Assembly (NCBI RefSeq): GCF_009469615.1
Contig: NZ_SSXX01000007.1
Span: 62,001 to 126,000, forward strand
Direction: 5' to 3'
Length of the DNA stretch: 64,000 bases
DNA from: Dechloromonas sp. H13
Lineage (GTDB): Bacteria; Pseudomonadota; Gammaproteobacteria; Burkholderiales; Rhodocyclaceae
The translations under genes were made by a program, and so were the position numbers. Below, in pieces: positions 1-64,000 of this stretch. Within the stretch, counting starts at the first letter, position 1; every line of letters begins with the position of its first letter. The notes beneath the pieces were generated by a model. The model ran no database searches and was not told the DNA's origin. It saw only the letters and a program-made list of their open reading frames with translations.

Positions 1-891
1 CAGCTGCGGCGCAACTTCACCGATTCGTCGCTGCTGGTCGTGCCCGAGGTGCACTGGGACTTCTGTACGTCGACCGTGATGGTCATGGAGCGCATGCAGG
101 GCGTGCCGATTTCGCAGATCGACCGCCTGCGCGCTGAAGGCATCAACCTCGAAAAGCTGTCCGCCGCCGGCGTCGAAATCTTCTTCACCCAGGTCTTCCG
201 CGACGGCTTCTTCCATGCCGACATGCACCCCGGCAACATCTTCGTCGCCCCCGACGGCCGCTACATCGCGCTCGATTTCGGCATCGTCGGCACGCTGACC
301 GACTCCGACAAGAACTACCTGGCGCAGAATTTCCTCGCCTTCTTCCGCCGCGACTACAAGCGCGTCGCCGAGGCGCATATCGAGTCCGGCTGGGCGCCCA
401 AGGAAACCCGCGTCGACGAGTTCGAGGCCGCCATCCGCGCCGTCTGCGAGCCGATCTTCGACCGCCCGCTAAAAGACATCTCCTTCGGCAAGGTGCTGCT
501 GCGCCTGTTCCAGACCTCGCGCCGCTTCAACGTCGAGATCCAGCCGCAGCTGGTGATGCTGCAGAAGACCCTGCTCAACATCGAGGGCCTCGGCCGCCAG
601 CTCGACCCCGAACTCGACCTGTGGAAGACCGCCAAACCCTTCCTCGAACGCTGGATGAGCGAGCAGATCGGCTGGCGCGGCCTGCTGCGCACCTTCAACC
701 AGGAAGCGCCCTACCTGGCGCGCACGCTGCCGCAGCTGCCGCGCCTCGTGCACCAGTCGCTGACGCGCGAACCGGCCGCCGACCTGCAGCCGCAGCTCGA
801 CCGCCTGATCGCCGTCCAGCAGCAGCAGAACCGCTGGCTGGCCGTCATCGCGCTGCTGCTCGCCACCGTCATCGGCCTGCTGCTCGCCTGA
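1..891 (+). CDS. ubiB: UbiB-family protein kinase-like protein, 3' part only
   Basis: The reading frame is open from the first base, so the 5' part of the gene lies outside the window. UbiB (ABC1/ADCK family) is an atypical kinase-like membrane protein needed for aerobic ubiquinone synthesis. Visible family motifs are [11 protein letters not shown] (the catalytic-loop equivalent) and [10 protein letters not shown] (the metal-binding DFG equivalent). The C-terminus ends in a hydrophobic membrane segment ([15 protein letters not shown]), as is typical of UbiB. A GTG at 40 is internal and not the true start. The helicase gene follows after 7 bp, so the two may be co-transcribed. Family assignment is firm; only about the last 296 residues are visible. 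Confidence 0.93.
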
Positions 892-898
892 TCCGCCG

Positions 899-3800
899 AT
901 GTTGCCGCCGTCGCTCGACGCCTACACGGAGAAGCACCTGCGCGAGTGGCTGGGCCAGCGCGAACTGGACAAGGCGCGCCCCTATGTCGAGGTCGTCCGC
1001 GATCTCGAGGTCGACCCGGAATTCATCCGCGCCGTAGTGCCCGGCACGGCGCGCAAGCCCTACCTGGCGATGGCCAAGCTGGTCACCGGCAAGCAGGGCG
1101 TGCAGACCCTGGCCAGCACCTGCACCTGCCCGGTCGGCGGCCATTGCAAGCACGTCGCGGCGATGCTGCTGCGCGCCATGGAAGAGCGCAGCACGCCCGA
1201 CCGCGTCAGCCCCGGCGTCCTGTCGTGGGTCGAGGACCTGCGCCGCGCCTCGATCGCCGTCGCCAAGAAGAAGGCGCGCCCGTCAGGCGCCCGCCAGCAG
1301 CTGTTCTACCTGCTGAAGTGGACGGCCGACCAGCGCCATTTCGGCATCGAGATCGCCAAGGGCAAGTTCCCGGACAGCGCCGAGGAGTGGTGGAATATCG
1401 AGCGCGCGCTGGTCAATCCGCCGCAGTTCGTCAACGAGGAAGACCTCGGCATCCTGCGCCCGCTGTGGGCCGACCGCCTGCACGAAAGCGGCCTGCGCGC
1501 CTTCGGCCTCGGACCGCGGCACGGCGCCGAGGTACTGCAGCGCCTGGTGCAGAGCGGCCGCTTCTACGCCGACAACGGCGACGGCCTGCCGCTCACCGAG
1601 GGCCAGCCGCGCCCGGCCACCGTCGGCTGGCGGGTCGACGCGCGCGGGATGCAGCGCCCGCTGCTGCTCGCCCAGCCGGCGGCGGCGCTGATCGTCCCGG
1701 TCCAGCCGCCGTGGTATGTCGACCTGGCCGAAGGCGAGGCCGGCCCGCTCGAGGTGGCCGGCAATCCGGCGGTCATCGCCCGCCTGTTCAGCCTGCCGCC
1801 GCTGTCGGCCCGCGAGGCGGCCGTGGTCGCCCAGACCCTCTCCGAACTGGCGCCCGAACTGCCGAAACCGGCCGAGGACGCCACCGTCCGCCTGCGCACG
1901 GTGGACGCGCCGCTGCAGCCGGTCCTCCAGCTCGACACCGTGCCGACCCACGGCAACCGGGCGTGGCGCGGCTACCCGGCCTGCCTGGCCGGCGACTACT
2001 TCGACGTCGCCCGCCCCGTTTTCCGCTATGCCGACGTCGACGTCCGCCCCGACGAGCATCACGAATTCGTCACCCTGCCGGAGGGCGAGACGGTCCACCT
2101 CAAGCGGCGCCCCGAGGCGGAAATGCGTGCCCTGCAGGCGTTGACCGCAGCCGGCTTCGAGAAGCTTCCGTCGCACACCCTCGACACCTTCGGCCGGCCG
2201 CCCGAGGGCGTGTACGGGCTGGTCAGCGAAAACGCCTGGCCCGCCTTCATGCAGGACGGCCGCGAGGCGCTGCGCGCCGCCGGCTGGCAGGTCGAATACC
2301 CGGAGGATTTCCGCCATCACCTGCTTGAGGTCGACGGCTGGGAAGCCGATCTCGTCGAATCCGACAACGGCTGGTTCGACCTCGACATGGGCATCATCGT
2401 CGACGGCGAGCGCCTGGCGCTGGCCCCGCTGCTCGCCGCGCTGTTCCGCCGCGACGCACGCTGGCTGGAAAGCGTGCTGATCGAGGCGATCCCCGACGAC
2501 GAGCCGATCGAGCTGCAGACGCCGCTGCGCCAGCGCATCCGCGTCCCGGCCAGCCGCATCAAGCCGCTGGCGGCAACGCTGATCGACCTCTTCGACGGCT
2601 TTGCCGGCGGCGACACGCTGCGCGTCTCGCGCTTCGATGCGCCGCGCCTGTCCGAGCTGACCGACACCAGCCGCTGGCAGTTCCGCGGCCAGGGCGACAT
2701 CTTGGCGCTCGCCGAGCAGCTGCGCGCCGCCCAGGGCGTCACCAGCATCGCCGCGCCGGCCGGCCTGCGCCTCGAACTGCGCGACTACCAGAAGGAGGGC
2801 CTCGCCTGGCTGCAGTTCCTGCGTGCGCAGAACCTGTCGGGCATCCTCGCCGACGACATGGGCCTCGGCAAGACGGCGCAGACCCTGGCCCACCTGTTGC
2901 TCGAAAAGGAGAGCGGACGTCTCGACAAGCCGGCGCTGATCGTCCTGCCGACCTCGCTGATCTTCAACTGGAAGCACGAGGCAGCGCGCTTCGCCCCCGA
3001 TCTGCGCGTGCTCTCCCTGCACGGCCCGGAACGCAAGAGCCGCTTCGCCGAGATTCCCGCCCACGACGTCGTGCTGACCACCTACCCGCTGCTCTGGCGC
3101 GATGCCGACGAACTGATGCAGCACAGCTACCACCTGCTCATTCTCGACGAGGCGCAGACGGTCAAGAACGCCCAGAGCCAGGGCGCAGAGGCGGTGCGCA
3201 AGATCGACGCCCGCCATCGCCTGTGCCTGACCGGCACGCCGCTGGAAAACCATCTGGGCGAGCTGTGGAGCCAGTTCGACTTCCTGCTCCCCGGCTTTCT
3301 CGGCGCCAACCGGCAATTCGCCCGCCACTGGCGGACGCCGATCGAGAAGCAGAACGACCGCCGGCGCCGCGACCTGCTGGCCCGCCGCATCCGCCCCTTC
3401 ATCCTGCGCCGCAAGAAGGAGGACGTGGCCCAGGAACTGCCGCCGAAGACCATCATCGTGCGTAGCGTCGAACTCGAGGGCGGCCAGCGCGACCTCTACG
3501 AAACGGTGCGCGCGGCGATGGACGTCAAGGTGCGCGACGAGATCGCCAGCCGCGGCTTCAACCGCAGCCAGATCGTCATCCTCGACGCCCTGCTCAAGCT
3601 GCGCCAGGTCTGCTGCGACCCGCGCCTGGTCAAGGCCGGTGCGGCGCGCAAGGTCAAGGAGCGGGCCAAGCTCGACCTCTTGATGGCGATGCTGCCGGAA
3701 CTGGTCGACGAGGGCCGGCGTATCCTCGTCTTCTCGCAATTCACCAGCATGCTGGCGCTGATCGAGGAAGAACTCGCCGCCGTCGGCCTCGACTATGCGC

Positions 3801-4177
3801 TGCTGACCGGCGACACCGGCGACCGCGAAACGCCGATCCGCCGCTTCCAGGAAGGCGAGGTGCCGATCTTCCTGATCAGCCTCAAGGCCGGCGGCGTCGG
3901 CCTCAACCTGACCGCCGCCGACACCGTCATCCACTATGACCCGTGGTGGAACCCGGCCGTCGAGAACCAGGCCACCGACCGCGCCCACCGCCTCGGGCAG
4001 GACAAGCCGGTATTCGTCTACAAGCTGATCGTCGGCGGCAGCATCGAGGAAAAGATCCTCGCCCTGCAGGAACGCAAGGCCGAACTGGCGGCCGGCATCC
4101 TCTCCGAGGATCGCGGCGTCGACCTCAAGTTCGGCAGCGACGACCTAGCCGCGCTGTTCGAACCCCTGCCCGGTTAA
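899..4177 (+). CDS. SWIM zinc finger plus SNF2-type helicase
   Basis: The 1092-residue protein carries an N-terminal SWIM finger (C75, C77, C83, H85 in CTCPVGGHCKH) and a C-terminal SNF2/RapA-type ATPase. Motif I DDMGLGKT lies near residues 652-660, motif II DEAQ near 750, motif III LTGTPLEN near 775, and the helicase C-terminal domain ends with a QATDRAHRLGQ motif VI. Such proteins are dsDNA translocases that remodel protein-DNA or RNA polymerase complexes. The SWIM finger suggests nucleic-acid or protein binding; the substrate is unknown. ATG at 899 sits 7 bp after ubiB. A plus-oriented copy of the repeat word GTTGACCGCAGC lies at 2140. Confidence 0.93.
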   Translation: MLPPSLDAYTEKHLREWLGQRELDKARPYVEVVRDLEVDPEFIRAVVPGTARKPYLAMAKLVTGKQGVQTLASTCTCPVGGHCKHVAAMLLRAMEERSTPDRVSPGVLSWVEDLRRASIAVAKKKARPSGARQQLFYLLKWTADQRHFGIEIAKGKFPDSAEEWWNIERALVNPPQFVNEEDLGILRPLWADRLHESGLRAFGLGPRHGAEVLQRLVQSGRFYADNGDGLPLTEGQPRPATVGWRVDARGMQRPLLLAQPAAALIVPVQPPWYVDLAEGEAGPLEVAGNPAVIARLFSLPPLSAREAAVVAQTLSELAPELPKPAEDATVRLRTVDAPLQPVLQLDTVPTHGNRAWRGYPACLAGDYFDVARPVFRYADVDVRPDEHHEFVTLPEGETVHLKRRPEAEMRALQALTAAGFEKLPSHTLDTFGRPPEGVYGLVSENAWPAFMQDGREALRAAGWQVEYPEDFRHHLLEVDGWEADLVESDNGWFDLDMGIIVDGERLALAPLLAALFRRDARWLESVLIEAIPDDEPIELQTPLRQRIRVPASRIKPLAATLIDLFDGFAGGDTLRVSRFDAPRLSELTDTSRWQFRGQGDILALAEQLRAAQGVTSIAAPAGLRLELRDYQKEGLAWLQFLRAQNLSGILADDMGLGKTAQTLAHLLLEKESGRLDKPALIVLPTSLIFNWKHEAARFAPDLRVLSLHGPERKSRFAEIPAHDVVLTTYPLLWRDADELMQHSYHLLILDEAQTVKNAQSQGAEAVRKIDARHRLCLTGTPLENHLGELWSQFDFLLPGFLGANRQFARHWRTPIEKQNDRRRRDLLARRIRPFILRRKKEDVAQELPPKTIIVRSVELEGGQRDLYETVRAAMDVKVRDEIASRGFNRSQIVILDALLKLRQVCCDPRLVKAGAARKVKERAKLDLLMAMLPELVDEGRRILVFSQFTSMLALIEEELAAVGLDYALLTGDTGDRETPIRRFQEGEVPIFLISLKAGGVGLNLTAADTVIHYDPWWNPAVENQATDRAHRLGQDKPVFVYKLIVGGSIEEKILALQERKAELAAGILSEDRGVDLKFGSDDLAALFEPLPG

Positions 4178-4222
4178 GGGGGTCATTTTCGGCCGTTTCT
4201 CGGCGTCGACCGCAACCGGCGC

Positions 4223-4228
4223 TACAAT
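4223..4228 (+). promoter_or_regulatory. Candidate -10 element for the DUF302 gene
   Basis: TACAAT lies 35 bp before the ATG at 4264. The expected -35 position has no good match; it abuts the repeat word GTCGACCGCAAC at 4205-4216. The hexamer alone supports this call. Confidence 0.3.
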
Positions 4229-4263
4229 CCACCAATCAGAAAACGCTAATAAATGGAGTTGCC

Positions 4264-4704
4264 ATGCGCCGCCTCGCCCTCCTCGTCGTCCTTGCCCTGA
4301 GCGCCGGCCTGGCGCTCGCCGAAGACTGGGCCGTCCGCCAGAAGGTGGCGACCAGCTTCGCCGACACGCGCGACGGCATCGTCATGGCGATCGAGAACCG
4401 CGGGCTGGTCATCAACTACACCTCGCACATCGGCGACATGCTGGCGCGGACCGGGGCCGACATCGGCGCCAAACGCAAGGTGTTCGAGCAGGCGGAAATC
4501 ATCGAATTCTGTTCGGCCGGCCTGTCGCGCAGGATGATGGAAGCCGACCCGCACAACATCGTGCTGTGCCCCTTCGCGATTTCCATCTACACCCTGCCCG
4601 GCGACCCGACCGGCACCTGGGTCGCCTACCGCCGGCCGCAGGGCAAGGCGGCGGCCATGGTCGAGGGCCTGCTCAAGGAAATCGCCGCCGAAGCCGGGCG
4701 CTGA
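4264..4704 (+). CDS. Exported DUF302-domain protein
   Basis: The 146-residue protein starts with a clear signal peptide (MRRLALLVVLALSAGLALA) and continues with a single DUF302-like domain, recognisable from the pattern of a short helix, GLVINYTSHIGDML, and a C-terminal CPFAISIYTLP strand followed by WVAYRRP. The function of DUF302 proteins is not established; many are periplasmic and some bind heme or metals. The start at 4264 was chosen because it follows a GGAG sequence (about 4255) and begins the signal peptide; a longer upstream frame would overlap the helicase. The gene converges with pncC. Confidence 0.82.
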   Translation: MRRLALLVVLALSAGLALAEDWAVRQKVATSFADTRDGIVMAIENRGLVINYTSHIGDMLARTGADIGAKRKVFEQAEIIEFCSAGLSRRMMEADPHNIVLCPFAISIYTLPGDPTGTWVAYRRPQGKAAAMVEGLLKEIAAEAGR

Positions 4705-4706
4705 AA

Positions 4707-4743
4707 ACCGGCCGTTACCGGGCGTCGACCGCAAGCGGCCGGT
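4707..4743 (-). terminator. Hairpin terminator of pncC with the repeat word in its loop
   Basis: ACCGGCCG (4707-4714) and CGGCCGGT (4736-4743) form a perfect 8-bp stem. Read on the minus strand the stem is followed by TTTT, fitting termination of pncC. The 21-nt loop contains GTCGACCGCAAG, a one-mismatch copy of the window-wide repeat word. Confidence 0.45.
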
Positions 4744-5243
4744 CAGGCCATCAGCGTCGCCGCCATCACCCGTTTCAGGGTGCCGCTCAGGGCCAGGCGC
4801 ACCGCCTGCTGGCGGACTTCGGCACGGTCGCCGGCGAACTGGCAGGTCAGCGCCTCGCAGCCGCCGTCGCGCTGCGCCCAGGCGAAGCAGACCATGCCCA
4901 CCGGCTTGTCCGGCGTGCCGCCGTCCGGCCCGGCGATGCCGGTCACCGCCACCGACCAGTCGCCGCGGCTGTTCTTCAGCGCCCCCTGCGCCATCGCCCG
5001 GGCGGTCGCTTCGGAGACCGCGCCGTGGCTCGCCAGCGTCGTTTCCGGGACGTCCAGCATGTCGAGCTTGGCGGCATTCGAGTAGGTGACGAAGCCGCGG
5101 TCGAACCAGGTGGAACTGCCGGCGATGGCGGTCACCGTCTGGGCGATCCAGCCGCCGGTGCAGGACTCCGCGGTCGCCAGCCACTCCCCGCGACTGAGCA
5201 GCTCGCGGCCGAGATGTTCGGCAAGTTTTTCGAGTTCGGACAT
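4743..5243 (-). CDS. pncC: Nicotinamide-nucleotide amidase (CinA C-terminal family)
   Basis: This 166-residue single-domain protein matches the CinA C-terminal/PncC family, which deamidates nicotinamide mononucleotide in NAD salvage. Hallmarks are the N-terminal ATAESCTGG motif with the catalytic serine, SSTWFDRGFVTYSN, and the GIAGPDGGTPDKPVG loop. The ATG at 5243 was chosen over an in-frame upstream start because family members begin this way. No Shine-Dalgarno sequence is visible; instead TAAGAT (5257-5252 on the minus strand) lies 8 nt before the ATG, so the mRNA may be leaderless. The gene is divergent from the membrane protein gene at 5276. Confidence 0.93.
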   Translation of the reverse strand: MSELEKLAEHLGRELLSRGEWLATAESCTGGWIAQTVTAIAGSSTWFDRGFVTYSNAAKLDMLDVPETTLASHGAVSEATARAMAQGALKNSRGDWSVAVTGIAGPDGGTPDKPVGMVCFAWAQRDGGCEALTCQFAGDRAEVRQQAVRLALSGTLKRVMAATLMA

Positions 5244-5275
5244 AATGCACAATCTTATCACCCGGTCGCCTTGCC

Positions 5276-5638
5276 ATGTCCCGCCCACGCGACAACGTCC
5301 GCGACTTCCCCGGTCGCCGCTGGCTCAACCTCAGCCTGCGTACTGCCCATCTCGCCGGGGTCGTCCTCCTTGGCGCGGCCCTGCTCGGTCACGGCGACAC
5401 GATGGCCGGCGCCTGGCTGACCCTGCTCTCCGGGCTCGGCATGTTCGCCGGCGACGCCTGGGCGAATCCGGCGCACGTGCGGGAAATTGCCGGCTGCGGG
5501 GTGTTGCTCAAGCTCGCGCTGCTTGCCCTAATGGCCGTCGTGCCGGCAACGGCGCTAGCGGTATTCTGGACGCTCCTGGTGCTGTCGACCCTGCTCTCGC
5601 ACGCCCCCGGCGCCCTGCGTCACAAGCGCCTGTTCTGA
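5276..5638 (+). CDS. Small multi-span membrane protein of unknown function
   Basis: The 120-residue protein has an Arg-rich N-terminus and about four hydrophobic stretches (residues roughly 24-40, 43-58, 72-90 and 92-108), so it is probably an inner-membrane protein. I do not recognise a family with confidence. It starts 32 bp from the divergent pncC start and ends 14 bp before the convergent MaoC gene. The start at 5276 is the first ATG that keeps the basic N-terminus; no strong ribosome site precedes it. Confidence 0.7.
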   Translation: MSRPRDNVRDFPGRRWLNLSLRTAHLAGVVLLGAALLGHGDTMAGAWLTLLSGLGMFAGDAWANPAHVREIAGCGVLLKLALLALMAVVPATALAVFWTLLVLSTLLSHAPGALRHKRLF

Positions 5639-5652
5639 GCGGGCAGACGCCC

Positions 5653-6096
5653 TTAGCGGCGGCGCAGCAGGTGATTGACGACGAAGCTCGACACCAGTTC
5701 ATGGCGCTGGTTGAAGGCCGAATAGCGCAGGCGGGCGATGCCGCGGTCGGCCTTCGACTTCGACGGGATCACCGCCATCACCTCGACCTCCGCATGCAAC
5801 GTGTCGCCCGGACGGGCCGGGGCAAACCAGCGCAGCTCGTCGATGCCCGGCGAACCCATGCTCGATTCGCCGAAGACGCCGGTCTGAATGAACAGCCGGA
5901 AGGTCAGCGAGACCACCTGGAAGCCGCTGGCGATCAGTCCGCCGTAGATCGACTCGGCGGCAACCACGGCGTTCAGGTGAAACGGCTGCGGATCGTAGGT
6001 CAGCGCGAAGCCGATGATTTCGCTTTCGCTCAGCGTGATGCCCCCGGTGACGAATTTTTCGCCGGGGTGCAGGTCGTCGAGAAATTTGCTGCCCAT
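5653..6096 (-). CDS. MaoC-like (R)-hydratase/dehydratase
   Basis: This 147-residue hot-dog-fold protein resembles MaoC-type enoyl-CoA hydratases. The family signature is seen in FALTYDPQPFHLN, containing the catalytic Asp and His, followed by GGLIASGFQ. Such enzymes hydrate trans-2-enoyl-CoA to the (R)-3-hydroxy form in fatty-acid or polyhydroxyalkanoate metabolism; the exact substrate cannot be read from sequence. The ATG at 6096 follows a strong AAGGAGG ribosome site. No related metabolic genes lie next to it. Confidence 0.88.
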   Translation of the reverse strand: MGSKFLDDLHPGEKFVTGGITLSESEIIGFALTYDPQPFHLNAVVAAESIYGGLIASGFQVVSLTFRLFIQTGVFGESSMGSPGIDELRWFAPARPGDTLHAEVEVMAVIPSKSKADRGIARLRYSAFNQRHELVSSFVVNHLLRRR

Positions 6097-6158
6097 GTCG
6101 TCGCCCTCCTTGGCGCACCCATCTTAACGCCTGCACCGAAACCGCGGCCATCCGGATT

Positions 6159-6174
6159 TTGGCAATTCTGCCAA
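6159..6174. promoter_or_regulatory. Perfect 16-bp palindrome, possible LysR-type operator
   Basis: TTGGCA-ATTC-TGCCAA is an inverted repeat with the T-N11-A form typical of LysR-family sites. It lies in the 160-bp gap between the divergent MaoC and GlsB-like genes. No regulator gene is adjacent, so the binding protein is unknown. Confidence 0.4.
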
Positions 6175-6210
6175 CCGCGACGGCGCCACGCACGTTAACA
6201 TGGAACCGTA

Positions 6211-6225
6211 GCCCGGTTGCCGGGC
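6211..6225 (+). other. Small hairpin in the leader of the GlsB-like gene
   Basis: GCCCGG-TTG-CCGGGC forms a tight 6-bp stem with a 3-nt loop, 15 bp before the AAGGAGG ribosome site of the next gene. It could stabilise the 5' end of the mRNA. It has no U-run, so termination is unlikely. Confidence 0.35.
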
Positions 6226-6256
6226 GCCTTTCGTCTGTTCAAGGAGGATTCGAATC

Positions 6257-6520
6257 ATGGGCGGCATCTTCTGGACCATCGTGCTCGGCTTCGTCATCGG
6301 CGTTCTGGCCAAGCTTCTTCACCCCGGCAAGGAGAACATGGGCTTCATCGCCACCGTCATCCTCGGCGTCGCCGGCTCTTTCCTGGCCGGCGTCATCGGC
6401 CAGTTCCTCGGCTGGTACCAGGCCGGCGAGGGGGCCGGCTTCATCGCATCGGTCATCGTCGCCATCCTGCTGCTGGTCGTCTACGGCAAGATTCGCGCCG
6501 CGCAATCCGGCAAGTCGTGA
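6257..6520 (+). CDS. GlsB/YeaQ/YmgE-family small membrane protein
   Basis: The 87-residue protein has three hydrophobic segments with the glycine-rich pattern of this family (GGIFWTIVLGFVIGVLAKLL, then GFIATVILGVAGSFLAG, then GFIASVIVAILLLVVYGKI). These transglycosylase-associated proteins sit in the inner membrane and are often stress-induced; their biochemical role is unresolved. A strong AAGGAGG site at 6241 fixes the start at 6257. The next gene starts 16 bp downstream and could be co-transcribed. Confidence 0.88.
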   Translation: MGGIFWTIVLGFVIGVLAKLLHPGKENMGFIATVILGVAGSFLAGVIGQFLGWYQAGEGAGFIASVIVAILLLVVYGKIRAAQSGKS

Positions 6521-6536
6521 GCCAGGGAGAATGCAG

Positions 6537-7049
6537 ATGGGCATGACCGCCACCCTTGCCGCCGGCGCCTGGGCGCCGGCTACCACCGCCGATTCGACCC
6601 TTCAGCTGCGCCGCGAATGCCGGGCCATGGCCCGCCGGCGTGCCCTGCTCGCCGCCGCAACCTCGCTGATTCCCGTTCCCGGCATCGACCTGGCGACCGA
6701 CCTCGCCCTGATGACCCGGGTGATCGCGCGCATCAACGACCACTTCGGCCTCAGCGAAGCGCAGCTCGGACGCCTGTCCGGCGAGCGCCAGGCGCTGGCC
6801 TGTCGCCTGCTGACGAGCGCCGGCGGTACCCTGGCCGCGCGCCTGACGACGCCGGCGCTGGTCGCCCGCATCGTGCGCGTCGCCGGCGTGCGCCTGACCG
6901 CGATGGAAGCCGCCCGCCTGGTGCCGGTCGCCGGCCAGCTGGTCGCCGCCGGCATCGGTTACTGGTCGGTGAACGCCGTGGCGATGCGTCACATCGCGCA
7001 CTGCGAACGCATCGCCGGCGAACTCCGGCAAGCCAGCGCGGGGCGCTGA
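6537..7049 (+). CDS. Uncharacterised helical membrane-associated protein
   Basis: This 170-residue protein is not confidently recognised. After an Arg-rich stretch it has ATSLIPVPGIDLATDLALM, which recalls the membrane-active segment of DUF697/EcsC-like proteins, and a later glycine/alanine-rich helical region (GQLVAAGIGYWSVNAVAM). ATG 6537 was preferred over ATG 6531 because the AGGGAG ribosome site ends at 6529, giving 7 nt spacing. The gene lies between the GlsB-like and SIMPL genes on the same strand, which suggests a small envelope-stress operon. The function is unknown. Confidence 0.65.
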   Translation: MGMTATLAAGAWAPATTADSTLQLRRECRAMARRRALLAAATSLIPVPGIDLATDLALMTRVIARINDHFGLSEAQLGRLSGERQALACRLLTSAGGTLAARLTTPALVARIVRVAGVRLTAMEAARLVPVAGQLVAAGIGYWSVNAVAMRHIAHCERIAGELRQASAGR

Positions 7050-7051
7050 AC

Positions 7052-7723
7052 ATGCGCCCGACCACGCTCGCCGTCCTCGGCCTCCTGCTCGCCGGCGCGG
7101 CGCAGGCCGCCACCACCATCGACCTGACGGCCGAGGCGAGCCGCCCGGCGGCCAACGACATGGTGCGCGCCACGGTGTTCGCCGAGGCCAGCGGCAGCAA
7201 CGCCGGTGAACTGGCACGCCGGGTCAACCAGGACATCGCCGAAGGGCTCAAGGTCATCAAGGCGAAGCCGGGCATCTCGGTCAAGAGCGGCCGCCAGAGC
7301 ACCTTCCCGGTCTATGGGCAGAACCAGAAGATCGAGAGCTGGCGCATCCACTCGGAGCTGATCCTCGAATCGCGCGATGCCGCCGCGGTGTCCGAACTGC
7401 TGGGCCAGCTGCAGCAGATGCGCCTCGCGGTCGGCGGCGTCAGCCAGCTGCCGTCGCCCGAAACGCGGCGCAAGGTGGAAGACGAGGCGACGCGCGACGC
7501 CATCGCCGCCTTTCGCCAGCGCGCCGCGGTGGTCGCCGAGGTACTCGGCAAGCCGTACAAGATCCGCCATCTGAGCATCCAGCAGAGCGGCCAGATGCCG
7601 CCGATGCCGATCATGCGCGCCAGCCGCGCCATGGCCGCCGAGGCGGCGCCGCCGGTGCCGCTGGAAGCCGGCGAAAGCCTGGTGACGACGACCGTCAGCG
7701 GCCAGGTCGAGGTCGCCGACTGA
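7052..7723 (+). CDS. Periplasmic SIMPL (DUF541) domain protein
   Basis: A 223-residue protein with a signal peptide (cleavage after about residue 19, AAQA) followed by a SIMPL/DUF541-like domain. Supporting features are the N-terminal strand ending in VRATVFAEASG, the motif of a Tyr/Ile-rich strand ESWRIHSELIL, and the C-terminal AFRQRAAVVAEVLGKPYKI helix-strand typical of the family, ending near TTTVSGQVEV. Family members are periplasmic or outer-membrane proteins linked to stress and to channel-like assemblies; the precise role is unclear. It starts 2 bp after the preceding gene and converges with moeA. Confidence 0.82.
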   Translation: MRPTTLAVLGLLLAGAAQAATTIDLTAEASRPAANDMVRATVFAEASGSNAGELARRVNQDIAEGLKVIKAKPGISVKSGRQSTFPVYGQNQKIESWRIHSELILESRDAAAVSELLGQLQQMRLAVGGVSQLPSPETRRKVEDEATRDAIAAFRQRAAVVAEVLGKPYKIRHLSIQQSGQMPPMPIMRASRAMAAEAAPPVPLEAGESLVTTTVSGQVEVAD

Positions 7724-7726
7724 GAA

Positions 7727-8980
7727 CTACACCCCCTCGAACAGCTGCACCTCGACGCGGTCGCCGGCCTGCACGCCGGCGCAGTCTTCCGGCAGGACGA
7801 CGAAGCAGTTTGCCTCCGACATCGAGCGCAGCACCCCCGACCCCTGGTTGCCGGTGGTTTTGACCTGCCAGCGGCCGTCGACCGCAGCCACCGTGCCGCG
7901 CAGGTATTCGCGGCGGCCGGGCTGCTTCCTGATGGCGTTGGCGGCCGTCACCGTCAGCAGCGGACGTTCGGGCAGCGGATCGAGACCGGACAGGCGCAAC
8001 AGGGCGTCGAGCGCGAACTGGGTGTAGCTGACCATCACCGCCACCGGGTTGCCGGGCAGGCCGAACAGCCAGGCGTCGCCGATCTTGCCGAAAGCCATCG
8101 GGCGACCGGGCTTGATGTTGAGCTTCCAGAACCCGACCTCGCCGAGGCGGGCGAGGATTTCACGGACGAAATCGGCCTCGCCGACGGACACGCCGCCGGT
8201 GGTGATGATCGCGTCGGCGACGCCGGCGGCTTCGCGCAGCGTCGCTTCCAGCGCTTCCGGCACGTCGGGGACGACGCCGAGGTCGATCAGGTCGGCGCCC
8301 AGGCGGGTCAGCAGGCCGTGCAGGGTGTAGCGGTTGCTGTCGTAGATCTGGCCGGGCGCCAGCGGCGTGCCGATCGACGCCAGTTCGTCGCCGGTCGAGA
8401 AGAAGGCGACGCGCAGGCGGCGCCGGACCGCCACCTCGGCGATGCCGAGCGAGGCGATGAGCCCCAGTTCGGCCGGACCGACGCGCTTGCCGGCGGCCAG
8501 CGCGACGGCGCCGTGCGCCAGGTCCTCGCCGGCGCGCCGGGTGTTCTGGCCTTTTTTCTGGCCGGCGGGAACGAGGACGGCGCCGTCCTCGACGCGCGTC
8601 ACCTCCTGCACCACCACGGTATCAGCCCCGGCCGGCAGCACGGCGCCGGTCATGATGCGCACCGCCTGCCCCTTGCCGACCAGCCCGGAGAAGGCGTTGC
8701 CGGCGAAGGCGCTGCCGACCACCTGCAGGCGCGTTTCACCGTCGCCGGCGAGGCTGTCGAAGCGGACCGCGTAGCCGTCCATTGCCGAGTTGTCGTGCGC
8801 CGGCACGTCGTGCGGGGCGACGATGTCGGCTGCGAGGATGCGGCCCAGCGCGCTGCGCAGCGGCACAAACTCGCGGCCGGCGACCGGCGCCACCTGCGCC
8901 AGCAGGTGGGCGCGCGCCTCGTCGGCGGAGAGGGCGCGGTTTTCGGGGGCGTACGAGGCGCAGGAGGAGGTGTCGGTCAT
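7727..8980 (-). CDS. moeA: Molybdopterin molybdenumtransferase
   Basis: The 417-residue protein has the three-domain MoeA layout: DNSAMDGYAV near residues 70-79, the central TGGVSVGEADF segment, and the PGNPVAVMVSY motif. MoeA inserts molybdate (or tungstate) into adenylated molybdopterin. The ATG at 8980 is 4 bp past the end of tupA on the same strand, so a tupB-tupC-tupA-moeA operon couples oxyanion import to insertion; this points to a MoeA that may handle tungstate. The longer in-frame extension upstream overlaps tupA and was rejected. A repeat word GTCGACCGCAGC is at 7877. Confidence 0.96.
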   Translation of the reverse strand: MTDTSSCASYAPENRALSADEARAHLLAQVAPVAGREFVPLRSALGRILAADIVAPHDVPAHDNSAMDGYAVRFDSLAGDGETRLQVVGSAFAGNAFSGLVGKGQAVRIMTGAVLPAGADTVVVQEVTRVEDGAVLVPAGQKKGQNTRRAGEDLAHGAVALAAGKRVGPAELGLIASLGIAEVAVRRRLRVAFFSTGDELASIGTPLAPGQIYDSNRYTLHGLLTRLGADLIDLGVVPDVPEALEATLREAAGVADAIITTGGVSVGEADFVREILARLGEVGFWKLNIKPGRPMAFGKIGDAWLFGLPGNPVAVMVSYTQFALDALLRLSGLDPLPERPLLTVTAANAIRKQPGRREYLRGTVAAVDGRWQVKTTGNQGSGVLRSMSEANCFVVLPEDCAGVQAGDRVEVQLFEGV

Positions 8981-8984
8981 GGCG

Positions 8985-9791
8985 TCACGGTTTGGCGTTG
9001 GGGAAGAAGACCTGCTGGCCGTCGGCGCGGAAGGCGGCGATCGCTGCCTGGCCTTCCGGCGAGACCAGCCACTGGGCGAAGCGCTCGGCGGCGTCCTTTT
9101 TGACATGCGGGTGGCGCGCCGGGTTCACCGGGATCACGCCGTAGGGATTGAACAGCACCGGGTCGCCGGCGAGCACGAGATCGAGGTCGCGGCGATTTTT
9201 GAAGGCGTACCAGGTGGCGCGGTCGGACAGCGTGTAGGCGCTGGTCGCCGCCGCCATGTTGAGCGTCGGGCCCATGCCGCTGCCGGTTTCCTTGTAGCCG
9301 GCCAGCGCCTTCGGATCGACGCCGGCGTCCTTCCACAGGCGCAGCTCGGCGGCGTGCGTGCCGCTCTTGTCGCCACGCGAGACGAAGGGCTGGCCGCTGC
9401 CGGCGATCGCCTTGAGCGCGTTCAGCGCGCTGCCGGCGTTGCGGATTTTCGCCGGGTCATCCTTGGGGCCGATGAAGACGAAATCGTTGTACATGACGTC
9501 CTTGCGGTAGCTGCCGTAGCCTTCGGCGACGAACTTGTCCTCGGCGGCGCGGTCGTGCACGAACAGCACGTCGGCATCGCCGCGGCGGCCGATGTCGAGC
9601 GCCTGGCCGGTGCCGACGGCGACGACACGCACCTTGATCGCGGTCGACTGCTCGAATCTGGGCAAAATCCAGCCGAAGAGGCCGGACTGCTCGGTCGACG
9701 TGGTCGACGCGACGACCAGCGTCTCGTCGGCGTGGGCGACGCCGGCCATCAGGCCCAGGACAAGCATCAACGATCGAAGGTAATGCGCCAT
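8985..9791 (-). CDS. tupA: Tungstate ABC transporter, periplasmic binding protein
   Basis: The 268-residue protein has a signal peptide ending near AGVAHA and then VVASTTSTEQSGLFGWILP, the characteristic TTST...SGL oxyanion-binding start of TupA. GTGQALDIGRRGDADVLFVHD and YNDFVFIGP are also typical. TupA binds tungstate very tightly and distinguishes it from molybdate; ModA proteins lack this motif set. It is the third gene of tupB-tupC-tupA, and its first 25 bp overlap tupC. Specificity for tungsten fits the aldehyde oxidoreductase at 27-29 kb. A molybdate preference cannot be excluded from sequence alone. Confidence 0.93.
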   Translation of the reverse strand: MAHYLRSLMLVLGLMAGVAHADETLVVASTTSTEQSGLFGWILPRFEQSTAIKVRVVAVGTGQALDIGRRGDADVLFVHDRAAEDKFVAEGYGSYRKDVMYNDFVFIGPKDDPAKIRNAGSALNALKAIAGSGQPFVSRGDKSGTHAAELRLWKDAGVDPKALAGYKETGSGMGPTLNMAAATSAYTLSDRATWYAFKNRRDLDLVLAGDPVLFNPYGVIPVNPARHPHVKKDAAERFAQWLVSPEGQAAIAAFRADGQQVFFPNAKP

Positions 9792-10486
9792 GGCAGTTCT
9801 CCTTGCAGGTAAGCCCGGGCCGCCGGCGAGTGCGGGCGGGCGAAGAAGCGGGGCGCCGTTTCGTGCTCCTGCACGCGGCCATCCGCCAGAAAGATGATGT
9901 CGTCGGCCAGGCGCGTCGCCTGCCCGAGATTATGCGTCGTCATCAGCACCTTGGCGCCCTCGGTGCGGATTTCGCGAACGATGGTCTCGACCGCCTCGGT
10001 CGCCGTCGGGTCGAGGCTGGCGGTCGGCTCGTCGAGCAGCAGCAGGCGCGGCTGCATGGCCCAGGCGCGGGCGAGCGCCAGGCGCTGGCGTTCGCCGCCG
10101 GAGAGCTGGCGGGCGCAGTCGCGGGCGCGGTGGGCAAGGCCGACGCGCTCGAGCACCGCCAAGGTCCGCGCCTTGCGTTCGGGGGCGCGTAGCGCCTGCG
10201 GGCGCAAGGCGAACTCGACATTGGCGAACACCGACAGGCGCAGCAGCATCGGTTGCTGGAAGACCATCGCCAGGCGGCCGGCGGGCACCGGCGCGCCGCC
10301 CCAGTCGACGCTGCCGCCGTCAGCCGGCAGCAGGCCGGCCAGCAGGCGCAGCAGCAGCGTCTTGCCGGCGCCGTTGGGGCCGAGGATGACGCTGATGCCG
10401 TCGCCGGAAAGTTCGAGGTCGACGCCGCCCAGCACGACCCGCCCCTCGGGCGCAAAGCGCAGGCCGGCGATGCGCAGCGGGAACAT
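9767..10486 (-). CDS. tupC: Tungstate ABC transporter, ATPase subunit
   Basis: A 239-residue ABC ATPase with Walker A (LGPNGAGKT), Q-loop (VFQQPMLL), signature LSGGERQRLALARA, Walker B LLLLDEPTASLD and H-loop TTHNL. It powers tungstate uptake together with TupB and TupA. Its ATG at 10486 overlaps the tupB stop codon by 1 nt, and its 3' end overlaps tupA by 25 bp, so the three genes are translationally linked. The assignment to tungstate rests on tupA and tupB. Confidence 0.92.
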   Translation of the reverse strand: MFPLRIAGLRFAPEGRVVLGGVDLELSGDGISVILGPNGAGKTLLLRLLAGLLPADGGSVDWGGAPVPAGRLAMVFQQPMLLRLSVFANVEFALRPQALRAPERKARTLAVLERVGLAHRARDCARQLSGGERQRLALARAWAMQPRLLLLDEPTASLDPTATEAVETIVREIRTEGAKVLMTTHNLGQATRLADDIIFLADGRVQEHETAPRFFARPHSPAARAYLQGELPWRITFDR

Positions 10487-11181
10487 CAGCCATACCTCCG
10501 GGCCGCCCAACAACGCAGACCGTAGGCGACGACGTTGAGGGTAAGAATGATGCTCATCAGCACGATGCCCAGCGCGATCGACAGGGCGAGGTCGCCCTTG
10601 CTGGTTTCCAGCGCGATGGCGGTGGTCATCACCCGCGTGTAGCCGTCGATGTTGCCACCGACGATCATCACCGCGCCGACCTCGGACATCGCCCGGCCGA
10701 GCCCGGCCAGCGTCGCCACGCTGAGCGAGAAGCGGCAGTCGGCGAGCAGCAGCCGCACCGCCTGCGGTCGACCGATCCCGATGACCGAAAACTCCGGCGC
10801 GTACTCGCGCCAGGCGTCCTCGACGATCTGCCGGGTGACGGCGGCGATCAGCGGGACGACCAGCACGCTCTGGGCGACGATCATCGCCGCCGGCGAGAAG
10901 AGCAGGCCGTAGCCGCCAAGCGGCCCGCTGCGCGACAGCGCGAGATAGACGAGGACGCCGACCACCACCGAGGGCAGCCCCATCAGCGCGTTGAGGGCGA
11001 CGTTGCAGGCGCCGCGCCCGGGAAAGTCGGCGACCGCCAGCCAGGCGCCGAGCGGCAGGCCGAGCAGGGTGCCGATCAGCAGCGCGCTCAGGCTGACGCG
11101 CAGCGAGAGACCGACGATTTCGAGCAATCGGTGGTCGAAGCTGCCAAGCAGGGCGAGGGCGTCTAGCAGGGTGGCGGTCAT
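10486..11181 (-). CDS. tupB: Tungstate ABC transporter, permease subunit
   Basis: The 231-residue integral membrane protein has about five or six hydrophobic helices and the EAA-type cytoplasmic loop (EYAPEFSVIGIGRPQAVRLLLADC) that docks on the ATPase. This is the single-permease arrangement of Tup systems. It is the first gene of the tup-moeA operon. A hairpin (11199-11222) lies just upstream. Confidence 0.9.
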   Translation of the reverse strand: MTATLLDALALLGSFDHRLLEIVGLSLRVSLSALLIGTLLGLPLGAWLAVADFPGRGACNVALNALMGLPSVVVGVLVYLALSRSGPLGGYGLLFSPAAMIVAQSVLVVPLIAAVTRQIVEDAWREYAPEFSVIGIGRPQAVRLLLADCRFSLSVATLAGLGRAMSEVGAVMIVGGNIDGYTRVMTTAIALETSKGDLALSIALGIVLMSIILTLNVVAYGLRCWAARRYG

Positions 11182-11198
11182 GGGCGCAAACGTGACAA

Positions 11199-11222
11199 CG
11201 CCCGACGGTCACCCGCCGGGCG
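11199..11222 (-). terminator. Hairpin between the K/A-rich gene and tupB
   Basis: CGCCCG (11199-11204) pairs with CGGGCG (11217-11222), with extra pairing inside. On the minus strand it is followed by the moderately T-rich TTGTCACGTTTG. It could terminate the gene at 11243-11569 or act in the tup leader; no specific metal riboswitch is recognisable. Confidence 0.35.
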
Positions 11223-11242
11223 CTGCGAGGATACCACCGTGG

Positions 11243-11569
11243 TTATTTATTCGCTGCGGGCGCCGGTGTAGCCGCAACCGGCGCAGCTGCCGCCGGTGCC
11301 GCGGCGGCAGGCGGTGCCGGCGGGGCGATCGGTGTGGGCTTGACGGTGATGCCGTTGGCCTTCTGCTGCTTGATGAAGGCTTCGGCGACGCGGTTCTGGG
11401 CGTTGGCCAGTTGTTCGGCTTCGAGCTTGGCGGTTTCGGCGGCCTTGGCCTTGGCTTCTTCGGCCTTGGCCTTGGCTTCCTCGGACGGCGGCGGCAGTTT
11501 GGCCCAGGCGCCGGCACTGGCTACGGTCAACGCCAGAATCAGGGCGAATTTGCTTGGTTTCATGTTCAT
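11243..11569 (-). CDS. Small exported Ala/Pro/Lys-rich protein
   Basis: The 108-residue protein has a signal peptide (MNMKPSKFALILALTVASAGAWA), a short charged heptad-like segment (EEAKAKAEEAKAKAAETAKLEAEQL) likely to form a coiled coil, and an Ala/Pro-rich tail. No family is recognised. ATG 11569 was chosen because GGGGAGA lies 7-10 nt upstream. It lies 10 bp downstream of the formate dehydrogenase gamma gene on the same strand and may be the last gene of that operon. Its composition resembles the exported protein at 30686-31033. Confidence 0.68.
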   Translation of the reverse strand: MNMKPSKFALILALTVASAGAWAKLPPPSEEAKAKAEEAKAKAAETAKLEAEQLANAQNRVAEAFIKQQKANGITVKPTPIAPPAPPAAAAPAAAAPVAATPAPAANK

Positions 11570-11579
11570 GGTTCTCCCC

Positions 11580-12590
11580 TTATCCCTGTGGATGACCGGA
11601 TTTGCCGGCCTTGACATCGTTGTACCACTGCTCGTGGTGTTCCTTGGCCCAGGTTTCATCGACATAGCCGGTCTTCATCGAATCGAAGGCGCCGTGGGCG
11701 CCGATGGTGCCCATGTAGATGTGGCCGAAGGCGAGCAGCAGCATGACGATGGCCGATACCGAATGGACGATGTTGGCGATCTGCATGTCGTTGCGCGTCT
11801 GGTCGAAATTCGGGAAATTCATGACGAAGCCGGAAATCGAGACAGTCAGCCCGAGAATGGTGACACCGATCCAGAACCAGGTCTTTTCGCCGAAGTTGAA
11901 GCGCCCGGATGGCACGTGCTCGCCGGTGATGAGCCCGCCCGCCTTGCGGATCCACAGCGCATCGATGCTCTGCCAGACATTGTCGCGCGCCCAGATGACG
12001 ATCATCGCCAGCAGCGAGGCGGCGAACAGCGGCCCGATGAAATTGTGCACATTCTTGCCGAGCACCATCAGGTAGCCGAACAGCGAATGACCGATCACTG
12101 GAATCATCACGTGCTTGCCGAACAGCATGGCCAGCCCGGTGACTGCCAGGATCACGAAACTGCCGGCGGTGAGCCAATGCACGACCCGTTCGTAGCGCGG
12201 GAAGCGCTGGATCAGGCGGCCCGTGGGCGCGTCATGCAGCGTTAGCGGCCCCTTGATCTTGTAGAAGATCAGGATCGCCGCCGCCACCAGCATCAGGAGG
12301 ATGCCGCCGTAGAAGGTCACCGGCCCGTTGCGGAGATGACGCCAGGTATCGCCTTCGCTCTGGATCAGGACGCCGGCCTCCGGCCCGCGGTTGGTCGTGA
12401 AGAATGAATCGCCGGAGCGCACCTCGCGCCACATCGGCGCGTTGTTGCCGGGCTGCGTCTGCTGCCGTTCCGCCTGCTGCTGTGCCGGCGTCGGGTTGTC
12501 GGCGGCGGCGAGCGGCAGGCTGCCGGCGAGCATCAGGCAGCCGGCGACGAGCAGGCGCCCGAGCCGGAACCTCAGGGTTGAAGTGGTCAT
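11580..12590 (-). CDS. Formate dehydrogenase gamma subunit (cytochrome b556)
   Basis: A 336-residue protein with an N-terminal signal-like segment (ending LPLAAA), a hydrophilic region with MWREVRSGDSFFTTNRGPEAG, a membrane anchor near residues 95-112, and then the four-helix cytochrome b core with heme-ligand histidines in RVVHWLTAGSF, GHSLFGYL, NVHNFIGPLF and NIVHSVSA. It transfers electrons from the Fe-S beta subunit to quinone. The ATG at 12590 begins the signal sequence. It is downstream of alpha, beta and a small lipoprotein in one minus-strand operon. Confidence 0.93.
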   Translation of the reverse strand: MTTSTLRFRLGRLLVAGCLMLAGSLPLAAADNPTPAQQQAERQQTQPGNNAPMWREVRSGDSFFTTNRGPEAGVLIQSEGDTWRHLRNGPVTFYGGILLMLVAAAILIFYKIKGPLTLHDAPTGRLIQRFPRYERVVHWLTAGSFVILAVTGLAMLFGKHVMIPVIGHSLFGYLMVLGKNVHNFIGPLFAASLLAMIVIWARDNVWQSIDALWIRKAGGLITGEHVPSGRFNFGEKTWFWIGVTILGLTVSISGFVMNFPNFDQTRNDMQIANIVHSVSAIVMLLLAFGHIYMGTIGAHGAFDSMKTGYVDETWAKEHHEQWYNDVKAGKSGHPQG

Positions 12591-12600
12591 CGTCGGCCCC

Positions 12601-12816
12601 TCACTTGATCCGGTTGTACTCGGTTTGCCCCTGATTGCGCGCGCGCAGGGCATTTTCCCAGGCCTGCTTGTTGCCGGCGAACTTCTCGCCCTCCCACGGC
12701 CGGACGTCGGACTTGCCCTGGTAGTTGCCCTGCTTGTAGTTGGGCACCTGCGAGTATTCGCCGCAGGCAACGAGGCCGACGGTTACGGTCAACACCAGAA
12801 ATAGCGCCTTTTTCAT
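12601..12816 (-). CDS. Small lipoprotein inserted between FDH beta and gamma genes
   Basis: The 71-residue protein has a lipoprotein signal peptide with lipobox LVAC (Cys at about residue 18), then a short polar Gln/Asn/Tyr-rich domain with PNYKQGNYQGKSDVRPWEG. I do not recognise a family. Its ATG overlaps the beta-subunit stop (ATGA), and the gamma gene starts 10 bp after it, so it is made together with the enzyme. A periplasmic assembly or anchoring role for formate dehydrogenase is an inference from position only. Confidence 0.72.
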   Translation of the reverse strand: MKKALFLVLTVTVGLVACGEYSQVPNYKQGNYQGKSDVRPWEGEKFAGNKQAWENALRARNQGQTEYNRIK

Positions 12817-13439
12817 TTTGCCGCCTCCTTGGCGGCCGGTGCCGCCTGCTCCGGCTTGCCGTAGGCCGTATTCCAGCCCCAGGCTTCGCCGGCCTTGCCC
12901 CGGCGCATGACGCGCTCGCGGTAGATGTCGGATATTACCGGCGCATCGCCGGCGAGCAGCGCCTTGGTCGAGCACATCTCGGCGCACAGCGGCAGCTTGC
13001 CTTCGGCCAGGCGGTTGCGCCCGTATTTCTCGAATTCGGCCTTGGAGCCGTTTTCTTCCGGACCACCGGCGCAGAAGGTGCACTTGTCCATCTTGCCGCG
13101 CGCGCCGAAGGCCGCCGGGCCGTTGGGGAACTGCGGGGCGCCGAAGGGGCAGGCGAAGAAGCAGTAGCCGCAGCCGATGCAGGCATCCTTGTTGTGCAGG
13201 ACGACGCCCTCTTCCGTCTTGTAGAAGCAGTCGGTCGGACAGACGGCCATGCACGGCGCGTCGGAGCAGTGCATGCAGGCGACAGACACCGAGCGCTCGC
13301 CCGGCACCCCGTCATTGACGGTGACGACGCGGCGGCGGTTAACCCCCCACGGCGTCTCGTTTTCGTTCTTGCAGGCGGTGACGCAGCCGTTGCATTCGAT
13401 GCAGCGCTCGGTGTCACACAGGAATTTCATGCGAGCCAT
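12813..13439 (-). CDS. Formate dehydrogenase beta subunit, four-cluster ferredoxin
   Basis: The 208-residue protein carries four cysteine groups for [4Fe-4S] clusters: CIECNGCVTAC near the N-terminus, CMHCSDAPCMAVCP, CIGCGYCFFACP, and a split C-terminal set (CTFCAG and CAEMC). It relays electrons from the alpha subunit to the cytochrome b gamma subunit. It lies 12 bp downstream of the alpha gene. No C-terminal membrane helix is visible, unlike FdnH of E. coli, so membrane attachment is presumably through the gamma subunit. Confidence 0.95.
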   Translation of the reverse strand: MARMKFLCDTERCIECNGCVTACKNENETPWGVNRRRVVTVNDGVPGERSVSVACMHCSDAPCMAVCPTDCFYKTEEGVVLHNKDACIGCGYCFFACPFGAPQFPNGPAAFGARGKMDKCTFCAGGPEENGSKAEFEKYGRNRLAEGKLPLCAEMCSTKALLAGDAPVISDIYRERVMRRGKAGEAWGWNTAYGKPEQAAPAAKEAAK

Positions 13440-13451
13440 TTTTATTCTCCT

Positions 13452-16373
13452 TTAGGCCTTGGTGACACGGCAGAGCGTGGTCTTGGTTTCCTGCATCATG
13501 GTCACCGAGTCGTAACCGTAGGTCGTGCCCTGGTTGACCGACTCGCCGCGCACGATCGGCGCCGCGCCTTCGGGGTAGTACTCGAGCATGTCCTTGCCCT
13601 GCCACCAGCCGGCAAAGTGGAAGGGCAGGAAGACGGTGCCCGGCGCCACCCTTTCGGTAACCTGGGCGCGCACCTTCATGCGGCCCTTGGTCGGCGTCTC
13701 GACCCACATGAAGTCGTTGTTGCGGAAACCGGCGTTGTTGGCGTCGCGCGGATTCACCTCGCAGAACATCTCCTGCTGCAATTCGGCCAGCCACGGGTTG
13801 GAGCGGGTTTCGTCGCCCCCCCCTTCGTACTCGACGAGGCGGCCGGAGGTCATGATCAGCGGGTATTCCTTGGAAATGTCCCTGACCTTGGTCTGCAGCG
13901 ACTTGTACAGGGTCGGCAGGCGCCAGAAGACCTTCTTGTCGTCCGGCTGCGGGTATTTGTCGACGAGGTCGGGGCGCGGCGAGTACATCGGCTCGCGGTG
14001 CAGCGGCACCGGGTCGGGGAAGTTCCAGACCAGGGCGCGGGCGCGGGCGTTGCCGAAGGGATGGCAGCCATACACCTTGAGGACCACTCGCTGGATGCCG
14101 CCCGACAGGTCGGTCTTCCAGTTCTTGCCCTCGGCCGCCTTCTTCTCGTCCTCGGTCAGGTCGTCCCACCAGCCGAGCTTCTTGAGCAGGACGTGGTCGA
14201 ACTCCGGGTAGCCCATCTGCAGCGCGGCGCCCTTGGAGGCCGAGCCGTCGGCAGCCAGCAGCGAAACGCCGTCGCGCTCGACGCCGAAATTGGCGCGGAA
14301 GTTGCCACCGCCGTCCATCACGTGCTTCGAGGTGTCGTAGAGGTTGGGCGTGCCGGGGTGCTTCAGTTCCGGCGTGCCATAGCACGGCCAGGGCAGGCCG
14401 AAATAGTCGCCGTCGCAGGGGCCGCCGTTGGCGCGCAAGGTCTTGACGTCGAAGGTGTGCATGTTCTTCATGTGCAGCTTCAGGCGTTCCGGCGACTGGC
14501 CGGTGTAACCGATGGTCCATGCACCGCGGTTGATTTCGCGCAGGATGTCCTCGATTTCCGGCTCGTCCCAGCCTTGCTTGTCCTTGTTCACCTTGATGTT
14601 CTTGCACAGCTCCTTCTCGAAGCCGAACTTCTTGGCGAAGGCGTACATCAGGGTATGGTCAGGCTTCGACTCGAACAGCGGTTCGATGACCTTCTCGCCC
14701 CATTGAATCGAACGGTTGGAAGCAGTGCGCGAACCGGAAGTCTCGAACTGGGTGCACGCCGGCAGCAGATAGACGCCGTCCTTGCGCATCATCGCCGCCA
14801 TCGCCGCGGTGGCCGACGGGTATGGATCGATGACGACCAGCAGATCGAGCTTCTTCATCGCCTCGACCATTTCCAGGCCACGCGTCTGGCTGTTGGGGGC
14901 CATGCCCCAGTAGACCACGGCACGCAGGTTGGAATCCTGGTCGATCGCTTCGTTCTTTTCCAGCACGCCGTCGATCCAGCGCGAAACGGTGATGCCCGAT
15001 TTTTCCATCATCGCCTGCGAGGCAAACTGGCTCTTGACCCACTCGTAATCGACGCCCCACACCTTGCACCAGTGCTTCCACGAGCCGGCGGCGAGGCCGT
15101 AATAGGCGGGCAGCGAATCCGGATTGGGGCCGACGTCGGTGGCGCCCTGCACGTTGTCGTGGCCGCGGAAGATGTTGGTGCCACCGCCGGAGACGCCGAC
15201 GTTGCCGAGCACCAGCTGCAGGATGCACATGGCGCGGACGTTGGCGTTGCCGACCGTGTGCTGGGTCTGCCCCATGCACCAGACGACGGTGGACGGCTTG
15301 TTCTTGGCCAGCATCTCGGCGATGCGCAGCACTTCGGCTTCGGGGATGCCGGTGACGTCCTGGACGCGCTCCGGCGTCCACGTCATGACTTCGGCCTTAA
15401 CCTTGTCGAGACCGAAGACACGGGCGTCGATGTAGGCCTTGTCTTCCCAGCCGTTCTTGAAGATGTGGTAGAGCATGCCTCAGATGAAGGGAATGTCGGT
15501 GCCGGAACGGATGCGCGTGTAGATGTCGGCCTTGGCCGCCGTGCGCGTGAAGCGCGGGTCGACGACCGCCATCTTGCAGCCGTTTTCCTTGGCATGCAGC
15601 ATGTGCAGCAGCGACACCGGGTGCGCCTCGGCGGCGTTGGAGCCGATGTACAGCGCCGCCTTGGAGAACTGCATGTCGTTGTAGGAGTTGGTCATGGCGC
15701 CGTAACCCCAAGTATTGGCGACGCCGGCGACCGTGGTCGAGTGGCAGATGCGGGCCTGGTGGTCCATGTTGTTGGTGCCGAAGAAGGACACGAACTTGCG
15801 CATCAGGTAAGCCTGCTCGTTGCTGTGCTTCGACGAGCCGACCCAGTAGGTGGCGTCCGGGCCGCTTTCCTTCCTGATCGCCAGCAGTTTTTCGCTGACC
15901 TCGTTGAGCGCCTGTTCCCAGCTGATCCGCTTGTACTTGCCGTCGACCAGCTTCATCGGATACTTCAGGCGATGTTCGCCGTGACCGTGTTCGCGGACGG
16001 AGGCACCCTTGGCGCAATGCGCGCCGAGATTGATCGGCGAATCGAAGACCGGTTCCTGGCGCACCCAGACGCCGTTCTCGACGACGGCATCGACGGCGCA
16101 GCCGACCGAGCAGTGCGTACATACCGTGCGTTTGACCTCGACGCCGGTCTTGTTGTCCTTGACGACATCGGCCGCCTCGGCGCTACCGATCATGTTGTAC
16201 GGCAACTGGGTCGCCAGCGCCCCGCCGCCGGCGGCAAGGCCGGAGCGCTTGAGGAAGGTGCGGCGATCCATGGTCGCGGCCAGCACATTGCCGGTTGCGG
16301 TCGACCCCGGATTTGCAGCCAAAATGACGCCGGCTTCCGGGCGCGCCGCAGATTTCGCTTTTCTGGTCAGCAT
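13452..16373 (-). CDS. Formate dehydrogenase alpha subunit, interrupted by one in-frame TGA
   Basis: This gene encodes a molybdenum or tungsten bis-MGD enzyme of about 973 residues that oxidises formate to CO2. A twin-arginine signal ([10 protein letters not shown], near residue 35) shows export by the Tat system. The first [4Fe-4S] motif CTHCSVGC...HCAKG follows, then the metal ligand Cys at codon 210 (ARICHS), where E. coli FdnG has selenocysteine. An in-frame TGA at 15480-15482 (codon 298, DIPFI-TGA-GMLYHIF) splits the frame; both halves are otherwise intact and in the same phase. Homologues usually have Trp there, so this is probably TGG to TGA. It may be a real nonsense mutation or a sequencing error. 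Confidence 0.88.
15480..15482 (-). other. In-frame TGA within the formate dehydrogenase alpha gene
   Basis: TGA at codon 298 follows ...GTDIPFI and precedes GMLYHIF. The frame does not shift. The catalytic ligand position (codon 210) is an ordinary Cys, so this TGA is not at the selenocysteine site, and no FdhF-like SECIS hairpin is evident just downstream. Confidence 0.9.
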
Positions 16374-16386
16374 GGTTGCTCTCCGC

Positions 16387-16590
16387 TCAAACCCGCGCCG
16401 TGCGGTAATAGTTGCTGACGTGGCGGGTTTCTTCATAGCTGCCCACCTTGTCTTCGGGCTTGACGGTCGCCACCGGCGCCGTCTTTTCCTTGCCGACGCC
16501 GACAGCAACGGCCACCGCGCCGGCGCCGCCGACGCCGGCGGCGAGCAGGAAGCCGCGCCGCTTGAGATTTTCCGGTTTCTTGTCAGTCAT
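16387..16590 (-). CDS. Small twin-arginine protein of formate dehydrogenase operons
   Basis: A 67-residue protein made of a twin-arginine signal ([17 protein letters not shown]), a hydrophobic stretch, and a short tail ending [11 protein letters not shown]. It matches the small Tat-targeted protein found just upstream of FDH alpha genes; its role is unproven and may concern export or assembly. A strong AGGAGGGG ribosome site (16596-16603) fixes the start. The C-rich putative small RNA at 29964 has a 9-nt complement to this site. Confidence 0.88.
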
Positions 16591-16610
16591 GATTTCCCCT
16601 CCTCACAAAA

Positions 16611-17234
16611 CTAGAGCATGTCGAACGCCAGGCGTTCGATCTCGAAAAAGGCGCGCACCAGCGCAGCGGTACGCGGATAAAAGCGGGCATCGGGCGCCCG
16701 TTCGAGGGCATCGCACAGCGCCTCGAACCACGGCGCAATATGCCGGGCAAAGAACAGTTGCTGGCGCCCGAGACCGGCCGCATCCGGGCCGGTGACGATC
16801 AGGTGGCGCATGACATCGCACAGGGCGGCGATGTGGTCTTCGGATTCCGTAACGCCTAGGCGACGGCCCAGCCCGAGCTCGGCGAGATCGGCACGCAGCT
16901 CGACGACCGGCCCTTCCATCAGGAAGCCGGCCATGTAGAAGGAACCGAACAGCATCACGTCCGGCCGGCCGATGGTCAGGAACAGCCGGGTGTATTCGTC
17001 TTCGAGCTGCTCGGCATCGGTGTTGAGCGCGGCATCGCGCAGCATCAGCCAGGCTTGGCCGAGCGCATTGCCGCTACCGCCCCAGGCGGCCGCCAGCGCC
17101 GGCAGCTTGTGCAGGAAGTCGGCATCGGGCGCGCTGGCGAAGAGGCGCGACAGCACGGCGTAGTGCTCGGCGCGGGCGCGTTCCTCGTCGGTCAGCAGCG
17201 GCGCGGCCGCCACGCGTTCGCGAACTGCACTCAT
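16611..17234 (-). CDS. TorD/DmsD-type chaperone for formate dehydrogenase
   Basis: The all-helical 207-residue protein belongs to the TorD/NarJ-like redox chaperones, which hold the alpha subunit until the Mo or W cofactor is inserted and keep it from premature Tat export. Family features include YTRLFLTIGRPDVMLFGSFYMAGFLM and the motif EDHIAALCDVMRHLI. The ATG at 17234 overlaps the end of the polyferredoxin gene by 4 bp, so the two are translationally coupled. Confidence 0.88.
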   Translation of the reverse strand: MSAVRERVAAAPLLTDEERARAEHYAVLSRLFASAPDADFLHKLPALAAAWGGSGNALGQAWLMLRDAALNTDAEQLEDEYTRLFLTIGRPDVMLFGSFYMAGFLMEGPVVELRADLAELGLGRRLGVTESEDHIAALCDVMRHLIVTGPDAAGLGRQQLFFARHIAPWFEALCDALERAPDARFYPRTAALVRAFFEIERLAFDML

Positions 17235-18907
17235 TCGGTCATCTCCCAGGCTTTCGTGCTCTTTTCGTGGTTGATCAGGTCGATCACGCGGCAATCGCCG
17301 CACATGGTCAGTCGCGCCCTGGCTTCCGGCGTCGCGAACATGCTGTGGCCGGACAATTTGCCAAGCATGTTCATGATCGTCGGCGCCGCTCCCATCGGCT
17401 TGCCGCAGACGGTACAGCAGAATACCTCGGCCTCCCTGAGAATGCGCTCATGGCGGCGCTCCTTCAGGAGCAGGCGGGGCGTCAGCGTGATGGCCCGCTC
17501 CGGGCAGGTGCCGGCGCACAGGCCGCACTGGATGCAGTTGCGTTCGAGGAAGGAGAGGCGCGGCGCATCGGCCGCCGCCTTCAGGGCGCTGGCCGGACAG
17601 GCGCTGGTGCACGCCATGCACAAGGTGCAGGCGTCGCTTACCGCCACCATGCCGAACGGCGCGCCGGCCGGCAGATCGATGGCATCGACCGGTGCCGGGG
17701 CATGTTTGGCCAGATGGTCGATTACGAATTCGAGCGTCGTCCGCTTGTCGGCGAACAGCCGGAATTCGGCCGGTGGCACGGTCAACGGCGCCGGCCAGCC
17801 ACCCAGGACGCCGGCCAGGTCGTCGGCGTCGCCGACGACCTTCACGTAGTCGCCGGCGTAGCCGAGGCCGTTGAGAACGACATGGGCGATCCCCGCCTGT
17901 TTATGCAGCGGCGCCAGATCGTGTGAGCCGGCGCCGAGCAGGGCGACCCGGCCGGCGCCCAGCGCAATGGCGCCGAGCATCAGGTCGAGCCCGACGGCGT
18001 CGATGCTCCAGGTTTCGACCGGAATGACGTTGGCCGGCAACTTCCCGCCGCCACGCTTGAGCGCCGCCAGCGCCTTTTTTCCGGCCTCGGCGGAATGGAA
18101 CAGCAGGCAGGGGTTTTCGCCGCCGGCAGCGCGCCAGGCCTTGAGCTGGGCCTTGATGGCGACACCGACATCGACGACACGCGGATACTCGAACGCCAGC
18201 GCCCCGGACGGACAGACCGTCGTGCAGGTGCCGCAACCTTGGCACAGGTAAGGATCGAGCGCGATCTTGTCGCCGGCGCTGACGATGGCCTCGGTTGCGC
18301 AGACCTCGATGCAGTTGCTGCAGCCGGCTTTTTGCGAACGGCTGTGGGCGCACAGGCGTTCATTGACGGCGACGTAGCGCGGCTTCTCGAATTCGCCGGC
18401 AAAGCCGAGCAGGTCGATGATGGCCAGCGCCTGGTCGAGCGGGTCGCGCCCCGGTGCGACATAGCCTGGCGGCAGTTCGACGCGCTTGAGCAGGGCTTGC
18501 GGCGAGAGGTCGAGAACGACATCGAAGCGCTCCTGCCGGGCGCCGAGAGCGCCTTGCCAGCTGGCGACGAAGGCGCCGAGGTGGCCGGCCAGCCGCACAT
18601 CGCTGCCGTTCTCGAAAACGAAATTGGACTCTTCCGGCAGGTCGACCGCAGCAGCCGGGGCAGCCGGCGCCAGGACGGTCACCCGGCGCTGCCCGGCCAG
18701 GCGCTCGGCCCAGCCCAGCGCCACCGCGGCGGGGCCGACGATGAGCAGGCGATCGTCGGCGCTCATGCTGACCGCCGGCACCGGCTCGGGTGCCGGCAGA
18801 TCGTTCAGGACCGCCAGCGCGGCGGCCAGCGGCGGATTTTCGGAAAGGGGCAAGTTGGTGGAAACGGCTGGACTCAAGGCTTCACCTTCAAAAAAGTGCT
18901 TCTGCAC
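17231..18907 (-). CDS. Polyferredoxin-like accessory protein of the FDH operon
   Basis: The 558-residue protein has four ferredoxin-type cysteine groups: CSNCIEVC and CQGCGTCTTVCP near residues 200-240, then CTLCMACTSACP and CIQCGLCAGTCP near residues 430-475. A C-terminal CCTVCGKP and CGDC pair could bind zinc. The region between is a Rossmann-like stretch (LLIVGPAAVALGWAERL). It is probably a cytoplasmic electron-transfer or maturation partner of formate dehydrogenase; this rests on context. The frame begins with GTG at 18907 and lacks a clear ribosome site, so a start inside the first 45 residues is possible. A repeat word is at 18641. Confidence 0.85.
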   Translation of the reverse strand: MQKHFFEGEALSPAVSTNLPLSENPPLAAALAVLNDLPAPEPVPAVSMSADDRLLIVGPAAVALGWAERLAGQRRVTVLAPAAPAAAVDLPEESNFVFENGSDVRLAGHLGAFVASWQGALGARQERFDVVLDLSPQALLKRVELPPGYVAPGRDPLDQALAIIDLLGFAGEFEKPRYVAVNERLCAHSRSQKAGCSNCIEVCATEAIVSAGDKIALDPYLCQGCGTCTTVCPSGALAFEYPRVVDVGVAIKAQLKAWRAAGGENPCLLFHSAEAGKKALAALKRGGGKLPANVIPVETWSIDAVGLDLMLGAIALGAGRVALLGAGSHDLAPLHKQAGIAHVVLNGLGYAGDYVKVVGDADDLAGVLGGWPAPLTVPPAEFRLFADKRTTLEFVIDHLAKHAPAPVDAIDLPAGAPFGMVAVSDACTLCMACTSACPASALKAAADAPRLSFLERNCIQCGLCAGTCPERAITLTPRLLLKERRHERILREAEVFCCTVCGKPMGAAPTIMNMLGKLSGHSMFATPEARARLTMCGDCRVIDLINHEKSTKAWEMTE

Positions 18908-18937
18908 AGCAGGCTTCGTGCCAGTGTAAAGCGGCCG

Positions 18938-19381
18938 CTATCGCCCGCTAAGCTGTTGATTTTCGGACGGCGCTGCGGCTGGCGTTTCAGCGACCGGGAC
19001 ATTTTGTCCCTCGGCGGCCAGAATGTCGCAACCTGCAGGCGTTTCGGCCGCTGGCCCTGCCTCTTCGGGCGCCTCGAAGAGCAGGCCACGCGCCTGGTTG
19101 AGCGTCGCCAGCATCGCCTCGGGAATCGGCTCGCTGATCGAATAATCGTCGATGTAGATGTCGAGGCCGTCCATCACGTTGAAATGGGGGTCGGCGAACA
19201 GGGTTTTCATCGCCTTGCGCCGCACTTCCTCGCCGATTTCCTGGCGCAGGAAATGGCCGAAATCGCTGTCCGGCGTCAGGTTGGCGAGCAGGCTCTCGGG
19301 GTCGGTGATCTCTGCGGTCGACGCCTTGTCGGCGGCCTTTTTCAGGCGCGACCAGCGCTCGAGAAAACGGCTGCCGCTCAT
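18938..19381 (-). CDS. DUF3306 protein of the FDH operon
   Basis: The 147-residue protein begins SGSRFLERWSRLKK and contains the conserved DFGHFLRQEIGEEVRRKAMKTLF and GLDIYIDDYS motifs of DUF3306, a family found only beside formate dehydrogenase gene sets. The function is unknown. The C-terminal third is Ala/Pro/Glu-rich and probably disordered. The start at 19381 overlaps the DUF3305 stop codon (ATGA). The gene ends 30 bp before the polyferredoxin gene. Confidence 0.87.
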   Translation of the reverse strand: MSGSRFLERWSRLKKAADKASTAEITDPESLLANLTPDSDFGHFLRQEIGEEVRRKAMKTLFADPHFNVMDGLDIYIDDYSISEPIPEAMLATLNQARGLLFEAPEEAGPAAETPAGCDILAAEGQNVPVAETPAAAPSENQQLSGR

Positions 19382-19845
19382 GGCTGGCGCTGCCCGGCAA
19401 ACGGATCGTTGCGCTTGATCTTCTTGCGCACTGCCGGCTTGTAGTGGGTATTGACGAAGTCGCCCAGCCAGTCGGCGATTTCCGGCGGCATCGGCACGCC
19501 GTCGCACTGCTCGCCGGAATCGAGCCAGCGGGCGGCTTCGCCGTAGCTCAGGGTGACTTCCACCGGCTTCGCAAAATCGTCGTCCATGCGCCACATGACG
19601 AAAACGCGCGGCTCGGGCGAGCTCAGATTGAGATGGTAGTTATCGACCTCGTCGCGGAACAGTTCGAGCGGAAAGTGGCCGACCAGGAATTGCTCGCGCT
19701 CTTCATCCGCGAAAATGCGCTTGGCCGGCGCGTCGACCGCAGCATCGAAGGCGGGAACGACGCCGATCGCTTCCCATTTCTCGCTGACCCAGCGGTTGTC
19801 GATCTGCTGCTTTTCGATGATTACGGAAACCGGAAACTGCTTCAT
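19378..19845 (-). CDS. DUF3305 protein, first gene of the FDH operon
   Basis: The 155-residue protein starts with FPVSVIIEKQQIDNRWVSEKW and carries FHLNLS-like (YHLNLSSPEPRVFVMWRMDD) and VTLSYGEAARWLDSGEQ motifs that mark DUF3305. The family co-occurs with formate dehydrogenases and its function is unknown. ATG 19845 is the start; the 66-bp divergent gap to fdhD must hold promoters for both. A repeat word GTCGACCGCAGC is at 19732. Confidence 0.87.
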   Translation of the reverse strand: MKQFPVSVIIEKQQIDNRWVSEKWEAIGVVPAFDAAVDAPAKRIFADEEREQFLVGHFPLELFRDEVDNYHLNLSSPEPRVFVMWRMDDDFAKPVEVTLSYGEAARWLDSGEQCDGVPMPPEIADWLGDFVNTHYKPAVRKKIKRNDPFAGQRQP

Positions 19846-19898
19846 GGCAAGCCCTGGAACGCTATAACGAACAGGATAGCCCAAACTCGGGCCAAGTG

Positions 19899-19904
19899 TA
19901 GAAT
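19899..19904 (+). promoter_or_regulatory. Candidate -10 element of fdhD, possibly leaderless
   Basis: TAGAAT lies 7 nt before the fdhD ATG, placing transcription start at or next to the start codon. No Shine-Dalgarno sequence is present between them. The -35 region shows no good match. Confidence 0.35.
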
Positions 19905-19911
19905 CCCGCCG

Positions 19912-20715
19912 ATGCATCGCCCACTGCTCAGCCAGGCCAGCCGGCCGCTCACTTTCGAAATCGATGCCGTCAACGAGCGCGGCGAGGTCGTGCCGACCGC
20001 CATCGCCGGCGAGCATCCGCTGACTATCTACGTCGACAAGCGCGAAATCGTCACCCTGATGACCCTGGGCGCCGCGCCGGAAGCGCTGACCCTGGGCTAC
20101 CTGCGCAACCAGCGCCTGATCGCCAGCCTCGACGAGATCGCCGCCGTGCAGGTCGATTGGGAGGTCAATGCCGTCGCCGTCACCACCCGGCACGGCAACG
20201 GCATCGCCGAATGCCGCACCGAAAAACGCACGGTCACCACCGGCTGCGGCCAGGGCACGGTGTTCGGCGACCTGATGGACGAGATCGACGACATCCGTCT
20301 GCCAGCCAGCGCCCGCCTTTCCGAAGCGACGCTGTACGGGCTGCTCGATGCGGTGCGCCACCATGAGTCGATCTACAAGCAGGCCGGTGCAGTACACGGC
20401 TGCGCGCTGGCCCGGGGCAGCGAGATCTTGATGTTCATCGAGGACGTCGGCCGCCACAACGCGGTCGATGCGATCGCCGGCCGCATGTGGCTGGACGACC
20501 TCCTGGGCGGCGACAAGCTTTTCTACACCACCGGCCGGCTGACTTCGGAGATGGTCATCAAGACGGCGCAGATGGGCATCCCCTTCCTCGTTTCGCGCTC
20601 GGGCCTGACGCAGATGGGCTGGGAAATCGCCCGCAAACTTGGCATGACGATGATCGGCCGTGCCCAGGGCAAGCATTACCTGTTATTCACCGGCGAGGAG
20701 CGCTTCACGCGATGA
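19912..20715 (+). CDS. fdhD: Formate dehydrogenase accessory sulfurtransferase
   Basis: FdhD passes sulfur to the bis-MGD cofactor before insertion into formate dehydrogenase. The 267-residue protein shows the family motifs RTVTTGCGQGTVFG, HHESIYKQAGAVHGCALA and DVGRHNAVDAIAG. The loop that is C-x-x-C in E. coli has only one Cys here (TTGCGQG), a known subtype. It is divergent from the FDH operon and overlaps mobA by ATGA, which links sulfuration with guanylation of the same cofactor. Confidence 0.95.
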   Translation: MHRPLLSQASRPLTFEIDAVNERGEVVPTAIAGEHPLTIYVDKREIVTLMTLGAAPEALTLGYLRNQRLIASLDEIAAVQVDWEVNAVAVTTRHGNGIAECRTEKRTVTTGCGQGTVFGDLMDEIDDIRLPASARLSEATLYGLLDAVRHHESIYKQAGAVHGCALARGSEILMFIEDVGRHNAVDAIAGRMWLDDLLGGDKLFYTTGRLTSEMVIKTAQMGIPFLVSRSGLTQMGWEIARKLGMTMIGRAQGKHYLLFTGEERFTR

Positions 20716-21305
20716 GCGACAACAAGATTACCGGCGTCATCCTGGCCGGCGGACTGGGGCGCCGCATGGGCGGCATCGACAAGGGCCTGCAGGAACTGCG
20801 CGGGCGGCCGATGGTGGATTGGGTCATCGAACGCCTGGCACCGCAAGTCGACGAACTGCTGATCAACGCCAACCAGAACGGCGAGCGTTACGCCGCCTTC
20901 GGCCATCGCGTCGTGCCCGACCAGATTCCCGATTTCGCCGGGCCGCTCGCCGGGCTGCACGCCGCGCTGTCGGCGGCGGCGCATCCGCTGGTCGCCACCG
21001 CCCCCTGCGATTCGCCCTTCCTGCCGGCCGATCTGGTTTTCCGCCTGTTTCAGGCGTTGACCGCAACAGGGGCCGACCTCGCTGTCGCCCGCACCTTCGA
21101 CCAGCCGCACCCGGTCTTCTGCCTGTGCAAACGCGAAGTATTGCCCCACCTGACCGAGTTCCTGGCCGGCGGCGGACGCAAGATCGACCGCTGGTACGCG
21201 ACGCTGAAAGTCGTCGAAGTCGCCTTCGACGACGAGGCCGATGCCTTCGAAAACATCAACACGCGCGAGGAACTCGGGCGCTTCGACGCGACGCCGGGCG
21301 AATAG
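20712..21305 (+). CDS. mobA: Molybdenum cofactor guanylyltransferase
   Basis: The 197-residue protein carries the nucleotidyltransferase start LAGGLGRRMGGIDKGL, the DFAGPLAGLHAAL loop and APCDSPFLP, all typical of MobA. It adds GMP to molybdopterin to make the MGD cofactor that formate dehydrogenase needs. Its ATG overlaps the fdhD stop. A repeat word GTTGACCGCAAC sits at 21056 and encodes LTAT in frame. Confidence 0.95.
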   Translation: MSDNKITGVILAGGLGRRMGGIDKGLQELRGRPMVDWVIERLAPQVDELLINANQNGERYAAFGHRVVPDQIPDFAGPLAGLHAALSAAAHPLVATAPCDSPFLPADLVFRLFQALTATGADLAVARTFDQPHPVFCLCKREVLPHLTEFLAGGGRKIDRWYATLKVVEVAFDDEADAFENINTREELGRFDATPGE

Positions 21306-21314
21306 GCCTCCCGC

Positions 21315-21740
21315 TCACGGCGGCAGGCAGACGTTCCCGGCGGCGTCGAGCGGGAAGAACGGGTTCCAGCAGACCTCCCAGAGAAAGCCGTCGGGGTCGG
21401 CGAAATAGCCGCGGTAGCCGCCCCAGACGACCTTGCCGGCCGGCTGCACGACGCTCGCACCGAGCGCCGCCGCCTCGCCCAGCAGGCGGTCGACCTCTTC
21501 TTGCGAAGCGACGTTATGGGCCAGCGTGAAGCCGGGGAAACCGCTGCCGGCGGGCGGCACGTTGGCATCGGCGGCCAGCGCGGCGCGCTCGAAGAGTCCG
21601 AAGACCACGCTGCCTGCCTTGAAGAAGGCGATTTCCGGCTGGCTGCCCGACGACTCGCGCCAGCCGAGCGCCGCATAGAAGGCACGGCTCCTGCCCAGGT
21701 CGCCGACGCCGAGGGTGATGAAGCTGATGGTCTGACGCAT
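21315..21740 (-). CDS. VOC-family (glyoxalase-like) protein
   Basis: The 141-residue single-domain protein has a vicinal-oxygen-chelate fold: SFITLGVGDLGRSRAFYAALGW at the N-terminus and GYRGYFADPDGFLWEVCWNP at the C-terminus with the usual DPDG and Glu. The substrate is unknown; such proteins include glyoxalases, dioxygenases and antibiotic-binding proteins. The start at 21740 fits the common length; an upstream frame would run into the divergent HD-GYP promoter. Confidence 0.88.
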   Translation of the reverse strand: MRQTISFITLGVGDLGRSRAFYAALGWRESSGSQPEIAFFKAGSVVFGLFERAALAADANVPPAGSGFPGFTLAHNVASQEEVDRLLGEAAALGASVVQPAGKVVWGGYRGYFADPDGFLWEVCWNPFFPLDAAGNVCLPP

Positions 21741-21829
21741 GACAGCACCTCCCGCGAACACGATGGCGAAGTTTAAACCGGCCGGCGTTGCGCGTAACAT
21801 GGGCGCTCCCGGCCCCCGAGTCATCCGCC

Positions 21830-24754
21830 ATGAAACGCCGCTTCCCGCTCCACGTTCATATCTCGACGCTGTTCGTCGCTCTCATCCTGCTGGTCGGCGG
21901 CATCATCGGCGGCCTCGGCTACCGCAACAGCCAGACCATCCTCCAGGCGACGGCCGGCGAACTGAACACGCGTATCAGCCGCGAAACCCTCGAGGAGTTC
22001 ACCAGCCTGATCGGCCCCGCCGAAATGGCGGCCCGCCTGCTCAGCTACGACGGCGTCACGCAGGCCAAATCGCTGGCCGAGCGCCTGAAGAATCTCGGCT
22101 TCATGCGCGAGGCGCTGAACAACTCGGCGGCCCTGACCTCGCTCTACGTCGGCTACGGCAACGGCGATTTCTTCATGGTCCGCCGCTTTCGCGACCCGGC
22201 CGAGGGCACGACCTTCAACGCCCCGCCCGAGGCGGCCTACATGGTGCAGAGCATCGAGCGCGGAAGCGATGCGCCGCGCGGCAGCTTCATCTTCTTCGAC
22301 GCCGCGCTGAAGCTGCTGCGCAGCGACGACCTGCCCGACTATGCGATGGCCTACGATCCGCGCACCCGCGACTGGTACGCGGCGGCGCAGGCGGCCCGCG
22401 GGCAGATCAAGACGGCGCCCTACCTGTTCTTCACCAGCCAGAAGGTCGGCACCACCATCGCCAACCGGGCCAGCAACGCCGATGCCGTGGTCGGCGCCGA
22501 CATCCTGCTCGAAACCCTCGACCGCAGCCTGGCGAAACAGAAGGTGACGCCGGGCAGCCATGTCGTGCTCGCCAACCGGCAGGGCTACACCATCGCCTAC
22601 GAGGATCCCGCGGCGGCCGCCAAGCTTGCCGCCGGTGCCGACGGCAAGCCGGGGCTGGCCCGCCTGGGCGAACTCGGCATCCCGGTGCTCGGACAACTGG
22701 AAACCCTGCTGCCGACCGTGGACGAGAACAACGGCCGCGATCTCGCGCTCACCGTCGCCGGCGCCAAGTGGCATGCCGCGCTGCGCCCGGTCAGGCTCGA
22801 AGGCGCTGCCCCGCTGTTCCTCATCACGGTCATTCCCGACGCCGAACTGATGGCTTCCGCCCAGGAATTGATGCGCCATTCGCTGATCGCCACGGTGCTG
22901 GTCATCCTGCTGGCGATTCCGGTCACCTGGTGGCTAGCGCGGGCGATTTCAGGACCGATGCGCCAGCTGGCCGGCGAGGCGGAAGCGATCCGCCGCTTCG
23001 AGTTCTCGCAGCCGATCCGGGTCGACTCGCTGGTACTCGAGGTCAACGACCTGGCGGTGACCATGGACAGCATGAAGCGGACGATCCGCCGCTTCCTCGA
23101 CATCAACATGGCAGTCGCCGCCGAGCACAACTTCGACCGCCTGTTGCCGCGCCTGCTAGGCGAAACGCTGCCGGCCGCCGGCGCCGAAGCCGGCATCCTC
23201 TTTCTCGCCGACAACGACCAGCTGCTGCCGGCCACCGCGCTGCAGGTCGACGGCCGCGAACTGCCGCCCCCGGAAACACCGGCCGTCGCGCCGCCGGCGG
23301 CCGGCCCGCTGCTCGCCGCCGCCCTCGCCGCCGGCGCCCCGCGCGCCGGGGCGCTCACGCCCGAGGACGTGCGCGCCCTCGGCCTTGCGCCGGCGCTCGC
23401 CGCCTGCCCGGCCAGCCATGCCATCGCCGTGCCACTGCTCAACCGCCAGGACCAGCTGGTCGGCGCCATGCTGCTGCTCTGCCGCAGCGACAGCGACCCG
23501 GCCCGCCTCAGTTTCGTCGAGGCACTCTCGGGCTCCGTCGCCGTCTCGCTCGAAAGCAAGGAGCTGATCAAGGCGCAGAAACTGCTGTTCGAGGCCTTCA
23601 TCCAGCTGATCGCCAGCGCCATCGACGCCAAGAGTCCCTACACCGGCGGCCATTGCGCCCGCGTGCCGGAACTGACCAAGATGCTGGCGCGCGCCGCCTG
23701 CGCCGAGACCGGCGGCCCGTACAAGGATTTCCAGCTCGGCGAGGAGGAATGGGAAGCGGTGCACGTCGCCGCCTGGCTGCACGACTGCGGCAAGGTGACG
23801 ACCCCGGAGTACGTGGTCGACAAGGCGACCAAGCTTGAAACCCTGTACGACCGCATCCACGAGGTGCGCATGCGCTTCGAGGTGCTCAAGCGCGATGCCG
23901 AAATCGCCTGCCTGCAGGCCATTGCCGCCGGCGAACCGGAGGCGGCGGCGCGCGCCCGGCTGACGGCGGAACTCGCCGCGCTCGACGACGACTTCGCCTT
24001 CATCGCCGAATGCAACGAGGGCGGCGAATTCATGGCGCCCGAAAAGCTCGAACGCCTGCGGGCGATCGCCGCGCGCACCTGGCTGCGCACGCTCGACGAC
24101 CGCATCGGCATCTCGCACGAGGAGCAGGAACGCAAGGCGCGCACGCCGGCGCCCGCACTGCCGGTCGCCGAGCCGCTACTGGCCGACAAGCCGGAGCACG
24201 TCTTCGAACGCCAGGCGCGCGACCGCATGCCGTCCGACAACAAATGGGGATTCCGCATGCCGGTGCCGGAAGTGCTCTACAACAAGGGCGAGCTCTACAA
24301 CCTGGGCGTCGCGCGCGGCACGTTGTCGGAAGAGGAGCGCTACAAGATCAACGAGCACATCGTGCAGACCCTGATCATGCTTACCCAGCTGCCCTTCCCC
24401 AAGCACCTGCGCAACGTCCCGGAAATCGCCGCCGGCCACCACGAGAAGATGGACGGCACCGGCTATCCGCGGCGCCTGACGCGCGACCAGATGAGTCCGG
24501 TGGCGCGCATGATGGCGATCGCCGACATCTTCGAGGCGCTGACGGCGGTCGACCGCCCGTACAAGAAGGGCAAGACGCTGTCGGAGGCGATCCGGATCAT
24601 GTCCTTCATGAAGAAGGATCACCACATTGACCCCGAGCTATTCGATCTCTTCCTGCGTTCCGGGGTCTATCGCGAGTATGCCGAGCAGTACATGAAACCG
24701 GAGCAGATCGACGCGGTCGACGTCGCCGCCTACCTGGACGGCAAGGCCGCTTAA
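21830..24754 (+). CDS. Membrane sensor with HAMP, GAF-like and variant HD-GYP domains
   Basis: The 974-residue protein has a TM helix (residues about 9-30), a large periplasmic Cache-like sensor domain, a second TM near 350-370, a HAMP region (ARAISGPMRQLAGEAEAI), a GAF-like domain (about 430-570) and a C-terminal HD-GYP domain. Residues HDCGK near 651 and HHEKMDGTGYP near 870 are the cyclic-di-GMP phosphodiesterase motifs. They are about 220 residues apart, far more than usual, because of a long insert rich in Glu and Arg. Its stop overlaps the convergent mobB stop. Likely output: breakdown of c-di-GMP in response to a periplasmic ligand. Confidence 0.9.
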   Translation: MKRRFPLHVHISTLFVALILLVGGIIGGLGYRNSQTILQATAGELNTRISRETLEEFTSLIGPAEMAARLLSYDGVTQAKSLAERLKNLGFMREALNNSAALTSLYVGYGNGDFFMVRRFRDPAEGTTFNAPPEAAYMVQSIERGSDAPRGSFIFFDAALKLLRSDDLPDYAMAYDPRTRDWYAAAQAARGQIKTAPYLFFTSQKVGTTIANRASNADAVVGADILLETLDRSLAKQKVTPGSHVVLANRQGYTIAYEDPAAAAKLAAGADGKPGLARLGELGIPVLGQLETLLPTVDENNGRDLALTVAGAKWHAALRPVRLEGAAPLFLITVIPDAELMASAQELMRHSLIATVLVILLAIPVTWWLARAISGPMRQLAGEAEAIRRFEFSQPIRVDSLVLEVNDLAVTMDSMKRTIRRFLDINMAVAAEHNFDRLLPRLLGETLPAAGAEAGILFLADNDQLLPATALQVDGRELPPPETPAVAPPAAGPLLAAALAAGAPRAGALTPEDVRALGLAPALAACPASHAIAVPLLNRQDQLVGAMLLLCRSDSDPARLSFVEALSGSVAVSLESKELIKAQKLLFEAFIQLIASAIDAKSPYTGGHCARVPELTKMLARAACAETGGPYKDFQLGEEEWEAVHVAAWLHDCGKVTTPEYVVDKATKLETLYDRIHEVRMRFEVLKRDAEIACLQAIAAGEPEAAARARLTAELAALDDDFAFIAECNEGGEFMAPEKLERLRAIAARTWLRTLDDRIGISHEEQERKARTPAPALPVAEPLLADKPEHVFERQARDRMPSDNKWGFRMPVPEVLYNKGELYNLGVARGTLSEEERYKINEHIVQTLIMLTQLPFPKHLRNVPEIAAGHHEKMDGTGYPRRLTRDQMSPVARMMAIADIFEALTAVDRPYKKGKTLSEAIRIMSFMKKDHHIDPELFDLFLRSGVYREYAEQYMKPEQIDAVDVAAYLDGKAA

Positions 24755-25245
24755 ATCAGCGACAGCCGCGCGAGCATGAAATCGGCGATGGCGGCCGGAT
24801 GGTTCAGGTCGAGTTGCGGCAGCGCAGTGTCCAGCTGCACGTCGCAGGCGACCGCGATCACATGCGGATCGTCGGGGTAGAGCGCCGGCTTGCCGAGCGC
24901 CGGACGATAGATTTCGATCTTGGGGATCGGCGCATGCTTGAAGCCTTCGACCAGCACCAGGTCGCACGGCGACAACTGGCTCAGCGCCTCGTCCAGCGTC
25001 AGTTCCGGGCGGCCGCGCAGTTCGTGCATGACCGCCCAGCGGTTGGCCGAGGTCACCAGCACCTCGCGGCAGCCGGCATCGCGGTGGCGGAGCGAATCCT
25101 TGCCCTGGTGGTCGATGTCGAATTCGTGATGGGCATGCTTGATCAGCGACACCTCCAGACCGCGCGCTTCAAGCAGGGCGATGACCTGCTCGACCAGCGT
25201 CGTCTTGCCGCTGCCGGACCAGCCGGCGAATCCGATGTATTTCAT
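24751..25245 (-). CDS. mobB: Molybdopterin-guanine dinucleotide biosynthesis adaptor
   Basis: The 164-residue P-loop protein begins KYIGFAGWSGSGKTTLVEQV and has IKHAHHEFDIDHQGKDSLRHRDAG and DLVLVEGFKHAPIPKIEI, all MobB features. MobB binds GTP and assists MobA. A GGAGGAG ribosome site fixes the ATG at 25245; the longer frame adds only AGAGGGGA-like residues. It lies alone here, separate from mobA but within the same Mo/W island. Confidence 0.94.
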   Translation of the reverse strand: MKYIGFAGWSGSGKTTLVEQVIALLEARGLEVSLIKHAHHEFDIDHQGKDSLRHRDAGCREVLVTSANRWAVMHELRGRPELTLDEALSQLSPCDLVLVEGFKHAPIPKIEIYRPALGKPALYPDDPHVIAVACDVQLDTALPQLDLNHPAAIADFMLARLSLI

Positions 25246-25326
25246 TGCTCCTCCGCCGCCGGCGCCTGCCACTGAAAGGAGGCGGATTATGCATCAGTCG
25301 CCGGGTCGCCTAAGTGAAATCCGATA

Positions 25327-25354
25327 TTGCAGTGCAGCAAATATTGACTATACT
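25327..25354 (+). promoter_or_regulatory. Sigma-70-like promoter of the 60-residue protein gene
   Basis: TTGCAG (25327-25332) and TATACT (25349-25354) are spaced by 16 bp, about 40 bp before the ATG at 25396. The region is unusually AT-rich for this genome, which supports a real promoter. Confidence 0.55.
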
Positions 25355-25395
25355 TGCTTGGCAGGACAAAAAAGAAGTCATAAAAGGAAACAGCA

Positions 25396-25578
25396 ATGAA
25401 GGTCAAGATTCACTACCGCATCACGCAGGATCGCGCCGGCATTCCGCAGGATTACACCGGCGCCCGCCATTTCGTCGTGAACGACGGCCAGGCCGTCGAA
25501 AATCTGGCGAAAACCCAGCTGGCAGCGGACTATCAGGTGCCGCTGACGGCGGTCGAGATCTGCCGCATCGAGGACTAA
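25396..25578 (+). CDS. Small unknown protein beside the AOR operon
   Basis: A 60-residue soluble protein (MKVKIHYRITQDRAGIPQ...) with alternating strand-like segments and no signal peptide, membrane helix or recognised family. AAAGGAA precedes the ATG, and a good sigma-70-like promoter lies upstream, so the gene is probably expressed. Its stop overlaps by 4 bp the stop of the convergent last gene of the aldehyde oxidoreductase operon. A link to tungsten or aldehyde metabolism is only positional. Confidence 0.68.
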   Translation: MKVKIHYRITQDRAGIPQDYTGARHFVVNDGQAVENLAKTQLAADYQVPLTAVEICRIED

Positions 25579-25880
25579 CCCCCGCCGCGCTGGGTCGCCC
25601 GGTCGACCCGTGCCAGCAGCTCCGTTGCCGCCTCCCCGGCGCCTTGCCGGACGCTCACTTCGACCCGCAGCATCGAGAGTTGCAGTGCACCAATCCGGTG
25701 CGCCGCTTCGCGTGTCAGCGCGAAGTGCAGCTGCACGCCCGCCGTCGTCAACAACAGGCCGTCGGCGCTAGCGCTGACCGCCGGCCCGAAGGCCTGGACC
25801 AGCGCCCGCCGGAATTCCTCCGGGGTCGCGTTCATCTGCCGCACGCGGCTGGCACTCCACGGAAACGGCCCTTCAGCCAC
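25575..25880 (-). CDS. Unknown protein, last gene of the AOR operon
   Basis: The 101-residue protein has a short helix-rich start (ATPEEFRRALVQAFG) and two strands (LLLTTAGVQLHFAL and LSMLRVEVSV) with an Arg/Glu-rich tail. No family is recognised. It starts with GTG inside the end of the MoaD-like gene (8-bp overlap), so it is translated with it. In Aromatoleum the aor cluster also ends in small accessory genes, which suggests a maturation role; that is inference. A start at a later Met is possible. Confidence 0.68.
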   Translation of the reverse strand: MAEGPFPWSASRVRQMNATPEEFRRALVQAFGPAVSASADGLLLTTAGVQLHFALTREAAHRIGALQLSMLRVEVSVRQGAGEAATELLARVDRATQRGGG

Positions 25881-26124
25881 CGGCGATCGGCGGCCACACC
25901 GCCAGCGTGTCGCCGTCCTTGAGGCAGGTTGCGGCCCGCGCCTCGGGCGGGATGAAGACGCCGTTCACGAGAACCAGATGGGTCAGTTTCGGCGGCAGCG
26001 AAAACGGCCGCAGAACGGTGTCGACCGCAGCAGCCTCGGCCGCTTCGATTTCCACCTTGTTGCCCTTGCTACCGGGCGGCAGGTAGTCGCCCAGCGTGGC
26101 GTAGAGCTTGACGGTCACCCGCAC
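25873..26124 (-). CDS. MoaD/ThiS-family sulfur carrier of the AOR operon
   Basis: The 83-residue ubiquitin-fold protein starts with VTVKLYATLGDYLP and ends in Gly-Gly (WPPIAGG), the residue pair that is adenylated and thiocarboxylated in MoaD proteins. It probably supplies dithiolene sulfur to make the tungstopterin of the neighbouring aldehyde oxidoreductase. It uses GTG at 26124, 4 bp after the FAD-subunit gene. A repeat word lies at 26020. Confidence 0.9.
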   Translation of the reverse strand: MRVTVKLYATLGDYLPPGSKGNKVEIEAAEAAAVDTVLRPFSLPPKLTHLVLVNGVFIPPEARAATCLKDGDTLAVWPPIAGG

Positions 26125-26128
26125 GGCG

Positions 26129-27376
26129 CTAGCGGACCACCTGCTGGCTGGCCAGGTAGGCCTCGACGAAGCGGGTCGGCGTTTCCAGCAGCTTTGCCTT
26201 CCACGCCCCGAGCCGCGTCCGCCCCTGGATCAGGCCGCGCAGGACGCCGACGTGCTGGGTCAGGCCGATCGCCGTCGCGCCGACCAGCACGTCACCGTCG
26301 AACTGCAGGCTGAGGTAGCGGCCGTTGGCCTCGTCGGCCAGCTCGACACCGTCGCCGCCGGGCACCCCCTGCCATTCGCCGAAGGACGACGAGATCATGC
26401 CCATCGAATCGAGCACGTTGATCGCCAGCACGCCCTTCATGCGGGCCGGCTGGCCGGCCATGTTGAGCGCCGCGACGCGCGCCTGGTCGGCGGCGTTGGG
26501 CTGGATCGCCGCCACCAGGTGGCGCCCAGAGAACAGGTCGGGCGCCTCGGCAACGTCGCCCGCGGCGTAGATGCCGGGCACCGAGGTCTGCATCGTGTCA
26601 TCGACCAGAATGCCCTTGGCGACATGCACCGCCGTCCCTTCGAGGAAGGCGACGTTGGGCGCGACGCCGGCGGCGACGATCAGCAGGTCACAATCAAGTT
26701 GCTCGCCGGTCGACAGGGTCACGGTCAACGGCGATTTTTCGCCATTTTCGATGCGTTCGACACCCGCCTTCGTCACCACGCGCACGCCCTGTTTCTCGAC
26801 CCAGCGCTTGATCATGGTGCCGGCTTCCGGCGTCATCATGCGCGGCACCATTCGGTCGCCCATCTCGACCACCGTCAGCTGCACGCCGCGCTTGACCAGC
26901 GACTCCATGATGATGCAGCCGATGAAGCCTGCCCCCAGCTGCAGCACGCGCGAACCGGGTTTGGCCAGCGCGGCGATGCCACGGGCGTCGTCGAGCGTCC
27001 AGCAGGTCTGTACTTCAGGCAGGTCGATGCCGGGGATCGGCGGGCGCACCGGGTGCGAGCCGGTGGCGATCAGCAGCCGGTCGTAATCCTCGAAATGGCC
27101 ATCGTCGAACAAAACTGTGCGTTTTTCGGCGTTGACCGCAACCGCCCGGCCGCGCCGCTGGCGAATGCACAAACTATCGAAATGACCTTCCGCCTTGCGC
27201 AGGTAGGTACCGGACTCGTCGATGTTGCCTTCCAGCAGGTAGGGAATCGCCATCCGCGAGTAGGGTGGCGCCCCTTCGTTGCCGACCAGCAGGATGTCGT
27301 CGCCGGGCGCAGCGCGGCGCAGGGTTTCGGCGGCGACGACGCCGGCCGGGCCGTTGCCGAGAATGATGTGTTTCAT
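26129..27376 (-). CDS. FAD-dependent NAD(P)H oxidoreductase subunit of AOR
   Basis: The 415-residue flavoprotein has the FAD motif LGNGPAGVVAAETLRR, an ATGSHP segment, the NAD(P) motif LGAGFIGCII and the second FAD motif IYAAGDVAEA. The arrangement with an Fe-S subunit and a tungstoenzyme is that of the Aromatoleum aldehyde oxidoreductase, where the FAD subunit transfers electrons to NAD+. Nitrite-reductase-like and rubredoxin-reductase-like proteins share the fold, so the assignment rests on context. ATG 27376 follows a ribosome-site-like AGAAGAGGCAAGCC. A repeat word is at 27131. Confidence 0.88.
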   Translation of the reverse strand: MKHIILGNGPAGVVAAETLRRAAPGDDILLVGNEGAPPYSRMAIPYLLEGNIDESGTYLRKAEGHFDSLCIRQRRGRAVAVNAEKRTVLFDDGHFEDYDRLLIATGSHPVRPPIPGIDLPEVQTCWTLDDARGIAALAKPGSRVLQLGAGFIGCIIMESLVKRGVQLTVVEMGDRMVPRMMTPEAGTMIKRWVEKQGVRVVTKAGVERIENGEKSPLTVTLSTGEQLDCDLLIVAAGVAPNVAFLEGTAVHVAKGILVDDTMQTSVPGIYAAGDVAEAPDLFSGRHLVAAIQPNAADQARVAALNMAGQPARMKGVLAINVLDSMGMISSSFGEWQGVPGGDGVELADEANGRYLSLQFDGDVLVGATAIGLTQHVGVLRGLIQGRTRLGAWKAKLLETPTRFVEAYLASQQVVR

Positions 27377-27449
27377 GGCTTGCCTCTTCTTCGAGCGCAA
27401 AGGGAAACGGGGCGGCGCCGGCGCCACCCCGTCCGTGGACGCGAAACGC

Positions 27450-29297
27450 CTACAGGCCGAGCCGTTCGAGCGTCGCCTTCTCCGGTACGCCGTCGGGCGT
27501 CCAGCCGCGCACCTTGTAGTACTCGGGCTTCATCTTGTCGAGGCCGTTGACCAGGCCCTTGGCCGGCCCGCTCTTCGCCGGTTCGGTCTTCAGGCGCGGC
27601 GGCAGGTCGTCGTCCTTGGCGCTCAGGCCGGCGGCCAGGTTGAACTGGCGCTCCATGTTCCAGATACGCTCGCCGACGGCGTTCAGCTTGTCCATCGACC
27701 AATCACCCTCGCAGGCGGCCTGGAGTTGCGGCTGCACATCGGCCAGCGTCCACGCAAAGCTGGTGAAGATGCAGATGCCGGCCGAATCGAAAACGCCGGT
27801 CGCATCCTGGAAGGCCTTGACCAACTCCGGCTTGCCATCAGTGACCAGCGGGTCGGTCTTGACCGGGATGCCGAGCACCTCGGAAGCAACGGTATAGCCA
27901 CGCAGGTGGCAGGCGCCGCGGTTGGAGGTGGCATAGGCCAGCCCCATGCCCTGGATGCCGCGCGAGTCGTAGGCCGGGAACTCCTGGCCCTTGACGCTCA
28001 TCGACAGCTCCGGCCGGCCGTACTTGGCGCACAGGCGGGCGCTGCCCAGGCCGAGCTCCTTGCCGAAACCCTCGCCCTTGGCGGTCATCTCGACCAGCTG
28101 GCACAAGGCCTCGGCCGAACCGAACTTCGCATCGACGCCAATCTGTTCCCGACTCAGGATACCGAGGTCGTAGAGCTCCATCGCCGCGCCGACCGTCGCC
28201 CCGAAGGAAATCGGGTCCATGCCGTGCTCGTTGCACAGCAGGTTGGCGTATTGCAGCGCCTCCAGGTCGCCGACCCCGTTGGCCGCGCCAAGCGCCCACG
28301 CCGCCTCATATTCGAGGCCGCCGGAAGCGCCCCAGTATTGCGGACTGTTCTTGACGCTGAAATGGGTCTCGTCGATCTTCGAGATGCGTCCGCAGGCGAT
28401 GGTGCAGCCAAAACAGGCGGCGTTGGTCACCAGATGCGGCTTGCCGTCGGTCGGCCGCTTCTCGTGCATGGCTTCCGCCGAAATCTTGCCGGCTTCCTCG
28501 AACTGCACGTCGCGGTGGTTGCGCGTTGGCAGGGCGCCCATCTCGTTGATCACGTTCATCAGCACCTGCGTGCCGTACTTGGGCAGCCCCTGGCCGGTCA
28601 CCGCGTTGTCGGCCAGCACCTTCTTGCCGGCATTGGCTGCGGCGAGGAAGGCCGGGAAATCCTTGATCCCGGACACCCCTTTGGTGCCGCGAATGGCGAC
28701 CGCCTTGAGGTTCTTCGAGCCCATCACGGCGCCGACGCCGGAACGCCCGGCAGCCCGGTGCAGGTCGTTGACGATGCAGGCGAACAACACCTGGTTCTCG
28801 CCGGCGCCGCCGATCGACGAGACGCGGATCAACGGATCCTGGTGCGAGGCCTTGATCGTCTCCTCGGTTTGCCAGCAGGTCTTGCCCCACAGGTGGGCGG
28901 CGTCGCGCAGTTCGGCCTTGTCGTTCTCGACATAGAGGTAAACCGGCTTCGGCGACCTGCCCTCGAAAATGATCATGTCCCAGCCGGCGAACTTCATCTC
29001 GGCGCCGAAAAAGCCGCCGGAATTCGAGCAGGCGATGGCATTGGTCAGCGCGCCCTTGGTCACCACGGTGTAGCGGCCGCCGGTCGACGCCATGGTGCCG
29101 GTCAGCGGGCCGGTAGCCATGATCATCTTGTTGTCCGGCGACAAAGGATCGACCTTGGGATCGATTTCCGACACCAGGTATTTCGAGGCGAGGCCGCGCG
29201 AGCCCAAGTAGTCGTTGGCCCAGGCCATGTTCAGCGGCTCGGGCGTGCAGGTGCCGGCGGTGAGGTTCACGCGCAGGACTTTACGGTTCCATCCCAT
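27450..29297 (-). CDS. Aldehyde:ferredoxin oxidoreductase-family tungstoenzyme
   Basis: The 615-residue protein is full length for the AOR family. It begins GWNRKVLRVNLTAGTCTPEPL and has the cluster-binding C-x-x-C-x-x-x-C motif (ACFGCTIAC) and the pterin-binding DSAGIC motif near residue 500. AOR enzymes oxidise aldehydes to acids using a tungsten bis-pterin. Family members in facultative betaproteobacteria act as a broad aldehyde oxidoreductase with Fe-S and FAD subunits. AAGGAGG precedes the ATG. The tungstate importer at 9-11 kb in the same window supports tungsten as the metal. Confidence 0.95.
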   Translation of the reverse strand: MGWNRKVLRVNLTAGTCTPEPLNMAWANDYLGSRGLASKYLVSEIDPKVDPLSPDNKMIMATGPLTGTMASTGGRYTVVTKGALTNAIACSNSGGFFGAEMKFAGWDMIIFEGRSPKPVYLYVENDKAELRDAAHLWGKTCWQTEETIKASHQDPLIRVSSIGGAGENQVLFACIVNDLHRAAGRSGVGAVMGSKNLKAVAIRGTKGVSGIKDFPAFLAAANAGKKVLADNAVTGQGLPKYGTQVLMNVINEMGALPTRNHRDVQFEEAGKISAEAMHEKRPTDGKPHLVTNAACFGCTIACGRISKIDETHFSVKNSPQYWGASGGLEYEAAWALGAANGVGDLEALQYANLLCNEHGMDPISFGATVGAAMELYDLGILSREQIGVDAKFGSAEALCQLVEMTAKGEGFGKELGLGSARLCAKYGRPELSMSVKGQEFPAYDSRGIQGMGLAYATSNRGACHLRGYTVASEVLGIPVKTDPLVTDGKPELVKAFQDATGVFDSAGICIFTSFAWTLADVQPQLQAACEGDWSMDKLNAVGERIWNMERQFNLAAGLSAKDDDLPPRLKTEPAKSGPAKGLVNGLDKMKPEYYKVRGWTPDGVPEKATLERLGL

Positions 29298-29309
29298 GAT
29301 CTGTCCTCC

Positions 29310-29786
29310 TTACGCTGCAACGGCGGCGGTATTGGCCTTGGCGGCCCAGGCACGCATACGGTCGAGGCCAGTCCAGTCGGCATCGACATAGGTGATCGCC
29401 GCCGTCGGACAGGCCTTGGCGCACTCCGGATCGCCGCCACAGAGGTCGCATTTCTGTACCTTTCCGACATCGGCCATGTAATTGACCGTGCCGAACGGAC
29501 AGGCGATGGTGCACACCTTGCAACCGACGCAGGTCGCTTCCCGGACCACCTTGGCGCCGGTCGCCGCGTCGACGACGATGGCGTCGACCGGGCAGGCGTT
29601 CATGCACCAGGCGTCGGCGCATTGCGTACAGGTATAGGGCACCTTGCGGCCTTCGTGTTCGAAATCGAAGACCTTGATGCGCGACTTGGACGGGTTGATG
29701 GTGCCGGTGTGCTCGTAGGAGCAGGCCATCTCGCACTGCAGGCATCCGGTACATTTGGCCGGATCGATGTGAAGCGACTTCTGCAT
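29310..29786 (-). CDS. Ferredoxin-like Fe-S subunit of AOR
   Basis: The 158-residue protein carries four cysteine motifs for [4Fe-4S] clusters: CTGCLQCEMAC, CTQCADAWCMNACP, CVGCKVCTIACP and CDLCGG...CAKACP. It starts QKSLHIDPAKC and is probably the electron relay between the tungstoenzyme and the FAD subunit. A GGAGGAG site lies before ATG 29786, the first gene of the operon. The longer frame extending to 30086 covers the non-coding region and was rejected. Confidence 0.93.
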   Translation of the reverse strand: MQKSLHIDPAKCTGCLQCEMACSYEHTGTINPSKSRIKVFDFEHEGRKVPYTCTQCADAWCMNACPVDAIVVDAATGAKVVREATCVGCKVCTIACPFGTVNYMADVGKVQKCDLCGGDPECAKACPTAAITYVDADWTGLDRMRAWAAKANTAAVAA

Positions 29787-29951
29787 GGTGTCTCCTCCAT
29801 GGTTCGTGTGTGTCGCTGAAACGGGTTTCGTGGCTTGTAAATCCGCACGTTTCTGCATCATGGAACAAAGCCGGCAAGCTGTCATGCCGCAACGCAACAT
29901 TCTGTTACACAAGGCTACGAAAGCACGACAGACGCACCTGTGGCACGGGCA

Positions 29952-29957
29952 TACACT
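29952..29957 (+). promoter_or_regulatory. Candidate -10 element of the putative small RNA
   Basis: TACACT lies about 7 bp before the proposed 5' end of the small RNA. The -35 position (around 29929-29934) shows only a weak match, so an activator or another start site may be involved. Confidence 0.25.
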
Positions 29958-29963
29958 GCGTCT

Positions 29964-30037
29964 GTGCATTGAACCCCTCCTCTCGAAATCCCCCCTTTCG
30001 AGAACTTCCAACCCCGCCCTTTGGCGGGGTTTTTTTT
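29964..30037 (+). ncRNA. Putative C-rich small RNA
   Basis: A single-stranded CCCCTCC (29974-29980) is followed by a hairpin with an 8-bp stem TCTCGAAA/TTTCGAGA (29981-30003) and a loop of TCCCCCC, and then by a strong Rho-independent terminator. No coding gene on the plus strand lies upstream to need that terminator. Exposed C-runs are characteristic of regulatory RNAs that pair with ribosome sites; GAGGAGGGG before the small TAT gene (start 16590) is a 9-nt complement. The 5' end is estimated. Confidence 0.42.
30011..30037 (+). terminator. Rho-independent terminator on the plus strand
   Basis: ACCCCGCC-CTTT-GGCGGGGT is an 8-bp stem with a 4-nt loop followed by eight T residues. It points along the plus strand although no plus-strand coding gene ends before it. 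Confidence 0.85.
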
Positions 30038-30051
30038 GGCCGGCCCCTGCC

Positions 30052-30079
30052 TTCCGGTTTGCCCATAAGCCGTTATAAT
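30052..30079 (+). promoter_or_regulatory. Promoter of the cytochrome c gene
   Basis: A perfect TATAAT at 30074-30079 lies 37 bp before the ATG at 30117. The -35 is weak (TTCCGG at 30052, 16-bp spacing). Confidence 0.5.
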
Positions 30080-30116
30080 TACGCACTTATATTTTTTGCG
30101 GATAGAGGTAATCAGC

Positions 30117-30563
30117 ATGGCCGAGCAACACTCCTCCAAGGGCATCATGTGGGCAACGATCATTGTTGCCATCGTCCTGATCGCCATTATTTACCCGCTG
30201 ACCGTCAAGCAATCCACGTCTGCGGCCGACGCCGCCGGCAGCAATGATTCGGCGGATGTCCGCATCCAGCCGGTCGCCAAATTCGAACTGGCCAAGGCCG
30301 CCCCGGCCGCTGCCGCCGGCCCGAAGGATGGCCCCACCGTTTTCAACTCGGTTTGCGGCGCCTGCCACAACACCGGCGCCGCCGGCGCCCCGAAGGTCGA
30401 CGACAAGGCGGCCTGGGCGCCGCGCGTCGGCCAGGGCAAGGACGCCCTCTACAAGAGCGCGATCGCCGGCAAGGGCGCGATGCCGCCGAAGGGTGGCGCG
30501 GCCGACCTGTCCGACGACGAAATCAAGGGTGCCGTCGATTACATCCTGACCAAGGTCAAGTAA
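30117..30563 (+). CDS. Membrane-anchored class I cytochrome c (c5-like)
   Basis: The 148-residue protein has an uncleaved N-terminal membrane anchor (IMWATIIVAIVLIAIIYPL), an Ala-rich linker, and one c-type heme site CGACH with the Met ligand in AMPPKGG, then DLSDDEIKGAVDYIL. The spacing resembles cytochrome c5 proteins. It probably carries electrons in the periplasm between quinol-oxidising complexes and terminal reductases. ATG 30117 was chosen over an upstream frame start because GAGGT at 30104 is correctly spaced. A terminator follows. Confidence 0.92.
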   Translation: MAEQHSSKGIMWATIIVAIVLIAIIYPLTVKQSTSAADAAGSNDSADVRIQPVAKFELAKAAPAAAAGPKDGPTVFNSVCGACHNTGAAGAPKVDDKAAWAPRVGQGKDALYKSAIAGKGAMPPKGGAADLSDDEIKGAVDYILTKVK

Positions 30564-30583
30564 GCAATCCGACAGCCGAGAGA

Positions 30584-30606
30584 GGGAGGCTACGGCCTCC
30601 CTTTTT
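30584..30606 (+). terminator. Terminator of the cytochrome c gene
   Basis: GGGAGGC-TACG-GCCTCCC followed by TTTTT, starting about 20 bp after the stop codon. Confidence 0.85.
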
Positions 30607-30615
30607 CGTGGACGC

Positions 30616-30638
30616 AAAAAAGGCGCCGCGTGGGCGCC
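30616..30638 (-). terminator. Terminator of the Lys/Ala-rich protein gene
   Basis: Read on the minus strand: GGCGCC-CACGC-GGCGCC followed by TTTTTT. It is placed to end the gene at 30686-31033 and faces the cytochrome terminator. Confidence 0.8.
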
Positions 30639-30685
30639 TGCCCGGACCGGCTTTTGGAGGGCCGGCCCCGGTTGCAGCAAGGTAA

Positions 30686-31033
30686 TTACTTCTTCGCCGG
30701 TTCGGCTGCCTTCACCGGTTCGGCCGCCTTGGCCGGCTCGGTTTTCGGCGCTTCGGCCTTGGCCGCTTCGGGCGCCTTCGGCTCGGTCTTCTTCACCGCC
30801 TTGGCATGCTTTTCGGTTTTGTGCTCGGTCGCCTTGGCTTCACTCTTGGCTTCCGGGGCAGCGACTGCCGGCTTGGCTTCCGGCGCCTTCACCTCGGCCT
30901 TGGGCGCTTCGGCCTTGACGACGGCGGCGGTCGGCGCAGCGGCAGGTTTGACTTCGGCGGCCGGCTTGACGTCGGCAGCGTGGGCGACACCGAAAGCGGC
31001 GGCGATGGCGATGGCGATAAGTTGCTTGGTCAT
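30686..31033 (-). CDS. Exported Lys/Ala/Pro/Glu-rich repetitive protein
   Basis: The 115-residue protein has a signal peptide (TKQLIAIAIAAAFGVAHA) and then almost only Lys, Ala, Pro and Glu in loosely repeated units such as VKPAAEVKPAA, KAPEAKP and KTEPAKAAEP. It is probably an extended or disordered periplasmic protein; a histone-H1-like composition is seen, but the signal peptide argues against DNA binding in the cytoplasm. AAGGAGA precedes ATG 31033. A dedicated terminator lies downstream. No function can be given. Confidence 0.72.
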   Translation of the reverse strand: MTKQLIAIAIAAAFGVAHAADVKPAAEVKPAAAPTAAVVKAEAPKAEVKAPEAKPAVAAPEAKSEAKATEHKTEKHAKAVKKTEPKAPEAAKAEAPKTEPAKAAEPVKAAEPAKK

Positions 31034-31172
31034 GTTGATTCTCCTTACGTGGTTTATTCGGAACATCATCCGGCTTTGCGAAATCGCGCTGCCTTGTGCC
31101 GAATAACGCGGGCGGTTACGGCCCGGATGTCATAAGGAAGGTAACCCGCTGTAACGCGACGTGACCGAGCGG

Positions 31173-33164
31173 TTAGCGCTTGTTGCCGGCCAGCATGGCC
31201 TTCAGCGCGTCGAGCCGGGCGCTGCCGGTCGCCTTGTCCGGCTCGGCGGCCAGCTTGCCGCCGGAGAAGCGGATGTCGTCCTTGCCCATCTCGGCGATGA
31301 AGCGCGACGGCTCGCTGGGAATGAACTCGCGCGCCTGCTTGCGCCGCTCGCAATAGCTGAGATGCAGCGAGCGCTGGGCACGGGTGATGCCGACGTACAT
31401 CAGCCGCCGTTCCTCCTCGAGCTTCGCCGGTTCGAGCGACTCGCGGTGCGGCAGGATGCCTTCCTCGATGCCGACCAGGAAGACGTGCCGGTATTCCAGC
31501 CCCTTGGCGGCATGCAGCGTCGACAGCTGCACGGCATCGACATCCTCGCTGTTCTGCTTGTCGAGCATGTTGATCAGGGCGATGCTCTGGGTCAGGTCGA
31601 TCAGCGTCTTGCCGTCCTCCTCGCCCTTCCGGTTCAACCAGTCGGCGAATTCGCTGACGTTGGCCCAGCGCGTCTGCGCCGTGCGCTCTTCCTCCTGGTC
31701 GTAGAGGAAGGCTTCGTAGTCGATGGCCTTCAGCAGGTCGGGCAGCACCTGCTGTGCCGGCTCGCGGCCGGCGCGCTGCTGGATGCGGTTGATGAACTGG
31801 CCGAATTCGAGCAGTGGTTCGAGCTGGCGGGGCTGCACGCGGCGGGCGAAGCCCTCCTCGAACAGCGCGTGGAACAGCGAGACGTGGCGCTCGCCGGCGT
31901 ACTGGCCGAGCATCTGCAACGTGGCGGCGCCGATGCCGCGCTTGGGCGTCGTCGCGGCACGGATGAAGGCCGGGTCGTCGTCCTCGTTGGCCAGCAGGCG
32001 CAGGTAGGCGGTGATGTCCTTGATTTCCGCCTTGTCGAAAAAGGACTGGCCGCCGGACAGGAGGTAGGGAATCTTCTGGTTGCGCAGCTGGGTTTCGAGC
32101 AGCCGCGCCTGGTGGTTGGAGCGGAAGAGGATGGCGTAGTCCTTGAAGCGACCGCGCTGTTCGAAGCGATGCGCCTGCAGCTTCATGACCACGCCCTCGG
32201 CCTCGGCCTCGTTGTCGCGACAGGCGGTGACCGTGATCGGGTCGCCGTGGCCGAGTTCCGACCACAGTTTCTTGTCGAACAGCTTTTCGTTATGGGCGAT
32301 GACGTTGTTGGCCGCCTTGAGGATTCTGACGGTCGACCGGTAGTTCTGCTCCAGTTTGATGACCTTGAGTGAAGGGAATTCGGCCGGCAGCTTCTTCAGG
32401 TTGTCGATGTCGGCGCCACGCCAGCCGTAGATCGCCTGGTCGTCGTCGCCGACCGCCGTGAACTGGGCGCGAACGCCGGTCAGCAGCTTGAGCAGCTGGT
32501 ACTGGCAGGCATTGGTGTCCTGATATTCGTCGACCAGCAGGTAGCGCAGGCGGTTCTGCCATTTCTCGGCGATCGTCGGATGCTGCTGGAAGAGGGTCAC
32601 CGGCAGGCCGATCAGGTCGTCGAAATCCATCGCCTGATAGGCTTTCAGCGTCGCCTCGTAGGACAGGTAGGCGTGCGCCGCCAGCGCTTCGTGCTCGTTG
32701 CCGGCGAGCTGGCGCGCCGCTTCCGGTGTCACCAGGGCGTTCTTCCAGTTGGAGATGATGGCCTGCAGGCGGCGCAGCGTCGCCTTGTCGACGGTTCTGG
32801 CGATATCACCGATGATCCCGGCGCAATCGGCTGCGTCGAAAATGGAAAAGCGCGGCTTGTAGCCGAGCGCCTTGGCCTCTTCGCGCAGGATACGGACACC
32901 GAGCGAATGGAAGGTCGAAATCTGCAGTTCTTCGGCGGTCGACCGCGACAGGAGCTTGCCGATCCGTTCCTGCATCTCCTTCGCGGCCTTGTTGGTGAAG
33001 GTGATGGCGGCCACGTTGCGCGGCTGGAAGCCGCAGTCCTGGACCAGGTAGGCGATCTTCTGCGTGATCACCCGCGTCTTGCCCGAACCGGCACCGGCGA
33101 GCACCAGCAGGGGGCCGTCGAGGTAGTGGATCGCTTCGCGCTGCTGGGGATTGAGGCCGGACAT
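31173..33164 (-). CDS. rep: ATP-dependent DNA helicase Rep
   Basis: The 663-residue UvrD/Rep-family superfamily 1 helicase begins SGLNPQQREAIHYLDGPLLV and has Walker A AGAGSGKTRVI, the DEYQDTN motif and YGWRGADI. Rep unwinds DNA 3' to 5' and helps forks pass obstacles. ATG 33164 matches the Rep N-terminus; an in-frame TTG at 33179 was rejected. The length fits Rep (about 670 residues) better than UvrD (about 720). Confidence 0.93.
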   Translation of the reverse strand: MSGLNPQQREAIHYLDGPLLVLAGAGSGKTRVITQKIAYLVQDCGFQPRNVAAITFTNKAAKEMQERIGKLLSRSTAEELQISTFHSLGVRILREEAKALGYKPRFSIFDAADCAGIIGDIARTVDKATLRRLQAIISNWKNALVTPEAARQLAGNEHEALAAHAYLSYEATLKAYQAMDFDDLIGLPVTLFQQHPTIAEKWQNRLRYLLVDEYQDTNACQYQLLKLLTGVRAQFTAVGDDDQAIYGWRGADIDNLKKLPAEFPSLKVIKLEQNYRSTVRILKAANNVIAHNEKLFDKKLWSELGHGDPITVTACRDNEAEAEGVVMKLQAHRFEQRGRFKDYAILFRSNHQARLLETQLRNQKIPYLLSGGQSFFDKAEIKDITAYLRLLANEDDDPAFIRAATTPKRGIGAATLQMLGQYAGERHVSLFHALFEEGFARRVQPRQLEPLLEFGQFINRIQQRAGREPAQQVLPDLLKAIDYEAFLYDQEEERTAQTRWANVSEFADWLNRKGEEDGKTLIDLTQSIALINMLDKQNSEDVDAVQLSTLHAAKGLEYRHVFLVGIEEGILPHRESLEPAKLEEERRLMYVGITRAQRSLHLSYCERRKQAREFIPSEPSRFIAEMGKDDIRFSGGKLAAEPDKATGSARLDALKAMLAGNKR

Positions 33165-33179
33165 GGGTAGCAAAGACAA

Positions 33180-33201
33180 GCGCCCCGGGTGGCCGGGGCG
33201 C
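33180..33201 (-). terminator. Strong hairpin between pilU and rep
   Basis: GCGCCCCGG-GTGG-CCGGGGCGC is a perfect 9-bp stem. On the minus strand it is followed by TTGTCTTTG, an imperfect U-rich tract. It probably ends the pilT-pilU transcript. Confidence 0.6.
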
Positions 33202-33263
33202 GATGGCTGGAGAGCGCGATTTTAACTCAGGGCGTCCCGGATGTCCGTGCCGGGGCCCGCCGC

Positions 33264-34400
33264 TCAGACGATGTCGAGGTGGCCGATGCCGGAGGTCAGA
33301 TCGCGGTCCTTGGAGTCCTTGCCGTGCAGCTTGATCTGCAGGCGCAGGTCGTTGAGCGAATCGGCGTTGCGCAAGGCGTCCTCGTAGCTGATCTTGCCTT
33401 CGTCGTAAAGATCGAACAGCGCCTGGTCGAAGGTCTGCATGCCAAGTTCGCGCGACTTCTTCATCGCTTCCTTGATCTCGCCGACCTCGCCCTTGAAGAT
33501 CAGGTCGGCGATGTAGGGCGAGTTGAGCATCACCTCGATGGCCGCCAGGCGGCCCTTGCCGTCCTTCTTGGGGATCAGGCGCTGCGAGATCATGCCGCGC
33601 AGGTTGAGCGAGAGGTCCATCAGCAACTGGTGGCGACGTTCTTCCGGGAAGAAGTTGATGATACGGTCGATGGCCTGGTTGGAACTGTTGGCGTGCAGCG
33701 TGGCCAGGCACAGGTGGCCGGTCTCGGCGAAGGCGATGGCGTAGTCCATGGTGTCGCGGTCGCGGATTTCGCCCATCAGGATGACGTCGGGCGCCTGGCG
33801 CAGGGTGTTCTTCAGCGCCGGCTTCCAGTCGTCGGTATCGACGCCGACTTCGCGCTGGGTGACGATGCAGTTCTTGTGCTCGTGGACAAATTCGATCGGG
33901 TCCTCGATGGTGATGATGTGGCCGTAGGTGTTCTCGTTGCGGTAATCGACCAGCGCCGCCAGCGAGGTCGTCTTGCCGGTACCGGTGCCGCCGACGAAGA
34001 TGACGAGACCGCGCTTGGTCATCGCGACATCCTTGAGTACCGGCGGCAGACTCAGCTCGTCAATGGTCGGGATGGTCTGGTTGATGGTCCGGCAGACGAC
34101 GCCGACGCGCCCCTGCTGGATGAAGGCATTGGTCCGGAAGCGGCCGATGCCGGCCGGCGAGATGGCGAAGTTGCACTCCTTGGTCGCTTCGAACTCGGCC
34201 GACTGGCGGTCGTTCATGATCGAGCGCGCGAGTTCGGCCGTGTGCTGCGGCGTCAGGATCTGGTTGGAAACCGGCATGATCTTGCCATCGACCTTGATCG
34301 CCGGCGGGAAGTTGGCGGTGATGAAAAGGTCCGACCCCTTCTTCTGCACCATCAGGCGCAGGAGGTCGTGCATGAATTTCATTGCCTGATCGCGTTCCAT
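33264..34400 (-). CDS. pilU: Twitching motility ATPase PilU
   Basis: The 378-residue hexameric secretion ATPase has Walker A GGTGTGKTTS, the IEDPIEFVHEHKNCIVTQREVG stretch and LCLATLHANSSNQAIDRI. PilU is a PilT paralogue that assists pilus retraction. Paired with the upstream pilT gene (31-bp gap), this is the usual pilT-pilU tandem. The start MERDQAMKFMHDLLRLMV fits PilU. With the chemosensory genes at 43-52 kb it points to twitching motility. Confidence 0.95.
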   Translation of the reverse strand: MERDQAMKFMHDLLRLMVQKKGSDLFITANFPPAIKVDGKIMPVSNQILTPQHTAELARSIMNDRQSAEFEATKECNFAISPAGIGRFRTNAFIQQGRVGVVCRTINQTIPTIDELSLPPVLKDVAMTKRGLVIFVGGTGTGKTTSLAALVDYRNENTYGHIITIEDPIEFVHEHKNCIVTQREVGVDTDDWKPALKNTLRQAPDVILMGEIRDRDTMDYAIAFAETGHLCLATLHANSSNQAIDRIINFFPEERRHQLLMDLSLNLRGMISQRLIPKKDGKGRLAAIEVMLNSPYIADLIFKGEVGEIKEAMKKSRELGMQTFDQALFDLYDEGKISYEDALRNADSLNDLRLQIKLHGKDSKDRDLTSGIGHLDIV

Positions 34401-34431
34401 AGCTGTCCTCTCTCCCTGATGTTCCGCCGGC

Positions 34432-35475
34432 TCAGCCGGGGAAGTTGTCCTTGTTGGTGGCCCGGGCGCGCGCCTCGGCATTGGAGACGACGTTGCGCCG
34501 CACCAGCTCGAGCAGGTTCTGGTCGAGCGTCTGCATGCCGAAATTCTGGCCGGTCTGGATCGCCGAGTACATCTGCGCCACCTTGTTCTCGCGGATCAGG
34601 TTGCGGATGGCCGGGGTGCCGATCATGATCTCGTGCGCGGCAACGCGGCCCATGCCGTCCTTGGTCTTGAGCAGGGTCTGCGAGATGACGGCGCGCAGCG
34701 ATTCGGACAGCATCGAGCGGACCATTTCCTTTTCCGCCGCCGGGAAGACGTCGACGATACGGTCGATGGTCTTGGCTGCCGACGAGGTGTGCAGCGTGGC
34801 GAACACCAGGTGGCCGGTCTCGGCGGCGGTCAGCGCCAGGCGAATGGTTTCCAGGTCGCGCATTTCGCCGACCAGGATGACGTCCGGGTCCTCGCGCAGC
34901 GCCGAACGCAGCGCATTGGCGAAGGACAGGGTATGCGGCCCGACCTCGCGCTGGTTGATCAGGCACTTCTTGGCCTCATGCACGAATTCGATCGGATCCT
35001 CGACCGTCAGGATGTGGGCGTAGTCGTTCTCGTTGACGTGGTTGATCATCGCCGCCAGCGTCGTCGACTTGCCGGAACCGGTCGGCCCGGTCACCAGCAC
35101 GATGCCGCGCGGGTACTCCGAGATGTCCTTGAAAATCTTCGGGCAGTTGAGGTCTTCCAGGGTCAGGATCTTCGACGGAATGGTCCGGAATACGGCGCCG
35201 GCGCCGCGGTTCTGGTTGAAGGCGTTGACCCGGAAACGCGCCAGATTGGGAATCTCGAACGAGAAGTCGCACTCCAGCGTTTCTTCGTAGATCTTGCGCT
35301 GGGTGTCGCTCATGATGTCGTACACCATGCCGTGCACGTCCTTGTGCTCCATCGGCGGCAGGTTGATGCGCCGCACGTCGCCATGGACGCGGATCATCGG
35401 CGGCAGGCCCGCGGAGAGATGGAGGTCGGAGGCCTTGTTCTTGACTCCAAAGGCCAGCAGTTCGGTGATGTCCAT
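34432..35475 (-). CDS. pilT: Type IV pilus retraction ATPase PilT
   Basis: The 347-residue protein begins DITELLAFGVKNKASDLHLSAG and has Walker A GPTGSGKSTTLAAM, VEDPIEFVHEAKKC and the C-terminal AIRNLIRENK motif specific to PilT retraction ATPases. It powers pilus disassembly and twitching. Its promoter lies in the 55-bp gap to yggS, where a minus-strand TATACA and a plus-strand TATACT overlap. Confidence 0.97.
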   Translation of the reverse strand: MDITELLAFGVKNKASDLHLSAGLPPMIRVHGDVRRINLPPMEHKDVHGMVYDIMSDTQRKIYEETLECDFSFEIPNLARFRVNAFNQNRGAGAVFRTIPSKILTLEDLNCPKIFKDISEYPRGIVLVTGPTGSGKSTTLAAMINHVNENDYAHILTVEDPIEFVHEAKKCLINQREVGPHTLSFANALRSALREDPDVILVGEMRDLETIRLALTAAETGHLVFATLHTSSAAKTIDRIVDVFPAAEKEMVRSMLSESLRAVISQTLLKTKDGMGRVAAHEIMIGTPAIRNLIRENKVAQMYSAIQTGQNFGMQTLDQNLLELVRRNVVSNAEARARATNKDNFPG

Positions 35476-35498
35476 GCGGATCGTCCTTAGGGCGCGTG

Positions 35499-35504
35499 TA
35501 TACT
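35499..35504 (+). promoter_or_regulatory. Candidate -10 element for yggS in the divergent gap
   Basis: TATACT on the plus strand overlaps a minus-strand TATACA for pilT. Only 55 bp separate the two start codons, so the promoters must overlap or abut and the genes could compete for polymerase. Confidence 0.4.
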
Positions 35505-35530
35505 GGAAATACAAAGAATTCCAAACAATT

Positions 35531-36220
35531 ATGAGCGCAATCGCCTCCAACCTGCAAGCCGTCAGGGCCCGTATCGCCAAGGCCGCAGCCGACGCCGGCC
35601 GTTCGCCCACGGAGGTCGAACTGCTGGCCGTCAGCAAGACGTGGCCGGTGTCCTGCGTGCTCGCCGCCGCCGACGCCGGACAACGGGCGTTTGGCGAGAA
35701 CTACGTGCATGAAGGCGTCGACAAGGCGCGGGCGACGTTCGCCCGCGCACTGGCTTGGCATTTCATCGGCCCCTTGCAGAGCAACAAGACGCGGCCGGTG
35801 GCCGAGCATTTCGCCTGGGTACATTCGCTCGAGCGGCTGAAGGTCGCCGAGCGCCTGTCGGCGCAACGGCCTGCCGACCTGCCGCCGTTGCAGGTTTGCG
35901 TCCAGGTCAATGTCTCCGGCGAGGCGAGCAAGAGCGGCTGCGCCCCTGACGAAACCCTGGCCCTGTGTCGCGCCGTCGCCGACCTGCCGCACCTGCGCCT
36001 GCGCGGGCTGATGGCGATCCCCGAACCGGCCGACGACCTTGCGGCTCAGCGCGCGCCCTTCCGCCGGCTGCGGGAAATCTACGAAACTGTCCGGGCAGGC
36101 GGCCTGCCGCTCGACACCCTGTCCATGGGCATGTCCCACGATCTTGAAGCTGCCGTCGCCGAGGGCGCGACCATCGTCCGCATCGGCACGGCCATTTTTG
36201 GTGAGAGAAACCACGCATGA
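35531..36220 (+). CDS. yggS: Pyridoxal phosphate homeostasis protein
   Basis: The 229-residue PLP-binding protein has LLAVSKTWP with the PLP lysine, AFGENYVHE, FIGPLQSNKTRPVAE and SMGMSHDLEAAV, all signatures of YggS/PROSC. It buffers free PLP and affects amino-acid balance. It heads a yggS-proC-yggT-yggU operon, a layout widely conserved in proteobacteria. No Shine-Dalgarno sequence is evident. Confidence 0.95.
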   Translation: MSAIASNLQAVRARIAKAAADAGRSPTEVELLAVSKTWPVSCVLAAADAGQRAFGENYVHEGVDKARATFARALAWHFIGPLQSNKTRPVAEHFAWVHSLERLKVAERLSAQRPADLPPLQVCVQVNVSGEASKSGCAPDETLALCRAVADLPHLRLRGLMAIPEPADDLAAQRAPFRRLREIYETVRAGGLPLDTLSMGMSHDLEAAVAEGATIVRIGTAIFGERNHA

Positions 36221-37029
36221 AAATTACCTTCCTTGGCGGCGGCAACATGGCCAACGCGCTGATCGGCGGCATGCTCAAGCAGGGCTTCGCCGCTGCCGAC
36301 ATCACCGTCATCGACCCCGGCAGCGCCGCGCGCGACAAACTGGCTGCGACGTATGCGGTCGACTGCCTGGAAACGGCGGAAATGCTGGCCGATGCCGGCG
36401 ACCTGCTGGTCCTGGCGGTCAAGCCGCAGCAGATGAAGGAGGCGGTCGCGCCGCTCGTCGGCAAGCTGGGCGATGCGCTCGTCGTCAGCATCGCCGCCGG
36501 CCTCGACCTCGCCACGCTAGCCCGCTTCCTCGGCGGCCATCGCAAGATCGTCCGCTGCATGCCCAACACGCCGGCCCTGATCGGCGCCGGCATCACCGGC
36601 CTCTGCCCGTTGCCGGAAGTCGGCGCCGCCGAACGCGCCGCCGCCGAGCGCGTGCTGAGCGCCGTCGGCAGCACCGTCTGGGTCGCCGACGAAGGCAAGA
36701 TGGATGGCGTCACTGCCCTCTCCGGCAGCGGCCCGGCCTACGTCTTCCTGTTCATCGAAGCCCTGCAGCAGGCCGCCGGCGATCTCGGCTTCACGCCCGA
36801 GCAAGGCCGCCAGCTGGCCATCGAGACCGTGCAGGGCGCCGCCGCGCTGGCCGCCCAGTCACCGGAACCAGCCGCCGTGCTGCGCGAGCGGGTCACCTCG
36901 AAGGGCGGCACCACCGAAGCGGCGCTGCGCACGATGGCCGAGAAGGGCGTCAAGGAGGGTATCGTCGCCGGCGTCATGGCCGCCGAGGCGCGCGGCCGCG
37001 AACTCGGCAAGCTGCTCGGCGCCGGCTGA
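36217..37029 (+). CDS. proC: Pyrroline-5-carboxylate reductase
   Basis: A 270-residue enzyme that reduces pyrroline-5-carboxylate to proline with NAD(P)H. It has the nucleotide motif FLGGGNMANALIGGML, the VKPQQMKE loop, and the ALSGSGPAYVFLFIEAL signature and GGTTEAAL. The ATG overlaps the yggS stop codon (ATGA). Confidence 0.97.
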   Translation: MKITFLGGGNMANALIGGMLKQGFAAADITVIDPGSAARDKLAATYAVDCLETAEMLADAGDLLVLAVKPQQMKEAVAPLVGKLGDALVVSIAAGLDLATLARFLGGHRKIVRCMPNTPALIGAGITGLCPLPEVGAAERAAAERVLSAVGSTVWVADEGKMDGVTALSGSGPAYVFLFIEALQQAAGDLGFTPEQGRQLAIETVQGAAALAAQSPEPAAVLRERVTSKGGTTEAALRTMAEKGVKEGIVAGVMAAEARGRELGKLLGAG

Positions 37030-37031
37030 CC

Positions 37032-37565
37032 ATGCAGGCGGTCGTCTTTCTGCTCAACGCGGTCGTCAGCTTCTTCTGCGGGCTGTTCCTGCTGCGCTTC
37101 ATGATGCAGGCCATGCGCGTCTCGTTCGGCGGCCAGCTGGGAAATTTCGTCATGACCCTGACCAACTGGGCTGTCAAGCCGCTGCGCCGGATCATTCCGG
37201 GAATCGGCGGTCTCGACTGGGCCAGCCTGTTCGCCGCCCTCGCCCTGCAGCTGCTGCTCGCCGGACTGCTGTTCGGCGCCGCCGGCCTGCCGCTAGCCGC
37301 CGACGGCGCGACGATCGCCTTGATGATTGGCTGGTTCGCCGTGCGCAGCCTGCTCCGCCTGGCGATCTACATCGTCATCGGCGCGCTGATCCTGCAGGCC
37401 GTGCTGTCGTGGGTCAATCCCTATTCGCCGCTGGCGGCACCGGCCTACCAGCTGACGCGGCCGCTGCTCGACCCGATCCGCCGGATCCTGCCGGTGATTT
37501 CCGGCATCGACCTGTCGCCGCTGGTCGCCATCCTGCTGTTGCAGGCCGCCCTGATCTTCCTGTGA
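37032..37565 (+). CDS. yggT: YggT-family membrane protein
   Basis: The 177-residue protein has two repeated hydrophobic halves, each with two membrane segments, and the repeated motif of Pro-Ile/Leu-Arg-Arg-Ile-Ile/Leu-Pro (PLRRIIPGIGG and PIRRILPVISG). YggT proteins are thought to help cell envelope or osmotic balance; the mechanism is unknown. It starts 2 bp after proC. Confidence 0.92.
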   Translation: MQAVVFLLNAVVSFFCGLFLLRFMMQAMRVSFGGQLGNFVMTLTNWAVKPLRRIIPGIGGLDWASLFAALALQLLLAGLLFGAAGLPLAADGATIALMIGWFAVRSLLRLAIYIVIGALILQAVLSWVNPYSPLAAPAYQLTRPLLDPIRRILPVISGIDLSPLVAILLLQAALIFL

Positions 37566-37858
37566 GCGATTGGCTGCGCGTGGCGCCCGACGGGCGCATC
37601 ACGCTGACCCTGCACATCCAGCCCGGCGCCAAAAGGACCGAATTCGTCGGATTGCATGGCGACGCCCTGAAAATCCGCCTGGCGGCACCGCCGGTCGACG
37701 GCAGGGCAAACGAGGCACTGCTCAAGTTCGTCTCCGAGGCGCTGGGCCTGCCGAAGTCGTCGGTCAGCCTCAAAAGCGGCCACAGCGCGCGGCGCAAGGT
37801 GCTCGAACTGGCCGGAACGACCGCCGAAGCGGTCGTCCGCTGCGCTCACGCCGAATAG
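37562..37858 (+). CDS. yggU: DUF167 (YggU) family protein
   Basis: The 98-residue protein has the DUF167 signature LHIQPGAKRTEFVG, KIRLAAPPVDGRANEALL and VSLKSGHSARRKVLEL. The function is unknown. It starts with GTG overlapping the yggT stop (GTGA) and its last 13 bp overlap the convergent pyrX gene. Confidence 0.93.
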   Translation: MSDWLRVAPDGRITLTLHIQPGAKRTEFVGLHGDALKIRLAAPPVDGRANEALLKFVSEALGLPKSSVSLKSGHSARRKVLELAGTTAEAVVRCAHAE

Positions 37859-39093
37859 ACCACGCGCCCGCCGACCAGGGTCATCGTGACCTTGCCGGTC
37901 ATCATGTAATCCAGCCACGGCGAGTTCTTGCCGCGGCTCTTCAGGGCTTCCGGGGTAAACTGCCAGATCGCACCGGGGTCGAAGACGCAGATGTCGGCCG
38001 GCGCGCCGACGCCCAGTTCACCGCCGGGCAGGCCGAGCACCGCCGCCGGGGCTGCGGTGATCCGGGCGAGCGCCTGCGGCAACGCGATGCCGGCGGCCTC
38101 GGCCCATTTCAGGGTCAGCGGCAGCAGGACTTCGAGGCCGGTCGCCCCCGGCCTGGCTTCGCCGAACGGCAGCAGCTTGTCGTCGGCGCCGACCGGCGTG
38201 TGGTCGGAGCAGACCGCGGCCAGCCCGCTGGCTGCCGCGGTCGACAGCGCCTGGCGGTCGCTTTGCGCGCGCAGCGGCGGGCAGAAGCGGGCATGCGGGT
38301 TGAAGAAGCCAATGTCGTTCTCGGTCAGCAACAGGTGGTGCACGCCGATATCGAAACTGAGCGGCAGGCCTTCCGTGATGGCCTCTCCGACCAGCGCGAC
38401 ACCGGCCGCCGATGAAAGGCGGGTCAGGTGCACGCGGCAGCCGGTATCGCGCACCAACTGGACGATGGTGGCGATGCCGATGGTTTCGGCGGCGACCGGG
38501 ATGCCGGCAAGGCCGAGGCGGCTGGCGACTTCGCCCTCGTGCGCAATGCCGTTGCGCGACAGCCAGTAGTCCTGCGGCTGCAGCCAGACGGCGAAGCCGA
38601 AGGTGGCGGCGTATTCCATGGCGCGCAGCAGCGCCTCGGTGTCGACGACCGGCTTGTTGGCCTGCGAGAAGGCGACGCAGCCGGCTTTCTTCAGCCCGGC
38701 CAGCTCGGCCAGGCGTTCGCCCTTCAACCCCAGGGTCAGGGCGCCGAGCGGCAGCACGCGCGCTTTGCCAATTTCCTTGCCGCGATGGACCAGGCGGTCG
38801 GCCAGTTCCGGTTCGTCGAGCGGCGGGTCGGCATCGGGCGGCACGACCACCGAGGTGACGCCGCCTGCGACGGCCGCCGCCAGCTCGGCCTCGATGCTGT
38901 TGAGGCGGGCGCCGAGGTCGATCAGGCCCGGGCAGACGACGCAGCCGGTGGCGTCGAGGGTCTGCTCGGTGGCGAAGCCGGCCGGCTTCTCGCCCAGCCC
39001 GGCGATCTTGCCGTTGGCGACATAAAGCGACGTGTTGCGGTCGACACCGTTTTTGGGGTCGATTACACGGCCGTTTTCAATGACGATGTTCAT
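37846..39093 (-). CDS. pyrX: Dihydroorotase-like protein lacking metal ligands
   Basis: The 415-residue protein has the dihydroorotase fold and termini (VIENGRVIDPKNGVD and KVTMTLVGGRVVYSA), but the metal motif that is D-x-H-x-H in active enzymes reads GLIDLGARLN, with both His absent. This is the non-catalytic pDHO (PyrX, also called PyrC') that binds aspartate carbamoyltransferase in Pseudomonas and relatives. It follows pyrB with 3 bp spacing. An active PyrC must be encoded elsewhere. A repeat word lies at 39034. Confidence 0.92.
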   Translation of the reverse strand: MNIVIENGRVIDPKNGVDRNTSLYVANGKIAGLGEKPAGFATEQTLDATGCVVCPGLIDLGARLNSIEAELAAAVAGGVTSVVVPPDADPPLDEPELADRLVHRGKEIGKARVLPLGALTLGLKGERLAELAGLKKAGCVAFSQANKPVVDTEALLRAMEYAATFGFAVWLQPQDYWLSRNGIAHEGEVASRLGLAGIPVAAETIGIATIVQLVRDTGCRVHLTRLSSAAGVALVGEAITEGLPLSFDIGVHHLLLTENDIGFFNPHARFCPPLRAQSDRQALSTAAASGLAAVCSDHTPVGADDKLLPFGEARPGATGLEVLLPLTLKWAEAAGIALPQALARITAAPAAVLGLPGGELGVGAPADICVFDPGAIWQFTPEALKSRGKNSPWLDYMMTGKVTMTLVGGRVVYSA

Positions 39094-39096
39094 GGA

Positions 39097-40056
39097 TCAG
39101 TTCCCTGCAACGATGCTCATGACGGCCATGCGCACGGCAATGCCGAAGGTGACCTGGGGCAGGATCACGGCCTGCGCGCCGTCGGCGACTGCCGAATGGA
39201 TCTCGACGCCGCGGTTCATCGGCCCCGGATGCATGACGATGGCGTCGGGCTTGGCGAGCGCCAGCTTCTGCGGCGTCAGGCCGTAGTGACGGAAGTATTC
39301 GCCGGCCGAGGGCAGCAGCGCGCCGTTCATCCGCTCGTTCTGCAGGCGCAGCATGATGATGACGTCGCAGTCCCGGAGTCCCTCGTTCATGTCGTGGAAG
39401 ACATGCACGCCGAGCTTGTCGAGGTGCTTGGGCAGCAGGGTCTCGGGGCCGATGGCGCGGACTTCCGGGACGCCCAGCGTGGTCAGCGCGTGGATGTCGG
39501 AGCGGGCGACGCGCGAATGCAGGATGTCGCCGACGATGGCCACCCGCAGCTGCGTGAAGTCCTTCTTGTAGTGGCGGATCGTGTACATGTCGAGCAGGCC
39601 CTGCGTCGGGTGGGCGTGCCGGCCGTCACCGGCATTGACAACGTGGATGTCGTCGCGGCCGGTGTTGCGCAGATGCTCGGCGATCAGGTAGGGCGCGCCG
39701 CTTGACGCATGGCGGACGACGAACAGGTTGGCGTGCATGGCGCACAGGTTGTCGATGGTATCGAGCAGCGTCTCGCCCTTGCTGGCCGACGACTTGTTGA
39801 TGTCGAGGTTGATGACGTCGGCCGACAGGCGCTTGGCGGCGATCTCGAAGGTGGTGCGGGTGCGCGTCGAATTCTCGAAGAACAGGTTGAAGACGCTCTT
39901 GCCACGCAGCAGCGGCACCTTCTTCACTTCGCGCGCAGAGACTTCCATGAAGGAGGCCGCGGTGTCGAGGATCTGGGTCAGGATGGCCGGCGGCAGGCCC
40001 TCGATCGACATCAGGTGGATCAGCTCGCCGTTCTTGTTCAGCTGTGGGTTATGCAT
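39097..40056 (-). CDS. pyrB: Aspartate carbamoyltransferase catalytic chain
   Basis: The 319-residue protein catalyses the first committed step of pyrimidine synthesis. [12 protein letters not shown], the HPTQGLLD loop and [11 protein letters not shown] are its substrate-binding motifs. It begins [20 protein letters not shown]. It overlaps the end of pyrR by 8 bp. No pyrI regulatory chain is present, which fits a class A complex with PyrX. Confidence 0.97.
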
Positions 40057-40558
40057 TTTCCAGCCTCCACGCGAGTTGGCCGGCATCCGCCTTGCCGAGC
40101 ACCAGGTTCTCGGCATCCTGCAACGCGACGTCCCAGACGCAGTAGGTCGGCGCGACCGGCAGTTCGCGCCCGCCGCGGTCGGCGAGCACCGCCAGGTCGA
40201 CCGCCGCCGGGCGGCCGTAGTCGAACAGTTCGTTGATCGCCGCCCGCGTCGTGCGCCCGGTGTAGAGCACGTCGTCGACCAAGATGATGTGGCGCCCCTC
40301 GACGTCGAAGGGAATCACCGTCGGCTTGACCTGCGGGTGCAACCCCTTCTCGGCGAAGTCGTCGCGGTAGAAGGAGACGTCGATCAGGCCGATGTCTTCC
40401 GGCAGGCCGAGCAGCTCCTTGAGGCGTTCGGCGATCCAGGCGCCGCCGCTGTAGATGCCGACCAGCGCGGGCCGGCGGCTCAGTTGGGGGCGGATCAGGT
40501 CGGCCAGTTGCCGGCACTGGACCTCCGCATCAGGCAGGGGGTTGGGCAGGGGAGACAT
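40049..40558 (-). CDS. pyrR: PyrR-like bifunctional pyrimidine regulator/uracil phosphoribosyltransferase
   Basis: The 169-residue protein has the PRPP motif [16 protein letters not shown] and the FYRDDF loop typical of PyrR. In Firmicutes PyrR binds mRNA to control attenuation; in proteobacteria it may be mainly a phosphoribosyltransferase. It overlaps ruvX by 29 bp and pyrB by 8 bp, so translation is coupled across algH-ruvX-pyrR-pyrB-pyrX. Confidence 0.93.
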
Positions 40559-40976
40559 GGTGCGGGCTTTCGAACCAGGTTTGAAGGATGAGTTGGGCAG
40601 CCACCGCGTCGAGCAGCGGCTTGGCGGACTTGCTGTCGCGGCCAGTTTCGCGCAGCCGCGCCTCGGCATCGAGCGAGGTCAGGCGCTCGTCGGCCAGGCC
40701 GACCGGCAGGTTGAAGCGGCGTTGCAGGCGTTCGGCGAACTTACAGGCGAGCCGGGTCATGTCGTGCGGCGTCCCATCGGCATGAGTCGGCAGCCCGACC
40801 ACCAACTGGACCGGCCGCCATTCGGCGATCAGTTTGCCGATGGCGGCGAAGCGCGCGTCGTTCGATTCGGCATGGATGACCGTCAGCGGATGGGCGCTGC
40901 CGAGCAGTGTTTCACCGGTGGCGACGCCAATGCGCTTTTCGCCGAAATCGAAGGCCAGCACCGTGCCTTCAGGCAT
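40530..40976 (-). CDS. ruvX: YqgF/RuvX putative Holliday junction resolvase
   Basis: The 148-residue RNase H-fold protein has [16 protein letters not shown] with the first catalytic Asp, [28 protein letters not shown] and the DAVAAQLIL Asp. It is implicated in pre-16S rRNA 5' end maturation and recombination. It overlaps the upstream algH-like gene by 8 bp and pyrR by 29 bp. Confidence 0.94.
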
Positions 40977-41529
40977 GCCCGGCGACGTCGGAAAGCTGGG
41001 TGAAGCTGATCCCGAGTTTCTGCATGGCCGCCGGCAGACGCTCTTCCGGCGGCATGTCGAACAGGATGCTGGCCTTGGCCGGCACGGTCAGCCAGGAATT
41101 CTGCGCCAGCTCGCTTTCGAGCTGCCCGGCATCCCAGCCGGCATAGCCGAGGGTAACGATGATTTCCGCCGGCAGCCCGGCGCTGCCGACCGAGGCCAGC
41201 ACGTCGCGCGAACTGGTCAGCCCGACCTCGCCATTGACCGCCAATGTCGATTGCCACTGGCCGATCGGGCGATGGAGGACGAAGCCGCGATCCAGTTGGA
41301 CCGGCCCGCCGAAATACACGGGGAGGTTGGCGAGATTCTCGGCGTCGAGCTTGATGTCGATCTTTTCGAACAGCCCGGCCAGGTTCATGTCGATCGGCCG
41401 GTTGACGATAATACCCAGCGCCCCGTTCTCGTTGTGTTCGCAGATATAGACGAGGGCGTTGGAAAAATATGGATCTTCCAGGGTCGGCATGGCGATCAGG
41501 AAGTTATCGGTGAGGTTGACGCTGTCCAT
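40969..41529 (-). CDS. YqgE/AlgH family protein (DUF179)
   Basis: The 186-residue protein has [36 protein letters not shown] (split by the usual turns), the [17 protein letters not shown] motif and [15 protein letters not shown], which define the family. Its function is unresolved, though it is conserved beside ruvX. The ATG at 41529 is divergent from the photolyase gene with a 37-bp gap. Confidence 0.93.
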
Positions 41530-41566
41530 GCTGGAATTTTAATCGCCGGCGGGGTACAAACCAACC

Positions 41567-43006
41567 ATGAATCACGAAAAAGCCCTCGTCTGGTTTCGCC
41601 GCGACCTGCGCGACGCCGACCATGCCGCCCTCGCCGCGGCACTCGCCACGGCAGGGGAAGTGTATTGCGCCTTCGTGTTCGATCGCGAGATCCTTGATGC
41701 GCTGCCGACGAAGCACGATCGCCGCGTCCATTTCATCCACGCTTCGCTAGGCGAACTCGACGCCGCGCTACGCGCCCGGGGCGGCGGGCTGATCGTCCGC
41801 CACGGCCGGGCCGCCGAGGAAATCCCGGCGCTGGCCAGGGCACTTGGCGTCAATGCGGTCTTCGCCAACCGCGACTACGAACCCGCTGCCAAACGCCGCG
41901 ATGCCGAAGTCGCGGCGAGGCTGGGGGCCATCAACATCGGTTTTCGCGATTTCAAGGACCAGGCAATCTTCGATCGTGATGAAGTACTGACGCAGGCCGG
42001 CAAGGCGTTCACCGTCTTCACGCCGTACAAAAACGCCTGGTTGAAGCGGTTGACCGCAGCAGACTGCGCCACCTGCGCCGGCGCGGGGCGGCTGGCCGGC
42101 GGCGACCAGGCCGGGGTCCCGGCGCTGGCCGAAATCGGCTTCGAGACGACCGATCTCGCAGCACTCGGCATCCGCCCCGGCATGTCCGGCGCCCGCGCCC
42201 TGTGGGACGAATTCCGCCAGGAGCGCCTCGGGCGCTACGGCGCACTGCGCGACTACCCGGCGATCAAGGGGGTCTCCTACCTTTCGGTGCACCTGCGTTT
42301 CGGTACCATCGGCATCCGCGAACTGGTGCGCTGCGCGCTCGAGAATCGCGCCGACGCCTGGCTCAACGAGCTAATCTGGCGCGACTTCTATTTCATGATC
42401 CTCGACCGCTTCCCGCACGTCGTCGGCCATGCCTTTAAGCCGGAATACGACGCCATCCGCTGGAACGACTGGCCGGAGGGCTTCGCCGCCTGGTGCGCGG
42501 GACGTACCGGCTACCCGCTGGTCGACGCGGCGATGCGCCAGCTCGATTACAGCGGCTGGATGCACAACCGCCTGCGCATGGTCGTCGCCTCCTTCCTGAC
42601 CAAGGATCTCGGCATCGACTGGCGGCTCGGCGAACGCTACTTCGCCGACCGGCTCAACGATTTCGACCTCGCGGCCAACAACGGCGGCTGGCAGTGGGCG
42701 GCATCCAGCGGCTGCGACGCCCAACCCTATTTCCGCATTTTCAACCCGGTGACGCAGTCGGAAAAATTCGACCCGGAAGGCAGGTTCATCCGCCGGTATG
42801 TGCCGGAACTGGCGGCACTACCAAACAAACGTATCCACGCACCGTGGCAGATGGGGAAACTGGAGCAGGAATCGATCGGCGTCGTGATCGGCCGCGATTA
42901 TCCCGGGCCGATCGTCGACCACGCAACAGCCCGGGAAAAAACCCTGGGCCGCTACGCTGTCGTTAAAAAACCACCGCTTCAGGCAAGCGCCCTGGCCTTG
43001 ACGTAA
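41567..43006 (+). CDS. phrB: Deoxyribodipyrimidine photolyase
   Basis: The 479-residue cryptochrome/photolyase-family enzyme starts ALVWFRRDLRDADHAAL and has the FAD-binding C-terminal motifs WRDFYFMIL, GYPLVDAAMRQLDYSGWMHNR and NNGGWQWAASSGCDAQPYFRIFNP typical of class I CPD photolyases. It uses blue light to split pyrimidine dimers. TACAAA lies 6 nt before the ATG with no ribosome site, so the transcript may be leaderless. Its last 28 bp overlap the convergent chpA gene. A repeat word is at 42049. Confidence 0.96.
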   Translation: MNHEKALVWFRRDLRDADHAALAAALATAGEVYCAFVFDREILDALPTKHDRRVHFIHASLGELDAALRARGGGLIVRHGRAAEEIPALARALGVNAVFANRDYEPAAKRRDAEVAARLGAINIGFRDFKDQAIFDRDEVLTQAGKAFTVFTPYKNAWLKRLTAADCATCAGAGRLAGGDQAGVPALAEIGFETTDLAALGIRPGMSGARALWDEFRQERLGRYGALRDYPAIKGVSYLSVHLRFGTIGIRELVRCALENRADAWLNELIWRDFYFMILDRFPHVVGHAFKPEYDAIRWNDWPEGFAAWCAGRTGYPLVDAAMRQLDYSGWMHNRLRMVVASFLTKDLGIDWRLGERYFADRLNDFDLAANNGGWQWAASSGCDAQPYFRIFNPVTQSEKFDPEGRFIRRYVPELAALPNKRIHAPWQMGKLEQESIGVVIGRDYPGPIVDHATAREKTLGRYAVVKKPPLQASALALT

Positions 43007-46000
43007 CCCGCGATCAAGGCGAGCAACTGGTCCTCGTCGTAGGGTTTGCCGAGGTAGTCGCTGGCGCCGACCTCGAGTGCGTGGTTTCGGTGCTTCTCGG
43101 CCGTCCGCGAGGTGATCATGATCACCGGCAGGCCGCTGAGACGCTTGTCGGCGCGGATGTTGCGCACCAGATCGAAACCGTCCATGCGCGGCATTTCGAT
43201 GTCGGAGAGCACGACATCGGGTACGACTTCGAGCAGTTGCTCTAGCGCATCGACCCCGTCCTTGGCCAGGACGACCTGATAACCTTCGCGGGTCAGCAGG
43301 CGGCTGGTGATCTTGCGTACCGTCAGCGAATCGTCGACCACCATCACCGTCGGCAGGCTGGCCGCCGCAGTAGCCACCGGTTCGGCGAACACCGGGGCCT
43401 CGCTTTGGACGCTGACCACCGGGATCCGGCTGGCCAGCGCCACCGGATTGAGGATCAGCACGACCTGGCCATCGCCCAGCACGGTGGCGCCGGCGATGCC
43501 GACCACCCGCGAGAGCTGGGCGCCGATATTCTTGACGACGACTTCCTGGTTGCCCCGGAGCTCGTCTACCTGCACGGCGACGCGTTGCGAACCAGAACGC
43601 AGCAACAGGATCCAGTAGCGGCGCTGCGCCTCGGGAGCCGCCCCGGTGTCGCCCAGAAGATGCGGCAGGAAATGGAAGGGATAGCGATTGCCCATCCACT
43701 CCGCTTCGCCACGCTGGCGCACGTCCGCAAGCTGCTCTTCCTTGAGTTCCAGCACCTGCTCGATCATCGTCGATGGCACGGCGTACATCTGCGAACCGAC
43801 ACGCAACAGCAGGGTTTGCGTCACCGCCAGCGTGAGCGGCAGGTAGAGGCGGAAGGTCGTTCCATGACCCGGCTGGGAAAGAATTTCGATCCGCCCGCCA
43901 AGTTCGGCGACCTCGGTCTTGACCACGTCCATGCCGACGCCCCGGCCGGCCAGCTGGCTGACCTCGCCGGCCGTCGAAAAGCCCGGACGAAAGATCATGT
44001 CGTAGAGCACGGCCTCGTCTGCGGCCTCGCCCGGTGCGAGGAGGCCCATCGCCTCGGCGCGGGCGCGGATGCGCTGGCCGTCCAGGCCACGACCGTCGTC
44101 GGCCATCGAAAGGATGATTTCATTGCCTTCCTGGGCCAGCGACACGGTGATATCGCCGATTTCCGGCTTGCCGGCAGTCTGCCGCTCGGCCCGGGGCTCG
44201 ATTCCGTGCGCCACGGCATTGCGCAGCATGTGCTCGAGCGGCGCCATCATCTTGTCAAGCACCGAGCGGTCGAGTTCGACCTGGCCGCCGACGATGTCGA
44301 AGTTGGTCCGCTTGCCCAGTTCCTTCGCGCTCTGGCGGACGATGCGGAACAGGCGCTCGGCCTGGCTGGCGAACGGCATCATGCGCACGCCCATCAGTTC
44401 CTGTTGCAGGCCGCGGTTGAGGCGGGCCTGCGCGACGATGGCGGCATTGGCGTCGTCAAGGTTCTTGAGCAGGTTCTGCTGCACGGTCGCGACGTCGTTG
44501 ACCGACTCGGCCATGAAGCGCGTCAGTTCCTGGAAGCGGGTGAAACGGTCGAGTTCGAGCGGATCGAAATCGGCGTGGCCCTCGTGCGCCTGGGCGACGC
44601 GCGCCTGAATCTGACCTTCGGCCTGGATTTCGATTTCACGCAACTGGCGGCGCAGACGAATCACGTTTTCCGTCAGGTCGAGCAGCGAGCCCTTGAGGCT
44701 GCGCATTTCGCCCTCGATCCGCGCGCGGGCGATGGACAGTTCGCCTGCCTCGTTGACCAGGCGGTCGATCAGGTCGGCGCGGACGCGGAGCGTGGCGCGA
44801 TGGGCGCCCGCCTCGGCGTCGTGATCGCGCTCGATTTCGAGCGGCACCGCCACCGTCGGCGCGACGGCTGCCGGCGTTTCGCCCGGCGCAACAGCAGCGA
44901 CCGGCTCGGGAATCGCGGATTCGCCGTGGCGCAGACGCTCGGTCGCCTGGGCCAGCGTGTCACAACCGCCCTCGATTTCATCGATGAAGGCCGGCGTCGC
45001 GCTGCCAGCGCGGAGAATGTCCTCGACCCGCGCTTCCAGGTGGTGCGTGAACTCGCCGAGGTTCATCGCGCCGGCCATGCGGGCATTGCCCTTGAAGGTA
45101 TGGAGCAGGCGGGCGATGGCATGCGGCTGGGCATCGCTACCGAGATCGCCGCGCCACAGGCGCAACTGGACCGTCAGTTCGCGCAGCTGATCCTGCGCCT
45201 CTTCAAGGAAGATCGGCAGCAACTGTTCGTCGAGTTCGTCCTGCAGTCGCGGCACGGCTGGCTGCGGGGCTTGGACGACGGTTTCGACCGTTGCCGCTGG
45301 CTCGGGTTGCGGCGCGACCTCTTCCACGACGAACTCAGGTTCCGGTTCAAACTGAACGAACTCAGGTTCCAGTTCAGGCTGAACGACCTCCGGCACCGAC
45401 ACGGTGACGAAGACGTCCTCGAGCGCCGAAATCAGCTGCACCTGTTCTTCCGGCGCCTCTTGACGGGCCAATCCGGCAAACATGGCGTCCAGGGTGATGA
45501 TCGCCTGGCGCACCGTCTCCAAACCTTCGATGCTGTCCGGCCGGCCGGAACTGTCGCGACGCAGCAGCGCATGCTCGAGCGCAATCGCGAGGCGGTTCAG
45601 GGGCATCAGCCCGACGGTCGCCGCGATGCCGCCCAGGGTATGGGCGGCGCGCGTCATATCGAACAAGGTCGGCGCCAGGGGATCGGCTTCGAGTGCCGCA
45701 TAGGTGGCAAGCAGCGTCTGCAGATGGCCGCGCGCCTCGTCGCAGAAGATGTCGTACAGCGTCGGCGCCGGGGGTGCCGGGGGAATTTCGACAATTTCGG
45801 GCGTCGACCGCAACTCCTCGACTTCCGGCACCGGCAACTCGGCGAATGCCTGGGTCGTGTCTTCCCACGGTGGCGGAGCTGCCGGCTGTTCGAAAATCTC
45901 CGGCGGCTGCGCAGTTTCCGCCACTAGCTCGGGTTCGGCCGACAGGTCGAACAGGAACTCGTCCGCCATCGGCAGCGGCGCCTCGGCCGGCACAGCGGCA

Positions 46001-48531
46001 ACCTGCTCCGGCGTTTCCCAGACTGGCTCGGGCGGCAGATCGATGACGGCGGAAGGCGCCTCATCGGCCACCGCGACAGGCAATTCCACTTCCTGCACCG
46101 GCGGTGTTGCCAGCGGCGCCGCGTCGAGCGCCTGGACGGCCGGCGTCGCCTCCTGGCTGCGCAGCAGTTCGGCCTTGGCAACCAGCGCGGTCGAATCGGG
46201 AATCGCGCCGCTCCCCTGCTCGAGGGCGGCGACCCAGCGCGAGAACAGGGCGTGGGCATCGGCGATCAGCGCGAGCAGGTCCGGCGTCACCGCCATGTCC
46301 TGACGCAACCACATGTTCAGTGTCTGCTCGAGCGCCCAGGCAGTTTCGCCCATTTCGGTGAGACCGACCATGCGGCCGCTGCCCTTGAGCGTGTGGGCGG
46401 AGCGCCGAATCGTCGTCAGGGCTTCGACATTGTTATGGTCACCGGCCAACAGGGCTGCCTGCTCGCTGACGGTGACCAGCACTTCGTGTGCTTCTTCGAG
46501 GAAGATCGACAGCAGTTCGGCGTCGATTTCGGCGTGGCTCGACTGTGCCAGTTCCACAGTCTCCGCCGAAGGCGCCGCCTCGGCTGCCAGCGGCAGAGCG
46601 ACCGGGGTTTCGCTCGCGGGCTGCCATGCCTCCTCGCCGCCACCAATGTCGAATCCGGTGATGACCGTATCGGTCATCTCGCCGAACGGCAGGTCTTGCC
46701 CGACATCCTGAACCGGCACCGGCACTTGCGGCACCTCGGCAAGGCCCGCGAAGAGCGGGGAGACTTCCGGCACGAACGGTTCGAGCGGTTCAGCGACGCC
46801 CGTTGCAGCAGCTTCTTCCGCCACAGCCTGTTCGCCGCCTTCCGGCTGCCCGCCCTGCAGACGGCGGACGAAGGCATCGTAGTCGGTCTCGCCGTGTTGC
46901 AGAGCGTCGACAAAGAAGCCCAGCAGCGACAACTGTTGTGCCACCGCCTCGAAATCCTCGGCGGCCGGCGTGTAGCCCGGGCGCGCAAATGCCTGAATAC
47001 GGCCGCCGCAGTCCTGCACGAGCGTCACGGCAGAGAAGTGGCCGAGCATGGTCAAGGCGCCGGCGATCTGTTTGAGCGGGGCGTCGAGCGCCGCCAGATC
47101 CTGGCCTTTTTCCGGGTTGCGGAAGAAGCCATCGAGCGCCTGCTCGACCTGTGCCAGATTGTTCTGGATTTCCCGCGCGACCTGCCCGACCAGCAGCTTT
47201 TCCTGGGCGCGCCGGGTCATTTCATCGAGCAGCGGCAGTTCGTCGTTGCCGCCTGCCGGCTTGCCGGCGATGCAGGCGTACAAGCGAGCGACCATGAGAT
47301 CGACCTGCTGGGCGAAATCCATGCCGAGGCGATGGAAATTCTCCTGGGCGTTCTGCAGCAGGAGAATGGCGGTCGCCACTTCCATCGCCACGGCATCATT
47401 GTGGCGCCTGGAATCTTCGGCGAGCCAGGCGGCGAGGGCGGCAAAGCCCTGGCCCAGGCGCTTGAGATCGGTATGGCCGATTTCGTTGGTCAGCGCCGCA
47501 CAACTCTGGGCATGCTGATCGAAAGCCGACAGCGCCGACGCGCTGCCGCTGCAGAACTTGTTCCACAACTCCTCGGTGGCGGCAAGGGTGTCGCGCAGGC
47601 GGCGCAAGGCAATTTCCTGCGGCTGGCTGGCTTGCTGCTCCGTGGCGGCGGCCGGCATCAGGGCCGGCAAGCCGAACACCGACTGCACCTCGGCGACCAG
47701 CATGCTGGCGCTGGCCGGGGCCTGGGCGACGGCATAAAGCACATCGCGCATCAGGCGCTCGGCAACGCCATGCGAGCCCTCTAACAGGCGGCGAATCTGC
47801 GTGTCGATACGGGCAAGCAGTTGTCGGGAATCGGGGACGGCATCGCCTTGCCGGTCGAACAGAGATTCGATGAAGGCCAGCGCCGCCCACCAGAACGAAC
47901 GGGCGGCCGGTGCTTCCTGGGTGGCCTCGATGTTGTCGAGCGCCGCCCGCATGTTTTCGAGGGCGACGTGAGGTTCGCCCGTATGCTGCAGCCAAGCCAG
48001 CAGCCCGCGCTGGAAGCGCGCGCGCTCCGACTTGAGCAGGGTGTGCAGTTGCTCGGCCGAGAGCGGTGCGACCGGCACCGACCGCCGGGGCGCCCGTAGG
48101 GACAGGTCAGGGTGGAACAGATCGCTCGCGCTGCACGTCTGGCCGCGGGCGGCCGCCAGGGCACCATAGGCGGGCAGCAGGCGCAACGGCTGATTCGGCT
48201 CGCCGGCGACGAGGTCGTCGAGGTATTTACGGATCGCCGCCAGGGACTGCGCGAGCGTCGCCGAAATCTCCGACGTCAGCTGCAGGCGACGCTCCTCCAG
48301 CGCGCTGAGCAGCGCCTCGAGCGATTCGGTCACCTGTGTCACACCGTCCAGCCCGACGATCGCCAGGGCACCATGTACCTGGTGAACGTGGGTGCGGCAG
48401 AACCGGAGCTGGGTGGTGTCACCACTCAACTCATGCTGGCCGAGCGCTTCCGAGGCACGCTCGAGCGCCAGGTCGATCTCCCCCTTGACCCAGGTCAGCG
48501 GACCCAGATCGAATTCGGTTGCCGCATTCAT
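42979..48531 (-). CDS. chpA: ChpA/PilL-type hybrid chemosensory kinase with several HPt domains
   Basis: A very large 1850-residue kinase. At least four HPt-type motifs are visible: VHQVHGAL near residue 48, RSAHTLKGSGRM near 710, RAAHTLGGIAAT near 967 and LLHTFKGNARMAG near 1150. These precede a CheA-type ATPase (ML RNAVAHGIEPRAER, DDGRGLD, GRGVGMDVV), a CheW-like domain and a C-terminal receiver (VDDSLTV, DVVLSDIEMPRMDGFDLV, KPYDEDQL). Long Pro/Glu/Ala linkers separate the HPt units. It controls twitching through PilG and PilH. The start at 48531 leaves 20 bp overlapping the 3' end of pilJ. Confidence 0.94.
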   Translation of the reverse strand: MNAATEFDLGPLTWVKGEIDLALERASEALGQHELSGDTTQLRFCRTHVHQVHGALAIVGLDGVTQVTESLEALLSALEERRLQLTSEISATLAQSLAAIRKYLDDLVAGEPNQPLRLLPAYGALAAARGQTCSASDLFHPDLSLRAPRRSVPVAPLSAEQLHTLLKSERARFQRGLLAWLQHTGEPHVALENMRAALDNIEATQEAPAARSFWWAALAFIESLFDRQGDAVPDSRQLLARIDTQIRRLLEGSHGVAERLMRDVLYAVAQAPASASMLVAEVQSVFGLPALMPAAATEQQASQPQEIALRRLRDTLAATEELWNKFCSGSASALSAFDQHAQSCAALTNEIGHTDLKRLGQGFAALAAWLAEDSRRHNDAVAMEVATAILLLQNAQENFHRLGMDFAQQVDLMVARLYACIAGKPAGGNDELPLLDEMTRRAQEKLLVGQVAREIQNNLAQVEQALDGFFRNPEKGQDLAALDAPLKQIAGALTMLGHFSAVTLVQDCGGRIQAFARPGYTPAAEDFEAVAQQLSLLGFFVDALQHGETDYDAFVRRLQGGQPEGGEQAVAEEAAATGVAEPLEPFVPEVSPLFAGLAEVPQVPVPVQDVGQDLPFGEMTDTVITGFDIGGGEEAWQPASETPVALPLAAEAAPSAETVELAQSSHAEIDAELLSIFLEEAHEVLVTVSEQAALLAGDHNNVEALTTIRRSAHTLKGSGRMVGLTEMGETAWALEQTLNMWLRQDMAVTPDLLALIADAHALFSRWVAALEQGSGAIPDSTALVAKAELLRSQEATPAVQALDAAPLATPPVQEVELPVAVADEAPSAVIDLPPEPVWETPEQVAAVPAEAPLPMADEFLFDLSAEPELVAETAQPPEIFEQPAAPPPWEDTTQAFAELPVPEVEELRSTPEIVEIPPAPPAPTLYDIFCDEARGHLQTLLATYAALEADPLAPTLFDMTRAAHTLGGIAATVGLMPLNRLAIALEHALLRRDSSGRPDSIEGLETVRQAIITLDAMFAGLARQEAPEEQVQLISALEDVFVTVSVPEVVQPELEPEFVQFEPEPEFVVEEVAPQPEPAATVETVVQAPQPAVPRLQDELDEQLLPIFLEEAQDQLRELTVQLRLWRGDLGSDAQPHAIARLLHTFKGNARMAGAMNLGEFTHHLEARVEDILRAGSATPAFIDEIEGGCDTLAQATERLRHGESAIPEPVAAVAPGETPAAVAPTVAVPLEIERDHDAEAGAHRATLRVRADLIDRLVNEAGELSIARARIEGEMRSLKGSLLDLTENVIRLRRQLREIEIQAEGQIQARVAQAHEGHADFDPLELDRFTRFQELTRFMAESVNDVATVQQNLLKNLDDANAAIVAQARLNRGLQQELMGVRMMPFASQAERLFRIVRQSAKELGKRTNFDIVGGQVELDRSVLDKMMAPLEHMLRNAVAHGIEPRAERQTAGKPEIGDITVSLAQEGNEIILSMADDGRGLDGQRIRARAEAMGLLAPGEAADEAVLYDMIFRPGFSTAGEVSQLAGRGVGMDVVKTEVAELGGRIEILSQPGHGTTFRLYLPLTLAVTQTLLLRVGSQMYAVPSTMIEQVLELKEEQLADVRQRGEAEWMGNRYPFHFLPHLLGDTGAAPEAQRRYWILLLRSGSQRVAVQVDELRGNQEVVVKNIGAQLSRVVGIAGATVLGDGQVVLILNPVALASRIPVVSVQSEAPVFAEPVATAAASLPTVMVVDDSLTVRKITSRLLTREGYQVVLAKDGVDALEQLLEVVPDVVLSDIEMPRMDGFDLVRNIRADKRLSGLPVIMITSRTAEKHRNHALEVGASDYLGKPYDEDQLLALIAGYVKARALA

Positions 48532-48550
48532 AGTCTCTCGCGAATTCCGC

Positions 48551-50683
48551 TCAGTCCACCTTGAAGCCGGCAACCGAACCCTTCAGTTCGGACGCCAGGG
48601 CATTCAGTTCATCAACCGCCGCTGCCGTACGCTGGGTACCGGCCGTCGTCTGCTCCGTCACACTGAGGATGTCCTGCATCAGCTTGGCCACCGCAGTCGC
48701 GGAATCGGCCTGGGTCTGCGTCGAGGTCGAGATGTTTTCGATGAGGTCGGAAAGGTTGCGCGACACCTGACCGATCTCGGCCAGCGCCTGGCCCGCCGCG
48801 TCGGACCGCTTGGCCCCCTCCACCACACCCTGCGTCGATTGTTCCATGGCGGATACCGCGTCCTGCGTATCGGTCTGAATCGTCTTGACGATCGCTGCAA
48901 TCTGCTTGGTCGCCTCGGCGGAACGTTCAGCGAGGCGCTGCACTTCCTCGGCAACCACCGTGAAGCCGCGTCCGGCGTCGCCGGCCGATGCCGCCTGGAT
49001 GGCGGCGTTCAGCGCCAGCACGTTGGTCTGCTCGGTAATGTCGGAAATCAGTTCAACGATTTCGCCGATCTCCTGCGAGCTTTCGCCGAGGCGCTTGATC
49101 CGCTTCGAGGTTTCCTGGATCTGGTTGCGAATTTCGTCCATGCCCTTGATCGAGTCTTCCACCGCCTGCGTACCCTTTTCGGCTGCCGCCAGCGACTGGC
49201 GCGCCACCTGGGCGGACTGCGTCGCGTTGCCCGACACTTCGGTCATCGAGCGTGCCATTTCGAGCGCCGACTGGCCGGCGTCCTGAATTTCCCGCGATTG
49301 CCGTTCGGCGGCGGAGAGCAGTTCGGCCGAGGTCTGGCGGGCGATTTCGGTTGCCGCCGTCACGCGGTTCGCCGCATCGTTGATGCGGCCGACCAGCAGA
49401 CGAAGCTCTTCGATCGTGTAGTTGATCGAGTCGGCGATGGCGCCGGTGATGTTTTCGCTCACCGTCGCGCTGGCGGTCAGGTCACCGTCGGCGAGGTCGC
49501 CCAGTTCGTTCATCAGCTGCAGAATCGCGTCCTGGTTTTCGCGGTTGGTCTGTTCCGAAGCCTGACGCTGGAGTTCGGCGTCTTCCGCACGGCGCCGCGT
49601 ATCGTCGAGATAGATCTTGGCCAGCAGGGCCAGCACGGCGACCGCCAGCACAACCAGACTGAGCAGCACCAGCACGAAGCGGCCGCCTTCCGAAAGCTGT
49701 TGCTGGAAGCCGCCAGCCAGATCGTCGGTGGCCTTCAGCAAGTCCTCGCTGCCGCGGAAGATGCGGGCACCGGCCTGCTTGGAGAGCACCAGCGGCTGCA
49801 TGTTGCCGAGAATGCTGCCGACCGCCGCCTGGTAGGACTTGAACGCCTTGTCGAGTTCACCCAGCTTTTCACGCGTATCCGCATCGTTGCTGCCCTTGCC
49901 CAGAGCCAGCAGGGTATCGCGGAAGGCGTTGGTGTCCTTGCCGAGCAGGAAGGCCACTTCCGGGTTGATCTCGTCACCGACCAGCAGGGCCGACGCGTTC
50001 TTGGCAATACGCTGGGTCAGCATCACCAGCTGGTTGGCCGCGGCAATCTCGCGCGCCCCACCGCCCGATTGCAGCTTGAGGGCGGCAACCTGTTCGGCCA
50101 GCTCGAGCATGATCGGGTTTTCGTTGTCGATGGTGGCAACGCTCTTGCCCAGCGCCACGAGGTTGGCTTCCTGCTCGATCACGGCCATGGCGTCCCGGTC
50201 GGTGTCGACCCAGAGCTTGGTCAGCGTCTCGAGCTGCGGGCGCACCGCATCCGGGGACGGGGGAACGTTGATGCCGCCGATATCGCCGCCGGAAGTCAGG
50301 CGCTCGAGCAGCTGGCTGAACGTCTCGCGCGAATCCTTGAGCTGCTTGAAGGCCGCCGGGTTACCCTGCAGCGCCAGCGTCGAGGCCTTGGCCAGGCGCT
50401 GGGAGAGCATGCGCATTTCGCCCGAGGCCGCGACGTAGGTCGTGCCGTATGCCGACTCGCGGTTGTTGAAGTAGACCAGCGTTGCGATGGCGATCAGGAG
50501 CACCACGAAGATGGTGCCCAGGGTCTTCATCTGCTGGATAACCGGCTGCTGGACGAAGAACGCCGGCAAGAAGGACGACCCGGATTTCGCGGGAGCTTCC
50601 GACGTAGAGCCCTCCGCGACAGTCATGGGTGAATCCGTACTTTCCTTGCCGCCAATCCCAAGGTTCTTCAAGCTGAACGCCAT
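48551..50683 (-). CDS. pilJ: Type IV pilus methyl-accepting chemotaxis protein
   Basis: The 710-residue receptor has a membrane helix near residues 36-60, a periplasmic region with PilJ-type repeats ([13 protein letters not shown] and [15 protein letters not shown]), a second membrane helix near 330-350, a HAMP region and a C-terminal MCP signalling hairpin with [20 protein letters not shown] and [20 protein letters not shown]. It feeds the ChpA kinase, sensing surface contact or pilus state in related systems. SD-like GGAGGATAAAC lies before ATG 50683. Confidence 0.96.
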
Positions 50684-50712
50684 GTTTATCCTCCGCTGCG
50701 GGTCTGCAATGA

Positions 50713-51225
50713 TCAGACGCCAATATTCATGAAATCGTTATCGGCGAGCAGGTCGCGCACCGAGAGTTTGCGCCAGATGTCGCCCTGACCGTCCGCGTAG
50801 CGCACCGCCCCCCAGGCCGGCGCTGCCGGGTCTGCCGGCTCCGCGCTGAAATCTTCCGGATTCTTCAGGCCCAGCATGCGGGTGACCAGCAGCGCCGCAT
50901 TGGAGCCGTGCTTGCTACCAACCAGCAGCAAACGGGTGTTGTTGTTCCGCGGTGTCGGCGCCCCTCCGCAAAAAACGGAGAAATCCGCCACGGCATGCAG
51001 GCTGCCGCGAATGTTGGCGATGCCGGCGAACCAGGGCCGGGTCAGGGGAACCGGCGTCAGCTTCAACGCCTGGACGATTTCGCCGCTGTCCGAAAGATCG
51101 ATCAGCCAGTTTTCCTCGCCCACCCGCATGCCCAGCCATGAAGAAGCGCCGCGCCCCTGCGCGGCGGTCGTCAGGCGGCCGGCAAGATACGCCTGAAAAT
51201 CCCGAAGACTGGTTTTCTTGGCCAT
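50713..51225 (-). CDS. pilI: CheW-like adaptor PilI
   Basis: The 170-residue protein has a single CheW domain ([21 protein letters not shown], then [20 protein letters not shown]) that links the PilJ receptor to the ChpA kinase. It lies 29 bp upstream of pilJ and 5 bp after pilH. It carries an extra short N-terminal helical segment. Confidence 0.92.
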
Positions 51226-51230
51226 TCGGG

Positions 51231-51596
51231 TCAGGGCAACGCCGCGATTTTCTTCAACAGTTCTTCCGGATTGACCGGCTTGACGATGTAGTCCGCGGCC
51301 CCCTGGCGCAAACCCCAGATCTTGTCGGTTTCCTGGCCTTTCGTGGTGCAGACGATGACCGGAATATTCTTGGTCTCCTCGTCGCGCGTGAGGGTGCGGG
51401 TCGCCTGGTAGCCATTGAGCCCGGGCATCACGACATCCATCAGGATCAGGTCGGGCTTGGTCGCCTTGGCCTTGGCGATCCCTTCTTCACCGTTTTCGGC
51501 GGTGCTGACCTGGTAGCCGGCCTTGGTCAGCAGGTCGGTGGCAAAAAAACGCTCCGTGGGGGAATCGTCGACTACGAGAATATTTTTTACGGGCAT
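51231..51596 (-). CDS. pilH: Twitching response regulator PilH
   Basis: The 121-residue stand-alone receiver has ILVVDDSPTER, the phosphoacceptor Asp in LILMDVVMPGLNG, and the switch/lysine region TTKGQETDKI and VKPVNPEELL. Phosphorylated by ChpA, PilH counteracts PilG to promote retraction in related systems. ATG 51596 follows pilG by 14 bp. Confidence 0.95.
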   Translation of the reverse strand: MPVKNILVVDDSPTERFFATDLLTKAGYQVSTAENGEEGIAKAKATKPDLILMDVVMPGLNGYQATRTLTRDEETKNIPVIVCTTKGQETDKIWGLRQGAADYIVKPVNPEELLKKIAALP

Positions 51597-51610
51597 TGGT
51601 ACTCCAGCCT

Positions 51611-52018
51611 TTATGAAATTTCGGAAGCAGCCGGTGCTGCGAACATGGCGACCGTCTGCAACAGACTGTCCTTGGTGAATGGCTTGGTCAGATACTGGTC
51701 GGAACCAACCATGCGGCCACGGGCGCGGTCGAACAGACCATCCTTCGAGGACAGCATGATCACCGGCGTCGACTTGAAGCGCGGGTTCTTCTTGATCAGG
51801 GAACAGGTCTGATAGCCGTCGAGGCGCGGCATCATGATGTCGCAGAAGATGATCTTCGGCTGATGATCGGCGATTTTCGCCAGTGCATCGAAGCCGTCCT
51901 CGGCGAGCACGACCTGACATCCGGCCTGCACGAGAAATATCTCCGCGCTCCGCCGGATCGTATTGCTGTCGTCAATGACCATCACCTTGACGTCACGCAG
52001 CCTGCTTAAGTCAGCCAA
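51611..52018 (-). CDS. pilG: Twitching response regulator PilG
   Basis: A 135-residue stand-alone receiver (VMVIDDSNTIRR; phosphoacceptor Asp in IIFCDIMMPRLDG; KPFTKDSLL). It is the first gene of pilG-pilH-pilI-pilJ-chpA and drives pilus extension in related systems. It uses TTG at 52018, supported by AAGGGGA 5 nt upstream. Confidence 0.94.
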   Translation of the reverse strand: MADLSRLRDVKVMVIDDSNTIRRSAEIFLVQAGCQVVLAEDGFDALAKIADHQPKIIFCDIMMPRLDGYQTCSLIKKNPRFKSTPVIMLSSKDGLFDRARGRMVGSDQYLTKPFTKDSLLQTVAMFAAPAASEIS

Positions 52019-52052
52019 TTAAGTCCCCTTACCCCTCGTCAGGAGGCTATTC

Positions 52053-52073
52053 TAGCGGCGTATCATACTACGC
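52053..52073. promoter_or_regulatory. Imperfect palindrome upstream of pilG
   Basis: On the minus strand AGCGTAGTATGATACGCCGCT pairs as AGCG..GTAT-G-ATAC..CGCT with two central mismatches per arm. It lies between rubredoxin and pilG, next to -10-like TATGAT and TAGAAT. It could be an operator or a weak hairpin. Confidence 0.35.
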
Positions 52074-52078
52074 TGTAG

Positions 52079-52261
52079 TCAAATTTCCACCATCTCGAAA
52101 TCGCTCTTGCGCGCCCCGCATTCGGGACAGACCCAGTTCATCGGCACATCGTCCCAGCGGGTTCCCGGCGCGAGGCCCTCGTCGGGCAGACCGGCCGCCT
52201 CGTCGTACATGAAACCGCAGATCAGGCACATCCAGGTCTTGTAGTCGTTTTCTTCGCTCAT
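52079..52261 (-). CDS. Rubredoxin
   Basis: The 60-residue protein has the two C-x-x-C pairs (CLICG and CPECG), the conserved [11 protein letters not shown] stretch and [10 protein letters not shown], the standard rubredoxin fold binding one Fe. It is a small electron carrier. ATG 52261 was chosen because it gives the normal length; the frame extends upstream over thiD promoter DNA. Confidence 0.94.
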
Positions 52262-52270
52262 TTCGGGACA

Positions 52271-52297
52271 TTGCCGGCAACCGGATTCGGATAAAAT
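52271..52297 (+). promoter_or_regulatory. Candidate promoter of the thiD operon
   Basis: TTGCCG (52271-52276) and TAAAAT (52292-52297), 15-bp spacing, lie about 50 bp before the thiD ATG. The rubredoxin start codon lies 10 bp away on the other strand. No TPP riboswitch is recognisable in the short leader. Confidence 0.4.
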
Positions 52298-52348
52298 CCG
52301 CCCCATCTTACCCAATCGCCGCCTTGTTCGTCACCTGAGCGGCAATCC

Positions 52349-53206
52349 ATGAACGCCAGAACCCCCACGCCGCCGCTCGTTCTCGTCTTCGCCGCCAGTG
52401 ATCCGACCGCCGGTGCCGGCATCCAGGCGGACCTCCTGACGCTGGCCAGCCTCGGCTGTCATCCGCTGACCGCGTTGACGGCAGTCACCGTGCAGGACAC
52501 CGTCGGGGTCGACAGCGTGCACCCGGTCGCCGCCGACCTGCTGGAAAGCCAGGCCCGGGTGCTGCTGGAGGACATGCAGGTGGCCGCCTTCAAGATCGGC
52601 GTGCTGGGCAGCGTCGAAAACGTCGTGGCGGTGGCCGAGATCCTCTCCGACTACCCCGACGTACCGCTGATCTTCGACCCGGTCCTCGCCTCCGGCCGTG
52701 GCGACGAACTGTCCGGCGAGGAGATCATCTCGGCGATGCGTGAAATGCTGCTGCCGCAGACCACGCTGCTCACGCCCAACGCCCCCGAGGCCCGACGGCT
52801 GGCCGAAAGCGACGAGGACGACGGCGAGCCGTCGGTCGACGTCTGCGCCCGCCGTCTGATCGACATGGGCGCGCAGTACGTGCTGATCACCGGCACGCAC
52901 GAAAACACGCCGCAGGTCTTCAACACGCTGTACGGCCCGGAGGGCGTCATCCGCCGCGACCGCTGGGAAAGGCTGCCCGGCAGCTACCACGGCTCCGGCT
53001 GCACGCTGGCCTCGGCCATCGCCGGCTGCATCGCCGGCGGGGCGAGCATCGAGGATGCCGTGCGCGACGCCCAGGACTACACCTGGCAGACGCTGGCCAA
53101 CGGCTTCCGGCCCGGCATGGGGCAGTTCATTCCCGACCGCTTCTTCTGGGCGCGCGGCGAGGGCGACGAGCCGGCGGCGACCGACGCGAAAGCCGATGGC
53201 CCATAG
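52349..53206 (+). CDS. thiD: Hydroxymethylpyrimidine (phosphate) kinase
   Basis: The 285-residue ribokinase-fold enzyme phosphorylates HMP and HMP-P for thiamine synthesis. [15 protein letters not shown] and [11 protein letters not shown], plus the [16 protein letters not shown] anion hole with the catalytic region, mark ThiD. The C-terminus is slightly longer than usual (acidic/Ala tail). It overlaps thiE by 11 bp. Confidence 0.94.
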
Positions 53207-53828
53207 ACTGCGCGGCCTCTACGCCATCACGCCCGAGCGCGCCGACGGCGGGCGCCTGCTCGCTGCCGTCGAAGCCGCCCTGGCCGGCGGCTGCCATCTC
53301 GTCCAGTTCCGCGACAAGGTCAGCGCCATGCCCGAGCGCGTCGCCCGCGCCCGCGCCCTGCGTGCCCTGACCCGCCGCTACGGTGCCCGGCTCCTGATCA
53401 ACGACGACCTCGCGCTGGCCGCCCTGGTCGATGCCGACGGCGTGCACCTCGGGCGCGACGACAGCTGCCTTGCCGCCGCCCGCGCCATGCTCGGCCCCGA
53501 CAGGATTCTCGGCGCCTCATGCTACGCCGACTTCGCCGCAGCCGAACGCGCAGCAGCGGCCGGCGCCGACTATCTCGCCTTCGGCGCCGTGCATCCGTCG
53601 CCGACCAAGCCGCATGCCCCGCTGGCTGCGGTCGACCTGTTTTTCCAGGCCAAGACGGCGCTGACCGCAACGACCTGCGCCATCGGCGGCATCACGCTCG
53701 CCAACGCGCCCCCGCTGATCGCCGCCGGCGCCGACCTGCTCGCCGTCATCAGCGACCTGTTCGACGCCCCGGACATCGCGGCCCGGGCGGCCGCCTATCA
53801 ACGACTCTTCGAGGAGCACAGCACATGA
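53196..53828 (+). CDS. thiE: Thiamine-phosphate synthase
   Basis: The 210-residue TIM-barrel protein joins HMP-PP and thiazole phosphate. [40 protein letters not shown] and IGGITLAN are family motifs. It starts within thiD and its stop overlaps the hemL start (ATGA), so thiamine and heme genes are translationally linked. Repeat words lie at 53625 and 53660 (one mismatch). Confidence 0.95.
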
Positions 53829-55108
53829 CTTCCCGCAACCAGCAACTGTTCGAACGCGCCCAGCGCCACATCCCCGGCGGTGTCAATTCGCCGGTCCGCG
53901 CCTTCCGCTCGGTCGGCGGCACCCCCTGCTTCATCCGCAAGGGCGTCGGCCCCAAGGTGCAGGACGCCGACGGCAACTGGTACGTCGACTACGTCGGCTC
54001 GTGGGGGCCGATGATCCTTGGCCACGCCCACCCGGAAGTCATCGCGGCGGTCCGCGCCGCCGCCGAAAACGGCCTGTCCTTCGGTGCCCCGACCGAGAAG
54101 GAGGTCGAGATTGCCGACCTCCTGTGCGAACTGGTGCCGTCGATGGACATGGTCCGCCTGGTTTCTTCCGGCACCGAGGCGACGATGAGCGCCATCCGCC
54201 TGGCGCGCGGCCACACCGGGCGCGACGTGCTGGTCAAGTTCGAGGGTTGCTACCACGGCCATTCGGACAGCCTGCTGGTCAAGGCCGGCTCGGGCGCACT
54301 GACGTTCGGCAACCCGTCGTCCGGCGGCGTGCCGGCCGATCTGGCGCAGCACACCATGGTGCTCGCCTACAACGATGCGCAGCAGCTGGCCGACGCCTTC
54401 GCCCAACATGGCGACCGGATCGCCGCCGTGATCGTCGAGCCGGTCGTCGGCAACATGAACCTGATCGCGCCGACGCCGGAATTCCTCCAAGCGATGCGCG
54501 CGTTGTGCACGAAACACGGCGCCGTGCTGATTTTCGACGAGGTGATGACCGGCTTCCGCGTCGACCTCAGGAGCGCCCAGGGCCTGTTCGGCATCACGCC
54601 GGACCTGTCCACCTTCGGCAAGGTCGTCGGCGGCGGCATGCCGCTCGGCGCCTTCGGCGGCAAGCGCGAAATCATGGAAAAGATCGCCCCGCTCGGCCCG
54701 GTCTACCAGGCCGGCACGCTGTCCGGCAATCCGGTGGCGGTCGCCGCCGGCCTGGCGACGTTGAAGCTGATCCAGGAAGAGGGTTTCTACGAAGCGTTGA
54801 CCGCGAAGACCAAGTCGCTGTGCGATGGCCTGGTCGCCGCGGCGAAGAAACATGGTGTCGCCTTCGCGGCGCAGAACTTCGGCGGCATGTTCGGCCTCTA
54901 TTTCGCCGAAAGCTGCCCCGCCACCTACGACGCCGTGCTGGCCTGCGACAAAGACGCCTTCAACCGCTTCTTCCACGCCATGCTCGACGCCGGCCACTAT
55001 TTCGCGCCGTCGGCCTTCGAGGCCGGCTTCGTTTCCGCCGCGCACGGCGACGCCGACATCGCGTCGACCGTGGCTGCCGCCGAAGCGTACTTCGCCAGCC
55101 TGAAATGA
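53825..55108 (+). CDS. hemL: Glutamate-1-semialdehyde 2,1-aminomutase
   Basis: The 427-residue PLP enzyme makes 5-aminolevulinate for heme. The start [42 protein letters not shown], the [10 protein letters not shown] segment and the [18 protein letters not shown] Lys site are typical. The thiD-thiE-hemL order is common in betaproteobacteria. Confidence 0.97.
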
Positions 55109-55443
55109 GCAGCGGCGCCGCCTGGATCGTCCTCCTCGTGGCCGGGCTGTGCGAGATCGGCTGGGCGGTCGGGCTCAAATACACCGAGGGTTTCAGCCGC
55201 CTCGGGCCATCGGCGGCGACGCTGGTCGCCATGGTCACCAGTGTCGTGCTGCTCGGCTGGTCGCTGAAGGTGCTGCCGCTGGGCACCGCCTACGCCGTGT
55301 GGACCGGCATCGGCGCCGTCGGCACGGCGATCCTCGGCATCCTCCTGTTCGGCGAATCGCGCGAGGTCGCGCGCCTGGTCAGCATCGGGCTGATCGTCGC
55401 CGGCATCGTCGGCCTCAAGCTGCTGACGCCGGACACTCACTGA
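55105..55443 (+). CDS. SugE/Gdx-like small multidrug resistance exporter
   Basis: The 112-residue four-helix protein has the SMR signature [23 protein letters not shown] (with the conserved Glu) and [13 protein letters not shown]-like [19 protein letters not shown]. It is of the SugE/Gdx type, many of which export guanidinium. It overlaps the hemL stop by 4 bp, an unusual neighbour for such a transporter. No guanidine riboswitch is present since it is embedded in the operon. Confidence 0.9.
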
Positions 55444-55466
55444 CTGCTGCGGTCGACGGCGAAAAA

Positions 55467-55485
55467 AGGCCGATTTTCAAAGCCT
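55467..55485 (-). terminator. Weak terminator of mgtE
   Basis: On the minus strand a short AGGC/GCCT stem (loop about 11 nt) is followed by six T residues. The stem is only 4 bp. The repeat word GTCGACCGCAGC (minus strand, 55446-55457) lies immediately beyond it. Confidence 0.35.
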
Positions 55486-55488
55486 GCG

Positions 55489-56931
55489 CTACATCAGGAA
55501 CAGCGTCGCCAGCCCGAGAAAGATGAAGAAGCCGCCGGAATCGGTCAGGGCGGTGATCATCACCGAGCCGCCGACCGCCGGGTCGGCGCCAAACTTCTGT
55601 CGCAGCAGCGGGATGCCGACACCGGCCGAGGCCGCCAGCAACAGGTTGAGCGTCATCGCCGAGGTCATCACGACGCCGAGCTTGAAGCTGCCGTAGAGCC
55701 ACCAGGCGGCGATGCCGAGCAGGCCGCCCCAGATCAGGCCATTGATGGTCGCGACGCCGAGTTCCTTGCGCAGCAGCCGGCGCGCCGCGTCGGGCTGGAC
55801 CTGGCCCATGGCGATGGCGCGCACGATCATGGTGATCGTCTGGTTGCCCGAGTTGCCGCCGATACCGGCGACGATGGGCATCAGCGCGGCGAGCGCCACG
55901 AGTTTTTCGATCGAGTCCTCGAAGGCGCCGATCACCCGCGAGGCGACGAAGGCAGTCACCAGGTTGATCGCCAGCCAGGCCCAGCGGTTCTTCACCGAAT
56001 CCCAGACCGAGGCGAAGATGTCCTCCTCCTCGCGCAGACCGGCCTGCGCCAGCTGTTCGCTCTCGGCTTCCTCGCGAATGAAATCCACCACCGCATTGAC
56101 GGTGACGCGGCCGACCAGCTTGCCATCCCGGTCAACGACTGGCGCCGAGACGAGGTCATAGCGCTCGAAGGCCTTGGCGGCCTCTTCGGCCAGATCGTCG
56201 GGTTCGAGTTCGACGAACTCGGTCTGCATCAGGGCGCCGACCTCGTCCTCGACCTCGTTGACCAGCAGGATGTTGAGCGGCAGGACGCCCTTGAGGTGTT
56301 CCTCGCGGTCGACCACGAACAGCTGGTCGGTATGGTCGGGCAGTTCGTCGAAGCGGCGCAGGTAGCGCAGCACGACTTCGAGCGTCACGTCCTCGCGGAC
56401 GGTGACCATCTCGAAATCCATGATCGAGCCGACCGAGTCCTCAGGATAGGACATCGCCGCCCGCAGCTGCTCGCGCTCCTCGACCGACAGCGACTGGAAG
56501 ACGTCGGCGACGACATCGTGTGGCAGGTCGGGAACGAGGTCGGCGAGTTCGTCGGCATCGAGGGTTTCGGCCGCCGCCACCAGTTCGGTACGCTCCATCG
56601 AGTCGATGAGCGTTTCGCGTACCGCATCCGAGACTTCGAGCAGGATTTCGCCTTCGCGCTCGGACTTGACCAGGTTCCAGGCAATCAGGCGCTCGTCGGG
56701 TGGCAGCGCCTCGAGGATGTAGGCGATGTCTGCCGGGTGCATCGGCGCGAGCTTGGTCTGCAGTTCGTTCAGGTGCTGCTTGTGGACGATGTCCTCGACC
56801 AAGTCGTGGCGCGGCCCCTCCTGGCGGTGAACCAGATCCTCGACCAGCTTGTGCCGCGCGAGCAGGACCTGCACCTCGGCGAGGCGCTCCTGCAGGTCTT
56901 CGGTGTCGGCAATCTGGTTTTCTTCGCTCAT
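55489..56931 (-). CDS. mgtE: Magnesium transporter MgtE
   Basis: The 480-residue Mg2+ channel has an N-terminal superhelical domain (MHPADIAYILEALPPDERL), a pair of CBS domains (DFEMVTVREDV and LPLNILLVNE), and a C-terminal five-helix channel with the selectivity segment PIVAGIGGNSGNQ. The N-terminus holds a small internal duplication, LVEDLVHRQ (residues 29-37) and LVEDIVHKQ (44-52). ATG 56931 was chosen over an upstream frame start. Confidence 0.95.
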   Translation of the reverse strand: MSEENQIADTEDLQERLAEVQVLLARHKLVEDLVHRQEGPRHDLVEDIVHKQHLNELQTKLAPMHPADIAYILEALPPDERLIAWNLVKSEREGEILLEVSDAVRETLIDSMERTELVAAAETLDADELADLVPDLPHDVVADVFQSLSVEEREQLRAAMSYPEDSVGSIMDFEMVTVREDVTLEVVLRYLRRFDELPDHTDQLFVVDREEHLKGVLPLNILLVNEVEDEVGALMQTEFVELEPDDLAEEAAKAFERYDLVSAPVVDRDGKLVGRVTVNAVVDFIREEAESEQLAQAGLREEEDIFASVWDSVKNRWAWLAINLVTAFVASRVIGAFEDSIEKLVALAALMPIVAGIGGNSGNQTITMIVRAIAMGQVQPDAARRLLRKELGVATINGLIWGGLLGIAAWWLYGSFKLGVVMTSAMTLNLLLAASAGVGIPLLRQKFGADPAVGGSVMITALTDSGGFFIFLGLATLFLM

Positions 56932-56993
56932 GGTGCAGCGCCGCAAGAGGAGCGCCATTCTAGCACCGGGCGAATGTCGGGGTTCTTACAAAA

Positions 56994-57689
56994 TCAGGGC
57001 ACTTCGGCGGCCGGCATACGGGCCAGAATGATCGCCGTCTTGCGCGCCAGCCCCGGCGCCCCGCGATTACGGTCGTAATAACGCGGATTCGGCACCATGC
57101 CCGCCAGTTTGGCCGCCTGTTCCGGCCCCAACTGGCCGGCACCGACACCAAAATAATGGCGCGCCGCCGCCTCGGCGCCGAAAACGCCGTTGCCCCATTC
57201 GATCACATTCAGGTAAACCTCGAAAATCCGCCGCTTGCTCCACAGGTTTTCCAGCATCAACGTGATGATGGCCTCCTCGGCCTTGCGGAAATACGACTTG
57301 GTCGGCGTCAGAAACAGGTTTTTCGCCAGTTGCTGGCTGATGGTCGATCCGCCAGCGACGAAGCGCCCCTTCTTCTGGTTTTTTTCCATCGCTTTCTGGA
57401 TGCCTTCCCAGTCGAAGCCTTCATGATCGACGAACTTGGCATCCTCTGAGGCGATGATGGCGCGCTTGAGGTGCGGCGAGATGCGCTCGTAGGGAACCCA
57501 CTGCTTTTTGAGCTGGGCCTCGGGATTCCTGACCCGCAGTTCGGCGAGGCGGATTTCCATGAAGCGCGTGGTTCCGGGATCGACCCACTTCCACAGCAGT
57601 ACCCAGCCGAGCAGCCACAACTGCCAGACGACGAAAAGGCCGATCAGGCCGAGCAATCCCCACTTGAGCCAGCGGCCCAGGTGCCTCAT
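56994..57689 (-). CDS. mtgA: Monofunctional peptidoglycan glycosyltransferase
   Basis: The 231-residue GT51 enzyme has one N-terminal membrane helix ([21 protein letters not shown]), [18 protein letters not shown] with the catalytic Glu, [15 protein letters not shown] and [20 protein letters not shown]. It polymerises glycan strands outside the inner membrane. It overlaps aroE by 4 bp. Confidence 0.96.
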
Positions 57690-58510
57690 GCCGCCAGTTG
57701 TGCGCGCAGGGCGGCGAGAACCGGCGCGCTGTCCGGGCGCACCCCGCGCCAGACGAGGAAGGCTTCGGCCGCCTGCTCGACCAGCATGCCGAGGCCGTCG
57801 GCCCGCCGGGCGGCACCCTGTTCGCGGGCCAGCGCCAAAAACGGCGTCTCGCCCTTGCCGTACATCATGTCGTAGGCGAGGCTGCCCGGCGCGAAAATGC
57901 CGGCCGGTAGCGGCAAGGCCGCGCCGGAAAGACTGGCCGACGTGGCGTTAATCACGATATCGAAGCAATTGCCGGCGATTTCGGCGAAATTTCCTGCGTC
58001 GACCGCAGCGATGTCGGAAAACTGCCGGGCCAGGGCCGCCGCCTTGTCGGCGGTGCGGTTGGCAACGAACAGGCTGGCCGGAGCGTCGGCCAGCAGCGGC
58101 GCGATCACGCCGCGCGCGGCGCCACCGGCGCCAAGCAGGAGGATGCGCTTGCCGGCCAGCGGAAAGGCGAGGTTGGCCTCGATGTCGCGCACCAGACCGG
58201 CGCCGTCGGTATTGTCGCCGTAGATTTCGCGCCCCGCGAAGGCCAGTGTATTGACCGCGCCCGCCCGTTCGGCGCGGGCGCTCAGGCGGGTGCTCAGACG
58301 GAACGCCTCTTCCTTGAACGGCACCGTCACGTTCGCGCCCTTGCCGCCGGCGGCGATGAAGCCGCGCACCGTTTCGGCGAAGCCGTCGAGCGGCGCCAGC
58401 AGGGCTTCATAGACGAGGTCCTGCCGGCATTGCGCGGCGAATTGCGCATGAATGGCCGGCGACCGGGAATGGGCAACCGGGTTGCCCAGCACGCAATAAC
58501 GGTCGGTCAT
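57686..58510 (-). CDS. aroE: Shikimate dehydrogenase
   Basis: The 274-residue NADP-dependent enzyme has [15 protein letters not shown], the catalytic Lys/Asp region [13 protein letters not shown] and [11 protein letters not shown], and the [12 protein letters not shown] dinucleotide motif. It reduces 3-dehydroshikimate in aromatic amino-acid synthesis. It lies in a tight rnb-like, tonB, aroE, mtgA series with 4-bp overlaps. A repeat word is at 57998. Confidence 0.96.
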
Positions 58511-59385
58511 TTTGCCGAGAGCTGATCGCCCTGTGTGAAATACCAGGTGCGGGTGATTTCGAGAATGTCGGTATCGCGCCGGATGTCCGGGGGAAACGGC
58601 GAGTAGGGCGACGCCATCTGGACGATGCGGCGGGCGGCGTCATCGAGCACCTTGTAGCCCGACGAGCGGTTGATGTCGACACGGTTGAGGCTGCCGTCGT
58701 GGTTGAGCGATACGGTCAGCACCAGCGAACCATAGAGCTTGCCGCGCGCCGCGTCCGGGTAGTTCAGCGTCCCGATGCGCTCGACCTTCTGGCGCCAGTC
58801 CTCGATGTACTGGGCGAAGCGGTATTCCTCGGCGCGCGCGCCGATGTTCTTCTTGCGCGGCCGCTTGTTGTACTCGTCCATGCTCTTGTTGATTTCGCCT
58901 TCCAGGCGCGCCATCGCGCGCGCCGACTCGGCGAGGTCGGCACCGCTGAGCGTGGGCGACGGCACCGGCTGCTCGGCGGCATTGCGGGCGGCGGCGACGG
59001 CGCGCGCCGACTTGGCCTCGGTCAGCATCTTCTGCTGGGCGACTTCCAATTCGCGCATGCGGCGCTGCATGCGCTCGATCTCGGTGCCCGCGGTCTGCTG
59101 CGGCGTCGGCGGCAGGGGCGTCTTGAGGCGCCGGTTCTCATCAGTGTTGCCGCCGCCGTCGAGATTGGCCTGCGCCAGCGCCTGCGCGTGGGTCGGCTTC
59201 TTCGCCGACTTGGCGTTGACCAGGATGATGTCCAGCGCCTTGTCGCGCATGGCCTTGGAGGCATCCGGAAAACTGAAATGCAGCGTCATCAACAGTCCGT
59301 GCACGGCCAGCGAAATGGCGATCGCCAGCCACAGGCGGCGGTTGTCCGCAGCCAACGGTTGCCAGGAAAGCGCTGCGACGCTCAC
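58507..59385 (-). CDS. TonB-family energy transducer
   Basis: The 292-residue protein has an N-terminal membrane helix ([20 protein letters not shown]), a Lys/Glu-rich coiled-coil-like middle ([20 protein letters not shown]) and a TonB C-terminal domain ([26 protein letters not shown], then [16 protein letters not shown]). No exbB or exbD lies nearby. It uses GTG at 59385 overlapping the upstream nuclease stop. Its partner receptor is unknown. Confidence 0.9.
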
Positions 59386-61286
59386 TGCTCTTCTTCCTCC
59401 TCGACCGCCTCTTCGGGCAGGACCTCATCCAGGACAGAAAGATAGCGGCAACTGACTTCCGGGCCAAGCAGGTCGATCGTTTCGACCGCCAGCCGCAGGC
59501 GCCGGCCCGGCCCGAGGTCGGCGGGCACCGACGGCACGCGCAGGAGCAGGGGCAGGTGGTCGAGCTTGACCAGCTGCTCGCGGCGCACGGTCGCGTCGAT
59601 CTCCGTCACGCCGTGCTGTTGCAGCCAGCGCAGGCACCAGTAGCGCTCCATCAGGCGCTGGAAGTCGGCGTAGGCGGCGTAGGTTTGCTCGAAATCGCGC
59701 ATGGCGGCGAAGAGTTCCGCCGACTTCTGGGCGAAGGCCGGCGTCTCGCCCTGCAGGCAGGCGATCAGCTGCCACTGGTTGACCAGGTCGCAATAGCGGC
59801 GCAGCGGCGATGTCATCCAGGCGTATTGCGGCACGCCGAGGCCTTCGTGCGGCAGCGGCGAGGTGGTCATGCGCACCTTGCCCTGCGTCTGGGCGCGGTA
59901 CAGGCAGGCGACGTTCCGCTCGGCGAGCAGGCCGCCCCAGGTCGAGTTGGCGACGATCATCAGTTCGGCCACCAGCTTGTCGAGCGGGCTGCCGCGCTTG
60001 CGCTCGGAAATGTCGACCGTGCACCCATCCGGGTCGGCGAGGTCGCCGGCGATGGCGAAGTTGTAGTCGTTGATGCCCTGCATCGCCGAGGGCTTGCCGC
60101 GCCGCCCTTCGCAGGCGTTGGCGAAATGCCAGAGGTGCACCAGTTCGTCCCGGAAGGGCTGGTCGGGCAGCGGGCCGTTGATGGTTTCCGCGTTGAACCA
60201 GGGTTCGATTTCATGGTGGCGCAGGTTGGCGGCGATGTGCACCATCTCCAGCCGCGATTCGTGGTCAAGAATTTCCAGCGACTCGCTGACCGTCAGGTAG
60301 AGCGACACCGCCGGGCAATCGACGCCGCCGGCCAGCGTGTAGTTCTGTACCACGGCGTCGGGCAGCATGGTGATCTTGTTGCCGGGCATGTAGACGGTCG
60401 ACAGGCGGGCGCGCGCCACACCGTCGAGCGGCGAGCCGTGCTCGATGGCCAGCCCGGGCGCCGCGATGTGGATGCCGATGCGTGAACCGATGCCGGGCAG
60501 CTTGACGACCGACAGCGCATCGTCGATTTCGGTGGTATGGGCATCGTCGATCGAGAAGGCACGCACGTCGGCGCGCGGCAGGTCGTCCGGCAGCTGCGGC
60601 GCCGCCAGCGCCGGGAAGGCGGTGCCCTTGGGAAACTGCTCGTGCAGGAAGCGGCGGTAGTGCAGGTGGTAGGCTGACTTGACGGCGCCGCACTTGAACA
60701 GCAGTTGCGCGGCGCTCAGCCCGGTTTCGCTGCAGGCGGTCTCGAAAGCCTTGGTTTCCGGCCGGTTGCGGTCCGGTGCGTAGAGCAGCGCGTCGGTCAG
60801 CGCCGCGATTTCCGGCGGCAGGCGAAATTCCTTCAGCGCGGCGATCCAGCCTTCGACCTGGATGGCTTGCTGACGCTTCTTTTCAAGACTGGCCAGAGCA
60901 GCTGCGAGAATGTCTGGAGGCGCCTTGCGGAAGCGCCCCTTGCCTTTGCGATGGAAATAGACGGGCGCCGCGTGCAGGGCCAGCAGCACCGCCGTCGCGT
61001 CGACCGGCGCGGGGTCGTGTCCGTAGTAATCACGGGCAAAATCAAGAAACGAAAATTCGCCATCGCTCACGCACTCCCACAGGAAATCCGCCTCGATCTC
61101 TTCGGCCAGCGGCGTTGCCTGATCCAGCAGGGCCGGCGCCGAGGGCTTCTCGAAACGCAACAACACGGTGGCCGCCTTGATCTTGCTGCGCTTGCCGGAG
61201 GGCATTTCGACCTGCAACGAGCTGTCGTTGTCGGCCATGATGCTGCCGGCCTTGAAGCCGCCATCTTCTTCGAACAATACATTCAT
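59382..61286 (-). CDS. RNB-domain exoribonuclease (RNase II-like)
   Basis: The 634-residue protein has the RNB catalytic domain with IDDAHTTEIDDALSV (metal-binding Asp residues), HIAAPG, and PLRRYCDLVNQWQL. The N-terminal part is a short OB-like domain rather than the full double cold-shock set of RNase R, and no clear S1 domain follows, so it resembles the RNase II-like nuclease of betaproteobacteria. It would degrade RNA 3' to 5'. The ATG at 61286 was preferred over an in-frame Met 27 bp upstream; no clear ribosome site was seen. Confidence 0.9.
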   Translation of the reverse strand: MNVLFEEDGGFKAGSIMADNDSSLQVEMPSGKRSKIKAATVLLRFEKPSAPALLDQATPLAEEIEADFLWECVSDGEFSFLDFARDYYGHDPAPVDATAVLLALHAAPVYFHRKGKGRFRKAPPDILAAALASLEKKRQQAIQVEGWIAALKEFRLPPEIAALTDALLYAPDRNRPETKAFETACSETGLSAAQLLFKCGAVKSAYHLHYRRFLHEQFPKGTAFPALAAPQLPDDLPRADVRAFSIDDAHTTEIDDALSVVKLPGIGSRIGIHIAAPGLAIEHGSPLDGVARARLSTVYMPGNKITMLPDAVVQNYTLAGGVDCPAVSLYLTVSESLEILDHESRLEMVHIAANLRHHEIEPWFNAETINGPLPDQPFRDELVHLWHFANACEGRRGKPSAMQGINDYNFAIAGDLADPDGCTVDISERKRGSPLDKLVAELMIVANSTWGGLLAERNVACLYRAQTQGKVRMTTSPLPHEGLGVPQYAWMTSPLRRYCDLVNQWQLIACLQGETPAFAQKSAELFAAMRDFEQTYAAYADFQRLMERYWCLRWLQQHGVTEIDATVRREQLVKLDHLPLLLRVPSVPADLGPGRRLRLAVETIDLLGPEVSCRYLSVLDEVLPEEAVEEEEEQ

Positions 61287-61293
61287 CGGCGGA

Positions 61294-61863
61294 TTATAGC
61301 CCAGCGAATTCAAGGATTTGCGGCATGAAGTCGGGAAAGCGCGTGAAGCTGTGGTCGCCGCCTGTCAGCACCGTTTGCCGGCAGCCCGCGTAGAAATCCG
61401 CCGCCTGCCGCCAGTCGAGAACTTCATCGCCCTCCTCGAGCAGCAGCCAGTAGCGCGCCGGCGTTGGCCGGGCGACCTGGGCCTGCAGTTGCGCAGCGTG
61501 CGCCTGGCTGAAGAAGAAGGTTTCCCCGGTGTGGAAATTGGCATGGTCGCCGACGAATTTAGCCGCATCCAGGCGGTCGACCGCAGCAGGGTTGATCAGG
61601 ACCGCATTCAGGCCATGTTTTTCGGCCAGATGGTTGGCGTAATGCCCGCCGAGCGAGCTGCCGACCAGCGTGACCGGGCCGCCGGCCGCTTCGATCAGGC
61701 ACCCGACGTCGGCCACCGCCACGTCCGGTACCGGCGACAGCTGCGGACAGACGAAATGCCCGGCCAGCCCGCGCCCGGCCATGTATTCGGCGAGCAACCG
61801 GGATTTCCACGACGCCGGCGACGAACAGAAGCCGTGCAGGTAGATGATCAGTGGGCAGTCCAT
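61294..61863 (-). CDS. YqiA/YcfP-type alpha/beta hydrolase
   Basis: The 189-residue protein starts [23 protein letters not shown] and has the nucleophile elbow [14 protein letters not shown], a late Asp region and GGDHSFTRF with the catalytic His. It is an esterase of the YqiA/UPF0227 type; the substrate is unknown. It overlaps the end of uppP by 16 bp. A repeat word is at 61576. Confidence 0.9.
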
Positions 61864-62672
61864 TGCACCCAGCCGAAGTGGGCGGTCGCCAGCACGACGA
61901 TGCCGAAGGCGATGCGATACCAGGCGAAGGGCGTGAAATCGTGGCTGGAAATGAAGCGCAGCAGCCAGCGCACGCACAGGAAGGCGGACACGAAGGCGGA
62001 CACGAAGCCGACCACCCACATGCCGATATCGTCGGCGTTGAGCAGGGCGCGCTCCTTGTAGAGCTGGTAGACCGTCGCCACGCCGAGCGTCGGAATGGCG
62101 AGGAAGAACGAGAACTCGGTCGCCGCCTTGCGCGAGAGGCCGAAAAGCAGGCCGCCGATGATCGTCGCGCCCGAGCGCGAGGTGCCGGGAATCAGCGCGA
62201 AGGCCTGGGCGATGCCCATCTTCAGCGCGTCGACCATGCTCATCTCGTCCACGCTCTGGATGCGAATCCTGTGGTCGCGCCGCTCCGCCCACAGGATGAC
62301 GAAGGCGCCGAGGATGAAGGTCGTCGCCACGGCGATCGGGTTGAACAGGTTGGCCTTGATCGCCTTGCCGAAGGCCAGCCCGAGGATCGCCAGCGGCAGA
62401 AAGGCGATGAACAGGTTGAGGATGAATTTCTGCGCCGCCCGGTCGCTCAGGGCGCCGCGCGCGACGCCCAGCAGGCGCTCGCGATACTCCCAGACGACGG
62501 CGAGAATGGCGCCCGACTGGATGACAATTTCGAACAACTTGCCACGATCGTCGTTGAAATCCAGCAAATCGCCGGCGAGAATCAGATGCCCGGTCGACGA
62601 GATCGGCAGGAATTCGGTCAACCCTTCGACGATGCCGAGGATCAGGGCTTTGAGCAGAAGAATGGGGTCCAT
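61848..62672 (-). CDS. uppP: Undecaprenyl-diphosphatase
   Basis: The 274-residue integral membrane protein has the BacA/UppP motifs [20 protein letters not shown] and [33 protein letters not shown]. It recycles undecaprenyl phosphate for cell-wall synthesis. The start [12 protein letters not shown] is conserved. A 10-bp perfect hairpin abuts the start codon on its 5' side, covering the place where a ribosome site would be. Confidence 0.96.
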
Positions 62673-62673
62673 G

Positions 62674-62703
62674 AAATGCGGCCTTGGTTGGGAGGCCGCA
62701 TTT
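62674..62703 (-). terminator. Hairpin between the Cys-cluster gene and uppP
   Basis: AAATGCGGCC (62674-62683) and GGCCGCATTT (62694-62703) form a perfect 10-bp stem with a 10-nt loop. On the minus strand it follows the stop of the Cys-cluster gene and ends 1 nt before the uppP ATG. It could terminate the first transcript, or mask the uppP translation start. Confidence 0.6.
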
Positions 62704-62945
62704 TACTCTCCCGGATGCGTCAGCGCTTCGAGTTCGGCGAGCCAGGACAGCGCGTGTTCGCGCAACGCCCCGCACATTTCGGCCGATGGCTGGAGACCCG
62801 AACAGCAGGCCGGGCGCTCGGGACGGCCGAAGATCGTGCAGCGCAACGACGCGTCGAGATGCCGGCAGGGCTGGCCGGCCGCCTTGTGCAGCGAGCTGAT
62901 CGACGGCGCGATGCAGCAGGCGCCACAGCCGGGACGACATTCCAT
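62703..62945 (-). CDS. YkgJ-family cysteine cluster protein
   Basis: The 80-residue protein starts [17 protein letters not shown] and has a second Cys group ([22 protein letters not shown]), the pattern of the YkgJ/YcgN zinc or iron cluster family. The function is unknown. ATG 62945 is the natural family start; the longer frame upstream was rejected. It lies 10 bp downstream of the RES toxin gene on the same strand. Confidence 0.9.
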
Positions 62946-62955
62946 GGGCGGCAGA

Positions 62956-63423
62956 TCAGTGCTCGCCGCCGGGCCGCAGCCGGCGATCGAACACGAAGGG
63001 CCGCTCGACCGCGAAACGGACATCGGCAAAACGCGGATGCAGCGGATTGACGACCAGGTTGCGCGCCTCGGCGACGATCGCCGACGGGACGATCACCCCG
63101 AGCGCCCGCCCGGAGCGCAGGAAATCGCTGCCGAAGGCGATCGACGCCGCGCCCGGCGGCATCGCGTCCCAGCCGGGCAGGCCGTCGGCGTCCGCCGTCT
63201 CGTAGAGCGCGGCCTCGTCGGGCAGGGTAAGCGAGACAAGTTGCAGGTCGGCGGGCAGGAAGGTCCCCGTATGCGCCAGCTTTTCCAGGGCGCAGATTTC
63301 CACGCTGAGGCCGGCGTAGATCACCGGCAATCCCCGTGCATGCCAGCGTCCGCCGTCCGCCAGGCCGCCGGCGCCGCTGCGGTCAAGGGCGTAGCGCGCC
63401 TTGGCGATGCGCCAGGCGCGCAT
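62956..63423 (-). CDS. RES-domain toxin
   Basis: The 155-residue RES domain protein ([47 protein letters not shown], then [20 protein letters not shown]) matches NAD+-degrading toxins of the RES-Xre family. The Arg, Glu and Ser positions of the active site are present at the expected places. Its ATG overlaps the antitoxin stop codon (ATGA), so both are translated together. Confidence 0.9.
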
Positions 63424-63989
63424 CAAGCCGCGCCGCCGTAGGCGATGGCGTTCAGGACCCGCGACACCTCGCGGCAACCGATTTCGGTATCCAGCATCGA
63501 CAGCGGTGTCACGTTGCCGAGGCCGAGATTGTCGGCCTGCAGCCAAGCGCTGGCCAGCCCGGAATCGCCAAAGGTATCCTCGGCCAGCTTTTCGATGGCA
63601 CCGATGCGGGTCAGGCGTTCGGTCATCAGCGGATCGAGCGTTTCGTCCCGGGTCAGCTTGCGCTTGGCGGTCGACGACGAAAGGCCAACCAGCTCATAAA
63701 CGCGCTCGCGCGGCACGCGCAGGGCCTCGGCGGCACCGATCAGGTTGCTGGCCGGCGCCCCCTTGCGGATCTCGCTGATCTGGGCCTGCGCCGGGCTGCT
63801 CAGGAAACGGTCGCGATAGAGCACCCAGGCCCCGGCCGCGCCCCGGGCGACGATCGACGCGACCGGCGGAGCAGCCGTAACAGCATAATTCGCCCGTGCC
63901 TGCTCAGCCCGGAGCGCCTGCGGGCCGGCGGAACCGGCGAGGGAGGCAGGCTTGTCTGCCGGCTCGCCGCGCATGCTTGCCTTCGCCAT
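63423..63989 (-). CDS. Xre/MbcA/ParS-type antitoxin of the RES pair
   Basis: The 188-residue protein ends in the typical domain EALRVPRERVYELVGLSSSTAKRKL, then LGNVTPLSMLDTEIGCREV and NAIAYGG. It binds and inhibits the RES toxin and likely represses the operon. The N-terminal half is longer and less conserved. Met 63989 was taken as the start; the upstream region is outside the window. Confidence 0.88.
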   Translation of the reverse strand: MAKASMRGEPADKPASLAGSAGPQALRAEQARANYAVTAAPPVASIVARGAAGAWVLYRDRFLSSPAQAQISEIRKGAPASNLIGAAEALRVPRERVYELVGLSSSTAKRKLTRDETLDPLMTERLTRIGAIEKLAEDTFGDSGLASAWLQADNLGLGNVTPLSMLDTEIGCREVSRVLNAIAYGGAA

Positions 63990-64000
63990 GAGCAATCTCC

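Follow-up and report, generated by a model that had tools for sequence, protein, structure and literature searches.

Motif-specific DNA uptake is stated in PMC12616744 to be known in two bacterial families only. For the Pasteurellaceae, PMC1626085 and PMC12616744 describe the uptake sequences (USS) as a core followed 3' by two A/T segments separated by about a turn of the helix, with many copies, no orientation bias, a preference for non-coding DNA, a strong consensus, subclade types, and sporadic loss. For the Neisseriaceae, DUS are described in PMC7371117 as having dialects around an inner core and an atypical distribution in mobile elements. Here, comparison of sequences suggests that a 12-bp word, GTYGACCGCARC, in a 64-kb stretch of the genome of Dechloromonas sp. 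H13 (the window) is quite probably the most conspicuous portion of a DNA-uptake signal tuned to the species.

The window contains 16 exact copies of the word (12 on the plus strand and 4 on the minus) spanning positions 2140 to 61587, as the sequence-only reading had counted. The rarity by chance that it had claimed was also borne out, with 0.09 copies expected from dinucleotide shuffles of the window and a maximum of 1 in 100 shuffles. Near copies numbered 12 rather than "about nine," giving 28 matches with at most one mismatch versus 2.9 expected. The over-representation extended to the whole genome, with 375 and 347 copies on the two strands (722 in total) and 9 copies of a reversed-pattern control. 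The genome is GC rich, and VDRN and AAVD are common peptide readings of the coding copies, as might be expected if codon choice, amino-acid repeats, or GC content had produced the word as a by-product. Synonymous-codon shuffles within predicted genes (464 kb of the 3.66-Mb genome) gave a mean of 6.0 copies (maximum of 12 in 100 shuffles) versus 84 observed, and 5.6 versus 110 for the bipartite motif characterized below. Protein coding is therefore not the explanation, as the sequence-only reading had argued; enrichment in non-coding DNA and the existence of motif-poor congeners also argue against a by-product, which we give practically no chance of being correct.

The 12-mer is part of a 33-base pattern in which an inner core, CGGTCRAC, is followed by two A/T tracts, approximately 10 to 13 and 20 to 24 bases past CGGT. 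The first tract (positions 17 to 20) is 56 to 78% A/T, and the second (positions 27 to 31) reaches 97 to 98% A/T at positions 28 to 30. The tracts lie ∼11 bp apart, about one helical turn, and are composed of A- or T-runs; TpA was found at positions 29 and 30 in 0 of 149 refined sites sampled from the genome of the window. Across the converged profiles, CGGTCRAC and the second tract were constant and the bases to the left of CGGT varied by species. Genome-wide, the refined motif occurred at 1,003 sites (control, 6). Sites in the window are listed in Table 1.

This order of elements, a core and then two A/T segments on the 3' side, is common to the Pasteurellaceae USS (Hin-type AAGTGCGGT and Apl-type ACAAGCGGT), as are many unpolarized copies, non-coding preference, strong consensus, types by group, and sporadic loss. 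The inner core of the USS is GCGG, whereas here it is CGGTCRAC, and the host genus is betaproteobacterial and GC rich, with a lower density of sites. Counted from CGGT, the tracts begin near +10 and +20, farther out than in the USS. Site density in the genome of the window was ∼1 per 3.7 kb for the strict motif and ∼1 per 2 kb by profile (464-kb sample); uptake sequences in Haemophilus and Neisseria are reported to occur roughly once per kb, above this value. The sequence-only reading had remarked on a TGCGGT core shared with the Haemophilus signal, but the bases preceding CGGT vary from one species to another; the resemblance to AAGTGCGGT is one of architecture, and homology is unsupported. 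Dialects around an inner core are shared with the DUS (GCCGTCTGAA and its dialects; receptor, ComP), but the motif has no CTG core and its distant A/T tracts are absent from DUS. Overlapping dyad pairs, reported for Simonsiella in PMC3630211, are likewise present here: 10 overlapping palindromic pairs (CGGTCGACCG) with tracts on either side were found in six sequence sets.

Table 1. Motif sites and type IV pilus genes in the window. Site strands are stated core-first, opposite to the convention of the sequence-only reading; "intergenic" rests on calls from a crude gene caller made for this analysis.
Feature	Positions	Strand	Basis
Extended motif (core GYTGCGGTCRAC, then A/T tracts)	2119..2151	-	Exact 12-mer; core and second tract
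Extended motif, intergenic	4184..4216	-	Exact 12-mer and tract
Extended motif, 12-mer with one mismatch	4703..4735	-	Inner core and tract intact
Extended motif	7856..7888	-	Exact 12-mer and tract
Inner core and tract, left end different	9637..9669	+	Core and second tract match
Inner core and tract (GCTACGGTCAAC)	11520..11552	+	One-mismatch search; core and second tract
Inner core and tract (GTTACGGTCAAC)	12782..12814	+	One-mismatch search; core and second tract
Extended motif	16294..16326	+	Exact 12-mer and tract
Extended motif	18620..18652	-	Exact 12-mer and tract
Inner core and tract (TCTGCGGTCGAC)	19311..19343	+	One-mismatch search; core and second tract
Extended motif	19711..19743	-	Exact 12-mer and tract
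Extended motif	21035..21067	-	Exact 12-mer and tract
Extended motif	25999..26031	-	Exact 12-mer and tract
Inner core and tract, left end different	26718..26750	+	Core and second tract match
Extended motif	27110..27142	-	Exact 12-mer and tract
Inner core and tract (GTCGCGGTCGAC)	32917..32949	-	Core and second tract match
PilT/PilU-family type IV pilus ATPase	33264..34400	-	NCBIfam TIGR01420, 454 bits
PilT/PilU-family type IV pilus ATPase	34432..35475	-	NCBIfam TIGR01420, 513 bits
Inner core and tract (TATGCGGTCGAC)	36352..36384	+	Core and second tract match
Exact 12-mer; tract off strict pattern at one position	39034..39066	+	12-mer match
Extended motif	42028..42060	-	Exact 12-mer and tract
Extended motif	45782..45814	-	Exact 12-mer and tract
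Exact 12-mer; second tract not strict form	53625..53657	+	12-mer match
Extended motif, intergenic; top profile score in window, 41.2 bits	55446..55478	+	Exact 12-mer and tract
Extended motif	57977..58009	-	Exact 12-mer and tract
Extended motif, intergenic	61555..61587	-	Exact 12-mer and tract

At 136 sites in six species pairs, the core differed at 12 of 1,088 bases (1.1%) and the flanks at 388 of 5,969 (6.5%). CGGTCRAC 8-mers lacking the second tract were unprotected, with 11 mismatches in 224 bases at 28 sites (Fisher p ∼2e-16 for core versus flanks and 0.0006 for core versus tract-less 8-mer, with bases treated as independent). Mismatches in the first tract amounted to 11 of 240 in G039/G071 (flanks, 6.3 to 6.4%) and 12 of 128 in G030/G032 (flanks, 3.7 to 4.4%). 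Conservation between species is thus clear for the second tract only and is not clear for the first.

The conservation of the second tract along with the core, the A-tract-like composition, and the palindromic pairs with tracts on both sides would also fit a site bound by an intracellular protein (nucleoid-associated, chromosome-organizing, or a global regulator) that recognizes CGGTCRAC and the shape of the A-tract, and much of the evidence is compatible with some other type of binding site under strong selection. Perfect cores with a tract exceeded one-mismatch cores with a tract in all nine positive sequence sets (149/48 in the genome of the window, G000, and 77/23, 98/21, 53/16, 41/23, 38/15, 55/28, 23/15, and 27/12 in the others), unlike ordinary regulatory sites by an argument made in PMC1626085. 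They were in excess in none of the four negative sets (0/15, 0/4, 4/11, and 0/13). The one-mismatch class comprises far more words than the perfect class, yet it was the smaller in the positive sets.

The abundance of a short word and its 12:4 strand excess in the window would suit a polar guide sequence of the Chi or FtsK-orienting type. The excess was local to the window (p = 0.077): the genome ratio of 375:347 gave a p value of 0.31, and a 400-kb stretch whose eight 50-kb bins all had negative GC skew carried sites in a ratio of 66:61. In contig C6, the initial 400 kb gave 47:54. This lack of polarity makes a polar guide extremely improbable and also weighs against the site of an intracellular protein, as does the position of 84 of 117 12-mer sites inside predicted genes.

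Intergenic positions were nevertheless over-represented by our crude gene calls, with 31 of 127 refined sites in a 400-kb stretch versus 14.1 expected (p ∼2e-5). These calls agreed with the sequence-only reading in placing the copy at 55446 in an intergenic gap and put the near copy at 4724 within a doubtful predicted ORF. Spacing in G000 was more even than random (27 gaps below 1 kb versus 39.3 simulated; p = 0.004), a further point in keeping with an intracellular protein; G039, G030, and G053 showed no departure from random spacing. Two motif-free stretches were longer than expected by chance, one of 30 kb and one of 28 kb with a low GC content and surface-sugar-like genes; a 14-kb phage-like motif-free gap in G050 was within chance (0.24 expected).

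Comparison with motif-negative relatives bears on how copies arose. The block was absent in 0 of 947 comparisons at coding sites and in 10 of 30 at intergenic sites (random, 17 of 1,780); small gaps were more common at coding sites (258 of 947) than in random coding windows (3,723 of 33,221). Origin by point mutation is clear in genes and is not clear between genes. The intergenic absences, and certain intergenic copies that can be read as stem-loops, are what a small dispersed repeat (REP/BIME-like) spread by copying might leave. The coding comparisons, the location of most copies in genes in either orientation, and the lack of any common sequence seen among copies outside the motif make such a repeat very unlikely. 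A hairpin or RNA structure was also considered and rejected, with no convincing base-pair covariation by mutual information: pairs above the shuffled maximum lay within A/T runs or at most 2 positions apart, except for one weak pair (34/40; 37 complementary versus 31 expected), and this was therefore taken as no base pairing.

Within the genus, 40 of the 76 genomes carried between 300 and 1,965 refined sites, and none of the remaining 36 had more than 154. The sequence-only reading had proposed testing other Rhodocyclales for enrichment; all 393 sampled genomes from other genera of the order had at most 39 refined sites. Left-end dialects were GYYG in the species of the window, GCTA in G051, CG, and none fixed in G039; immediately before CGGT, the G051 dialect usually had A, and G039 had no fixed base. 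Scoring by the 12-mer had made G039 and G071 appear as losses, a reading rejected when a one-mismatch search and profiles showed that both carry a dialect, and the tree was therefore rescored. A single tandem repeat accounts for at least 25 copies in G071. The trait was present on all deepest branches of the genus, with at least eight changes over 41 scored genomes. Such repeated change within one genus and the species dialects count against an intracellular protein's site, which we consider unlikely overall; its chromosome-organizing form, raised by the sequence-only reading, is disfavored by these two observations and by the lack of polarity across 400 kb in which the skew keeps a single sign. 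No alternative word of like architecture emerged from 80 kb each of the motif-poor genomes G016, G027, G040, and G065 (G006, at 8.3 kb, was left out), where profile iteration ended with a single hit in each of G016 and G065 and with an unrelated consensus in G027 and G040. Among the matches listed, the closest HemL was from a soil Proteobacteria MAG (89%), and the closest genus-named ones were from Accumulibacter and Sulfuritalea (76%). MAG CTSoil_120, also among the matches listed, was placed inside the genus on the tree.

Most of the computable hallmarks examined favor the uptake-sequence reading; even spacing was seen in G000 only, and point-mutation origin was unclear between genes. The match of these hallmarks to the uptake sequences of Pasteurellaceae and Neisseriaceae makes an independent uptake signal probable. 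We lean toward a third self-DNA uptake signal that would have evolved independently of these two families, would be recognized by both the bases of CGGTCRAC and A-tract shape, and would be ancestral to a large genus and lost several times, with drifting left-edge dialects. A surface receptor of the competent cell, probably a minor type IV pilin, would read CGGTCRAC and the A-tract ∼22 bases past CGGT, and the looser A/T patch ∼11.5 bases past CGGT, on the same helix face, may assist recognition. The pilus would preferentially draw in motif-bearing DNA, which would recombine into the chromosome. Because motif-bearing fragments would be favored, point mutations creating or keeping the motif would spread, and copies would accumulate in coding and intergenic DNA on either strand, fading once the preference was lost. 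We infer that the changes in the genus were mostly losses. If correct, this would be a third case, with USS architecture and another core; it could test A-tracts at helical spacing as a general requirement of specific uptake and provide a practical means of transforming these bacteria, and left-edge dialects could isolate species genetically. A genus with dense, low, and near-zero species plus dialects would then permit a direct test of how specificity of uptake originates, shifts, and decays.

The two PilT/PilU-family genes in the window are possibly candidate uptake machinery and provide context for the motif. In the genus, all 51 well-complete genomes encode the ComEC family, an orphan prepilin, and a PF16732 (ComP_DUS) pilin, and 27 of the 51 have a FimT-like protein. 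The PF16732 pilin is universal in these genomes, motif-rich or not, and is therefore no marker of the motif trait. When presence/absence lists of ComEC, PF16732, one FimT-like protein, and one orphan prepilin were compared by eye, none of the four separated motif-positive from motif-negative genomes and no receptor was found among them. ComEC was apparently split or partial in motif-rich (G002, G008, and G019) and motif-poor (G043, G018, and G035) genomes.

The sequence-only reading had counted 16 exact copies of the 12-bp word GTYGACCGCARC in the window, and the same number was recovered (12 on the plus strand and 4 on the minus strand; 0.09 expected). Allowing at most one mismatch gave 28 copies, with 2.9 expected. 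Across the 3.66-Mb genome (62 contigs, with the window at C60:62001-126000), 722 copies were counted, compared with 9 of the pattern read backwards. Protein coding had been held not to account for the copies, in agreement with synonymous-codon shuffles within the predicted genes of 464 kb (84 copies observed; shuffled mean, 6.0; maximum, 12). From these window, genome, and shuffle counts, the excess is therefore explained by neither composition nor coding. Further over-represented words were scattered across the window, including CCCTGCTCAA (6 copies, with 0.1 predicted by a third-order model) and TCGGCATCG (22 versus 4.5), and their excess is probably due to codon-pair effects.

For alignment, 117 copies taken from the window and the initial 400 kb of contig C6 were placed core first, opposite to the strand of the sequence-only reading, so that the 12-mer reads GYTGCGGTCRAC (positions 0 to 11). 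Against a background of 34% A/T, a first A/T tract occupied positions 17 to 20 (56 to 78% A/T) and a second, spaced about 11 bp from it, occupied positions 28 to 30 (97 to 98% A/T), followed by Y and S. The refined pattern, CGGTCRAC-N16-WWWYS, joins the inner core to the second tract. Among 149 refined sites sampled from the window's genome, positions 29 and 30 were TT in 86, AA in 50, AT in 13, and TA in none, which is A-tract-like and not mere A/T richness. In other genomes of the genus (G numbers), TA counts were 0 (G050, G053, and G015), 1 (G024), and 2 (G039, G030, and G032). G071 had 27, of which 25 fell within one 597-bp tandem repeat that inflates its motif count and is perhaps part of a giant repetitive surface protein. 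Mutual information across motif copies gave no convincing base pairing.

A one-mismatch search revealed relatives with few exact 12-mers and many near copies; G039 had 30 exact copies and 805 exact-or-near copies, versus 225 in the control. In iterated profiles, run on 100 to 464 kb from each of 12 genomes, CGGTCRAC and the second tract were constant in the 8 motif-rich genomes, and the left end varied (GYYG in the window's species, GCTA in G051, CG in G053, and unfixed in G039).

Conservation was compared in six species pairs (87 to 96% identity across aligned DNA). At 136 sites with core and second tract, the core had 12 mismatches in 1,088 positions, versus 388 in 5,969 in the flanks; the same 8-mer lacking the tract had 11 in 224 (28 sites), similar to its own flanks (64 in 1,232), and five control 8-mers showed 5 to 11% mismatch. 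With bases taken as independent, Fisher P values were ∼2e-16 (core versus flanks) and 0.0006 (versus the tractless 8-mer). In the two largest pairs, mismatches were low in the second tract (9/358 and 5/192), the first tract had no clear protection (11/240 and 12/128), and the spacers and left end varied much like the flanks. By these counts, the core is conserved jointly with the second tract; we read the less firmly supported first tract as a composition bias.

Matches to the refined pattern numbered 1,003 in the window's genome (control, 6). Of 76 genus genomes, 40 had at least 300 sites and 36 had no more than 154 (controls, at most 19); these counts are unscaled for genome size, 25 of the 76 genomes fall below the mark of 90% completeness and 5% contamination, and we set the cut between motif-rich and motif-poor genomes within the empty 154-to-300 range. 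The sequence-only reading had also proposed a check for enrichment in other Rhodocyclales; among 399 sampled genomes of the order, enrichment was confined to this genus, with five members at 689 to 1,025 sites and a sixth, G047, at 108. The remaining 393 had at most 39, including seven from other genera of the same family, and the 12-mer alone occurred at most 11 times in 14 same-family genomes of other genera.

A quick tree of 11 window proteins (40 relatives, the window's genome, CTSoil_120, and an Accumulibacter outgroup; 8 of 40 inner branches weak and some rows less than half filled) scored 41 of the 76 genus genomes, with the other 35 unplaced. The branches closest to the root (G024, G015, the clade of the window's genome, and G074) carried the motif, and motif-poor genomes were nested (G043, G046, G016, G027, G040/G018/G065, G029, G047, and G035). 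At least eight changes of motif state were required across the 31 positive and 10 negative genomes scored. We read the motif as ancestral and then repeatedly lost; the change count itself is blind to gain versus loss.

The origin of copies was examined by BLASTN against ten motif-poor relatives around hemL. At coding sites the motif was missing as a block in 0 of 947 comparisons, which are nonindependent (161 sites within 31 loci) and cover sites within alignments only, versus 20 of 33,221 random coding windows. Small alignment gaps were commoner there (258/947 versus 3,723/33,221), which may reflect location in variable protein segments; without the coding split, gaps were found in 284 of 977 comparisons versus 2,088 of 14,282. 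Intergenic copies may have arisen by insertion, because the block was missing in 10 of 30 intergenic comparisons, versus 17 of 1,780 random ones.

With our own crude gene caller, which makes some shadow calls and renders intergenic fractions approximate, 31 of 127 refined sites in a 400-kb stretch were intergenic (14.1 expected; P ∼ 2e-5), as were 3 of 22 in the window (1.2 expected). No strand polarity was detected over 400 kb (66:61; GC skew negative in all eight 50-kb bins). Spacing was more even than random in the window's genome (P = 0.004) and not so in three others. Lopsided strands were seen in motif-poor G065 (23:6 refined sites) and in G070 (145:99 12-mers), possibly by chance among 76 genomes.

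Published work states that known cases of such discrimination are limited to Neisseriaceae and Pasteurellaceae (PMC12616744), that the USS inner core is GCGG (PMC12616744), and that USS spacing averages ∼1,000 bp (PMC7811141). The likeness to uptake sequences proposed in the sequence-only reading held for most features compared with those sources (PMC1626085, PMC12616744, and PMC7811141); the proposed sharing of the USS core did not, since the constant inner core of the motif is not the Pasteurellaceae GCGG. Because its core, tract register, density, and host set it apart from USS and DUS, we file it as neither, as a candidate that would work like an uptake sequence. Overall, the motif is quite probably a genuine bipartite signal that is specific to the genus, is actively maintained, and behaves in evolution as an uptake sequence does, and its uptake role is putative. 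In the open-access literature searched, "DNA uptake sequence" and "Rhodocyclales" were not comentioned, and matches to "Dechloromonas" with "naturally competent" included none on this subject by title. Among the matches listed, a wider open-access search gave no uptake sequences in this group (titles and abstract starts), and a search with the core letters gave none about uptake by title.

Two PilT/PilU-family ATPases are encoded in the window. PF16732 was found in 51 of 51 well-complete genus genomes, and ComEC family members were found in 71 of 76 genomes, including 51 of 51 well-complete ones; ComEC was split or partial in several, motif-rich and motif-poor alike. None of four receptor candidates tried tracks the motif, so no receptor is assigned. 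In two species the ComEC domain match breaks at nearly identical residues (the short pieces are weak, at 20.9 bits in G002 and 23.9 bits in G043), which suggests a mobile element within comEC.

Features located in the genus genomes (G, genome; C, contig; L, extracted stretch)
Feature	Location	Description
Minor-pilin operon	C6, L022:4465-7648	PF16732 ComP_DUS, GspH/FimT-like, PilV, and PilW members
Split ComEC domain match	G002:C33:109525-144033	Residues 1-28/26-267, ~34 kb between pieces
Split ComEC domain match	G043:C1:2218607-2251879	Residues 1-29/26-267, ~32 kb between pieces
Tandem repeat	G071:C1:3218641-3232969 (L251-L252)	25 identical motif matches at exact 597-base intervals
Motif-free island, 28 kb	G050:C5:182219-210398 (L210-L216)	54% GC vs 62% around; surface-sugar-synthesis-like genes (named by eye from translations)
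Phage-like stretch, 14 kb	G050:C5:145661-159957 (L210-L216)	Free of the refined motif

Stretches devoid of the motif may help to locate foreign DNA in the genus; the names given here to genes within such gaps were assigned by eye from translations. The 12-kb gap over the minor-pilin operon of the window's genome was within chance (2.8 expected), and the phage-like gap in G050 was not beyond it (0.24 expected). Two gaps exceeded chance in the five genome stretches examined, the 28-kb island in G050 and one in G039; the latter (30 kb) is dominated by one giant ORF adjoining a transposase-like gene and has a GC content like that of its surroundings.
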